Notes under the pieces: generated by a model | Seen by the model: the letters and a program-made list of their open reading frames with translations, nothing else | Told to the model about the DNA's origin: nothing | The model's database searches: none | Position numbers and translations under genes: made by a program | Shown here: positions 1-55,163 of the stretch, piece by piece | Layout of the letters: each line of letters opens with the position of its first letter | How positions within the stretch are numbered: the stretch's first letter is position 1 | Source of the DNA: Perkinsus olseni | Taxonomy: Eukaryota; Perkinsozoa; Perkinsida; Perkinsidae | Assembly (NCBI GenBank): GCA_013115135.1 | Contig: JABANP010000351.1 | Location: forward strand, 1-55,163 | DNA: 55,163 bases | Direction: 5' to 3'

Positions 1-757
1 CAACATCTGTAACGGAAGAGAGTATTGAATCTCTTCACCATGTCGTCAACAGAAAAGACTACTTCAAGGATGATCCGATTCATCACACAAGCTGGTGGGC
101 CGCAACATCTCGGAGCCACCTAGGGAGGCAGTACCACAGCAGTATCGAACCAGTATCGTAACCTAGCTGGAAGTGCGTCAAATATGACGAGACTCCGAGA
201 AGCCATGACTCGGAGTAGGCTTGCTGATACATCCTCAAGTCTATCATTGCCTTAAGAGTGTCTATCATCATGATAGTATAGGCGCCAAACATAGGGGGTA
301 GGGGTGGATGCCTCTAGTGTCAAGCCCGGGGGCGCGGCTACCCCTTCAGCCTGGGCTGTGTACATGTGTGCGAACGTCTGCGTGCAGGTGGGAATGCCTG
401 TTTTTCCGAGCATACGCCCCTAGGACACACAGCCAAGGCCGATTTGCGTTATAGGAACTCGAGGAATGCAGGGAAGTTTAGGCAGCGTTCAACCTTAGGC
501 GTTTTTTGAACTCTGTTCGCCGTTGATGCTGCAACAAGCGGTCACCAAAATGTTCGCCGGTGCGACGAAGCGCAACCGTGAGGGGGTGGCTTTTACCTGC
601 TGCCGTGGAGGATGTTCCAGACGCCATCGCTCCCGCTGGTATTGCAGAGGGCCAGGGGCAAGGTGCACAGAATGATGCCGAGGATGAGTTAGCTGAGGAA
701 CTCCGAGGGCGACGATTCTGCTCCCGATGAGTCCGACTCTTTTCTCATCACTCGCGG
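1..757. other. Left flank without a recognisable gene
   Basis: I see no convincing coding exon, RNA gene or repeat end here. A 69-codon minus-strand frame at 83-292 resembles no family I know. The stretch may be the 5' part of the degenerate hAT element that follows, because the open frame before the transposase is acidic, but no terminal inverted repeat was found. Confidence 0.4.
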
Positions 758-2588
758 GTGGTTGAAAGAGCTCCCAACCAGACTCCGCGGGCCGTATGGT
801 TCAAGAATTTCCCGTGGTTGTCCGACGTAGCCACTACCGAAGACGGAAAGTATCAGCTCGGCTGCAAGATCTGTATGTGGGCGAAGGCGAATAATCGTTT
901 CCTTGCATCCCATCGTGTCAAAGATGCCACGCTTGCGAGCGGTACTTTCAACGCTGCGGCCAAGAAGGTAGCTGGCAAGTTGTCCACCCATGAGAGTACA
1001 TCCCTGCACCAGCATGCCCAGAGACAGTGGAATAGAGCCGAGACGGGAGCGGCCCCTGTATCCCAATTAATTTCGTCTGCGGCGCTAAAGCAGTCCAAGA
1101 AGAACTCTAGCGCTCTTTTGAAGGTACTGCTCTGTCTGCAATTTCTGTTGGGCCAGGGTTTGGCCATCCGCGGGCATATTGATCGTGATGCCAACTTCTG
1201 GAGATTACTCGACTTCGCCGCCAAGGACTGCAGTGCTCTATCTGACTGGCTGGCCAGAACACCGAAGCGATCCGGTGGAGAAGGGCCCCGCTGGCTCTCA
1301 CATGGCATCGTTGAAGAGTACGTATGGTTACTGGGAGATGGCATCAGAGAAGAACTTCTCCGTCGGGTCCGAAGTGCTCGGTGGTATTCTATTTTGTGCG
1401 ACGAATGCACAGATGCGGCAGTGTCTCAACAAATCGCGGTTTGTTTGAGGTACTGCTGCCCCGAGACTCTGGATGTTCATGAGGTATTTGTCGCCCCTCA
1501 TCGAGACCAGGAGCAGCAAGGCAGCTGACCCTCAAGGAGCATCTTCTTCGATTCATCAACAGCGCCCAGCTTGATGTTCGCGGTCTTCGCGGGCAGGGGG
1601 TACGATGGATGCTCAACAATGAGTGGAAAGCATAGTGGTCTGTCCACCCTTACACGCTCCATCGAACCCCGCGCCCGCTTTGTCCATTGCGTTGGACATA
1701 GATTGAACTTAACCCTTCAAGACGGGATCGGGCGCATTCCTAACAGAGTGTCCCGAGCCGCCTTCGAAGATGTTCTCGCTGTCTGTGCATCTTTCTCGGC
1801 CTTTGTCCGGGATTCCCCTAAACGGATGGCTTCGCTCTCTGGGTTCGCTAACGCCGATGGCACGACAGCGAAACGACTGCGGCCGGTCTGCCCAACTCGC
1901 TGGGTGCTCCGGAGTAGCGCTCTGCTGGCTCTTATAGAAAACTACGAGAATATCCTCAACTGGCTCGAAGCAATGATGAACAATGCTGAAAAATTCTGCC
2001 GAAATGAGGGGAAGATCGAGTGGTTTCCTCGCCAAGTTCGAGGATTTTTACCTTTTTCTTTTGTCTCCGCGTATTGCACAATTTTTTCTGGAAGCGCATC
2101 CGGTTCATAAATTCATACAGGGACGAGCAGTGAGCATATCAGCAGCCCAACATGCGTGTCTGACGCTCAAGAGCTGCTGGGAACAGCAGCATTCGGTGGT
2201 GCGCGCTGGGAAGCAATACGCCGATATCGTGGCCGACGCCGAGAAGTTGCGACTCGAGGCGCCACACGCCCCTCGATCCTGCAGGATCGGTCGAAGGCAA
2301 CGGCCGCAGGCTGGGGCCGACGCCAGGGAGAAGTCTGCCAAACATTATCACATGATGCTCTATCTCGATCTATACCGCTGTGGCATAGAAGCATTGGAGC
2401 AACGGTTCGAGAACGATGACTTCAACCGGATCATGCGGCTAGAGAAGCTGCTGGTTTGCTCGGAGCCGGGCCGATGGAAAGAGGAGGCGTTACAGACCGT
2501 TGCAGAAGACTATGAGGGGGATCTCCGAGATCCGATCTCGACATATCGAGGTTGGATCGAGAATTGGCGCATGATAGGATCATGTTAA
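758..2588 (+). pseudogene. hAT-superfamily transposase, ZMYM1-like, frameshifted relic
   Basis: A cut-and-paste DNA transposase fragment. The first frame (758-1528) has a TTF/BED-like zinc finger (GCKIC near residues 33-39 and a later H-x5-H around STHESTSLHQH), followed by SILCDECTDAAVSQQIAVC, the typical hAT block around the first catalytic Asp. The second frame (1571-2110) carries GRGYDGCSTMSG and a P-x-A-x-FVHC-x-GHRLNL block, also hAT hallmarks. The third frame (1983-2588) continues the helical C-terminal part. The reading moves between frames, including a short stretch at about 1531-1590 in yet another frame, and an in-frame TGA lies at 1526-1528. No terminal inverted repeats or target duplication were found around it. 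It is therefore a dead copy; an autonomous relative elsewhere could mobilise the MITE at 26.0 kb. Confidence 0.85.
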
Positions 2589-2792
2589 GTTGCCTGTACA
2601 TAGAGTGGGATAACCGTCAACTGCGTGTTTTGCGCGTATATTTTTCGATCGAGACGAACTCGGTAACTACTAAGAGTTAGAGAATGAGGCGTACATCATT
2701 TTGCTCAGCATGAAAAGCTGGACATTTCTGATTTTTTAAATCAATTATTGCACAGGTCGCCCTACCGTGCGGCCGCATAGGACTCGCTCCAA
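2589..2792. other. Short intergenic stretch
   Basis: AT-richer sequence between the transposase relic and the left arm of the inverted duplication. Nothing recognisable. Confidence 0.4.
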
Positions 2793-2854
2793 AGTAGCTA
2801 GGTGGTTGTAGATGAATGCCCGATTATTTAGGTACAACTTGGTGGCGAAGAACC

Positions 2855-2876
2855 GTTACAGACTGTAACTTACAGT
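2855..2876. repeat. 22-base palindromic footprint, word gttacagt
   Basis: Perfect t1-t7 / reverse complement / t2-t8 structure. The matching place in the opposite arm (around 6871-6880) has a single ctgtaa and is 14 bases shorter. Confidence 0.85.
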
Positions 2877-3453
2877 TGGTTCGGCCGAAGCGATCAGTGT
2901 CGTCACGACACTGATCGCTTCGGCACTGTCGTGTTGTGGAGAAGTCTATGTTGCATCGTTTCTTACACAGCAGTGCCGTGACAGCACTGGCAGTATTGCA
3001 CTGCTATGCCTTCTAATGACACTAAAGTTGAATGATTTCATCACAACCTTGTTACTACGAGTGTGCGAAGAAGCTGCGTGGTGACGGCAGTCTCTAGTGG
3101 CAGATGCTTCTTGACTCGAAAATCTTACGTTGCGAGTAGACGTCGCTCGGATACTCGATGGTTCTGTCCATGGAGCCGCAGATTTCAAAATGGTTTTCTG
3201 GATGTGACACAGGGGCTGTGGCGAAATGGAGGAAAACGATATTCTCGCTTGGGGTTTCGCAATCGGGAGTTTCCTAGAGGCTTCGAAGTGAAGCAATGCT
3301 GGGCGTCCCTCGTTCGGCTGTGGTGTCATTCTTCTAATTCGACGTCATTGTTGTCCGCATCGCAGCTTAGCTGGAGCGTAGCTTCTTGCCAGAGCAAGAG
3401 AAGCTGAGTGATATAAGTTGTATCACTAAGTTATATCATAGAAGTTCTATGAC

Positions 3454-3475
3454 AGCCCAGACTGGGCTGCCCAGT
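3454..3475. repeat. 22-base palindromic footprint, word agcccagt
   Basis: Perfect structure: gcccag, reverse complement, gcccag, with both single-base centres complementary to the flanking bases. Other nested imperfect hairpins surround it (3420-3520). Confidence 0.75.
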
Positions 3476-3662
3476 TATGATGGTTCTAAGATAGAATCAT
3501 CAGAACTGGGCTGAGAGGGCCCTTGGAGATGGGTTTAACCCTACCTTTCAGAAGGCTATATCGGAATCGGTCACATGTCTACGTAAGGGAACCCACCCCA
3601 CTCCGCCACGAAATTGGGTCCGAAAAAATCCCTTTCGCCCAGTATTAACAACGCGAGATTAC

Positions 3663-3878
3663 TTGGCAAGAGAGTTATCCGAAGCTGTCCGAGTTAACCC
3701 ATCAAAGCTCGCAGCAGAGTCTGCTGCGCGGACTAGAAGGCTCCGAGATAAGGTGCTCAGTTTGGTCCGCCATCAGCAAGCTCCTGAGGTCCAGCATCGA
3801 ATGGTCAAGAAGTATCGAATCGGATGGAAAAAATTCCATGGTATATTATACCATGAAATTATGGTATACCAGGTATAA
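3663..3878 (+). CDS. Small basic ORF, uncertain
   Basis: A 71-codon frame rich in Arg, Lys and Ala (for example SAARTRRLRDKVLSLVRH). The inverted copy at about 5910-6080 keeps the same words on the minus strand but has one extra base near 6000, which breaks the frame. The last codons here lie inside a palindromic insertion absent from the other arm. Coding status is doubtful. Confidence 0.2.
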   Translation: MARELSEAVRVNPSKLAAESAARTRRLRDKVLSLVRHQQAPEVQHRMVKKYRIGWKKFHGILYHEIMVYQV

Positions 3879-4040
3879 TAACGAAAGGCGAATGAGAGAT
3901 GAAGTTTGCGGACATCTGAGTCGGGAATCATCATCCTAGCCGACTCCCGAGACGTCCTCGTGCTTCCTAGCGGCTGAGGTAGCCGGGCTAGCGAGGTAAG
4001 CCACTGGAATCGTCGGGTATAGTTATAGGGGGGTACTTAC

Positions 4041-4434
4041 AGATCCTGTAGCAATTAAAACCGAGCAGCATAGTGAACATGTCATTCAATGGATCGTAGC
4101 GGATTCTCTCCCAGTCCTCGAGTTCGTCGAACCAGAATTTGTTTGCGAAGGCGATGAAGTTCTCACTAGATGTATTCAGTTTCATCGTGTGTCTAAGACC
4201 ATCATAAGCATATGGGATCTCGCCCGTGTGGTAGATGGCAGGGTTCTCGTCTGTGGTATACACAACGTCGATGTTGACTGTACCCCCAATGGCCCTTACA
4301 TAAGGAGTGAACGTCCATGTTGTCGCGAGAATGGGAAACCAATCATCGTCCAGGCTCAAATACAGCGTGCTCGGGGGAAAGGGGGCCACCCCAGACGTGA
4401 CGGCGACTGTCAGCAGGGTCAGGAGGCGAGACAT
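4041..4434 (-). CDS. Secreted protein of unknown family, first exon (left-arm copy)
   Basis: The start is the ATG at 4434, which opens directly into a signal peptide (MSRLLTLLTVAVTSG). Upstream in-frame codons are hydrophilic and were not used. The mature part is aromatic and acidic and includes GGTVNIDVVYTT and AIYHTGEIPYAYDG. A consensus splice donor GTAAGT begins at 4040, after the codon for Ile in a C-Y-R-I context; unspliced, the frame would run to 3988. A downstream exon was not identified. The inverted paralogue at 5327-5726 aligns along the whole exon, which supports its being coding. I do not recognise the fold. Confidence 0.6.
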
Positions 4435-4447
4435 ACGAAGGGGTACA

Positions 4448-4780
4448 CTACAGAGCTCGGCATATAAAACCATAAACGTGAGCTATAAACTCTCTCATTC
4501 CTGCGGGAGCGAAATTCTGTACCATAGCGCCACCACGGAACTGCGCGTTGACGTAAACCCGAGGTTGACGACAATCGATGCGGCTTATCCCTATCCCTGG
4601 AAACCCTGGCTTAGATTTCCATTGCGCTAAGTCTGCGGCGCAGACGGCGCCATTGATCCCGTATGCGTTGTCTCCGGGTTGTATGTGTGCTCCATTCGTG
4701 AAAGCTTTCATATGATATGAAAGTAGATATGAATCATATCTACTTTTAGATCCGAGAAGGGGAGTACGTCCAGGCTTCAA
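4448..4780 (-). CDS. ORF upstream of the left-arm gene, conserved between arms
   Basis: A 110-codon frame containing PGDNAYGINGAVCAADLAQW and GIGISRIDC. The same frame is kept in the right arm (4831-5313) with amino-acid changes but no breaks over about 63 residues. It could be an exon of the adjoining gene or a transcribed leader. Function unknown. Confidence 0.3.
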   Translation of the reverse strand: MKPGRTPLLGSKSRYDSYLLSYHMKAFTNGAHIQPGDNAYGINGAVCAADLAQWKSKPGFPGIGISRIDCRQPRVYVNAQFRGGAMVQNFAPAGMREFIAHVYGFICRAL

Positions 4781-4830
4781 GGGGCCGGCTTATATCTCAG
4801 CGCTGGGGATGCTGAACTCGCCGGGCCTGC

Positions 4831-5313
4831 TTGATTACGAAAACTTTTACGGATGGAGCACACGGACAACCCGGAGACAACTTACACGGAATCAATCGCA
4901 CCGTCTGTGCCGCAGACTTTGCGCAATGGAAATCTGAGACAGGGTTTCTAGGGATAGGGATAAGCCGCATAGATTGTCGTAAACCCTGGGTTCACGTCAA
5001 CGGGCAGTTGCGTAGTGGTGCCATGGTACAGGATGTCGCTATAGCTCAACGTGGGCCCAGTAAAGTATCAAGTGATACCAAGTGGACGAAATTCAGTGTT
5101 AAGCAAAAGCTGGGACAGCGTTCCCCGTATGTGGAGCGGGCGAACGAAAATGTGCCAGCTTTCGCTTTAGGCCACGCTCGCACTGCAACCCATGACGGGT
5201 TACCCATCGATGGAAGCCCCACCTCGCATTCCTGTCAGGAATCCGCTTCCTTCAGAATACCCCCAGGGGAGTTTATAGCTTACGTTAATGGTTTTATCTG
5301 CCGGGCTCTGTAG
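4831..5313 (+). CDS. ORF upstream of the right-arm gene, with insertion
   Basis: Counterpart of the minus-strand ORF at 4448-4780. After residue ~68 it enters the roughly 200-base segment unique to this arm and stays open, then rejoins the homologous end (YVNGFICRAL). The open frame across the insertion may be chance. Confidence 0.25.
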   Translation: MITKTFTDGAHGQPGDNLHGINRTVCAADFAQWKSETGFLGIGISRIDCRKPWVHVNGQLRSGAMVQDVAIAQRGPSKVSSDTKWTKFSVKQKLGQRSPYVERANENVPAFALGHARTATHDGLPIDGSPTSHSCQESASFRIPPGEFIAYVNGFICRAL

Positions 5314-6945
5314 TGTACCCCTTCGTATGTCTCGCCTCTTGACCCTGCTGACAGTCGCCTTCACGTCTGGAGCGGCCCCCTTTCCCCCGAGCAAGGGTGT
5401 ATTTCAGCCTGGACGATCATCGGTTTCCCATTCTCACGACAAAATGGACGTTCACTCCTTATGTAAGGGCCATTGGGGGTACAGTCAACATCGACGTTGT
5501 GTATACCACACCAACAATACCAGACGAGAACTCTGCCATCTACCACACGGGCGAGATCCCATATGCTTACGACGGTGATAGAGACACGATGAAACTGGAT
5601 ACATCTAGTGGGAACTTCATCGCCTTCGGAAACAAATTCGGATTCAATAGAGAACCCGAGGACTGGGAGAAAATCCGCTACGATCCAGTTTGATGACAGG
5701 CTCACTATGCTGTTCGGTTTATAATTGCTACAATATCTATAAGTACTGGGGGCCCCAGTCTGGGGCTAGTACTCGCTAGCCCGGCTACCTCAGCCGCTGG
5801 GAAGCACGAGGACGTCTCGGGAGTCCGCTCGCATGATGATTCCCGATTCAGATGTCCGCAAACTTCATCTCTCATACGCCTTTCGTTATCATCCCATATA
5901 ATTTTTCCATCCGATTCGATACTTCTTGACCATTCGATGCTGGACCTCAGGAGCTTGCTGATGGCGGACCAAACTGAGCACCTTATCTCGGAGCCTTCTT
6001 AGTCCGCGCAGCCGACTCTGCTGCGAGCTTTGATGGGTTAACTCGGACAGCTTCGGATAACTCTCTTGTCAAGTAATCTCGCGTTGTTAATACTGGGCGA
6101 AAGGGATTTTTTCGGACACAATTTCGTGGCGGAGTGGGGTGGGTTCCCTTACGTGGAGATGCGGTCCATTCCGGCCCTTGCTTCTGGGTATAGCGGCCTC
6201 ACTCGGCGAATAGACCTCTGAAAGGTAGTGTCCATCTTCAAAGAATCCATCTCCAACAAAGAGTCCTCTCCGCGCAGTTATGATGGTTAGATTGCCGATC
6301 CTATCTTGCTCTGACAAGAAGCTACGCCGAGATGCAGATAATGAGAAGGCAGCAGGTGAAAGATTAAACTCCAGACGGTGAACTCGGGTGGGCGAGGTGG
6401 CATGTGTGGCAACAATGGCGCCAAATTAGAAGAATGCCAATAACCCAGTCCTGTTAATCGGGACGGCCAACACCGCTTCGGCGGAGAAGCGAAGCGGCTT
6501 CGCTTGGAAGCCTCCAGGAAACTCACGATTGCGACCCCTCCATCAAGTACATCGTTTTTCCTCCATTTCGTCATCGCTCCTCACATATCCTGAGTGAGGT
6601 AAGTTTCGCCTAGCCGGCACATCCATAGTACCATTTCGAAATCTGCAGCTTCAAGCACAGAGCCATCGCGTTTCCGAGCGACGACTACTTGAAACTCAAG
6701 AAGCATCTGCAACTAGAGACTGTCGTCATCAAGCTTCTTCGCACACTCGTAGTAACAATGGTTGTGAAATCATTCAACTTTAGTATCCTTCGAGGGCATA
6801 GCAGTGCTGTGTAAGAAACGATGCAGCATAGACTTCTCCACAACACGGCACTGGTCGCTTCGGCCGAACCAACTGTAACGATTCTTCGCCACCAAGTTGT
6901 ACCTACACAGTCGGAGATGCATCTACAACCACCCTGCTACTGTGA
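4839..6945 (-). repeat. Right arm of the ~2 kb inverted duplication
   Basis: Inverted counterpart of 2793-4711, separated from it by about 130 bases. It contains an extra roughly 200-base segment at 5043-5250 absent from the left arm. Its gene copy is damaged, so the palindrome is asymmetric in decay. Confidence 0.85.
5327..5726 (+). pseudogene. Damaged copy of the secreted-protein gene (right-arm copy)
   Basis: Starts with the same signal peptide words (MSRLLTLLTVAFTSG) but shifts frame near 5390, where one base is gained. It resumes in another frame at 5397-5693 (TFTPYVRAIGGTVNIDVVYT, GEIPYAYDGDRDTMKLD) and stops at a TGA where the left-arm copy reads on. The donor corresponding to GTAAGT has become ATAAGT. 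It also has a 12-base in-frame insertion near 5510. Confidence 0.7.
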
Positions 6946-7249
6946 ATCAAGAGTGGGGGCCACAGGAGAGTCCACTACCGCCGCCGGCTTAGCTAGACTT
7001 GACACCGCTGTGCTAGCATCATAACAATGAGCTGTGCGTTGGCGCTATTCAGCGAGCTGCACGAACGCTGAGTGAATCGAGTAAATCCCGAAAGTAAAAT
7101 TCACTGAAGTGAAATTAATGTAGATGAATTCATCACATCCTGTAAATTCGATAGATCAGTGCTGAGGCCCAGGATTGAACCCGGGACCTATAGCATCGGG
7201 TCAGAAAAGCCTCAGAGTCGATCTACGGGACAACCGCAGTGAATCGCAC

Positions 7250-7786
7250 TTACACAAACTCCCTGATAGCCTCGGGAACGTAAATGAGATAGTAACCCCA
7301 GCACCACGGAGCACAGAGTTCGCGGAGGCCCATCAGCCATGCGGTGGAGCCGCGATAGAGCTGACCATTTTTGAGGTAACCCCAGCTCTTGTTGATGTCC
7401 TCCTCGTCAACGTCGTATCTGACACAGGGTATCTTAAGGTCAACCGAGTAAGATACGGAACAGGTTAAGACTACTACTTTTCCAGAACTTTCAACGTGTC
7501 TGGATGGTTCGTCCACATGTACTTCACATCAGCGTCAGGCCGTACATGATCATTAACCTAACCAAAGACAACACGAGGATCGAAACGGAGCCAGTTCCAC
7601 GACTTGGTTGTAACGTCCATTGGAGCGAGGATGTAGCTGAGAATCTGGGCTTGGACTGTCGCCCGTCCAATAAAGTAATTCTGGAGCTCAGAATCGAAAC
7701 TATTCTTCACACGTGAAATCCCTTTTCCCCAATCGATGCTGACGGCCTCGTGCTCAATAGATCCCTCCAGAGTTTCAAGGACGCTC
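7250..7786 (-). CDS. Unrecognised gene, at least two exons
   Basis: An upstream exon (about 7786 down to 7567) reads FDPGSVLETLEGSIEHEAVS, then DWGKGISRVKNSFDSELQNY and FIGRATVQAQILSYILAPMD, ending near FDPRVVF. After a short putative intron (GTTAGG to AAG, about 41 bases) the second exon (about 7526 to 7250) contains LKIPCVRYDVDEEDINKSWG and ends CWGYYLIYVPEAIREFV-stop. Amino-acid composition and frame length on this strand look coding. Upstream of 7790 an in-frame TGA and a hairpin (around 7780-7830) obscure the start. No family recognised. Confidence 0.45.
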
Positions 7787-8547
7787 CCAGGATCGAATTT
7801 CAGGCGTCAAAATCATTCCTGGGAGCGCTCCTGGCATTGACGAGAGGTAGTCTATTGAACACCGCCTGAGTTTCAGCATAGGTTGCTTGAACGACCACTG
7901 TCGCTTACAAATCTGAGTGCGGTGTTGCATAGATTGCAAACTCCGTCGAAAATGAAGGTAGGGCCCTGGACGGCCAGTGTTAACCGCTCTTCCTCAGGTA
8001 GTTTACGGAGATCTTTCGATGCCATTGTCGATAAAAACACCTAGGGGAGGGAGATCGCGACCACGACGGAATTTCGTGGCGCGTGACGGAATCTTCTCAA
8101 CCCGTCCTCGTATTTGTTGTTGATGTCCCTCGAGGGCTAAGGATCGTCCCTAGCCTAGCCCCCATCCGGGCATCTCTGTCATCGTCATGCTTTACTCTGA
8201 GTCACAGCAAAAGGCGACTGACGTCAGCAATGACGGAATTTCGTGGCGCGTGACGGAAATGCGAACTGCGCATGCGTATTACTTCGACTTATTTTTGATT
8301 TGTCTAGCTCGAGTGCAATTTTTTCGGAGAAAGGGTTCAACGGATCTCCAACGAACTTCGGGTTCGCTCCAAGGACCAACTTCAAGGCTGTTCTGGGTGC
8401 GCTTTCGAATCTCAGGAGAGTTCTATTGAACACGCAGTGAAGCTTGTGATGATCGGCCTGAGAAGAACGAGTGAAATTGAAGTTTCAGAATCTATTGGGC
8501 CCGCGAGATTTATCTTTACGAAGTCCCCTACAGTTTTTTCCACTATA
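7787..8547. other. Intergenic stretch with two AATTTCGTGGCG motifs
   Basis: No gene found. It contains two copies of the dispersed motif (8070-8081 and 8237-8248), both within the longer context 'tgacggaatttcgtggcgcg' or close to it. Small frames on both strands between 8187 and 8847 are shadows of each other. Confidence 0.4.
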
Positions 8548-9721
8548 ATGCTCCCCCCCTTCCTCATCCTCTGCATTCTCCTTCCCTTCACCTTCGCCAA
8601 GGACTTCACCGCCACCAAGGCTCCTTTCGCTGAAGTAGATCTCGCCCGACGCCCTTCGGAGCACTACAAGTCCGCCGTTCGAGTGTCACTGCAAGCCTGG
8701 CCTTTCGACCAGAGTTTCCGTCCCCTCTTCGCCCAGTGGAACAAGACGACTTTCGACGGTCTGTCCGACAACGACTACGATGTTTTTATGGACTCTCTAG
8801 AAAAGTATTTCCCCGTGCAAGCCCTGGAGCTGCGAGGGCATCTCTGAGGAGTTTGCCGCTCACGGTTACTACGTCAGCTACCCCTTACCTGTGCGCCTGG
8901 GCCTACAGCCACGAGATCGGCCACTTCAGCGAGGACCCGAAGGTTCATCATGATTGCAGCGCTCTATTGGTTTCTGATAAGAACGGCCATGTCGTCCACG
9001 GCCGAAATATGGACCAGGGCGCCCCCGATTTTGCAAGGCGAGTTACTTTGCAATTAAGATACAAAAGAATATCGCTCCCTGGCGTTGCTGACGTCGAGGC
9101 CCTGGACTTCTACTGGTTCGCTGGTGGTATGGTGACGGCTGTTACTGCCGATGGTTTGTCCATGCAAGAGAACTGGCGGTCCGTTAATCGGCCGAAACAA
9201 GAGATTTTGAACCGGATTCGAGAAGGAGCTGTTCCTCACAAGTTCATGTTCCGAGGAGATGATGTTTAGAAATGGCGTAAGAGACTACGACGGCGCCGTT
9301 GAGTTTTTGAAAAAAGTGCCTTTCGGGGCGGCTGTTTATGTTGCTGTCGCTGGCGATGGCAAGTATCAAGGGTCGATCCTGACTCGAAACGAAACTGGGC
9401 CTTGTTGTACCGGTAGAGCACTTGAAGGACAACTGGTATGCCGTTGAGACTAATCATGATAACTGGTTACCCGACCCTCCGACGGACCCGAGGCGAACCA
9501 GGGCTGAGGAGTGCATTGCCAGACACGGTCAAAAGGACGGTGACGTGGCTACGTTCGGAGTGGTTGTTGATTGTATTTCAGAAAGGCCTGTGTTGAATGA
9601 TGGGACGATCTACACTGCGGTGATGTCGCCAAGGAGCGGCGAGCTTTGGGGCAGAGTCCGGTATGATGCTGCAGAGGCTGTGGATCCTGAGGCGTCTTCC
9701 GTGAAAGATGTTCTGCTATAG
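8548..9721 (+). pseudogene. N-acylethanolamine acid amidase (NAAA)/acid ceramidase-like, multiply frameshifted
   Basis: Family role: lysosomal or secreted Ntn-hydrolase cleaving fatty-acid ethanolamides. The start ATG at 8548 opens a clear signal peptide (MLPPFLILCILLPFTFA). Next comes the NAAA-type N-terminal block (VRVSLQAWPFDQSFRPLFAQ). The catalytic region DCSALLVSDKNGHVVHGRNM has the nucleophile Cys that becomes the beta-subunit N-terminus, and the downstream VETNHDNW matches the family's TN-x-D motif. The product ends EASSVKDVLL-stop at 9721. Four changes of frame are needed, near 8838, 8885, 9255 and 9405, and every one goes in the same direction (one extra base). No splice sites explain them. 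It is either a pseudogene, an error-rich assembly or, less likely, recoded. Confidence 0.8.
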
Positions 9722-10728
9722 ATTTTTTTGTGTTTTTAACGATTGATGGTTTCATAATTCTTGTAGTGTTGAATTGATGTGTGTGGGGAGGAGTTCACTT
9801 TAGTTGTATTCGAAGTCGCTCAGCGTCGCCGTCTGAGAATTCAAGTGCGAAAAGAGCATAGGATTTAGCAGAAAGCCTCAGTAGGTACTAACGAGGGTTA
9901 GTTCGGGGACTGAATACCCTCTCGTCTCTAATAGCGGAACTACTGGCCAGGCGTGCCCTGTTGAATCGGTGAGACTTGACGTGTTGGTGACCGGGTTGAA
10001 GGGAAAACATTTTTCCGCGAATTTCACTGCATCTGGTTTCTCGCCCTCTAAATGTCACTGAACTGAGTGAGCAACTTAGCCCAATACGGCGATGCTCTTC
10101 AAGTTTTGTCTTCGTCATTTCTCACTGTTAAGGGTTCGTCTTTAAACTCGCTCGCCTGAGGGTGAAACCGTCGCAGCATTCATCGCTGAGCTACGAACAG
10201 CTTCTGATTCTTCTAGGGGTGTCCGCCGGGCTCGTGGTCTCACTTCTTGTAGACGACAGTCATTTAGTTTTGTTGTTGTCAATGCCGATCCACCCTGATT
10301 CGATCAGCATGCAGCCTTCGACTCTCAAAGTGGTTGCTTCTGACTGCGTGGACGACACTCCCGTGAGCTCCTCGGACAGCTGCGGCTTCGCCTCGCCCAG
10401 CGTCGGGCTGTCACCGTCGTGCGGGGAGGATGAAGTTTGCAGCAGTACTGATGAGGATTTTCAAAGTAATAGGGAGAGGGACCCGCTGTGAGGGATTCTG
10501 TTGACGATTGTCGCCCTCGAAAGCTGTGATCACAAGCAAAAGGGGGACGTTCCGGACCGAGAAGAGTTTCGTCGAATATTATGTAATCTGTCCCCGTTTA
10601 CTTCTGTTCGAGCTCGTCTCTCTGGTTTATCGGGCGTCGATGAGTTCTTTCTCGTCTTTTTTACCTTTGTAACTTGAAATTGATTCATCTTCGGGTTCCG
10701 ATGATATCATTTTTGGTATGTTTACAAG
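9722..10728. other. Intergenic stretch; possible leader exon of the phosphatase
   Basis: A 109-codon frame at 10162-10491 (GTG at its head) has one hydrophobic segment (QLLILLGVSAGLVVSLLV) followed by a Ser/Asp-rich tail. It could be an N-terminal exon of the next gene, but I found no phase-compatible splice to 10729. Otherwise nothing recognisable. Confidence 0.3.
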
Positions 10729-12424
10729 ACTAACAAGCTCGCACTCACGGACCTGATCGTTGAGCAGCTGGCGATCGGCTCAGGTCCTCGATTGCCTTCC
10801 TACAGTCATTTCAAGCGGAAACCTCGTCCCAACGTTGGCTCCGGTTTTAGACCTCGGCGGATCATCCTGGTAGGTTGATTCGAAAACACACCACCTTCGG
10901 TGGAATTTTCGGTTGCAGGTGCGACACGGTGAGAGTATGGGAAACATAGATGAGCATACGTAATATTGGGACCGGGTGGCTCCTGAAAAACTGGATCAAT
11001 TATTCTGCTGTTTTCGCCTCGTTTTATCTGTGAATCACAGAAAATCACAGACTGTGATTTTCTTTGTTGGATAGAAACTCGCTTCGGATAACTTGGGATT
11101 TGGTTAATTTCTTATGCTTCATAAGTTCCTCTTTTCGTGGTTTGCCGGAATTGATAGCGAAGGTCCTTCGCCGAAGGAGTTCGCGGATCTTCTTGATTGC
11201 ATGAAACTGGCGATCCTCTGGCAGAATCGACGTATCTAGGATGTAAGCAAAATGAGAAAAATCGATTTTGTAATTGAAACTTGATGAGGCTCCGATGCCC
11301 TCGAAATTGGTATCCCAGAAATTTCCATCGTGGCAATTGCTACAACACCCGTTGCCGTTATCGTTGTTAACTTTATCAACATTCGTCCACATTGACATGT
11401 CATGACAACAATGCTCGTTGACAACAACTTGTTGTTGTTTCTGTCGTTGTTCATGTCATTGATTTCCCTCTGCAGGTACAGTCAAGTTCCCGACTGGAAG
11501 GTGCCCCTCACGGGTAGAGGAAGGCTGGAGGCTCGAGTGGCCGGAGAGCAGATCAAAAAGTTGGTCAAGCGAGCTGTGTTCTACGTCAGTCCGTACAGGC
11601 GGACAGTTGAGGTGAGCGAGAGGAAACATCGCGCTTGCTATTGTGGATTTTCAGACGTACGAAGAGATCGCGAAAACGATCGGTTTGGACAAAGTTGTGT
11701 CGGTCCGATCGGAGCCGCGGATCAGAGAGCAAGATTTTGGCAACTTCCAGTGTCCGACGGAGATGTTGAAGTGCAAACAAGAAAGGGAAAGATTTGGCCG
11801 TTTCTTTTACCGCTTCCCTCATGGTAATCTGCGCATGCGTGTCGAAGGCATACCACTCCTTCGTGAACTCTTTAGGTGAATCTGGCGCTGATGTCTATGA
11901 TCGCGTCACGACTTTTCTGGAGTCGATGAAGCGGCATTGGAGTGAGCCAACCCGAGGGAGCTCGTAATAAAGGCTGGAATACCAGTGGCGGATTCTATGT
12001 CTGCTCAGGAGGGCCTATCGACCGCGAACTCGGAGTGATGTATTCGCTGGTCACTTGCGCTATACTGAGGATTCAGACGTGGTAGGTCGTTGTTAGGAAT
12101 CTTACCGTTTCATGAGTATCTTTTACAGGTGATTGTCACTCATGGTGTAACTCTCCGTATTTTTCTCATGCGTTGGTTCAACTGGACGGTCGATCTTTTC
12201 GAGGAAACTTACAATCCTCACAATTGCGATGTTGTTGTAAGAAGGAGATAAAAATGGTGATCATGAAACGCTTCGCTCCGCTCGATTCGCAGGTGATGGT
12301 TCGAGATGAGGAGGGTCATTATCAACTGACTGAGGATTCTCTGAACCTTCTCGGCCTTACTGATAAAGTCCTCAAGAATGCCAGCAACACCATGATAGGG
12401 ATGCGATACAATGGTAAACGGTAG
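10729..12424 (+). CDS. Histidine phosphatase (phosphoglycerate mutase-like), 8 exons, N-terminus open
   Basis: Branch-1 histidine phosphatase close to plant AT74-type proteins; substrate unknown. Exons with consistent phases: about 10729-10869, 10919-10959, 11476-11611, 11655-11823, 11876-11963, 12009-12081, 12129-12236, 12293-12424. The motifs cross splice joins correctly: RRIIL|VRHGESMGN (phosphate-binding RHG, catalytic His), YVSPYRRT, REQDFGNFQ, RFGRFFYRFPHG|ESGADVYDRV, and VIVTHGVTLR with the second catalytic His. The protein ends MRYNGKR-stop. Three donors are GTAATA or GTAATC rather than GTAAGT. The first exon has no ATG; an in-frame TGA near 10700 means an upstream exon must exist. 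The last intron contains CGCTTCGCTCCGCT just before its acceptor, a word also found before an acceptor in the CDPK gene. Confidence 0.85.
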
Positions 12425-13755
12425 ACTCGTGTAAAGGTTATGTTTATGTAGCACTTTGTAGCGTTCCGTTACCAGCGACAAAATATCAGCTCGTTCTCGG
12501 GACGACTGCTCTGAGCAATTTGCTTATATGCACTCTTCGAATTCGGCTTTGTTGGCATTAGCACGGTCACCGTGGTGCTAACCCAGCACTGCTAATGTGT
12601 CGCAAGCTGCAATTGGCACCTTGTGGATGAAAGGTGGATGAGCTAGACAGCGAGATTGCGCGAGATTGTGCTTCTCTCGCGTCACGGCTTTAATATCTTC
12701 CATAGGTCAATCTCAGTCATTACGTAACTCAGTATTCAGCCACTGGAACTCATTGATTGAATGGTCGCTGGATCCAATGGCGGCCAGCACGAATATCTCT
12801 AGTGGTAGTTGACAGAGTGTTTGATGTCAGGTTCGGGACAGCTGTGTTCCTACAATCCAGCCAGGATTGGTTCCTGGGAGTGCTTCCCGGATAGTGATGC
12901 CGGCGAGGATTCGCCAGAAGAAGAGAGCCCTCGAGCGACAAATGTTTAGCAGTTTTTGAGGTGAAAGTTTATCATTCTTTATGTTTAGTCGTTGATGGAG
13001 GCTACTGCCCTTTAGTTGTGTATGCAAGCAAACTATTAGATGTGAAGACTGTCAGATTGCGTTCATTAGTAACGAACTCCCCCAAGTTGGTACTACCAAC
13101 GTAATGTCCTGCCACAAGAGCGTGAAGCTCTGATAGCAACCCATTAATCAACGCATCTCATTAGCGTATGTTCAGCAGCACAGAGTTGCAAATAAAAGAC
13201 CTCAGTAGCGCGAGGAGGGCTCATCGTTTCTCCTCCGGCTCACGCTCTTATTTGGATTCAAGATCCTATTCAAATCCTAGATCAACAAAGACCATACCCG
13301 CACACTGTTCAGGGAACTCACAGACTAATTTTTTCACAACTTGTCGATTACAAGGCGATGAACACTCCCCTATAGCTGGTAGTGCCGGCCCGGCACCACA
13401 GTAGCGGCGAGCTAGGCAAACCAAGAGAATAGTCTCACTTGCTAGTGGAATAAGTGCCCGACATGATTGATCAGAAACTCCCAGTCAAGCTTGCTTTACC
13501 GGTAAGTGTCCGAAGGCAGATGCGATACCCGCTTCAACCCATACAGAGGCCGAAGTCCGGCCGCGAATCCGGCAGCCAGATACATGGTCCCCTGAGGGGA
13601 CTCCCCTGACTCAGGGGACAACGATCTCAGGGGCCCTAAGCGAAGGTCAGTGCGTTCAAAAACAAATGGTAACGGGGTCCTCGCCAGATGACAAGCGTTC
13701 CAAGTTGCTTGTAGACCTCACTGGTCCAGCAATGCTGAGAATCTCTGCTGATCCC

Positions 13756-13777
13756 AGCCTGACTCAGGCTGCCTGAG
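13756..13777. repeat. 22-base palindromic footprint, word agcctgag
   Basis: Perfect structure; both centre bases obey the complement rule. Confidence 0.75.
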
Positions 13778-14194
13778 ATCGTTGACTATTACCTGGACAA
13801 CTCTATAACGCCTGCGCGTCTCTTGACCTTGAAGATTACAGGACGGCAGCCGCCCTGCAACCTTCCGACGGCTGACGTGGGCTACTCAAATAGCGCCCCT
13901 GTAACAGGCGCCCTGTTCAGTGCTGAGCTTCCACCCTTCTACGGCCTTGTCGCGACCGTCCGCGAACTTCATTTGCAGTGCCAATTTGGCACGAGGCCAA
14001 GGTATGCGATTTTTTGATATGGTCATCGTATTCCGTCTTTCGCTCCAGACTTCTGCTAGGGCGTCAACCGCTGCCTCGCAATTGGTCGGTTGGGCGTCTT
14101 TCTTCCGACAGAGAGGCACTAGTTGTGGATGCGCCGCTTTCTGGTGACACTGAGCCTCAGTGTCACCGACGTGACTGAGGTATGGGCAAACTCT

Positions 14195-14216
14195 CGCTGA
14201 GACTCAGCGGCTGAGT
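14195..14216. repeat. 22-base palindromic footprint, word cgctgagt
   Basis: Perfect structure; lies in intergenic DNA. Confidence 0.75.
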
Positions 14217-14720
14217 TCACAGTCCGTCCGACTTGGTGGCCAAGCGAGGTACCGAACAGCATTGCCGAGTTTGCATAGGAGTCCGAACTTGTGACTCGCA
14301 AGTTCCGACTGGAGCTGAGGCACATCCGGCACTGTTTCAAGTTTTTTCCGGGAATTGGTAAAGGGACATTTCCCGGAAATTCCCTTTCCCGGAAATACTC
14401 AGAGTTTTCCCAGTTAGGGCAAACCCTGTCAATCACAGATGACTCAGTGACATGAAGCCTCATCAACGCAATTCAAGTCTCATTTCGTAACACCCACAAA
14501 CAAAAACACGACCAAAAACAAAACCATTCCGCTATGGGAGGAACAGCTCAATTGAAGTGATAAGTCTCCGCTGATAACCAATCCTTGACCGTAGCCCATC
14601 TGAATCAGATGATCTGATTGTTATCCGATCCAGCAACTGGTTGCCGATTGAAAACTTATTTGTTCACTTGTCCCCGGTGGGTAAGTTACCCAGGGTAGCT
14701 CATCTGCATTAGAGAGTCTA

Positions 14721-16244
14721 TCAAACCCCACTCTTCGCTTGCTTAGCCGGGGAAGCTCCTTCGTTCTGCCTGATTGCCGATGTCAGCTTTCCGCCGAGCA
14801 CTTTCCCACTTCGAAACTCCCGATGCAACCTGGCTTGTGAAGGACTCCCAGCAAGTTGTCCTACTCGACCTAAGGAGCTAGCGATTGCTTCATCATTAGC
14901 GTACCGCAATTGGACAATACAATCGGGCGATACCGCCTTCTGCTTGTCAATTTTCAGGCCAAGTTGTAGATCCCAAGCGCGTCTGTCCTGCGCCCAGCAC
15001 ATGGCAATAGTCGCAGTCATGAAATTGCTGATCTCAAAAAAATATCCGGCGAGCATGAAGGCATCGCTAATCTCCATATCATCATCTCTACCATTGGGGT
15101 CAATCAGAAAACATGCATCATCCGCACGGGTGAGACGAAATATGGGAGGAGTGAATGCCAACCCAGCAACCCTCTTCAAAGACATCTTCTTGAAGTACTT
15201 CGGCTTCTCGTGGTTTAAGGTGCTCTGAAAGCAACGAGTTGTGGTACAAAAGAGCGTCAGTCTTGCATCCAGCGTTTGCTGTTCTCCACTAGAGACTTCG
15301 AGGGACACAGTATTGAGCTGTTCAGTAGCTTGTTCGTTGAAGTACAAACCCAACGCAGGGGTAATGGTGGGGGTCGTAGACGTTGTCTGGGAATCCATCT
15401 GGGGGTAGGTCTCGTGAAGTTGTTCATCCGTGTTGCTCGGCTCCCAGTATACGGCTGGCATCGGTAACGGCTCTATGATGGTAGCTGGGAGTGGTTGAAT
15501 AGCCTCATGCAACGTCACCATTGATGTACCCCATGGTGGGTTGTTGTTGAATCCCGTTACCTGCCCAGTCGTCTCGACCGACGCTCCAGTGTCCTGCATT
15601 CCCGCTGGATGAAAGAGGGCGGAGGCTTCCAAGGGCGGTCTTCTGTTCTCAATAGTGCTGCGGGTAGACTCTCTTGACATTGCTTGCTCCATTGATTCTG
15701 CTTTTTTGTTCAGGATGACGGACAGAGAGACTTCATCAATATGAGTTTTGCATCTACTCGCGCTGCCAAAAAAGATAACCCAATTATCGGATACCCAGCA
15801 GAGATGAAATGATGAAGTTAAATATTTTCCTTCTTCGATTGAAAATGTGTGATAGACACGGCCAAGCTCCTCATTGTGCACTTTTTTCCTTTCTAGTGCC
15901 CAACAGTTCGTCGTCGGGATTGTGGGGTACTTGCCCACAGTTGTCTGTAGAGACTTTCCGCTCGTTTTTCGTCGCAACACAACCGTCGCGTCGCCCGTTA
16001 AATCCACTTGCGGCACCCTCAGTGTCCCACCCGAGCCAGAAAATAGGAACCAAGCCTTGATATCTTCATTCAACGTAGTAAGGACATGCATTTCCATCCG
16101 TTCTAGGGTACCGACGGTCGAAGTTGTGCCGAAGTAATGCCCTGGTTCGATCATAGCAGCCCTACTTAGCGGGACGGGCGGCAGCATAAGCGAGTCTCCA
16201 GCAGCTGCTGATGAGATGTGTGATGGAGTTTCATACATTGTCAT
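14721..16244 (-). CDS. EPGHYxG-motif protein, long paralogue (about 507 aa)
   Basis: A long uninterrupted minus-strand frame. The nominal frame begins at a GTG at 16295 that is also a good donor (GTGAGG), so I start at the first ATG, 16244. A signal peptide may come from an unseen upstream exon. The N-terminal half has the block IEPGHYFGTT, then GTLERMEMHVL, AWFLFSGSG and FHLCWVSDNWVIFFGS, which is shared with the neighbouring gene at 16371-16943. A Ser/Thr/Pro-rich middle joins it to a second, diverged half (TRADDACFLIDPNG, FFEISNFMTATIAMCWAQ) that looks like another copy of the same domain. I associate EPG-x-Y-x-G proteins with secreted families expanded in Perkinsus; function unknown. Confidence 0.7.
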   Translation of the reverse strand: MTMYETPSHISSAAAGDSLMLPPVPLSRAAMIEPGHYFGTTSTVGTLERMEMHVLTTLNEDIKAWFLFSGSGGTLRVPQVDLTGDATVVLRRKTSGKSLQTTVGKYPTIPTTNCWALERKKVHNEELGRVYHTFSIEEGKYLTSSFHLCWVSDNWVIFFGSASRCKTHIDEVSLSVILNKKAESMEQAMSRESTRSTIENRRPPLEASALFHPAGMQDTGASVETTGQVTGFNNNPPWGTSMVTLHEAIQPLPATIIEPLPMPAVYWEPSNTDEQLHETYPQMDSQTTSTTPTITPALGLYFNEQATEQLNTVSLEVSSGEQQTLDARLTLFCTTTRCFQSTLNHEKPKYFKKMSLKRVAGLAFTPPIFRLTRADDACFLIDPNGRDDDMEISDAFMLAGYFFEISNFMTATIAMCWAQDRRAWDLQLGLKIDKQKAVSPDCIVQLRYANDEAIASSLGRVGQLAGSPSQARLHREFRSGKVLGGKLTSAIRQNEGASPAKQAKSGV

Positions 16245-16370
16245 CGTTGGTGTATCCCACAGAGGAGCATCATTGGCGGCTCCCGCCACCCTCACTCGCG
16301 GTCTTCACGGTGCTTCTGGCAGGGTTTTCTGGGTGCAGTGTATCTAAGGGATAGAAGAAGCTCGAAGAAA

Positions 16371-16943
16371 TTAGAGGAGTCTAACGATGCTACCACCTGC
16401 GGTTCTTGAGCTCTGTTGTTCAACACGTGCGTAGTCTCTCTCCATGATGACCGGAAGAGAGACTTCGACAATATGTCCTTTTGTGCTTCTGCTGCCGAAG
16501 AAGACCACCCAATGACTCTGAGCCCAACAGATATGAAATCTCGTCGTAACTGAGCCTTTCTCCTCGATCGTCAACTTGCTATAGACACGGCGGAGCTCTT
16601 CCACGTATATCTGGAGCCTTGGAAGGAACCAGCAGTTCGTCGAAAGGACTCTTCCTAACTTGCCCGCATTTAGTCGGGGAGGATGGGTGCCTCCCTTTCG
16701 TTTCAATGCGACTGCCGAATACCGGAGGGGCATCCTCACCATCTCATAAGAGTTACGGAATAGGAACCATGCCTGAATATTGTCGTCCGCAGAAGGGAGG
16801 ATGTGCATTTCCATCTGCCTCAGGGTGCCGACGACAGTTGAAGTGTTCCCGTGGTAATGTCCAGGCTCCATCTTATCGACCCTCTCTCCTCGAGCGAGCA
16901 TGGCTGAGATCCATACACTGCATGCCTTGAGTAGCCGCGGCAT
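16371..16943 (-). CDS. EPGHYxG-motif secreted protein, short paralogue (about 190 aa)
   Basis: Same strand, directly upstream of the long paralogue. The ATG at 16943 gives a short hydrophobic leader (MPRLLKACSVWISAMLA), then MEPGHYHGNTSTVVGTLRQM, AWFLFRNSYEMVRMPLRY and FHICWAQSHWVVFFGS. Motif order and spacing match the first half of 14721-16244, indicating tandem duplication. Codons upstream of 16943 are open back to a GTGAGA that would serve as a donor, so an earlier exon is possible. Confidence 0.65.
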   Translation of the reverse strand: MPRLLKACSVWISAMLARGERVDKMEPGHYHGNTSTVVGTLRQMEMHILPSADDNIQAWFLFRNSYEMVRMPLRYSAVALKRKGGTHPPRLNAGKLGRVLSTNCWFLPRLQIYVEELRRVYSKLTIEEKGSVTTRFHICWAQSHWVVFFGSRSTKGHIVEVSLPVIMERDYARVEQQSSRTAGGSIVRLL

Positions 16944-17789
16944 CGAAGGATGTAGAATATGGAGAGGGCTGAAGGACGCCAACTTTCCTGATTCTGCAGT
17001 GAGGCCTCCGATGGTTGGAAACTTTCCAGTCGCTCGGAGTCTCACGGGCGTCTCACGCTCTACATGCAGAGTGCACTAAAATTCGCGGTAGTGATGACTA
17101 TACCCGGCCTGTCTCTCCTTTCGAGCGGCTTGGGCAATGCGGCATAGCTACAGCCGAGCCCTTTGGCATGGACAACTGTACCACGTACTGCTCGATGACG
17201 TTTTCGTCATTGAACCCGGACCATGGGAGCCTCCCACTGGGAGCGAAACTCCCTCTGAGGGAGGGTGAACCTAGAGTGGGAGCGAAATCGATATCTTAAG
17301 GCTCTCCATCAAGATCCAACAATTGGATTCGGTCCTCAAGGATGGATTGCGGCCCGGATTCTTCAGGTCCCTCAGGAATCCTGGGCAGAACCATATCCTG
17401 TCTCCTTGTACAACAAATTCCCTTAAATCACTGGCTAGGCTAAATCGGAGCTCCATGGTGGCCCGATGGGTTCGAGATTCTATCTCTTGAGGAAAAAGAA
17501 AGATACTCTCAAATGAAATTTTCTTTTCCTCACTTCCTCTCAATACCTATCTTTGCTGTGACATGAACTGTGCATCACACGCTGCGTGTAACGCTATCCC
17601 TGAAGTTCAACTGTTGCCCCGACTGGGTTTGACATGACCGTGACCCTTCACACAAACAGAGTGGAGACCGAGTCTAAATCTCATCGGCGACGAGATGCTA
17701 GGCCATGTAGCACAGATCGAGCGGACGTCTGAGACAACTTGTCTCAGCAGGCTGTTAACCGGGAATTAAAAACCCGAATCAACCCTAAC
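16944..17789. other. Intergenic stretch
   Basis: Contains a 90-codon minus-strand frame at 17271-17543 with no recognisable domain and several hairpins around 17225-17280. No gene is supported. Confidence 0.35.
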
Positions 17790-19229
17790 TTAACCCAGCC
17801 GTAAAACCCTCCAGGAGCTATTCAACTCAACATCAATCGTAGAGTACGGCCGCCACAAGCCTCGTTTCTTCAATCGCTCAATCTTCAGGTCCTTTCCAAC
17901 GGTGTAGGTTGCATGTATCATCACCGGGCTCCGGTTCTGATAACTACTCCAGTCGAATTTGCATGTGAATTTACTCTTTCGGGAGACGATGTCAGGGCAG
18001 AAGGCACGCCAACCGTTAACGTAGGCTGCGCAGTCGAGAGTGTGAACCTTCAGACCAGATGTCTTGCGATTGGCCGAGATAGCGGCGTTATAAGCTGGTT
18101 GATTCTTCCCATCAGCCTGAGTGGGGAGACACTTGTCGCAGCCGCTTCTACGAGTCGCACCGGGCCCATCACCTACCTCGCCACGTACTGACAGCCAACG
18201 AACGGCGAAGCTACTTTGGCAGAGCTGATGAACATGACCAATTCTGCCGGACACTTACAGATTTCGTGATCTCGATTTCCCAATCATCGAGCAATTTCGC
18301 GATTCGATCGCTGTGCTGCAAATACATAAGGCCACCACAGAAGCTGCCGTCCTCCGGGCACTCAGTAGGGTTAGCTTCGAATACTCTTCCATCCACTGAG
18401 GCTATCAAATCGAACCTGAGGAGGGTGCAACGAGCAGAGAGATCGACTGCCGGACCACACCTTCCCAAAGTCAGCAGGGAAGGCTGAGTATGGATGCTCG
18501 AGCCAGACGATATCGGTGTCGCTGTAGAGAACTGGCCCCTTGATCTCTTCAAACACGAGCCAGCGGAGCAGGCGGGGAACAGAATGCATCATCTCAGTCC
18601 ATCCAGCGCTTCTGTATTGATAGTGCTGTTTATCACTCTTTCCCCTATAGACAGATTTCGGCATCCGACGGATCTTTTGGGCTTCAGCCGAGCCAACACG
18701 TTTCTGTAGTTGCGCAACCGTTTGGTCATCAGTAGCAAATATGATCCACTCTCGCACGCCCACCCTTCGGAGAGAATTCACCCAATTCATAGCGAAGTCG
18801 AGATTGCCAGAATTCGTCATCGCAACCACAGGGCCGAGCTCTCGCGCGAAGGCTGCAGTATCTAATAGGATACAAAGCTAAATGCCGCGCTCGGACAACG
18901 ACGCGGTTACGGTGCAAGGGACAACAGTATGGAATTTTCGTGATGAGAGGATCTCGAAGTTCAATTGTAAGAGTCGACACCGGTAATAGATCCAACTCAC
19001 TTTGTTGGCGTGTATGATTCAACGTAGGCGATGACGAACTCAGACGAATAATCGAAACCTAATAGGCAGAGATGGAATTTGCTGTCCGAGAGGGAGCAGA
19101 ACTCACAGGCATCATCTTGATGATGCCGATGGCCGCTATCAAGGCGAGTGTGAGAATAATGAAGTACTTCGTTGGCCTCGTTGTTGCTCCTGTTGCACGA
19201 TTGATTGGACTGTCGCTTGAGTTAGTCAT
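17790..19229 (-). CDS. Type II membrane nucleotide-sugar glycosyltransferase (PF03407-like), one frameshift
   Basis: Exons on the minus strand: 19229-19107, 19058-19001, 18861-18259, 18116-17790, all with GT-AG junctions and matching phases. Exon 1 encodes a short cytosolic tail and one membrane anchor (KYFIILTLALIAAIGIIK). The catalytic part has VVAMTNSGNLDFAMNWVNSL and VLYSDTDIVWLEHPYSAFP, with a DxD-type motif for metal-nucleotide binding, then FCGGLMYLQHSDRIAKLLDDW, DGKNQPAYNAAI and MIHATYTVGKDLKIERLKKR. This is the order of the Nucleotid_trans family (plant RGXT/RRA relatives). Likely Golgi lumenal; sugar unknown. Exon 3 needs a shift of one base between 18500 and 18530 (just after ADFGK): an extra base, assembly error or recent inactivation. 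Corrected length is about 369 aa. Confidence 0.8.
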
Positions 19230-19490
19230 TGAGCAATAGCTTGGGGGTGGGGGTTTAAATCTCAGCAGGCGAAACTACCCGAATATGTATCAGACCTCTG
19301 ATGCAGGCGACGGAGCTCCCTCTCGGATTCTGCAGTAGTGTCAGTATGGTAGTGAGCGAACCCCTGCGGATGTCTCAAAAAATCGTGCGTCTCGGAGTTG
19401 CGGATGCGACTGAGGTAGATAATCGAAAGTACGAAACAGAAATCGGCGCTGCCGAATTTATCCGAGCAAATAGATTCACTGTGAATCGAC

Positions 19491-19512
19491 GCGCTGTCAC
19501 AGCGCCGCTGTG
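19491..19512. repeat. 22-base palindromic footprint, word gcgctgtg
   Basis: Perfect structure. Confidence 0.75.
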
Positions 19513-20043
19513 AGAGTTTAGGAAGCGAGAATTCAACATGAGTGATCCAATCTCATTTGCGATTTGACTCCAGCCTAAGTGGGTTGTTCATTTTCGTAGC
19601 AGGATATCTCCCATAAGAGACACGAGTTCTTAAATATTGGACGAATCTAGGAATCCCAAATTAGCAATGCTAATTTAGAATCCGTTTTTTGGGAATCCTT
19701 AAGGTCCTCAACGCTGATCTCTTCAAAGGAGCGTAAACCGGTTCGAACCAGCTCCCCTGCGGCTTACAAACTCGTCGAGGGAGAAAGCTTTCTGAATTGC
19801 CAACCGTCAGCATCGCTCTGGCGACCTTTTGATGGCAACTTGCTATTGGCAAGCGCAGCACTACTAAACATCAAAACGGCTCTGTCGTAGCCAAACTCGA
19901 ATATCCTGAGATAAATGACCGATGGCAATATTCGCCAAAATTTGACGGTCTAATGATCACTCTTCTCCTAGGAGAAATCGATGAGCTGGGACCCACTGTC
20001 TAGCTGGGCCCCCGCTAGAACCCTGGACTTCAGCCTCAGAAAA

Positions 20044-20080
20044 TAGGCTCTATCTCCAGAACCTGGAGATAGAGCCTATG
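20044..20080. repeat. Perfect 17+3+17 hairpin
   Basis: ataggctctatctccag, loop aac, then its exact reverse complement. No poly-T follows, so it is not an obvious terminator. Confidence 0.85.
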
Positions 20081-20837
20081 TTCTCGAACATTTGGGACTT
20101 GGAGGAATTACCTCTCTCGCGCTTCTGACCACCATTTACGGATGTGCTGAGTTGGCAAGACGCTCATCAAAGTGAATTTATTGTCGAAGCTGCGTGCCTT
20201 CACGGCTGGATTTTGCTCATTAGCCACCGCAAGGTAGCGTTCAAAACTTATGAACGCCTTCTAAGTCATAAGGTGCACCTACGTTGAGGTGCTTCGCGAG
20301 GAAAAACGAGCGAGCCGTCTAAAAGCTCTCAATGCGAGTATACCACCGTTGCCGGGGTGCTGTAGCCGCCTCAGTACCGCATAGCGACGTCAGTGATAAC
20401 TTTACGCATCGAAGTTACTACGTTTCGAGCAAGTCATGACGGCCTACCAGTAATGTCGTTCCTAAGCTGCCCTCAACACTTGCTGCACACAATGACTGCT
20501 GATACTCCGGTTGAATCTAGCGAATCTCTCCTGTTCTGTGTTGCTTCATTTGTAGTTCAATCAATAGCCATTCAACGGTCGCTGAGCGAGAATCTATTCT
20601 CATCGGGGCAACCGATCTATCGGAGCATAGACGCTTCATAATTCCGACCATTCACAGACGGGCACAGCTGCAGCCCGCCACTGTTGAACATGTACATGAG
20701 AATCTCGTGCCGTTACAATTTGCGATTGCCAAGTCGATTGGGAACTCGTGCCCTGGAAGCGAAGAGCCTCTAACATTTTCAACACGAGCGTGACTTGAAG
20801 CCGGCCTCGCCGTCATCATTAGGATGTCAATGAGGCC

Positions 20838-21212
20838 CTAAGGCTTCTCAGAGACCTCGCGTGCCTCGTTTCCCTCACCGGCGTCAGGGTTCACCACAAT
20901 AGCACGTGCCTCCGTGCTCTGGGTGAGCGTCTCTATCCGATTGGGCTCATCGACTTTTATCTTTACTGGCGTTCGCAAGTAAGGGAACGAAATATTCTCA
21001 GAACTAGCCCATTTTTCGAAGAGGCTGGTAGTCCCAGCATGGTACTCAGTCGGGAGCCTCCCAAGGAAGACAGTCTGTCCCTCTTTGCCCCCCCCCCACG
21101 CGTACTCCTTAAAGGAGTCTCCTTCCTGTATCCGTAACTCACTTCTGTTTTTCCAGTCGTGAGCGAAGAGCAAAATTCCATTGTATATCCAATTTATAAT
21201 GGCAGGTCTCAC
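20838..21212 (-). CDS. Unrecognised ORF, possible terminal exon
   Basis: A 124-codon minus-strand frame with plausible protein character (GQTVFLGRLPTEYHAGTTSL, SENISFPYLRTPVKIKVDEP) ending NEAREVSEKP-stop. Its first codon is a GTG within GTGAGA, so the frame more likely begins at an internal splice acceptor or ATG. A run of nine C residues at about 21089-21097 falls inside it. No domain recognised. Confidence 0.35.
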   Translation of the reverse strand: MRPAIINWIYNGILLFAHDWKNRSELRIQEGDSFKEYAWGGGKEGQTVFLGRLPTEYHAGTTSLFEKWASSENISFPYLRTPVKIKVDEPNRIETLTQSTEARAIVVNPDAGEGNEAREVSEKP

Positions 21213-21703
21213 GGAACGTCACATTTTGCGTAGACCGCTCGAAGCAGTTGGAAACGGCAGATCTTTCGTCATAGTTGTGATCTGCGGCTAGCGTCCTAGC
21301 GTCGATGTCCTGCATCCTAGCGTCGCCCCCTCCAACGTCACGCCGGTTGTATCCATCATTGTCTCGTGACGTTCTCCCTCTACAAGCGCCCCTTTTCCCG
21401 TATCCATGCAGTACATGCTGTGACTGAGGATTTATGACGTTGGCGCTCTATATGCCAACCACCTGTCATTGTCTTTCTTGGTGATTTACCCGAGAAGTGT
21501 GGTTAATATCAACTGGTTATGTCCCAGACTCCCATGACTAGCGCGAAAAGGTGGCGCACAGATTCATCCGTGACAGTGGGACAGCAAGGCGTGACACGAT
21601 CGATTATTGCGTAGCGTAAAACAGGTGGAACTGAATTGATTATTGCATTTACCGGCCGCGAGAGGCAGTGGGGCTCTTTTCAGGACCTATTTCTCATTCA
21701 ATT

Positions 21704-22222
21704 ATGCTCGCCGCTCTAAGGTATCTGCTCTCGACCCTACTTCTGACTTCGATAGTCGCTCAACAGCCCGAAAGCCCGAGCTCTCGGCTGCTCAATGAAA
21801 CCGCCGTGCCACAACCTGAAGCGGCTCCGGCTAATGGAAGCGGTGATGCTGCTTTCTGGCTGCAAATGGCCGCCCAAGTGCGAAACGAGTTGGTGCATGT
21901 GGCTGACGGTGGCAAGAGCATACTACCAGAACTGGCTATCGCAGCCGCAGACGACGAGCACCCTTTTTGGAAGTGGTTGGCGGCTCAGATGGAGGAAGAG
22001 TTCGATAATCTCGGTCTCGATAACACTGACATACTACAAGTCCCTAGCGGAGTCGAGTACGATGTAGGCTTTTTGTTGGCAAGAATTGCTGCTCAAACAT
22101 CTCCCTCAAGCTCCCCGGCTATCGACGACCTCGACTTATCACACCCTCAGGCTGCCGTTGCGAGAGAGAGGGAGCACCCTTTTTCGATATGGATCGCGAG
22201 TTTCTTGGCGTGGTTTTTCTAG
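21704..22222 (+). CDS. Small secreted protein with repeated HPF-x2-W motif (172 aa)
   Basis: Single open frame. I chose the ATG at 21704 because it begins a clear signal peptide (MLAALRYLLSTLLLTSIVAQ); the frame is open 12 codons further but starts at a GTG. The mature chain is acidic, with internal repeats: DAAFWLQMAAQVRNEL, EHPFWKWLAAQMEEEFDN and the C-terminal EHPFSIWIASFLAWFF. Candidate N-glycosylation sites are NET and NGS near residues 32-46 of the precursor. No known family. Two hairpins lie just after the stop (22225-22250 and the footprint at 22257). Confidence 0.65.
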   Translation: MLAALRYLLSTLLLTSIVAQQPESPSSRLLNETAVPQPEAAPANGSGDAAFWLQMAAQVRNELVHVADGGKSILPELAIAAADDEHPFWKWLAAQMEEEFDNLGLDNTDILQVPSGVEYDVGFLLARIAAQTSPSSSPAIDDLDLSHPQAAVAREREHPFSIWIASFLAWFF

Positions 22223-22256
22223 AGACAAGGTAAAAATTACCTTGTCGGCTCTTCGA

Positions 22257-22278
22257 TAATCAGGCTGATTAAATCAGC
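22257..22278. repeat. 22-base palindromic footprint, word taatcagc
   Basis: Perfect structure, 35 bases after the stop of the 172-aa secreted protein. Confidence 0.75.
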
Positions 22279-22849
22279 CTGCTCCGCCGTTTTGTACTGA
22301 CACTGACATTATGTCAATGACATGCCATCAAGAGCCTTTTAATGTAATATATCACCGTCGGCATTGGTTGTGGGGCCTAGATTGCGACACCTAATGGTCG
22401 TGGCCGACACAAGTCTGTCCCTTCAAGCACTAAATGTGCTTGTGCTCTAATCCGAGCACGCGTATTTTTCTCGGGCCTGGCAATGACCGATCCACTAGTC
22501 ATTAGTAGATGGGTCTTTCGTAGTAGCCGATCAAGAGGGCCCCTGTTTTTCAACTCGTCTTCCTGTGGACAAGAACCCTGTGCGTCATCCTGTTGCCGGC
22601 ATGAGTAGGCAGCAGGTCAAGCATCAGTACAGTCGCTGCGTAACGCAGCCTGCGTTCGCTTGGGTAGATGAGTGCTATCATTGGATTAACTCTCTTGTTC
22701 GGCTCATACTCATTCAAGTCAGTCTCTTCTCTGAGTCTTAGAGGTGATGAGTTCAGTTTCAGGCGGCCGAAGCCCAACACTTAGGATATGAGTGATTCTA
22801 AGAGGGCATCGATCGGAACGATTCCTTACCTAACAACTTTTTAGTAACA

Positions 22850-22871
22850 AGTGGGCGGCCCACTGTGGGCC
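22850..22871. repeat. 22-base palindromic footprint, word agtgggcc
   Basis: Perfect structure. Confidence 0.75.
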
Positions 22872-23135
22872 ATTAGACGCTCCCTCGGAGTGAGCTTACC
22901 CTCTCTTATCCCTTTACCAGGTGTTTCTCCAGTACATCGTTTGCGTTGAGTTAACGTTGGGTTCCAAAATAGCAGATGCTGGAGTAGAAGGCCTCCAATT
23001 GCAATATCGGTACCGTTGCTGAACAACGCGTCTGGTGCCTTCGACTCGAGGAGTGTCGCCCTCGAAGGCTTCCCAACTTGAAGTATCACGGCCAGTATCG
23101 CTTCCCAAGGAAGCGATACCTCTATTGCTTAATGA

Positions 23136-23157
23136 CCTATGAATCATAGGCTATGAT
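23136..23157. repeat. 22-base palindromic footprint, word cctatgat
   Basis: Perfect structure. Confidence 0.75.
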
Positions 23158-23181
23158 ATTATCTGTAAGATTCAGGATAGA

Positions 23182-23203
23182 CAGATCAATGATCTGAGAT
23201 CAT
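23182..23203. repeat. 22-base palindromic footprint, word cagatcat
   Basis: Perfect structure, 24 bases after the preceding one. Confidence 0.75.
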
Positions 23204-23400
23204 AGAAAATTCAAAATACAATCTTCCGCTCGTATGCTATATCGTAAAGCTAACACTGGTATGAACTGATACTTTATTGTTTTGGGGTCACTACAACATC
23301 AACGATGCACCATTGCTACCTCGGTGACACCGCCCTTGCGGGGGACATTGGCTCCAATCAAGTGGCGCCCTTCATACCTTCGCAAAAGAAAGGATTCGAG

Positions 23401-23422
23401 GTAGGTAATACCTACTAGGTAT
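23401..23422. repeat. 22-base palindromic footprint, word gtaggtat
   Basis: Perfect structure; the word fits the hAT target pattern nTnnnnAn. Confidence 0.75.
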
Positions 23423-23737
23423 TCTGGCCAACTTAGACATTGTCTAAGTATCTGCGTCACCTCTGTAAGGAGGCTCCTAGCAAGGACTCCTCGCGACCTT
23501 GAACTGCATACCAAAATGAGCGTGGCACATGATTCTACGTGCGTACCCTTTCGAGGGCTGTCTCCATACAGTATAACACCGTCATTGCCTGTATGAGAAT
23601 GCTACGCGGGGAGAACCTTCACGGTTTCCTCCCCTCGTCGCTGTACTGGAAAGAACCATCCTGATTGACTCATAATCATCTTCCCGCCTTGCCGTTACGA
23701 CCGCTCTACAGATGCTGTAGGCCGCTAGCTTGGAATA

Positions 23738-23759
23738 CGGTGGACTCCTCCCAGTGGAG
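23738..23759. repeat. Degraded 22-base footprint, copy C1 only
   Basis: ggtgga / tcctcc / agtgga pattern with about three mismatches. Block C2 has a single gatgga and is 14 bases shorter here. Confidence 0.55.
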
Positions 23760-23836
23760 CATGTCTCCTTATTCCCCCGTTTGAGCTATAACAGGCGCAG
23801 CTGACTCCGACCACCACAGCAAGAAGCCCCCTCGAC

Positions 23837-24599
23837 ATGCGCAGCATCGTCGAAATTTTGTGCTTCGCGAGCCTACGTGGTGCCGTCATTGATATTGAGG
23901 AGCTTAACGTCAGAGGATACCTGTAAGTTAATGTGCGAGCCATCATCATTCATATAGAGGAACGCCACGTCACCCTTCAGGAGAACGAACCCCCCTCCGG
24001 ATCCCTCTCTCGGAAACGGGAGCTTGATAGGCCCGATTCATGGTACGTTAAATCCTCTACATTTGTGTATGACCTGCAAGGTCAGGAGGGAATGTCTACG
24101 AGAAGCCCGTGGGAAAATGCTATCCCTCCGGAAACAACGATTTAGATGGATGCCGCTGCAATACTAAGGAAGCTCCGTATACGCTGGTGAGCTGGGATGT
24201 TGGCTTCAGCTCGAGAAACCCTCAAAGCACGCGCGAATCCCTCTCCAGATCGTCGACCTTCGGAAAGGGGACCCACTGTGAGCAGCCCGGCAGCGGCTGC
24301 CTCCATACTTCCTCCGTATCTACTTTCAGGTAGATAAAAATAATGTCGTCGTGTTCGCAGTCTGCGTGGAGGCCTGCGTTACAACTAAGAGCTGTTCAGA
24401 GCCCCCTAGCGGGTCAGCAGAATGCTACGTCAATCGTTGCTTCGTCGGCTGTTGGTCACATGCGGTAAGCAGGTTGAAGTTCTTTGGTGGATAGTGGACC
24501 CCCTGGGCTTTCTCTTCGCACTCTCAGGACTGCCCGGAATCGGGAATGTGCGTAGTTTTTCGATCCCCCAGAGGAAACGCCTGTCTGTACAAGAACTAA
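23837..24599 (+). CDS. YEKP-family 12-Cys secreted protein, copy C1 (132 aa)
   Basis: Four exons with consistent phases: 23837-23922, 24081-24186, 24330-24464, 24528-24599. Exon 1 is a short hydrophobic leader (MRSIVEILCFASLRGAVIDI), weaker than in other copies. Exon 2: SGGNVYEKPVGKCYPSGNN and GCRCNTKEAP. Exon 3: VVFAVCVEACVTTKSC, AECYVNRCFVGC. Exon 4: DCPESGMC and GNACLYKN-stop. The mature part has 12 cysteines in positions shared by all paralogues, suggesting six disulfides and extracellular location. The exon 2 acceptor (after 24080) is the only one that avoids an in-frame TGA. Family not recognised. Confidence 0.7.
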
Positions 24600-24789
24600 C
24601 GCTGACTGGCAGTCGATGATTGCTTTTGCGGTGGAGAGTCGCCACTCCCGAATTTCGTTTCCGGGTCGAATCATACTCATTTTAATGATAAATATCTAGA
24701 TAATGTTGAGGCAATCGTTGGAGCCCTGCTGTGATACAGCATTCAATCTTGATTGACAAGCATCTCTATGACAAGTAGTATGCGTACAG

Positions 24790-24811
24790 CATAGCGACGC
24801 TATGACAGCGT
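24790..24811. repeat. 22-base palindromic footprint, word catagcgt, C1 only
   Basis: One mismatch in the last repeat. Block C2 (around 29896-29910) lacks it and is 14 bases shorter. Confidence 0.8.
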
Positions 24812-24900
24812 TCTATTCTCTTACACTCTTTACCAGCCATCAAACCTAAGGCGCTGCTTTTCATTCTGCACGACGTGGCTCAGTGTTATCATAACAATAT

Positions 24901-25180
24901 TGATAATGGGATTATCGCAGTTAACGCTCGTCTTGTGCATGCGTCACGCACTCACTGAGTGCATGATGCGTGCATAGCCCATACTCCCGCCCCCCTCATA
25001 GAACTAGGTAGACAGACTTTACACTCCTTCTCGCCTTGCGCTGACTATGAGTAACAACGGAGAAGCAACACATAAGTAAAACCGAAAGCTTTCCTGGGGC
25101 CCGTGACACAAAGGTGACACGACTTGCGACATTGTAGCTCAGTTCTGATGCAGTTGTAGCCCTTATAAGTTGTAAACCAG
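24901..25180. other. Short intergenic stretch
   Basis: Imperfect hairpin at 24940-24980; nothing else. Confidence 0.35.
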
Positions 25181-25340
25181 TCCCAGGATCGATCTTGAGA
25201 ATTGATTTTGAAGATCGATCTTGAAAACGTGTTCAGGGAAGTCGGTCCTGAAACTTTTCAGGACTGATCCCGGGATCGATCTCAAACACTGTTCATAAAA
25301 CACGATCTTGAAACCTGATCCCGGGATAAAACGCTCGCTA
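25181..25340 (+). repeat. Cluster of CCCAGGATCGATC-type repeats, left side
   Basis: Several degenerate repeats of a word like 'aggatcgatcttga' and 'cccgggatcgatct'. Similar words occur in inverted orientation at 26645-26862, so the two clusters could be the ends of a larger foldback-like element. Confidence 0.5.
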
Positions 25341-25379
25341 ACGTGCCAGACCCGGATCCTCTACCTTGGGAGAGTGCGG

Positions 25380-26022
25380 ATCACGGAGCTGAACGTAGAC
25401 CATCCTTGAACGCGCCGCGCTAGGCCGAGGGGGGTAGAACCTCGGGGCCTAGCGACTCCGGAGACCAGACGCCCACACCGCCGCAGGCTGCGTCCTTACT
25501 GGACCTACACGCGGGTAGGTGGCTGAAGCCGAAGCCACTGACCCGGACGAGACCAGCGGCTTCCAGGGGGACGTCTGAGCTGAGGAGCGGTGAGTGCGCT
25601 GCGTACGCAAGGATGGGGGAGCCTCTGCGAGCCCTTGTGCCGAACACGGCGAAGGGACTAACAGGCCCTACGCTGGCTCGGAAACACGAGCAAATAGACG
25701 CGCGGACTCTGAACCCGACATGGGCGGCCCGAAAGGCCTTTGACTGATCCGCGAGCCTATTGACCCGAAAAGGGGCGAGCTGTCTCCGTTCGCTGCGCAA
25801 CCGGCGACGTCGGGATGTGCCGACGAGCTGAATCGCGCAGGTCCGGTTCGCGTGATGTTCGGGCCATGATGTTCCCCGGGCGGAGGGTGGGAAAAAAAGA
25901 AACTCGGCGAGAGCTACCCTTCCACAAAGGGGAGCAGTGAGCCGGCACATGAACAAGCTAGAGAGAAGAAACATGCACATTGCACAATGCACGAAAGACG
26001 CAACCAGCGCACGATGCGCGCG
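25380..26022. other. GC-rich island without a recognised gene
   Basis: Base composition rises sharply compared with both sides. A 190-codon minus-strand frame (25420-25992) is open but Arg/Pro/Ser-rich, as expected of a GC-rich chance frame. It could also be a structured RNA or an element core. Undecided. Confidence 0.35.
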
Positions 26023-26030
26023 GTGCCGAC

Positions 26031-26350
26031 CAGGGTGGCCCAGCGGGGAAGAATGCTATTCTTTCTTACCGGGAATTCCGGAAATTCCCGGGAAGAAAGA
26101 ATGCTCAATATTCCCTGGAAGAATGGTTGAGATTCTTCCCGGGCATTTAGGTGCTTCATTCCAATGGTTTGACCTGAGGAAGCATCGAGTACGGCCGGAT
26201 ATGCGCGCCGAAGGCGCGCGAAAAAAAATTGGGGGGCTTGTTTCAATGGGGAAGAATGCTTTCTTTCTTCCCGGCTATATTCCCGGGAATTCCCGGAAAT
26301 TCCCGGGAATGGGAAGAATGATCCATTCTTCCCACTTTTGGGCCACCCTG
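26031..26350. mobile_element. Intact hAT-type MITE, 320 bp, with 8-bp target duplication
   Basis: Terminal inverted repeats start CAGGGTGGCCCA and end TGGGCCACCCTG, perfect over 12 bases and continuing imperfectly (GGGAAGAATG). The element is flanked on both sides by the same 8 bases, gtgccgac (26023-26030 and 26351-26358). An 8-bp duplication together with a CAGGG-type terminus is the signature of the hAT superfamily. The interior has no coding capacity and consists of GGGAATTCCCGG-type palindromes. Intact ends and a perfect target duplication suggest recent insertion. Confidence 0.92.
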
Positions 26351-26644
26351 GTGCCGACACAAAAGGACCGAGACGACACTAGCGCGAGCATTTTACCGAG
26401 ATGGATGACCGCTGTGCTGGACATTCATCCCTCTTCAATCCCGGGACCCCGTTTGGTGCATAACTTGCACCCACTCGACAACTTGAAATGTTCCACTGCC
26501 GTCCACGGCCATCTCAAATTCTGCACAAGTATACGTAAGTCCCGGAGTTCCCCAGGCGAGGATCGAACCTGGGTCAATCGCTCAGTACAGACGAATAATT
26601 CTGGTGAAGTACGCTGGGACTTTGTGTGGTTTGGTGTTGTTTCG

Positions 26645-26862
26645 CGCGCCACGGAGCCCCCAGGATCGGTCTACACCAGTCCTGAAAAATTGGGTCCCAG
26701 GACCGGTCCTGGGATCGGTCCTGTGCTCCTCTGAACGCGTCCAGGATCGATCCGAAGAATGATCCTAGAGCTGCTCCCAGGATCGATTGACTGAACAGAA
26801 AAAGGCGTCGGTCAGTCCTGGGATTGATCCCGAGTCCTGGGATCGATTTACTGAACAGCCCG
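26645..26862 (-). repeat. Cluster of TCCTGGGATCGATT-type repeats, right side
   Basis: At least six degenerate words such as 'cccaggatcgatt', 'cctgggatcgattta' and 'gactgaacag', in mirror orientation to the cluster at 25181-25340. Confidence 0.5.
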
Positions 26863-28194
26863 CTAATCACATCGAACCACAGCTAGAGGTTTCCCCCACA
26901 AGAAATCGTTCCGCATTTCTCTACGATAGATATTCTGTGTCATCGCTAATTGGCTTGAAGGGAGCAGCGCGGTTCAGAACCGCGGTTCTAACACCACTAA
27001 ACTTTGAGGATCATATAACGCGCGGACACACACTCCCGCAGGCGAACCGCAGCGTCATCCTGGTCCCTATGTCGTGACGACTCCAAGTGAGAGTTTCCCC
27101 TCTATTTGCTAACCCAGCATTCGCCAGGCGGTATGATTGTGCCGGGCTCACATTCCGATTATTTCCCTGATCCGGGAAACCATTACAGCATACAAACCCC
27201 AAGCGAGACAAGTATACTAAGCTGCACAAGCTATACCCTCGGATGAAGTCCTTGCACTCACGGAGTCCGTTGATAACAGACTCACCCGTGTTCTGGCATG
27301 CAAGAGTGGTCATATCTGGCCATGAACCATGAAGTTTGAATCACTTCTAGCATAAAACTCAGTGGTTCTGTTGCATTGCCTGAGAAATCTGCACGGTTCG
27401 AGGCGGTGATTTTTTTGCTCGCCCAGATATATCAGTAACCGTTCCGAATATGACCGTTTCGATTTTACATGCGATGTATCACGATAATATCTATACCCAG
27501 TTGAAATTTCAGCCTTTAACTCGCCTTAGTTGACGAGAAATGAAAATTATTCGAATTTGCCTAAGAAAAATGCACGCTCCTTAGGGGCGCAACGGGAATT
27601 GGGGATCGCCAATTTCAAAATACGCAAAAAATGTGACGAACAAAATCGGTTCGTACCGCTGCTGGAACCTCGATAATTCAAGGCACACTTTGATCAGTCA
27701 ACTTGGAGTGTTGGGCGAGACTGTGGTGTGGTAGCCCGGAACCCGGAGACCGGCTGGCATCGCCAGGATGTCCAACTGCGTTGGACCTACGCGCTTTGTG
27801 TGACTGTCGTGGACACAGCCCCCCGGATGTGTAAGCGGATCGTGCCCGGAGGAAAGGAAGTCTCTCTGGTTGAATATAACCCTGAGAATAGCTTCTTGAC
27901 AATTTGTCTGATCGCACCGCATGTCAATGCTACAGAAAGTCTCCAACTGTGCACATTGGCAGGAGTCTAACTAAGCCGGAACCGGCGTTGGACTATAAAC
28001 TCACACACACACCAACGCGCCTCGGGTCCGCAGTCAATGTGACACCGCAGTCCCATTGCCTTGCACGCGAGCACAAAGGCAACGTCGCCCAGGCAGCCAA
28101 CAAACGGTGTGAGGAAAAATCTCTAGGAATCGACTCGAGGGACCTCTCCGTATCAGGCTCGGCTCCCAGCGCCCGCGAATGCAACAGGCTGTTT

Positions 28195-28216
28195 CTTCAC
28201 AGTGTGAAGTTCACAC
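28195..28216. repeat. 22-base palindromic footprint, word cttcacac
   Basis: Perfect structure; the word fits nTnnnnAn. Confidence 0.75.
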
Positions 28217-28378
28217 TGTGACCGTCCCTTGAGCGCCGACTAACTCACGCCCAAACGACGCTTACTACGCTTGCTTGAACCTGCTCCGGGCGGTGCCCAG
28301 ACCTCCACACATGCCAAACACGAACCCGATGACGTATTCGAGCTTTGCTGCGAACCGGGTTCGAAGGGGAAGGCGGTG

Positions 28379-28400
28379 AACCATCTGATGGTTACCATCA
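28379..28400. repeat. 22-base palindromic footprint, word aaccatca
   Basis: Perfect structure. Confidence 0.75.
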
Positions 28401-28645
28401 AGTGATGGCATCCATAGTGGTGTACCGCTTTGGTCACCGATGGTCCATCAGGCAGAAACCTCTTATAAAAGTTGCTCATACTCCGGCTTCGGCCCGAAGC
28501 CTTCGGCAGTCCCGGACTCTTTCGCGTGATTGCAGATCTTGAGAAATCAACGGAAGCCTTGGGAGCATCCAGGAAATGATCAGTTCTCGAGGATTTGCAT
28601 CACCTGAGGTGGTTCATCTCCGCAAGGGGGCTCTTCGTGCGTACC

Positions 28646-28667
28646 TCCTCGAATCGAGAATCTCGAT
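28646..28667. repeat. 22-base palindromic footprint, word ttctcgat, C2 only
   Basis: One mismatch in the first repeat. Block C1 has a single tttcga near 23549 and is 14 bases shorter. Confidence 0.8.
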
Positions 28668-28934
28668 GGCTGTCTCCACCTAGTATGGCACCACCATAGC
28701 TTGCATTGAAAGCTACCCGAAGATATCCTCCACGGTTCCCTCCCCTCAGTAATGAAATGTGAAGACCTTCCTAGGTGCCTCATCATAACCTCCCTGGCTT
28801 GCTGATAAGACCTCTCTGCAGAGGCTTAAGGCCACTAGCTTGGGATGAGATGGAGCATGTCTCCTCGGTTCAACCCCGAGCTATAACGGGCGCCGCTGAC
28901 TTCGAGCAACACAGCAACAAGAAGCCCTCTCGAC

Positions 28935-29694
28935 ATGCGCGGCGTCGTCGAAATTCTGTGCTTCGTGTGCCTACGCGGTGCCGTCCTGGATCTTGAGAAG
29001 CTTGACTTCAGAGGATACTTGTAAGTGAGGACACGCGCCATCCCATAGAGGCACGCTGTGTCACCCTTCAGGAGAGTGGGCCCCCTACTGATTTCCTCTC
29101 CTGGAAACGGGAGCGTTGACCGCCCGATTTATGGTGGGTTGAGTCCTTTACATTCGTATATAACCTGTGAGGTCAACACTCCTGACTCGGGCGGGAACGT
29201 CTACGAGAAGCCGGTGGGAAAATGCTACACCTCAGGAAACAATGTTGTAGACGGATGCCGCTGCAACACTAAGGAAGGTCCGTTCATGCTGGTGAGCAGG
29301 GAGTCCTCGTCTTCTCCGCCAACCGGCTCTTTAAAAGCACAAGCCAGCAGTTTGCTTGTGCTTTGGAAAGAGCCCCATAGCAGCCCTGGAGCCGCTGCTC
29401 CCACCTTTCCTTAGTATCTACTCTCAGGTTGAGAATAATGTCGTCTTTGCGGCGGTCTGTATAAGCGCTTGCATCACAACTAAGAGCTGCCCCAAGCCTC
29501 CTGGAGGGTCGCCAGAGTGCTACGTCAATCGTTGCTTCGTCAACTGTGCGTCACACCACGTGAGCAGGTTGCAGCTCTTCGGCGGATAATAAAACCCCTG
29601 AGCCTTTTCTTCGCACTCTCAGGACTGCCCGGAGTCGGGAATCTGCGTAGCTTTCCCAGACCCTAGAGGAAATGCCTGTATGTACAAGAACTAG
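28935..29694 (+). CDS. YEKP-family 12-Cys secreted protein, copy C2 (about 145 aa)
   Basis: Exons 28935-29020, about 29144-29291, 29428-29559, 29623-29694. Leader MRGVVEILCFVCLRGAVLDL. Exon 2: GGNVYEKPVGKCYTSGNN and GCRCNTKEGP. Exon 3: VVFAAVCISACITTKSC, ECYVNRCFVNC. Exon 4: DCPESGIC, GNACMYKN-stop. A 14-base difference from C1 inside the start of exon 2 changes the phase relative to C1's acceptor. The upstream acceptor after 29143 restores the frame, adding residues PLHSYITCEVNTPDS. The exon 2 start is therefore the least certain part. Confidence 0.65.
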
Positions 29695-30005
29695 CGTTGT
29701 CGCTGCATGGAGGATTTGAAGTCCCTACTCGCTCTCCGGTGGAGAGTCGCCATTCCCGAATTTTGTTTACAGGTCGAGTCATACTCATCTTAATGATTAA
29801 TATCTAAATAATGTTGAGGCAATCGTTGGAGCCCTGCTGTGATACAGCATTCCGTCTTGATTGAAAAGCATCCTTATGACAAGTAATATGCGTACAGCAT
29901 ATCGATCCATTCTCTCATACTCTTTATCAGCTATCAAACATAAGGTGCTGCTTTCTTTTCTATACAACGTGGCTCAGTGTTATCATAACACTATTGTTAG
30001 TCGAA

Positions 30006-30236
30006 ATGGCAATACCAATTCGGCAAAACAATCGTGACGATACCGAGTCAGAGTCTGAGTCAGGCTCTGACTCATGTCTGACTGTCGGACCTGTCACTCA
30101 AAGTGCGTACGAACTGCAACGATGGCGAGCCTGGCTCGCCTTTGGCGGCCAAACCTCCCACTCGCTTGATCGGATAGCTCCAGCTCCATGGGCGATAACA
30201 TGTCGTAAGCATGTACGTACACAGAAGTGGCGATAG
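30006..30236 (+). CDS. Small acidic-repeat ORF, uncertain
   Basis: MAIPIRQNNRDD followed by TESESESGSDS; 76 codons. The Ser-Glu part is a short GAGTCT-like repeat with inverted symmetry, so the frame may be fortuitous. Confidence 0.15.
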   Translation: MAIPIRQNNRDDTESESESGSDSCLTVGPVTQSAYELQRWRAWLAFGGQTSHSLDRIAPAPWAITCRKHVRTQKWR

Positions 30237-31436
30237 ACAGTCATTGGACTGTATCTGAGTCGCGAGGCTCAGTTAGTCTTGGCATAGTGCGATAACAACC
30301 AAACAGGATCCGTATAGGGACGGACGAGAGGGAAAAAAGGATAAAAAGATGACGATGAGAAACGATGGGTGTGCTCTACTCTAGCGATGACACACCTTGG
30401 AGCAATCGTGTGTGGAGCAATATTGATACCTAGACGGCGCAATAATCGATTGGCGATGATCGGCAGGCGTTCATCGGCCCCATCGGACCACACAACAAAG
30501 CGAAGTCACTTCACGATGGAAGATACCCTAGAAATGTGTGGCCGCCCAGGATAAGCTGCTATTCTGATGGAGAAGAAGAAAGGCAAGGGAAATGAAATTC
30601 ATCTAACAAATGCGCGGTCCTCATTCAGAACTGTTGAACAGTCGCCGCTCAACAGTAGCGAGTCTTACTGCCGTGATTCGTAGACTGTTGTTCCGTTGAA
30701 ACTGCGACTGTTTGTGATTCTGTGACAGAATTTGAATTTCTGTCTCGTAGCGAAATGTTGTGAGTTACAACATGTTACGGCTGGAAGTTGCACCCTCATG
30801 TGCGAAACTGGCTTCGCTTCGCCTGCATGAACCTCGGCCCACTCTTGGCCTAAATAGCTGCAAAGCTATGTGCATGCGTGCAGCTTGAGGGGCTGGCTTT
30901 TGTGATAATTGGAGGTTTTAGGCCCTCATAGGGCAACCTTGCGATGATGGAAGGTCGGTCCTCGGGGAAGTCCAGGGTTGGACTGTTCTTCTCACGCACA
31001 GTCATTTAGATTGTGTGAAGTTGTTGCCTCTGCTACTGGTTCTCAGTCACCGAATCGTTCACGTAGATCTCTTCTGCCTGCTAGGCTACTCTTCGATTGT
31101 CGTTGCGTTTCTCTAGTAGTGGTTAGGTAACAAACCTGTGACAGTTTCTACGCCCTTGTTCGTGCGTGCAGAGTAGTCTGTACGCAAGCTATATTTCAGG
31201 GTCCATCTCACAAGCACTCTCAGTCCAGTGGGTATTGTAAAACTTGAAGTTATATATTATGGAACAGTGTTACAGCAACACTAGTAGTGTTACGCTACCC
31301 ACCCTACCGAGTTCAGAGGAAGTGAAGTGTGGAAACCCCGGCATACGAGCAGTAGTTTTGTATATCTTCACGTCCGGGGTTTGCAAAGTTGTAGCCTGAG
31401 CCTTCAAGAAGAGCCTTCCGCAAACTGCCGAGGCTA

Positions 31437-31458
31437 ATGGACATTGTCCATTGGACAA
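31437..31458. repeat. 22-base palindromic footprint, word atggacaa
   Basis: Perfect structure; the word fits nTnnnnAn. Confidence 0.75.
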
Positions 31459-31585
31459 CAGTACCAAGTCATTGATGCTCTGGCACTCTCCCTTGTCGCG
31501 ATTTCGGAGTTCAAATCCCTGTAGAGGGCAACCGAATAATGACTTCAGTGAGGGAAGATGTGGTCGGGCAAGGGTCATCGTTACC

Positions 31586-31607
31586 CTAACCAGTGGTTAG
31601 TAACCAC
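31586..31607. repeat. 22-base palindromic footprint, word ctaaccac
   Basis: Perfect structure; the word fits nTnnnnAn. Confidence 0.75.
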
Positions 31608-31956
31608 GAGTCGTGTTTGTTTCTTCTCCAGTGTCGTTCATAGTCAACGCGCGGCGGGAGTGTATAGTCTCCCTGCTTCTTTTAAGCTTATCCCCTCGAA
31701 GGGGAATAGCTATGCACGCATCAACACGAAACAGCAGCGGCAGTGTGGGAGCTCTGCAACAGAGCCTCTCTCGAATCTTCAGCTTTGAGCGAGCAATCGC
31801 ACCTTGCGCTCGACTCGTTCTTAAAAGCAAAGGCTACGCCTCAAAGCTCTAAGACTCACAGCGTGGGCTACAGTGCAGCATGGGGCCTGCTGCTGCATAT
31901 CGCAGCCTGCATGTCACGGTGACAAGCTGCGAGCTGAGCTTAGAGAGCAGCAAACG

Positions 31957-31978
31957 ATTCCGAGTCGGAGTTTCCGAC
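31957..31978. repeat. 22-base palindromic footprint, word attccgac, unit A only
   Basis: One mismatch in the inverted part. Unit B has a single ttctga (38177-38182) and is 14 bases shorter. It lies 10 bases before the start codon of YEKP copy A1. Confidence 0.85.
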
Positions 31979-31987
31979 AATCACGGT

Positions 31988-32507
31988 ATGAGAAACCGCG
32001 TCATCATGCTCACCATTATCAATATTCTGTGCTTCGTGCTCCACGCATGCTTTGTGGACTTACCAAGGAATATCTACGAAAAGCCGGCAGGGATATGCTA
32101 CGTCTATAATGGTGCCGCAGCAGGATGTGATTGCGGCTCTGATGTTGTTTTCAGCATCCACGTGAGTATACCATCATCGACCGCTGAAACGTTCCCGATA
32201 CATTTCGAAATTTTCGGTGATGATTCTCAGAATAAACAAGAAGTCATCTCCTCAGCCGTCTGCTCGGAGAAGTGCACCACCGCGGAGCAGTGTCCCTTGC
32301 CTCCCTTTTGGTCTCCGGCAATCAAATGTGTTGACGGATCGTGTGCTATAGGCTGTGTTGATGACCAAGTGAACCAGCCGAGGACTCTCAACGAAGAAAT
32401 TCGCTTCTTGTTCTCAGGACTGTCGAGGTTTCCTGACCCAGCCGGGGTACTGCCAAGATTTGCTACAATATGGAGTTATAGGGCATGCCTGTATGTACAA
32501 GCAGTAG
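31988..32507 (+). CDS. YEKP-family 12-Cys secreted protein, copy A1 (about 133 aa)
   Basis: Three exons: 31988-32161, 32231-32368, 32418-32507, all phase 0. Here leader and first domain are one exon: MLTIINILCFVLHACFVD (clear signal peptide) followed by NIYEKPAGICYVYNG and GCDCG. Exon 2: VISSAVCSEKCTTAEQC, KCVDGSCAIGC. Exon 3: DCRGFLTQPGYC, GHACMYKQ-stop. The start could be 31988 or the in-frame ATG at 32006, which gives the better signal peptide. The 12 cysteines match the other copies although most other residues differ from C1 and C2. Confidence 0.7.
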
Positions 32508-32936
32508 CACGGTCGCTGCTAGAGAATGGCGAGGAGGTCAATTGACCTTCGAATTTATCTATCGGATATTTGTGCGCAGAGAAAAGGAGCAGTGGACCGG
32601 TTCTCACCGATGTCCCTTCTCCACACCTAGCTTCGGTTTCTAGTCATTCCACTCAGTGACGAGAGGTATAGAACATCGAGGAGAGCTGCAACTTCATGTT
32701 GACTGTTGGAACTTATTCACTTCGTGGGGATATTTGATCGAGTCTATTCCAACTCTTCCTCGGCTTCCTACAAGTGACGTGCGCTGTGCCACAGCGGCTG
32801 TGCTGTGGTGGTTTCGCTTTCGTTGGCGTGGTATCTCAGCTTTGAGTGATTTACAGCATAGCGCCGTATAGCTATGTCTCTATAGGTTGCCGATTCGTCT
32901 AGTTCCCTGCTGCGGTGAACCCAAGTACGATTCTGC

Positions 32937-32958
32937 CTCTCGGACCGAGAGTCTCGGT
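32937..32958. repeat. 22-base palindromic footprint, word ctctcggt, unit A only
   Basis: Perfect. Unit B has a single tctcgg (39059-39064); the difference is exactly 14 bases. Confidence 0.9.
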
Positions 32959-33123
32959 TTTCGCTGCTGTTGTGTTGAACACGCAAAATTGAGAGAGAAT
33001 CATTCTGCCCTCCTTCAATCCGCTGGAGATGATTGATGGCGCGTACGGGAAAGAAGAGACGCCATTGGGGATTCAGTCATTGCACGATGGCAAGATTATG
33101 ATGGTCAGCTATCTGCTTACGAA

Positions 33124-33145
33124 GCACACGGCGTGTGCCACACGC
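33124..33145. repeat. 22-base palindromic footprint, word gcacacgc, unit A only
   Basis: Perfect. Unit B reads cacacg once (39232-39237); difference 14 bases. Confidence 0.9.
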
Positions 33146-33167
33146 TCTACCAGTGGTTGACTACCAC
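33146..33167. repeat. 22-base palindromic footprint, word tctaccac
   Basis: One mismatch; perfect in unit B (39239-39260). Intact tRNA genes nearby have the undisturbed ctctaccactaa. It abuts the preceding footprint without a gap. Confidence 0.85.
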
Positions 33168-33265
33168 TAAACTGATGTGGCCTAGGAGACATGTTACCCA
33201 GCAACTGAGAGGCCGACTAGCAGTGACTCAGAGTCAGAGATCAATGCTGAATTGCCAAGCACTAT

Positions 33266-33336
33266 AGCCACTTGCCATAATTGAGCTGACGATCTTCTGC
33301 TCACGAAGCAGACGCTCTACCGCTAAGCAAAAGGGC
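33266..33336 (-). pseudogene. tRNA-Thr-like, degenerate (array A unit 1)
   Basis: 71 bases; one base lost from the acceptor stem and an altered T-loop. Anticodon loop still shows CGT. Confidence 0.6.
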
Positions 33337-33395
33337 TTACACGATAACACGTCCGGAAGCTGCAGGGCCAAATAGCCGTGGCGCAAGATCTTCCT

Positions 33396-33417
33396 CTTAC
33401 AGGCTGTAGGCTACAGC
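33396..33417. repeat. 22-base palindromic footprint in tRNA spacer, word cctacagc
   Basis: Also at 33930-33951 and 34287-34308 (one mismatch) and at 39503-39524 and 40383-40404 (perfect). Spacers without it are exactly 14 bases shorter. Confidence 0.9.
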
Positions 33418-33451
33418 CATAAGAGGATAAAGCGATCTAACGAAATACTTA

Positions 33452-33523
33452 AGCCACTTGCCAGGATTGAACTGACGACCTTCTGCTTACGAAGCAGACG
33501 CTCTACCACTAAGCTAAAGTGGC
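33452..33523 (-). tRNA. tRNA-Thr (CGT), array A unit 2
   Basis: 72 bases. Acceptor GCCACTT/AAGTGGC fully paired, D-arm GCTTAGTGGTAGAGC (A box), anticodon stem TCTGC/GCAGA with loop TTCGTAA giving CGT, T-arm GTCAG-TTCAATC-CTGGC (B box), discriminator T. No intron, no encoded CCA. No run of four T within about 60 bases downstream. Confidence 0.85.
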
Positions 33524-33625
33524 TTGCACGATAGGATGTCCAGAAGCTGCACGGCCGAATAGCCGTAGAGGAAGGTCTTCCACCTAGGATCATCAAAGGA
33601 TAAACTTGATGTCACCAAACACTTC

Positions 33626-33697
33626 AGTCAATTGCTAGGATTGAATTAACGACCTTCTGCTTACAGAGCAGACGCTCTACCACTAAGCTAAAGTGGC
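33626..33697 (-). pseudogene. tRNA-Thr-like with TGT anticodon (array A unit 3)
   Basis: Anticodon loop TCTGTAA gives TGT but has C33 instead of the near-universal U33, two acceptor mismatches and one T-stem mismatch. Probably inactive. Confidence 0.55.
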
Positions 33698-33798
33698 TTA
33701 CACGATAGTATGTCCGGAAGCTGCACGGCCGAATAGCCGTGGCGCAAAATCTTCCTCCTACAGCCGTAAGAGGATAAAGCGATCTCACGAAATACTTC

Positions 33799-33870
33799 AG
33801 CCGCTTGCCATAATTGATCTGACGATCTTCTGCTCACGAAGCAGACGCTCTACCACTAAGCAAAAGTGGC
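33799..33870 (-). pseudogene. tRNA-Thr-like variant (array A unit 4)
   Basis: CGT loop (TTCGTGA), but the T-loop is ATCAATT and the acceptor stem has one mismatch. Confidence 0.5.
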
Positions 33871-33985
33871 TTACACGATAACACGTCCGGAAGCTGCAGG
33901 GCCAAATAGCCGTGGCGCAAGATCTTCCTCTTACAGGCTGTAGGCTACAGCCATAAGAGGATAAAGCGATCTCAGGAAATACTTC

Positions 33986-34054
33986 AGCCACTTGCCAGGA
34001 TTGAACTGACGATCTCCTGCTTACGAAGCAGACGCTCTACCACTTAACTGTGGC
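33986..34054 (-). pseudogene. tRNA-Thr-like, D-arm deletion (array A unit 5)
   Basis: Three bases lost near the D-arm/acceptor junction; the rest matches the intact units. Confidence 0.6.
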
Positions 34055-34155
34055 TTATAGAATAACATGTCCGGAAGCTGCAGGGCCGAATAGCCGAGGC
34101 GCAACATCTTCCTCCTACAGCCATAAGAGGATAAAGCGATTTAACGAAATATTTA

Positions 34156-34227
34156 AGCCACTTGCCAGGATTGAACTGACGACCTTCTGCTTACGAAGCA
34201 GACGCTCTACCACTAAGCTAAAGTGGC
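34156..34227 (-). tRNA. tRNA-Thr (CGT), array A unit 6
   Basis: Identical in all stems and loops to the unit at 33452-33523. Confidence 0.85.
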
Positions 34228-34342
34228 TTACACGATAACACGTCCGGAAGCTGCAGGGCCAAATAGCCGTGGCGCAAGATCTTCCTCTTACAGGCTGTAG
34301 GCTACAGCCAAAAGAGGATAAAGCGATCTAACGAAATACTTA

Positions 34343-34414
34343 AGCCACTTGCCAGGATTGAACTGACGACCTTCTGCTTACGAAGTAGACGCTCTACCAC
34401 TAAGCTAAAGTGGC
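34343..34414 (-). tRNA. tRNA-Thr (CGT), array A unit 7, one stem mismatch
   Basis: As the intact units except an A-C mismatch in the anticodon stem (gtagac on the plus strand at about 34384-34389). Confidence 0.65.
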
Positions 34415-34516
34415 TTGCACGATAGGATGTCCAGAAGCTGCACGGCCGAATAGCCGTAGAGGAAGATCTTCCACCTAGGATCATCAAAGGATAAACTTGA
34501 TGTCACCAAACACTTC

Positions 34517-34588
34517 AGTCAATTGCTAGGATTGAATTAACGACCTTCTGCTTACAGAGCAGACGCTCTACCACTAAGCTAAAGTGGC
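34517..34588 (-). pseudogene. tRNA-Thr-like with TGT anticodon (array A unit 8)
   Basis: Same sequence type as unit 3, TGT with C33; the larger unit 2-4 has been copied to units 7-9. Confidence 0.55.
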
Positions 34589-34690
34589 TTACACGATAGT
34601 ATGTCCGGAAGCTGCACGGGCCGAATAGCCGTGGCGCAAAATCTTCCTCCTACAGCCGTAAGAGGATAAAGCGATCTCACGAAATACTTC

Positions 34691-34762
34691 AGCCGCTTGC
34701 CAGGATTGATCTGACGATCTTCTGCTCACGAAGCAGACGCTCTACCACTAAGCAAAAGTGGC
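34691..34762 (-). pseudogene. tRNA-Thr-like variant (array A unit 9)
   Basis: CGT loop; T-loop ATCAATC and one acceptor mismatch. Confidence 0.5.
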
Positions 34763-34864
34763 TTACACGATAACACGTCCGGAAGCTGCAGGGCCAAATA
34801 GCCGTGGCGCAAGATCTTCCTCCTAGAATCGTCAAAGGATAAATTTGATGTCACCAAATTCTTT

Positions 34865-34936
34865 AGCCACTGGCCAGGATTAAACTGACGACCTTCTGCC
34901 TACGAAGCAGACGCTCTACCACTAAGCTAAAGTAGC
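34865..34936 (-). pseudogene. tRNA-Thr-like, terminal unit of array A (unit 10)
   Basis: CGT anticodon, loop TTCGTAG, T-loop TTTAATC and an acceptor mismatch next to the D-arm. Confidence 0.5.
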
Positions 34937-35158
34937 TTACACTGTAACATGTCCGGAAATTCCGGACCGGAAGCTGCAGGGCCAAATAGCCGTGGAAGCA
35001 AGATCTTGGCAGTGATCGACAACGGCTGATCGGCGAGAATGAAATTCTGGGAGTAGAGGAATTTTTCGCTCCCGCACAACGAAGAAGGCGTGTTTTGTGT
35101 GATAAGCCACTGGAGCATCTTCCGCACAAACGAAGCTAGTGCAGGTATTCAAGCGATA

Positions 35159-35697
35159 CTACACCATTTCCAGACCTACCTAGGTAAAACCTTAGACCAA
35201 ATTAGTAAAACCCCAGAGCAATTTAGTTTCATGAAAGACCAATTTAGTAGAGCTCAACAAAGTCACCAACAAGTATGGGGAAACTCACAATTTACATGAA
35301 GTAAACCCTCGATATCCTACTGATCACAGGTTGAAGTTTAACCGTTGAACATTTGGATTGAGCCTCGGACTGGCATGCCTTCCATAGCTGAGCAACGAGG
35401 GTGTAATGTTTCGGCGTGATTGAAACACCCTATACAAAGTCGCATAGTCTCACGATATCCCACATCTCACGATACGGCAGGTGGTACCCTGGCCTCGTTC
35501 TACCACCGCTACCGCCACTCATGGCCGGAGTCCCCAGACCGGAGAGCAGGCCGGTCAGAATGCGTCTCGCCACGAGACTCGCGTGCTGACTAAATTGCTT
35601 TGGGGTGTTACTAATTTGGTCTGGGCTTAATTATATTGCTCTGGAGTTCTACTAATTTGGGCTGGGGTTTTACTGAGTAGGTCTAGAAATGGTGTAG
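35159..35697. mobile_element. Inverted-repeat element, 539 bp, unit A copy
   Basis: Ends ctacaccatttc...gaaatggtgtag are inverted. The inner parts are short tandem repeats of a word like 'accaaattagtaaaacccc' in opposite orientations. No target duplication or coding capacity found. An identical-length copy occurs in unit B, so it predates the tandem duplication. The small ORF at 35090-35299 is a shadow of its left arm. Confidence 0.65.
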
Positions 35698-35809
35698 ACC
35701 AGGTCATGGAGCTATGATCTAGCGTCCGGCGAGCTTCGCCGCACTCTGCTCGTCCCCAATCCGTTCCTCGCCGGACTGAAGGCGGAGTTAAGCCACCTTA
35801 GGTTCCTGA

Positions 35810-36151
35810 ACGAATACTGAAGTAAATGCATTAGGTGTTTTACAAGTCGACTATCCAAGGAACATAGTTCCTGGAGTAACTGAGTGGCAAGGGCAGGGAC
35901 AGTTACTAGCTTCCGCAGCTGTAACAGCACAGTTCGACGAATTAGCTGAGCTAGTAGTTATCAGGGCCCGAGAGTCTTGCCACAGGTACGACATTGAGGA
36001 TGCTATCCACAACCCTCAGCGTCTCTATGAGGCAAACATGGCGGAGGCTGCAGTCGGTTGTTCGCTCGAAGGAAGTTCACTCCCGAGTGAGACTACTCGT
36101 TTGCATGGCAAGTACGCATGCACTGCATGTCCTCATTTTGTCGCCACCTAG
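35810..36151 (+). pseudogene. Unrecognised ORF, truncated by frameshift (unit A copy)
   Basis: Open for 114 codons without an early ATG, with VDYPRNIVPGVTEWQGQG, AAVTAQFDELAELVVIRARE and SCHRYDIEDAIHNPQ. One base is missing in a run of T near 36136 relative to unit B, giving an early stop. It looks like an exon or a fragment of an element-encoded protein. Confidence 0.45.
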
Positions 36152-36417
36152 CTCTACTAACCTGCCGGAGAGAACGCAGTCATCCCCATATGAGTCAAGA
36201 GTCAGGAGAGGGTCGTGGGGCTTAATAGTGTTATTCCATTTTGATCACACACTAGCGGTACTGTGGCAGGAACACTCTACCTGTCTCAGCATGATACGTT
36301 GCTCAAGAGGGACGGCCAAAACGGGACATCTCGGCGTGCAGACTGAGAGCTAAGCTAACAACAGCATTCAGAAAGTTGATTCAAGCAGCCCCGACGCTAT
36401 CACGAAGCATCCCGTCC

Positions 36418-37069
36418 ATGTACATCATCGCCCAGATTATGAGCCTTATTTGCCTTTGTGGCGCAATCCTCGACAACAAGATCGAGTCTCCCGACGGATA
36501 TTCGTAAGCGAAACTTGTCGCTCTATTAAGAACATCCATTGCGTCTGCTGTCCAGGAGAAGCAAAGCTCAGCTAAGTATGGTGTCCGTGAATGCAAGTTC
36601 AGCGGAGCTCACTAAGGGTAGGCAGATGCTCGAAGACGATTCATCCAGCATTTCTGTGACTCAGGAGGGAATACCTACGAGAAGCCGACGGGAGGAAAAT
36701 GTTACGTGAAAGGTTCTGACATACTGGGATGTTCTTGCAGCACTGACCAAGCTGTCGCTATCACAGTGAGTGCAGCAACATGCTCGATCTTCTCAAACCA
36801 TTGGTCCGTCCAACTCAGAGCGGTGGCACGGTTGTGGCCGTCGTGTGCACACAGTCGTGCGGAAGCGGGTGTCCTAAGCCACCCCGCGGGGCGGCAGAGT
36901 GTCTCTTCGGGGTCTGCTTTATTAGATGCAAGTATGACGAGGTGAGCCAGCCGTAGCTCTCCAACCACTGCCTAGTGCCACGTATTCTTAGGACTGCCCT
37001 GGCTCTGGTTTTTGCGAAGATTTCCGCTTAGCTGGGTTCAGCGGGTTCGGCTGCATGTTCGCGCAGTAG
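36418..37069 (+). CDS. YEKP-family 12-Cys secreted protein, copy A2 (about 138 aa)
   Basis: Exons 36418-36503, about 36636-36765, 36819-36941, 36992-37069. Leader MYIIAQIMSLICLCGAILD. Exon 2: GGNTYEKPTGGKCYVKGSD and GCSCSTDQ. Exon 3: VVAVVCTQSCGSGCPKPP, AECLFGVCFIRC. Exon 4: DCPGSGFC, GFGCMFAQ-stop. Exon 1 has exactly the length (86 bases) and donor position of C1 and C2. The exon 2 acceptor is placed for phase and could be elsewhere between 36636 and 36666. Confidence 0.7.
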
Positions 37070-38142
37070 CACGGTTGCTTTTACGGCAACTCTGTCGAGA
37101 AGAGGTCGTCACGCACCAGGCCGCGCTCAGTTTCGCATTTCTCCGTATCCAAGCGGCTCGGGCCAAGCCCTTGGCATCTCCTCGTAGAGGGGCAAGTATT
37201 CGAGTAGAGTAACAATTCTTTAGTCCATTTCATTACTACCTGTTGCATACCATTCATGACGATATTATCAATCTCATCATAGCTGAGTCTTTTTTTACAC
37301 CTGATTACTCCCCCTCCCCTAGGAGCGTATTCTGCTCAGCAGAATCTCGTGTAGGGCCCTTTTCTCTGTTCCCAAGCAGAAATGGAGGATGCAGTCAAGT
37401 TTCACATCAGAGCTTTGCCATTCAGTTCAACTTTTCTGTGTTAGCGATGTTAAACCATCACACTCACCGCTAGAAGAAAGTTCTTTCAGAGGATAGTCGC
37501 ATTGAATCGTGAATGTGTCGACCAGTTTCTGACTTCACTCTCAATTCGCCAGATGGAGTGTGCATCAAGTTGGTCGATATCATATCGCGCTTGAGGTATC
37601 ACGAGATAGAAGTTCACAGGCGTTCACGATATTGGCCTGTTGCGTTCTGTCCAGTGACAGTAGAATGTGACATTCCTGTCCCATTCATTGACTTCCGGAT
37701 TCAGTTCATCGAACTGAAGTCGGATGTCATCTGACAAATGAATCAGTTGCGCGAGACGCGATCTAAACCCCAGGCATGAAGCAGGTGTGCTGAGCAGAAC
37801 GAACAAGTTGGCTAACGCGGAGAGACGGACCATCTCAGACGGTTTATTGGTGCCTTATTGAACGCGCGTGATAGCAGTGCACGTGGCAAGTACCACGCCG
37901 GCACTTGGCATCTGGACTTTTGTCCAGATCCTGATGAGCTGACAGCTCGACTTACTCGCAAATTTTCGCTACCCCTGGAATAAGTACTTCAATACGGAGC
38001 AAATACAACGGGCCCGGATAGATCTCTCAAACTTTGGGAGCTTGGAGAGTTCATGCCCGTCCTGATAGCAGAATGACGCTGGTCTCCACTCATATAGAGC
38101 CGGGCCGTAGTATGTACATGAGTGACATTGTCACACCTACCC
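37070..38142. other. Tail of unit A without recognised gene
   Basis: Aligns with 43501-44530 but with more indels than elsewhere. Small frames (37513-37734 plus, 37624-37833 minus) overlap and show no domain. Confidence 0.4.
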
Positions 38143-38210
38143 AAGCTGCGAACTGAGCTTAGAGAGCGGCAAACGGTTCTGACAATCCCTGTATCAGAAA
38201 CCAACTCATC

Positions 38211-38629
38211 ATGCTCACCATCATCAACATTCTGTGCTTCGTGCTCCACGCATGCTCCGTGGACTCAACAGGGAATATCTACGGAAAGCCGGCACTGCCG
38301 GTTTTCCGGCCCGTCAGGGACATGCTACGTCTACAAGGAGTCATATAAGGATGACAAGGAGTCATCTCCTCAGCCGTCTGCTCGGAGAGGTGCACCACCG
38401 CGGAGCAGTGCCCCTTGCCTCCATTTCGGTCACCAGCAATGAAATGTGTTGACGGATCGTGTGTTATAGGCTGTGATGATGACCAAGTGAGCCAGGACTC
38501 CGAGGACTCTATACGAAGGAATTCGCTTCTTGTTCTCAGGACTGTCGAGGTTTCCTGACCCATCCGGGGTACTGCCAAGATTTACTACAATATGGAGTTA
38601 TAGGGCATGCCTGTATGTACAAGCAGTAG
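38211..38629 (+). pseudogene. YEKP-family copy B1, inactivated
   Basis: Starts with the same leader as A1 (MLTIINILCFVLHACSVD) but contains a 22-base insertion after 'aaagccggca' (about 38301-38322). The insertion is a near-inverted copy of the adjacent bases and shifts the frame. The stretch holding GCDCG and the first intron is deleted. The last exon (38540-38629) is intact in sequence (DCRGFLTHPGYC ... ACMYKQ-stop). Confidence 0.75.
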
Positions 38630-39210
38630 CACGGTCGCTGCTAGAAAATGGCGAGAGGTCAATTGACCTTCGAATCTGTCTATCGGATATTTGTACGCAG
38701 AGAAAAGGAGCAGTGGACCGGTTCTCACCGATGTCCCTTCTCCACACCTAGCTTCGGCTTCTAGTCATTCCGCTCAGTGACGAGAGGTATAGAATATCGA
38801 GGAGAGCTGCAACTTCATATTGGCTGTTGGAACTTATCCACTTCGTGGAGGTATTTGATCGAGTCTATTCCAACTTTGCCTCGGTTTCCTACAAGTGACG
38901 TGCGCTGTGCCACAGCGGCTGTGCTGTGGTGGTCTCGCTTTCGTTGCCGTGGTATCTCAGCTTTGAGTGATTTACAGCTTAGCGCCGTATAGCTATGTCT
39001 CTATAGGTTGCCGATTCGTATAGTTCCCTGCTGCGGTGAACCCAAGTACGATTCTGCCTCTCGGTTTTCGCTGCTGTTGTGTTGAACACGCAAAATTGAG
39101 AGAGAATCATTCTGCCCTCCTTCAATCCGCTGGAGATGATTGATGGCGCGTACGGGAAAGAAGAGACGCCATTGGGGATTCAGTCATTGCACGATGGCAA
39201 GATTATGATG

Positions 39211-39275
39211 GTCAGTTATCTGCTTACGAAGCACACGCTCTACCAGTGGTAGACTACCACTAAACTGATGTGGCC
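39211..39275 (-). pseudogene. tRNA-Thr relic with one footprint
   Basis: Unit B counterpart of 33101-33182; lacks the gcacacgc footprint but keeps the tctaccac one. Confidence 0.6.
39239..39260. repeat. 22-base palindromic footprint, word tctaccac
   Basis: Perfect; inserted into the D-arm of a former tRNA-Thr gene whose intact relatives read ctaccacta. Confidence 0.9.
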
Positions 39276-39336
39276 TAGGAGACATATTACCCAGCAACTG
39301 AGAGGCCGACTAGCAGTGACTCAGAGTCAGAGATCA

Positions 39337-39358
39337 ATGCTGCTGCAGCATTGCTGCA
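39337..39358. repeat. 22-base palindromic footprint, word atgctgca, unit B only
   Basis: Perfect. Unit A reads tcaatgctgaattgcc (33241-33256) and is 14 bases shorter. Confidence 0.88.
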
Positions 39359-39372
39359 TTGCCAAGCACTAT

Positions 39373-39443
39373 AGCCACTTGCCATAATTGAGCTGACGAT
39401 CTTCTGCTCACGAAGCAGACGCTCTACCACTAAGCAAAAGGGC
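39373..39443 (-). pseudogene. tRNA-Thr-like, degenerate (array B unit 1)
   Basis: Same defects as array A unit 1. Confidence 0.6.
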
Positions 39444-39558
39444 TTACACGATAACACGTCCGGAAGCTGCAGGGCCAAATAGCCGTGGCGCAAGATCTTC
39501 CTCCTACAGGCTGTAGGCTACAGCCATAAGAGGATAAAGCGATCTCACGAAATACTTC

Positions 39559-39630
39559 AGCCACTTGCCATAATTGATCTGACGATCTTCTGCTCACGAA
39601 GCAGACGCTCTACCACTAAGCAAAAGTGGC
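39559..39630 (-). pseudogene. tRNA-Thr-like variant (array B unit 2)
   Basis: CGT loop TTCGTGA; altered T-loop ATCAATT. Confidence 0.5.
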
Positions 39631-39731
39631 TTACACGATAACACGTCCGGAAGCTGCCGGGCCAAATAGCCGTGGCGCAACATCTTCCTCCTACAGCCAT
39701 AAGAGGATAAAGCGATCTCACGAAATACTTA

Positions 39732-39803
39732 AGCCACTTGCCAGGATTGAACTGACGACCTTCTGCTTACGAAGCAGACGCTCTACCACTAAGCTAAAGT
39801 GGC
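39732..39803 (-). tRNA. tRNA-Thr (CGT), array B unit 3
   Basis: All stems paired; identical to 33452-33523. Confidence 0.85.
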
Positions 39804-39905
39804 TTACACGATAGCATGTCCAGAAGCTGCGTGGCCAAATAGCCGTAGAGGAAGATCTTCCTCCTAGAATCATCAAAGGATAAACTTGATATCACCAAAC
39901 ACTTC

Positions 39906-39977
39906 AGCCACTTGGCAGGATTGAACTGACGACCTTCTGCTTACGAAGCAGACGCTCTACCACTAAGCTAAAGTGGC
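39906..39977 (-). tRNA. tRNA-Thr (CGT), array B unit 4, one T-stem mismatch
   Basis: As the intact units except CTGCC in place of CTGGC in the T-stem. Confidence 0.65.
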
Positions 39978-40078
39978 TTACACAATAACATGTCCGGAAG
40001 TTGCAGGGCCGAATAGCCGAGGCGCAACATCTTCCTCCTACAGCCATAAGAGGATAAAGCGATCTCACGAAATACTTC

Positions 40079-40150
40079 AGCCACTTGCCAGGATTGAACT
40101 GACGACCTTCTGCTTACGAAGCAGACGCTCTACCACTAAGCTAAAATGGC
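40079..40150 (-). tRNA. tRNA-Thr (CGT), array B unit 5
   Basis: Intact; acceptor GCCATTT pairs with AAGTGGC through one wobble pair. Confidence 0.8.
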
Positions 40151-40251
40151 TTACACAATAACATGTCCGGAAGCTGCAGGGCCGAATAGCCGAGGCGCAT
40201 CATCTTCCTCCTACAGCCATAAGAGGATAAAGCGATCTCACGAAATACTCA

Positions 40252-40323
40252 AGCCACTTGCCAGGATTGAACTGACGACCTTCTGCTTACGAAGCAGACG
40301 CTCTACCACTAAGCTAAAGTGGC
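40252..40323 (-). tRNA. tRNA-Thr (CGT), array B unit 6
   Basis: Intact, all stems paired. Confidence 0.85.
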
Positions 40324-40438
40324 TTACACGATAACACGTCCGGAAGCTGCAGGGCCAAATAGCCGTGGCGCAAGATCTTCCTCCTACAGGCTGTAGGCTA
40401 CAGCCATAAGAGGATAAAGCGATCTCACGAAATACTTA

Positions 40439-40511
40439 AGCCACTTGCCAAGGATTGAACTGACGACCTTCTGCTTACGAAGCAGACGCTCTACCACTAA
40501 GCTAAAGTGGC
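40439..40511 (-). tRNA. tRNA-Thr (CGT), array B unit 7, one-base insertion
   Basis: An extra base next to the T-stem gives an 8-base T-loop or a bulge; otherwise intact. Confidence 0.55.
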
Positions 40512-40612
40512 TTACACGAAAGCATGTCCAGAAGCTGCAAGGCCAAATAGCCGTAGAGGAAGATCTTCCTCCTACAGCCGTAAGAGGATAAAGCGATCTC
40601 ACGAAATACTTC

Positions 40613-40684
40613 AGCCACTTGCCATAATTGATCTGACGATCTTCTGCTCACGAAGCAGACGCTCTACCACTAAGCAAAAGTGGC
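40613..40684 (-). pseudogene. tRNA-Thr-like variant (array B unit 8)
   Basis: Same variant type as unit 2. Confidence 0.5.
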
Positions 40685-40785
40685 TTACACGATAACACGT
40701 CCGGAAGCTGCAGGGCCAAATAGCCGTGGCGCAACATCTTCCTCCTACAGCCATAAGAGGATAAAGCGATCTCACAAAATACTTA

Positions 40786-40857
40786 AGCCACTTGCCAGGA
40801 TTGAACTGACGACCTTCTGCTTACGAAGCAGACGCTCTACCACTAAGCTAAAGTGGC
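40786..40857 (-). tRNA. tRNA-Thr (CGT), array B unit 9
   Basis: Intact, all stems paired. Confidence 0.85.
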
Positions 40858-40959
40858 TTACACGATAGCGTGTCCAGAAGCTGCGAGGCCAAATAGCCGT
40901 AGAGGAAGATCTTCCTCCTAGGATCATCAAAGGATAAACTTGATATCACCAAACACTTC

Positions 40960-41031
40960 AGCCACTTGCCAGGGTTGAACTGACGACCTTCTGCTTACGA
41001 AACAGACGCTCTACCACTAAGCTAAAGTGGC
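40960..41031 (-). tRNA. tRNA-Thr (CGT), array B unit 10
   Basis: Intact; one wobble in the anticodon stem (TCTGT/GCAGA) and T-loop TTCAACC. Confidence 0.75.
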
Positions 41032-41132
41032 TTACACAACAACATGTCCGGAAGCTGCAGGGCCGAATAGCCGAGGCGCAACATCTTCCTCCTACAGCCA
41101 TAAGAGGATAAAGCGATCTCACGAAATACTTA

Positions 41133-41204
41133 AGCCACTTGCCAGGATTGAACTGACGACCTTCTGCTTACGAAGCAGACGCTCTACCACAAAGCTAAAG
41201 TGGC
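41133..41204 (-). tRNA. tRNA-Thr (CGT), array B unit 11, A14 changed
   Basis: Intact stems, but the D-loop position normally A14 is T, which should weaken the core fold and the A box. Confidence 0.6.
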
Positions 41205-41306
41205 TTACACGATAGCGAGTCCAGAAGCTGCGAGGCCAAATAGCCGTAGAGGAAGATCTTCCTCCTAGAATCATCAAAGGATAAACTTGATGTCACCAAA
41301 TTCTTT

Positions 41307-41378
41307 AGCCACTTGCCAGGATTGCACTGACGATTTTCTCACTACAAAGCGGACGCTCTACCACTAAGCTAAAGTAGC
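41307..41378 (-). pseudogene. tRNA-Thr-like, broken anticodon stem (array B unit 12)
   Basis: Loop TTTGTAG would give TGT, but three of five anticodon-stem pairs are lost. Confidence 0.55.
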
Positions 41379-41592
41379 TTACACTGTAACATGTCCGGAA
41401 ATTCCGGACCGGAAGCTGCAGGGCCAAATAGCCGTGGAAGCAAGATCTTGGCAGTGATCGACAACGGCTAGAATGAAATTCTGGGAGTAGGGGAATTTTT
41501 CGCTCCCGCACAACGAAGAAGGCGTGTTTTGTGTGATAAGCCACTGGAGCATCTTCCGCACAAACGAAGCTAGTGCAGGTATTCAAGCGATA

Positions 41593-42131
41593 CTACACCA
41601 TTTCCAGACCTACCTAGGTAAAACCTTAGACCAAATTAGTAAAACCCCAGAGCAATTTAGTTTCATGAAAGACCAATTTAGTAGAGCTCAACAAAGTCAC
41701 CAACAAGTATGGGGAAACTCACAATTTACAAGAAGTAAACCCTCGATATGCTACTGATCACAGGTTGAAGTTTAACCGTTGAACATTTGGATTGAGCCTC
41801 GGACTGGCATGCCTTCCATAGCTGAGCAACGAGGGTGTAATGTTTCGGCGTGATTGAAACACCCTATACAAAGTCGCATAGTCTCACGATATCCCACATC
41901 TCACGATACGGCAGGTGGTACCCTGACCTCGTTCTACCACCGCTACCGCCACTCATGGCCGGAGTCCCCAGACCGGAAAGGGGGCCGGTCAGAATGCGTC
42001 TCGCCACGAGACTCGCGTGCTGACTAAATTGCTTTGGGGTTTTACTAATTTGGTCTGGGCTTAATTATATTGCTCTGGAGTTCTACTAATTTGGGCTGGG
42101 GTTCTACTGAGTAGGTCTAGAAATGGTGTAG
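41593..42131. mobile_element. Inverted-repeat element, 539 bp, unit B copy
   Basis: Same ends and length as 35159-35697. Confidence 0.65.
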
Positions 42132-42239
42132 ACCAGGTCATGGAGCTATGATCTAGCGTCCGGCGAGCTTCGCCGCACTCTGCTCGTCCCCAATCCCTCG
42201 CCGGACTTAAGGCGGAGTTAAGCCACCTTAGGTTCCTGA

Positions 42240-42656
42240 ACGAATACTGAAGTAAATGCATTAGGTGTTTTACAAGTCGACTATCCAAGGAACATAGTTC
42301 CTGGAGTAACTGAGTGGCAAGGGCAGGGACAGTTACTAGCTTCCGCAGCTGTAACAGCACAGTTCGACGAATTAGCTGAGCTAGTAGTTATCAGGGCCCG
42401 AGAGTCTTGCCACAGGTACGACATTGAGGATGCTATCCACAACCCTCAGCGTCGCTATGAGGCAAACATGGCGGAGGCTGCAGTCGGTTGTTCGCTCGAA
42501 GGAAGTTCACTCCCGAGTGAGACTACTCGTTTGCATGGCAAGTACGCATGCACTGCATGTCCTCATTTTTGTCGCCACCTAGCTCTACTAACCTGCCGGA
42601 GAGAACGCAGTCATCCCCATATGAGTCAAGAGTCAGGAGAGGGTCGTGGGGCTTAA
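42240..42656 (+). CDS. Unrecognised ORF, intact (unit B copy, 138 codons open)
   Basis: Homologue of 35810-36151 with the full frame: QVDYPRNIVPGVTEW, RARESCHRYDIEDAIHNPQ, then a Cys/His-rich end (YACTACPHFCRHLALLTC, RSHPHMSQ). The C-x2-C-x3-C plus later His residues could bind zinc. No ATG near the 5' end, so either an exon or a decayed element ORF. Confidence 0.4.
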   Translation, partial: TNTEVNALGVLQVDYPRNIVPGVTEWQGQGQLLASAAVTAQFDELAELVVIRARESCHRYDIEDAIHNPQRRYEANMAEAAVGCSLEGSSLPSETTRLHGKYACTACPHFCRHLALLTCRRERSHPHMSQESGEGRGA

Positions 42657-42848
42657 TAGTGTTATTCCATTTTGATCACACACTAGCGGTACTGTGGCAG
42701 GAACACTCTACCTGTCTCAGCATGATACGTTGCTCAAGAGGGACGGCCAAAATGGGACATCTCGGCGTGCAGACTGAGAGCTAAGCTAACAACAGCATTC
42801 AGAAAGTTGATTCAAGCAGCCCCGACGCTATCACGAAGCATCCCGTCC

Positions 42849-43500
42849 ATGTACATCATCGCCCAGATTATGAGCCTTATTTGCCTTTGTGGCGCAATCC
42901 TCGACAACAAGATCGAGTCTCCCGACGGATATTCGTAAGCGAAACTTGTCGCTCTATTAAGAACATCCATTGCGTCTGCTGTCCAGGAGAAGCAAAGCTC
43001 AGCTAAGTATGGTGTCCGTGAATGCAAGTTCAGCGGAGCTCACTAAGGGTAGGCAGATGCTCGAAGACGATTTATCCAGCATTTCTGTGGCTCAGGAGGG
43101 AATACCTACGAGAAGCCGACGGGAGGAAAATGTTACGTGAAAGGTTCTGACATACTGGGATGTTCTTGCAGCACTGACCAGGCTGTCGCTATCACAGTGA
43201 GTGCAGCAACATGCTCGATCTTCTCAAACCATTGGTCCGTCCAACTCAGAGCGGTGGCACGGTTGTGGCCGTCGTGTGCACACAGTCGTGCGGAAGCGGG
43301 TGTCCTAAGCCACCCCGCGGGGCGGCAGAGTGTCTCTTCGGGGTCTGCTTTATTAGATGCGAGTATGACGAGGTGAGCCAGCCGTAGCTCTCCCACCGCT
43401 GCCCAGTTCCACGTATTCTCAGGACTGCCCGGCCTCTGGTGTCTGCGAAGATTTCGGGTCATATGGGTCCCAGGGGTTCGGCTGCATGTTTGAGCAGTAG
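42849..43500 (+). CDS. YEKP-family 12-Cys secreted protein, copy B2 (about 138 aa)
   Basis: Exons 42849-42934, about 43067-43196, 43250-43372, 43423-43500, at the A2 positions plus 6431 through exon 3. Leader and the first three exons are nearly identical to A2 (K to E once in RCKYDE). Exon 4 differs more: DCPASGVC, GSYGSQGFGCMFEQ-stop. This contrast suggests faster change of the last exon or gene conversion of the first three. Confidence 0.7.
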
Positions 43501-44530
43501 CACAGCTGCTACTACAGCAACTCTACAGGAGAGAGGTCGAGTCTTCATGTACCAGACCATGCTCAGCTTAGCATCCCTCCGTATGCGAGCCCCGGGCATC
43601 TCTTGGTAAAGAGGCGAGTATTCGATTCGATCAACAACTCTTTAGTCCGTACCATATATCATTCATTACGATATTATCAATCTCATCCCAGCTGAGTCAT
43701 CTCGTTTTTTCTCACCCGATTACTCCACTCTAGGAGCAGATTCTGCTCAGCAGGAGCTCGTGTGGAGTCTCTTTCTACTTTGTTCTCAAGCGGAGATGGA
43801 AGGCGCAGTCAAGTTTCACATCAGCAGAGGTATCACGCAGGGGCAACTTTCAACATCACGCAGTTCAACTTTTCTCTGCTAGCGATGTTATAGCTGATGT
43901 TCATCGCTGGAATTTGTTTTCAAACGTTGCTCACATTGAATCGCGAATGTGTCGACCAGTTTCTGACTTCACTCTCTATTCGCCAGATGAAGTGTGCGTC
44001 AAGTTGGTCGGTATCATATCGCGCTTGAGGTATCTCGAGATTGGCCTTTGCGTTCGGCCCAGTGACAGTAGAATGCGCAATCCTTGTGCCATTCATTGAC
44101 TCCCGGATTCAGTTCACTGAACTGAGTTTAAGTGAATCAGTTGCGCGAGACGCAATCTTTGCCCGAAGCATGAAGCTTGTCTGCTGAAAAGAACGAACAA
44201 GTTGGCTCACGAGGAGAGCCGGACCGTCTCAGACCGTTTATTGGTGCCTTACTGAATGCGCGTGATAGCAGTGCACGTGGCACGTACTAGGTACTTACCA
44301 TTTGTACTCTTGTCCCCATCCTGATGAGCTGACAGCTCGACTAACTTCAACGAATTTCCGCTACCCCTGGAATAAGTACTTCAATACGGAGCAAATACAA
44401 CGGGCCCGGATAGATCTCTCAAACTTCTGGAGCTTGGAGAGTTCATGCCCGTCCTGATAGCAGAATGACTCTGGTCTACATTGTAGACTCTACAATCATA
44501 TGGAGCCGGGTACGTAGTAGGTGGTACGTA
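43501..44530. other. Tail of unit B without recognised gene
   Basis: Counterpart of 37070-38110. No coding exon supported. Confidence 0.4.
44474..44495. repeat. 22-base palindromic footprint, word gtctacaa, unit B only
   Basis: Perfect. Unit A reads tctcca once (38093-38098) and is 14 bases shorter. Confidence 0.9.
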
Positions 44531-44776
44531 CCTTGGGACCCAAAACGAGTCTCGAATTGAGACTCTTAATGTGTTTTGTTTGATCACTCGGATCCTTCTT
44601 GCACACAGAAATCTTCGGCTTCGTCAAGAAGACTTACGCAGTGACACTAGCCTACAGTAAAATCCGTCCTGCGGCAAGACGAATGGGCCCGATGGGCCGA
44701 TGGTCGATGGGGCCCATCGAATGATCCATAGTATGGATCCCATACTGCAAGACTCACGGAGCAGCTGCGAAGCTCC

Positions 44777-44798
44777 TATCTCATTGAGATAATCTCAA
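44777..44798. repeat. 22-base palindromic footprint, word tatctcaa
   Basis: Perfect structure. Confidence 0.75.
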
Positions 44799-44869
44799 TA
44801 TCCGCATTCCGTAGTGGTAACCTCAGGAGGGCTCCGCGACTGAAGCACTGGATGTTCACAGGTCCATTC

Positions 44870-44891
44870 TTCTCAAATTGAGAATCTCAAT
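44870..44891. repeat. 22-base palindromic footprint, word ttctcaat
   Basis: Perfect structure; the word fits nTnnnnAn. Confidence 0.75.
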
Positions 44892-45049
44892 CGATCGGTC
44901 GAAACGCATAAGACCATATCCATTCCGAAGCTCAGCGGCTGAGCCTCAGCATCACGCACTACAGAGACTCCTCTAATCTTTCCGCTCATACGGCCTTTTT
45001 TCTATTTTCTTAAATCACACGGCCCCGGTTCCCAGTGAACATCACTTTT

Positions 45050-45071
45050 GGCTAGGACCTAGCCGCTAGGT
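45050..45071. repeat. 22-base palindromic footprint, word ggctaggt
   Basis: Perfect structure. Confidence 0.75.
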
Positions 45072-45270
45072 GCGTGTTCTCCGCTGTCTTTTCGCGGTGA
45101 AGATCTACGTGCTTCGTGGCTTCCCATGAATTCCAGTATTAGGTACCGAGTAAGAACGCGAGGAGGGTGGGGCGGTCCCGCATCAAGGATCCTGGCGAGC
45201 ATAATTGGATAACAGCAGCGTGACAGCGAATAATCTCACGAGGACCTACACAGCAAACACTCTCCTGAAG

Positions 45271-45292
45271 TCCTATAATATAGGACCTATAT
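45271..45292. repeat. 22-base palindromic footprint, word tcctatat
   Basis: Perfect structure. Confidence 0.75.
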
Positions 45293-45544
45293 ACAGAATA
45301 ACATTATGCAAGTGGTTAAAAATCGTGTTCTGTCGTGGCGTGAAGGGCTCCCAGAGGCTTCGCGGTCCACCGTAGTTTAATATTACCACGGGGCTGATCG
45401 TAGCCGCCAGCATGAGCGCAGCGCTCGAATGTCGTCCTCGGGCAATTGTCTACCCGAACTTCATCTCACTTACGCTGAAGATGGCCCCGCTCGGCTATGA
45501 AGCGGAGATTTTGGTAGCCGCTGGATTTCTCTACTGCGAAATCT

Positions 45545-45581
45545 CCAGAGGTGTGCTGAAGTATCTTCAGCACACCTCTGG
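45545..45581. repeat. Perfect 17+3+17 hairpin
   Basis: ccagaggtgtgctgaag, loop tat, exact reverse complement. Same geometry as the hairpin at 20044-20080. Confidence 0.85.
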
Positions 45582-47077
45582 GCCTTGGGGGGAGGTGCTC
45601 TGACTTCTTCGTGGCCTTATGGGGTTGTAAATACACGAAGGCAGCCGAACCTGTTAAGCCGAATAAGTCTTGAACACCGAATTCAGGGAGTCAGGGCTCA
45701 CTGAATACTAGTGACTCCCTAGTACTCAGTGAGTCCTTGGTGCACTCTTTCACGCGGCCTAAGTGAGCAGGGGATCAAGCTGTTCAAGTCAAACAAGAGT
45801 GAGCGTAGAAAGCCAAACTCTTGTACAAATACCAGTCACCGACTGGTGTCATGGTGTTAGCAATGACGCACAATAACACCACTTCTTATTTAGTTCAGAG
45901 ACATTTCCGAAGATTCGTCGTTTCCAGCGTAACGCTGGCAGCGACACGCTTAGTCTGAACATCACGCCCTCGTGACTCCACTACGAACGGTTAGCTCAGA
46001 TCGAGCCTTACTCCGTTTGGTATGCAAATAAATTTATTTAAGTTCTGCAAACTTAGCTAGGTAGTTTTCCTGTTGGGAAAATACCGACAAAGCGTGTCGG
46101 TAAAAGTGGTCCGGTCGTGTTCAGAGTGGTTTAGTGACTAAACTTTAGTCCGATCACTCGGCTCCGTGAGTCTTGAGCGGTACTTTATCTGATAAGCGAA
46201 CGCCGAAGCTCATCGGAAGTCGACCGTGGGACACGAACACGGAAGTCAAAGCTCACGAGCAAGGTCACTCAATTTGGGAGTTTTCGAAGATACTCAAGTA
46301 CTTCTCGTATTGCGATAACCACTAATAACACAACTCGGGATGCATGGTATGCATTGCATACCAACAATAACAGTACCAACAATGCCAACGATGATGTAGT
46401 AGTGGATGTAGACATCAAAGATCACTAGTTGAGACCACTAGTATTGGAGTTCTTCTCAGCAGCTAATCCCCCCACTGAGCGGTAAAGAGGTTTCCATCCA
46501 ACCTGTATACGACAATCAAACGCAACAAATTGAGTCTTGTCAAGTAGTATACTAACCCGGATTCAACAACGACCAATGACCGACCTTCCGCTACTGTTAC
46601 AATGTTACTTGGCTGCAGCGAGGGCTGGACAAGGCGAACCCAGCCGAAAAACAACAACAATGATAACTATGAATAACGACTAGTTGGCCGTGCGAGAACA
46701 TCAGTAGTCACCGCTGGCCAACTTTCGACAGAACTGGGATGCCACTACCAGCAGCAACAGTAACATCAATAACACAGAATCTTCGCTGCTGCTACTCACA
46801 CTAGACTTCTTATACAAACATAAAACAGTACGGTACGTGTCTGGTCAGAAAACTTGCAAAGCCAATACCATCAAGCGGCGTGTAAAATGTTGCAAATGGC
46901 GAGGAGCTCGAGGACACAGTCACCGTTCAGTTTCCCTGAGGGACTCTTCCAAGCTGCCCACCGACCTCTCAGCGATGGTCGACATAGGCCTGCAGGAAAC
47001 AGTCGACTACGCATTGACTCATCACCATTCATGGTTCAAAAATCTCGGGATTTTCACCCAAAAATTTTCTTGCTAGC

Positions 47078-50000
47078 CTACTTATCGAACGCATCCTCAG
47101 GCCCTTCCTTGGCTTGTTGATGCTGCCAAGAAGCATCCTCTCCGACGTTGATGGAAGAGCCGTCAAGCCCATACTCGCCCCCTTCGTTGCACTCTGTGCC
47201 ACCCAGTAGGAGCTCGTATCTGTGGGCAATAATGGTCCGAGGGAAACTACCCAGAAGAGAATAAACTGGAAAATGCCGAAGCGAACAGAAACAAAAAAAA
47301 TGTTGAGATTTTTTTCGCCCCATTGAGAGAGAATTGTTGCATTCGACACGAAGCGTTTATGCCACAGGAAAGCGCAGCTCCAATAACGGTCGTTAAAATG
47401 AGAGGAAATGCTGAGCGAAAACCTCCGCAAATGTGGGATATTCACGCACGATTATCCCCAACTATCCCTAGCTAACCTTACTGTCCCAATCCAATGCAGT
47501 TGAATAGATAGCCCGGACGCCGGTCACCCTGGTTCGCCTCTTCCCCTTGGGAACCCCCAACGGCGGCATCTCCGGTGGAATCCAGCTCGGCGGCAGCGAG
47601 GAGATTCATTTTGATATTCTCCGTCACTTCGTATCTGTCCGTCGGAAGAGAATCCCAGAGAAGGGATGGGAGAAATTCTGTGATTAAATTCCAGCAAAAA
47701 AACGGTACGACATGTTTTCTACTCTTGCTGGAACCATTGAAATGACCAAAGGAAATTCTCACTTCTTAAATGTGTTACAGCCACTCATGAAAAAATCTGC
47801 GGATTTTTTTCCGAAAAAAATTCTTTTTCCAGCTCACCTGAGCGGCATGTTATCCCGAGCGTAGTGCATCGGGTCCCTCTCCAGAACCGCCAAGACGTGC
47901 CGAGCTGCCACTCCTCGCCCGTCCCGGCTCACCACGTCACCAGAATTTACTCGAATCTTGAGAAAAAGAAGATCCGATTCAGCGAAGCAGAAAAGACACC
48001 GAGCTCTATATCGCATCACCCGAGTTCAATCCCGCCCGTTGTCGCAGAAATTATTGAACGTCCCTTCGATGAGGGCAATTCATGTAACCAATTCACGTTT
48101 CAACTGAGTATCTTTGCCTCGGTAATTCCACGCCAGAATTTCGGAATTTTGGTCATGAACAACAACTGCGTATGAACCGCAGAATACTAGGAAAATATCA
48201 GCAAACAAAGATATCTTAAGCGTCCGTGGAGCACTATGGTCAACCTAAGATACCCATGCTACTACCTGCATATGCAACGTTGAGTACTGCGTCCGGACCG
48301 GATAATGGAACCCCATGCTCAGCTTCGCTCCGCTAACAAAATTTTCTCCCAGAAGATCCGTCAAAAACTGTTGACATTCGGCCAGCAAGTGCCGCAGCAT
48401 CTCCACATGAGTGGGGGAATCCAAATCTCGATAGGTATGAAGATATCTGATTTGCGCACAGCGAAGATTTTATCTGTCTCCGGCCAGGACTCGATACAGA
48501 AAGTCAACTCGATACCACACCATTCGCAACTCTTCCCGTACTACTCTTCCTCACACGGCTTAGGGACATCGCTGAACCGGAAATCCCCGGGCGAGCCCAT
48601 CGGTGTGTGGAGGTCCTCGAATGAATTAACGTCGGCAAACTGATAGGAAAATCGTAAAAATAATAAATGAATCGCCACAGACGCACCTCGTAACCCCCTG
48701 AGTGGCCTGACAAACCCCTGGTACCTAGAAAGAGAATCTTTCATTAACGACTGCTCGCCACGAAATTCCAATCTTACTAAGATTATCTTAGTATACGCAA
48801 AATATTTGTCACAACTTAGAAGAAGTATCTTCCTGTCAAGCGCGGGTTCCATGAAGCCGAAAGATACTACCACAATCATCTCCATAATCCTCCCTTCTTC
48901 CTTCGCTGAGCGTTCGGCCGACCCACTCCTCGACGAAGTGCCACAGACTCTCGGGAATCCACCAGACAACAAAACGAAACGACGCTGAGCCGAAACCTGA
49001 TCATGACGGGAATATATTTTCCCGATTTCCGCCGAAATTTCCGAAAAAAACGAAATAGCAATTATTTTCGAAAAAATACCCTGTAAATTTTCACTGAAAT
49101 ATCCCACTTGGTCAATCGCTACTGGAGGCATTTCCTCGGAAGAAAACAGCAAAAATTTCACCGAAAAATTTCCAGAAAATTGTGAAAAAGTGAAATTTTC
49201 CTCAAAACAAATCAGACCGCATCAACAAATGCCAGCAGCTCATTTTCCTTTTAGAAAAAAGCACACGGTTTCCAGCCGTATCACCCTCACGCGCCACGAA
49301 ATTCCCAACCCCTCCCAGAATCACTACCTCTTCCTCGCCGTAAATTTTTAGCAAGAGCAGCAACAATCGTCGGGTCTTCATGAAATTTTGGATTCGGTAT
49401 CAAAATGAATCCGCCAGTGTGTAGATGAGACGCCCGGATAAGTCTACCAACCCCCTCCTCGATGCTACTACGAGCGTATCTAAATATCCGTCAATTGCAA
49501 GGATCGACCTAAGATTCCCTTCTTTATTACGTTGAGGTTCCCATGACCAATCCCATCACGACATTTGAAATCGGATGCCGCTGATAAAACGGTTTTAACA
49601 CTAATTGGTGGAACATGGGAGCTTGGTAGACATGATATCTGAATAATCGGAATAATTCACGCACGATTATACCCCTTGTTCGGGCAGAAGTTTGTTACTT
49701 GTAGGAAAAACTACTCTTAGAGATATTTCCCACCTTTCGAGATTTATTCGGAAATTTTCGAAAAATTTCCGGAAAATTTCCGGAAAATTCCCGGCCGGTT
49801 TCCATAAAATCCGACAAACACAAATTCGGCAACCGACACAGTCCCATTACGTAGTGACACGCCCAAAAATCTTTTTCCGAGAGATCACCGAAATTTTCAG
49901 CAAAATCAAGGAAAAACCTATTTTTTCCTAATTTCCCCTTCTCGAGATCGATTTCAAAAATCACGAAAACAGCAAAAAAAGCGTAAACCTCCACCCACTC

Positions 50001-52191
50001 CGCGGTAACCGAAGGCTCCTCATCTTCTCATCTCTACAATAATATGCCGACAAATATTTGTAGGATTTTGACGAAAATCCTAAAATTCCCAAAATCCCCT
50101 TACCAAAATTTGGACGAACCCCGTTCCCTAAGCGATTTAACAAATCATAAAAACATAACGGAAATTCACTCTGAAAGAAGAATAAACTCCCTTCTTCTAC
50201 CCTGCCAATACCAACGAAATTCTCCCAAAAATTTCAGAAAAATCCCCCAAAAATTCCCTTTCCGCCCTTTACTACGATTCTGACGGTATGCTGTGTATCC
50301 TGGTGATCCTCTTAGCCGGCCCTCGACCAACACTCCCACCCAACTTCTCGCCGTCATTTCCCAACACCCTCGGCGTCGCTATCATCACCGGAGTCGTCGA
50401 TCCATCGGCCGCTTCAAAGCCTTCATGATGAGAGAACGCCAAGGCCGCGGCCGGTGTCATGTCCCCGGTTTTCTCGTGGATGCGCAAACCCCTCAGAAGA
50501 ACCTCAGTCGGAGAATCTTCTGCTGCTGGGGAGGTCGAATCGATCGGCAGAGACGGCGGCGCAGTCATACCAAATTTCTCACAACTTTCCTCTGAATGAC
50601 GCCAAGGAGTGGACATTACCCCCATAACCTGATCGAGCACAGCAGTGGCAGTAGACACCATAATGGGGTTGCACTGTCACCGCCGCGCGTATCTTTTTTT
50701 TCGTGAAAAGCACGGGTCGACCTCGCACTATTAACCAACTCAAAGTAAATTCGCCTTTTTCCTTTCCTCAGCAAGACTACTGTACATCCTCTCTGATACC
50801 AACTTTTTCGCAACTCGTAGAAAGAAGAATAGCATAATCCGAGAATGATACACGGTAGGCTACTATCACTACAAACCGAAAGTTCGCGAAGGAGTGGTAC
50901 GGCGATGATGCATCTTCAATCAATCTGGTCAAGTCAAGTAACGGCCACAATAATCGCTAAACTAGCGATGCGCCTCGATAATTTCGTGGCGCGTGACGGA
51001 TCCAAACAACAGACGACCCAAACAATTCCCGTACGAAAATATGCAAACATTTACCGCTTCGCTTCGCTAAATACAAGTGAACAGAAACAAGTCTCTGGCT
51101 AGCAGGAATGAACGCAGCCGGGCGAAGCAAACCGCGCTCGCCCGGCTGATCGATTTGTGAATCTGCCGCTCAGAGACTGATGAATAATAACAGTGTTGTA
51201 GGAGTAGGAGAAACATAGCAAATATCGAAAATAGCAACTGGGATCTGGCAGAGGCGTGGTAGGAGATCAACAGCAACCGCGATTTGGTAGAGGTGCGGTA
51301 GAATGGCATTAACAATCATAATTATAATCCTCGTACGACGGGAGCAGTCCAAGGGAGCCGTAAAGCGGGTAAAACACGGGCCACGTTCGCATTCTCCTCA
51401 AGAATTGCTGATAAAAAATACACCCTAAACCCCCTTCCTGTACCCTCCCCTCTATCACCTGGACCGGTTCTCCCTCCGCTGATATCGATCGTTGACTCGG
51501 CCGAAGCGTAACAACGCTGCTTCTCGGCGTGCCTCTTGTGGATGCACAAATTCCTGATAATATAGAAAAACATTTCTTCTCCGGACGTAATTTTTTCGGG
51601 TGCCGAAAAATACCTCTCGCCGGAATAGAACCCTGGATGTCCGCAAGTAAACATCACAACTCACCTCAATAGGCTAATCGCCGCGACTCTCTACGAAAAG
51701 CGAAAATTGCTAAAATATTGCACACTACTAGAAAGAATGCAAGATTCGGACGCGAACGGTTCTCCAATCCCGGTTCGCCCCTGGTACTTTAATTTTTCCG
51801 GAAAATCGACATGTCGAATTTTCTTTTACATCAAGAGCGAACTTTTGCAGAATGAGGATCGCAAAAATTCCCCAACAGTACAAATATTTATTTCAGAAAA
51901 ATCTGGCCGCCGCAAAATTCAGAAAATTAAGTCGTCGTAACGTAAAAGTTTCCCAAATTTTTGCTCAACAACCGTGGTATCCGAAGGGAAGTCGGGTCGG
52001 ACGAACTCACCCTCAGCGGCGAGGAGCTCCTCGTCGTAATCATCCAACCCAGCAAAATACGCATCCCGTTCAAGAAACTCCGCAGCCTGAATAAATGGTA
52101 TCTTAGGTTGAAGCGTGCACAACTCAAAATAGCCCACCTTAGTTTGCTTCAAAAGCTCGTCTTCCGAGGCGCTGTCTGGTCGAGGAAACTC
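47078..52191 (-). CDS. Unrecognised intron-rich gene (or two genes) downstream of the CDPK
   Basis: A series of minus-strand exons with good coding character. 52191-52138: EFPRPDSASEDELLKQTK. 52086-52011: AAEFLERDAYFAGLDDYDEE. About 50661-50276: STATAVLDQVMGVMSTPWRH, TEVLLRGLRIHEKTGDMTPA, with a possible ATG start at 50661. 48639 to about 48555: FADVNSFEDLHTPMGSPGDF. About 48450-48340: YLHTYRDLDSPTHVEM and LRHLLAECQQFLTDLLGENF. About 47945-47846: GRGVAARHVLAVLERDPMHY. About 47640-47478: ENIKMNLLAAAELDSTGDAA. About 47260-47078: GGTECNEGGEYGLDGSSINV ending EDAFDK-stop. Introns are AT-rich with GGAAAATTTTCC-like words and the GTATCTTAGG motif. No domain recognised; the number of genes is unresolved. 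Confidence 0.45.
52098..52117 (+). repeat. GTATCTTAGGTTGAAGCGTG motif, one of a dispersed intronic set
   Basis: Related words at 48241-48253 (inverted), 49505-49515 (inverted), 52242-52269, 52624-52647, 52786-52813, 53056-53068 (inverted), 53608-53634 and about 54354-54370 (inverted). They fall between exons of the right-hand genes or in their flanks. Confidence 0.8.
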
Positions 52192-52308
52192 TATGATACT
52201 TTTATTTTGACAATTCAATAACCTAAAGATACCCCATGAGCGTATCTTAGGTCGAACCGTGTCAGTTACAGACTCCCAAGATACTCCAGGCAACAGCCAT
52301 CCAGTTAC

Positions 52309-55156
<2,848 letters not shown>

Positions 55157-55163
55157 CTGAAAA

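Follow-up and report, generated by a model that had tools for sequence, protein, structure and literature searches.

The stretch of DNA analysed here (the window) is a contig of 55,163 nucleotides from Perkinsus olseni, a parasite of clams and oysters, and its features are collected in Table 1. A polymerase fragment has protein matches in Perkinsus olseni; a spliced-leader motif, sought as a sign of kinship with dinoflagellates, had no match in the window. Near the left end lie three open reading frames that are probably parts of one element. The first of these (731-1528) matched DUF4371 with 13.6 bits and zf-C17orf113 with 17.4 bits, both under the curated cut-off. The other two, including 1980-2588, had no Pfam match. 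The window also holds a hAT-type MITE, an array of tRNA-Thr repeat units and many copies of a 22-base signature. In each copy, the first seven bases of an 8-base word t are followed by the reverse complement of the whole word and then by its last seven bases (t1-7 / rc(t1-8) / t2-8). For brevity, we call these 22-mers scars.

Table 1. Features of the window, with the 8-base word of each scar. Copies mentioned under remarks are in the window unless contig C91 or C616 is named.
Feature	Word	Positions	Strand	Remarks
Three overlapping/adjoining ORFs		731..2588	+	first ORF weakly hAT-transposase-like
Exact scar	GGATCTCG	2519..2540		inside ORF 1980-2588; same span on C91
Exact scar	GTTACAGT	2855..2876		unscarred inverted copy near 6870 (single 8-mer); C91 counterpart of equal span
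Exact scar	AGCCCAGT	3454..3475		pattern scan
Exact scar	ACTGGGGC	5745..5766		pattern scan
Exact scar	GCGAAGGA	11157..11178		pattern scan
Exact scar	AGCCTGAG	13756..13777		pattern scan
Exact scar	CGCTGAGT	14195..14216		pattern scan
Exact scar	CATCTGAT	14597..14618		pattern scan
Exact scar	GCGCTGTG	19491..19512		pattern scan
Exact scar	TAATCAGC	22257..22278		pattern scan
Exact scar	GCTGCGTT	22635..22656		pattern scan
Exact scar	AGTGGGCC	22850..22871		pattern scan
Exact scar	CCTATGAT	23136..23157		pattern scan
Exact scar	CAGATCAT	23182..23203		pattern scan
Exact scar	GTAGGTAT	23401..23422		pattern scan
320-bp hAT-type MITE		26023..26358		TIR CAGGGTGGCCCA; 8-bp TSD GTGCCGAC on both sides
Exact scar	CTTCACAC	28195..28216		pattern scan
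Exact scar	AACCATCA	28379..28400		pattern scan
Exact scar	ATGGACAA	31437..31458		same span on C616
Exact scar	CTAACCAC	31586..31607		same span on C616
Exact scar	CTCTCGGT	32937..32958		unscarred tandem copy near 39040 (single 8-mer); C616 counterpart of equal span
Exact scar	GCACACGC	33124..33145		tandem copy near 39230 has single 8-mer, stretch 93% identical; same span on C616
One-substitution scar in tRNA-Thr repeat unit		33396..33417		also at 33930 and 34287; other units have single 8-mer CCTACAGC
Exact scar	TCTACCAC	39239..39260		pattern scan
Exact scar	ATGCTGCA	39337..39358		pattern scan
Exact scar	CCTACAGC	39503..39524		tRNA-Thr repeat unit
Exact scar	CCTACAGC	40383..40404		tRNA-Thr repeat unit
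One-mismatch scar		41394..41415		also at 34952; several tRNA-Thr repeat units have single 8-mer TCCGGAAG
Exact scar	GTCTACAA	44474..44495		14 nt absent from tandem copy near 38085, where the 8-mer has 2 differences; same span on C616
Exact scar	TATCTCAA	44777..44798		pattern scan
Exact scar	TTCTCAAT	44870..44891		pattern scan
Exact scar	GGCTAGGT	45050..45071		pattern scan
Exact scar	TCCTATAT	45271..45292		same span on C616
Exact scar	GTTTAGTC	46129..46150		same span on C616
Exact scar	AATCTTAG	48770..48791		counterpart C616:6319-6443 lacks the 14 nt

A full scan of the window found 32 exact cases, between 2519 and 48791. The original prediction, a structural rule put forward without function or mechanism, was right about the repeated signature. 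Its count of about 25 was too low and its span, 2855 to 45292, too narrow. All 17 cases it had called perfect were exact on rescanning, and four that it gave as imperfect (13587, 22303, 28486 and 44930) had 1, 2, 1 and 1 mismatches. Allowing up to one mismatch raised the window count to 53 and up to two raised it to 83. Exact counts for words of 6, 7, 8, 9 and 10 bases were 0, 0, 32, 0 and 0, and words of 11-14 bases gave none. Twenty order-2 Markov sequences modelled on the window yielded 3 cases in total at length 6 and none at lengths 7-10. These results support a rule beyond chance. When the offset on each side was set to values other than one base, word lengths 7-10 in the window gave nothing comparable except 12 and 6 matches at k=9. 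These were discarded as a separate signal; 11 of the 12 and 5 of the 6 are k=8 sites extended by a chance match of one base.

The signature was also present in a 200-kb sample of 20 other contigs. Here we counted 28 exact cases for words of 8 bases, 2 each for words of 7 and 6 bases and none at k=9-12, while a single Markov control set gave none at k=6-10. Hence, the excess over controls and the sharp peak at length 8, both set beforehand as tests, were confirmed in the window and the sample, which stood in for the whole genome. Together they contain 60 exact signatures in 255 kb, comprising 58 distinct words, compared with none in the controls at k=8. Scaled to 61.5 Mb, the sample rate corresponds to about 8,600 exact signatures. 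The predicted inversion of both single-base centres was borne out: among 76 22-mers with three matching 6-base cores, both centres followed the complement rule in 60 and both were uninverted in none. Signatures with 0, 1, 2 or 3 mismatches were roughly equal in number, as expected for steady production and neutral decay.

Comparison with unscarred copies, where there are any, shows the signature to be a single 8-mer into which 14 nt have been inserted. Such near-identical copies, with a single 8-mer in place of the 22-mer, are what a hAT footprint at a single 8-bp target should have. Within the window they occur for the scars at 2855, 32937, 33124 and 44474 and for sites in the tRNA array. The counterpart of the scar at 48770 measures 125 nt, against 126 bases for the joined empty form, and is 94% identical. 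We also queried 27 sampled scars. Unscarred copies were found on two contigs for L027:6039 (100% identical) and on two contigs each for L027:6365 and L027:3981 (98%). Others were found for L014:3306 (98%), L028:361 (95%) and L028:540 (91%), and partial ones for L026:2609 (99% over 89 nt) and L027:7708 (84%). Among the matches listed, no site combined an element-filled copy with a scarred one. The MITE locus L066 has two repeat copies with 14 nt of extra length; the scar predicted at the duplication of that MITE was not found in these two copies with up to 3 mismatches.

Direct observation covers the two states of a site, an 8-mer where it is unscarred and a 22-mer where it is scarred, and the exact rule that connects them. 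We consider it probable that the 22-mers were left by excision of hAT-type DNA transposons whose insertion had duplicated the 8 bases. Insertion would give ABCDEFGH-element-ABCDEFGH. On excision, each side would be nicked one base into the flank, and the flanks sealed as hairpins. With small letters for complements, the left hairpin would read ABCDEFG-h-gfedcba and the right hairpin hgfedcb-A-BCDEFGH. If a nuclease cut both hairpins open 8 nt or more from the tip, it would leave the 3' overhangs hgfedcba and ABCDEFGH, perfectly complementary because both flanks hold the same duplicated 8-mer. Annealing, trimming of any extra 3' flap and gap filling would then produce ABCDEFG-hgfedcba-BCDEFGH. 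The duplication length sets the word length of 8, the nick position sets the one-base offsets and the hairpin turn sets the two inverted centres. The model therefore explains length, offsets and centres without a free parameter, and the fit of the inverted centres to a one-base-offset hairpin supports the hAT-type reading.

Annealed 3' overhangs give the form observed. Annealing of 5' overhangs would instead give t1-8, rc(t2-7), t1-8, which was absent from the 255 kb. Plain tandem 8-mers were not in excess, and the same was true of 8-mers separated by short spacers. Footprints with no P-nucleotide added (191 observed, 180 in the control) or one per side (7 and 5) showed no clear excess, and only those with three on a single side rose slightly (9, with about 2 in the control). 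Hence, there is little or no excess of the short mixed P-nucleotide footprints typical of Ac/Ds, and in this respect the scars depart from known hAT footprints. From the uniformity of the product, deep hairpin opening and microhomology joining seem to dominate in Perkinsus olseni. A stronger claim, which we put forward tentatively and at somewhat less than even chance, is that repair has one outcome. Nearly every hAT excision would be resolved by hairpin opening deeper than the 8-bp duplication and by annealing of the inverted overhangs, leaving thousands of past excisions still readable with target word and age. As a check on loss of end joining as a possible cause of the single product, profile searches, which introns limit, found one 43-residue match to the Ku beta-barrel (28 bits, over cut-off), no Ku_N match over cut-off, one match (64 bits) to DRMBL of the Artemis/Pso2 family, and 10 DNA polymerase A family matches on four contigs.

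The genome contains suitable elements. The hAT dimerisation domain PF05699 had 21 matches in the genome contigs, and the scanned transposase ORFs were of DUF4371 type. The target duplication of hAT elements is 8 bp long, and perfect 8-bp duplications flank all 21 copies of the MITE family. With 40 of 137 candidates scored, 10 of 20 MITE loci had an ungapped empty site elsewhere. Candidates with both a target-site duplication and terminal inverted repeats numbered 5 in 319 kb, some perhaps due to chance; set against 60 exact scars in 255 kb, this means that element turnover must be high. Near the 21 hAT-domain loci scar density was 3.7 times that of the sample (32 distinct scars in 64 kb, compared with the sample's 27 in 200 kb), which may be an effect of TE-rich DNA. 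Contigs L024 and L026-L028 are also dense in scars. Counted over 91 distinct words from all DNA examined, scar words favour nTnnnnAn: T at t2 or A at t7 occupied 72 of 182 positions (background 0.247, p=7e-6). This is a bias, not a strict motif. The Buster-type nnnTAnnn was not enriched among scar words (45 of 182), and in the 21 MITE duplications alone the T2/A7 preference was not clear (0.31).

Several known systems share parts of this scheme. In V(D)J recombination, flank hairpins opened off-centre give coding joints with palindromic P-nucleotide additions; there is no duplicated 8-mer, the ends lack fixed-length annealing and the joints are diverse. Coding joints would resemble the scars in how hairpins are opened and differ from them in diversity. 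Another close system is the Ac/Ds (hAT) footprint of yeast, plants and Candida (PMC5873905; Yu et al. 2004, as cited in later work). As described there, its P-nucleotide palindromes are centred on the complement of the element-bordering base and attributed to hairpins. In S. cerevisiae, palindrome arms reach 20 nt and microhomology is frequently used; in Candida, 128 clones gave 28 product types with a longest P insert of 3 nt (PMC5873905). The scars share the flank-derived palindromes with complement centres and, on our model, the hairpin and microhomology. Unlike the mixed, mostly short Ac/Ds products, they are one product, with the whole 8-bp duplication inverted, at genome scale. Hermes (hAT) also makes 8-bp duplications with the nTnnnnAn preference (PMC10368747, PMC2803484), and is described as making hairpins on flanking DNA (PMC4763223). 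Unlike Hermes, the transposase ORFs here are DUF4371-type (one compared with Hermes gave a weak C-terminal match, E=0.73) and the scars are known from sequence alone. For mPing (PIF/Harbinger), the cited account has microhomology from the target-site duplication making repair uniform, as proposed here; its 3-bp 5' overhangs and precise restoration differ from the inverted 3' overhangs that we infer and the 14-nt gain (PMC4561436).

We regard it as unlikely that the inverted 14-nt insertions arose with no transposon excised, through a mutational process in which a nuclease, hAT-derived or other, acts directly on bare 8-bp targets. Scars do far outnumber recognisable intact elements, no filled counterpart is among the matches listed, and a domesticated hAT transposase making hairpin-capped breaks, Kat1, is described (PMC4763223). 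However, the hairpin route needs two direct 8-mer copies beforehand, as an 8-bp duplicating insertion supplies, and filling in an 8-bp staggered cut would give the plain tandem 8-mers that are not in excess. Slightly less probable still is that the scars come from outside hAT, from an element of the P, Merlin or an undescribed superfamily that duplicates 8 bp and forms one-base-offset flank hairpins. The genome has hAT domains and hAT-type MITEs and the word preference is of Hermes type, although scars reveal duplication length and hairpin geometry only and, among the matches listed, no filled and scarred pair names the element. P-element excision leaves element pieces behind; in an exact scar every base is accounted for by the 8-mer.

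If replication switched templates, or if synthesis folded back at a break, 8 bases could be copied in reverse before a return, which would account for the two-jump form of the product. Inverted insertions, mostly of 5-34 bp, are described at yeast breaks (PMC11724301). Their lengths vary, whereas here the length is 8 with an offset of 1 on both sides; lengths 7, 9 and 10 gave none in the window and length 7 only 2 exact cases in the 200-kb sample. The words also show a transposase-like base preference, and we consider this origin very unlikely. Least credible are an assembly artefact and selection for a function, in protein binding or as RNA hairpins, although perfect double palindromes can resemble binding sites. 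Against these stand the 58 different words that make up the 60 exact cases, flat decay classes, one later substitution common to three tRNA-array copies, and recurrence of 9 window sites on C616 or C91.

Cut-and-paste transposition generally leaves either no trace of its history or small indels that cannot be read. If the hAT excision reading is true, this history can be counted base by base, with a target word, a site and a decay clock for each scar. How hairpins are opened and ends joined after transposition would become testable from genome data alone, and a simple pattern would be available for scanning any genome. Each scar adds 14 bases, so that reading frames are broken; in a retroelement on L027, two ORF ends fall inside scars.

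We scanned the whole window for 22-mers of the form t1-7, rc(t1-8), t2-8, here called scars. There were 32 exact cases, 53 with up to one mismatch and 83 with up to two. All 17 perfect coordinates listed in the original prediction were exact on rescan, and its four imperfect cases carried 1, 2, 1 and 1 mismatches. The sharp peak expected at a word length of 8 was evident; the window held no exact cases at lengths 7 or 9-14, and 20 order-2 Markov sequences of the window gave none at lengths 7 to 10. Other contigs of the 61.48-Mb assembly were sampled as 20 stretches of 10 kb each; this sample contained 28 exact scars and two cases at length 7, and one Markov control set contained none. Genome-wide, 28 sample scars extrapolate to ~8,600 (Poisson range 5,700-12,400), though the stretches were hand-chosen and 16 of the 20 are contig starts. 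The two exact 7-base versions in the sample, at L014:3372 and L022:8012 (control 0), are perhaps rare 7-bp duplications or chance. The genome probably belongs to P. olseni or a close relative (Alveolata, Perkinsozoa): a DNA polymerase A fragment encoded in the assembly shares 99% identity with one Perkinsus olseni protein over 34% of the query and 89% with a second over 35%, and its best full-length match is at 87%.

Three matching 6-base cores were present in 76 22-mers of the pooled 255 kb (window and sample). As had been claimed, both single-base centres follow the complement rule, in 60 of the 76; both were uninverted in none. When forms were tabulated by the P-nucleotides on each side (m, n), a large excess appeared at m+n=8, which is the scar form (60 versus 0 in the control). 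Forms with few P-nucleotides were close to controls (191 versus 180; 7 versus 5), except for a slight rise with three on one side only (9 versus ~2). Plain tandem 8-mers showed no excess over expectation.

Repeated stretches within the window were compared by alignment. A single 8-mer replaces the signature in the repeat copy of scar 2855 (at ~6870), in the tandem copy of scars 32937 and 33124, and in tRNA-array copies lacking the signature. The tandem copy of scar 44474 is also without the 14 nt; its 8-mer has two substitutions. Counterparts were also sought for 30 of the 32 window scars. Contig C616 appears to be an allelic or paralogous counterpart of window 22-49 kb, and the end of contig C91 one of 2.4-2.9 kb. 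Among the best 40 of 64 candidates, the counterpart of scar 48770 on C616 lacked the 14 nt, and nine sites had a counterpart span equal to that of the window. Span comparison gave no assignment for five, and 15 of the 30 had no whole counterpart among the matches listed.

For the sample, 27 of 28 scars were queried, and scores were obtained for the best 40 of 138 candidates. The 14 nt were absent from counterparts of L027:6039 (two contigs, 100% identity), L027:6365 and L027:3981 (two contigs each, 98%), L014:3306 (98%), and L028:361 and L028:540 (95% and 91%). Partial copies without the 14 nt lie in the same locus for L026:2609 (99% over 89 nt) and L027:7708 (84%). Across both of these L028 sites combined, at least 14 more retroelement matches were 29-30 nt shorter and one more was 14 nt shorter. 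Counterparts of scarred length were among the matches listed for L021:6502 and L028:1666, and contig C500 gave one half-match. No counterpart among the best 40 was filled by an element. Hence, the signature represents a gain of 14 nt at a single 8-mer, and some of these gains are very young.

In the window, scars with exactly 0, 1, 2 and 3 mismatches numbered 32, 21, 30 and 28, compared with control means of 0, 0, 0 and 2.4; the sample had 28, 20, 23 and 31, compared with control means of 0, 0, 0.6 and 4.4. Mismatch classes of equal size are expected if scars form at a constant rate and decay neutrally; hence, scar production looks steady rather than a single burst. Stop-to-stop ORFs of at least 150 codons cover 19% of the window and contain 2 of 32 scars, numbers too small for any claim. 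Five exact scars lie in one retroelement stretch (L027 1829-8424). Two contigs with 98-100% identical flanks lack three of these, and two ORF ends of the stretch lie inside scars.

Insertion of hAT elements duplicates 8 bp and excision leaves hairpins on the flanks, according to passages of PMC10368747, PMC4763223, PMC2803484 and PMC5873905. The scar is probably a footprint of such an excision. For Hermes, the first nick is reportedly offset by one base. With this offset, the left hairpin would be ABCDEFG-h-gfedcba and the right hgfedcb-A-BCDEFGH (small letters are complements). Each would be opened at least 8 nt from its tip, on the strand leaving a 3' overhang. The overhangs hgfedcba and ABCDEFGH would anneal perfectly, yielding ABCDEFG-hgfedcba-BCDEFGH. 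We infer hairpin opening of the Mre11 type, then microhomology joining. The equivalent 5'-overhang form, with uninverted centres, was absent from the pooled 255 kb. In S. cerevisiae, hAT footprints have palindrome arms of up to 20 nt and most involve microhomology (passages of PMC5873905); given these 20-nt arms and microhomology use, each step of the proposed route has precedent.

A profile search matched PF05699, the hAT dimerisation domain, at 21 places. All three ORFs scanned at these loci match DUF4371, one below cut-off, and one ORF, of at least 595 aa, has both domains. Perfect 8-bp duplications flank 21 of 21 copies read of a hAT-type MITE, window copy included (best 40 of 60 candidates scored). 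For at least 10 of 20 MITE copies, the joined flanks align without gaps to an empty site elsewhere (94-100% identity), which indicates recent MITE insertion. Among the 91 distinct scar words, T is favoured at position 2 and A at position 7 (72/182, p=7e-6). Hermes shows the same preference (PMC10368747). Scar density around hAT loci is 3.7 times that of the sample, although this is tempered by other TE-rich stretches that are also scar-dense. At one hAT-domain locus, a 1,431-bp stretch (L032 529-1975) has a 12-base TIR, TAGAGATGGGCA, and an 8-bp duplication, GTCCGGAG; it is possibly a second hAT family.

Among the matches listed for window, sample and MITE loci, no site carried an element in one copy and a scar in another. 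Copies of the repeat at MITE locus L066 (C665:19308-19500 and C496:4986-5175, contigs of the same assembly) are each 14 nt longer than the query, and the scar predicted at the L066 duplication does not account for these bases. With 5 candidates in 319 kb, recognisable intact insertions are much scarcer than scars. Hence, the probable link to hAT excision is based on the geometry of the scars, their target preference and the hAT sequences that accompany them.

P-nucleotide palindromic footprints are already known for hAT elements. Searches of the open-access PMC literature revealed neither one uniform inverted product spanning the full duplication nor genome-wide scars of this kind; an isolated case may be described beyond that literature. 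The comparison covered PMC5873905, PMC4561436, PMC4423477, PMC3499496, PMC10368747, PMC2803484, PMC4763223 and PMC11724301.

Other features located in the window
Feature	Position	Strand	Details
MITE, 320 bp	26023-26358		TIR CAGGGTGGCCCA, TSD GTGCCGAC
Two tandem arrays, ~173-nt units with tRNA-Thr (anticodon CGT)	33266-34958, 39518-41400		ARAGORN
Large imperfect inverted duplication	2783-6951		arm pieces 84-100% complementary
ORF, nucleotide-diphospho-sugar transferase match	18374-18877	-	PF03407, E=4.2e-5

At least one scar (2855) is confined to one arm of the inverted duplication. ARAGORN placed 16 tRNA-Thr genes in the two arrays, both of which sit within a tandem duplication of roughly 6.1-6.4 kb; C616 has a related array.
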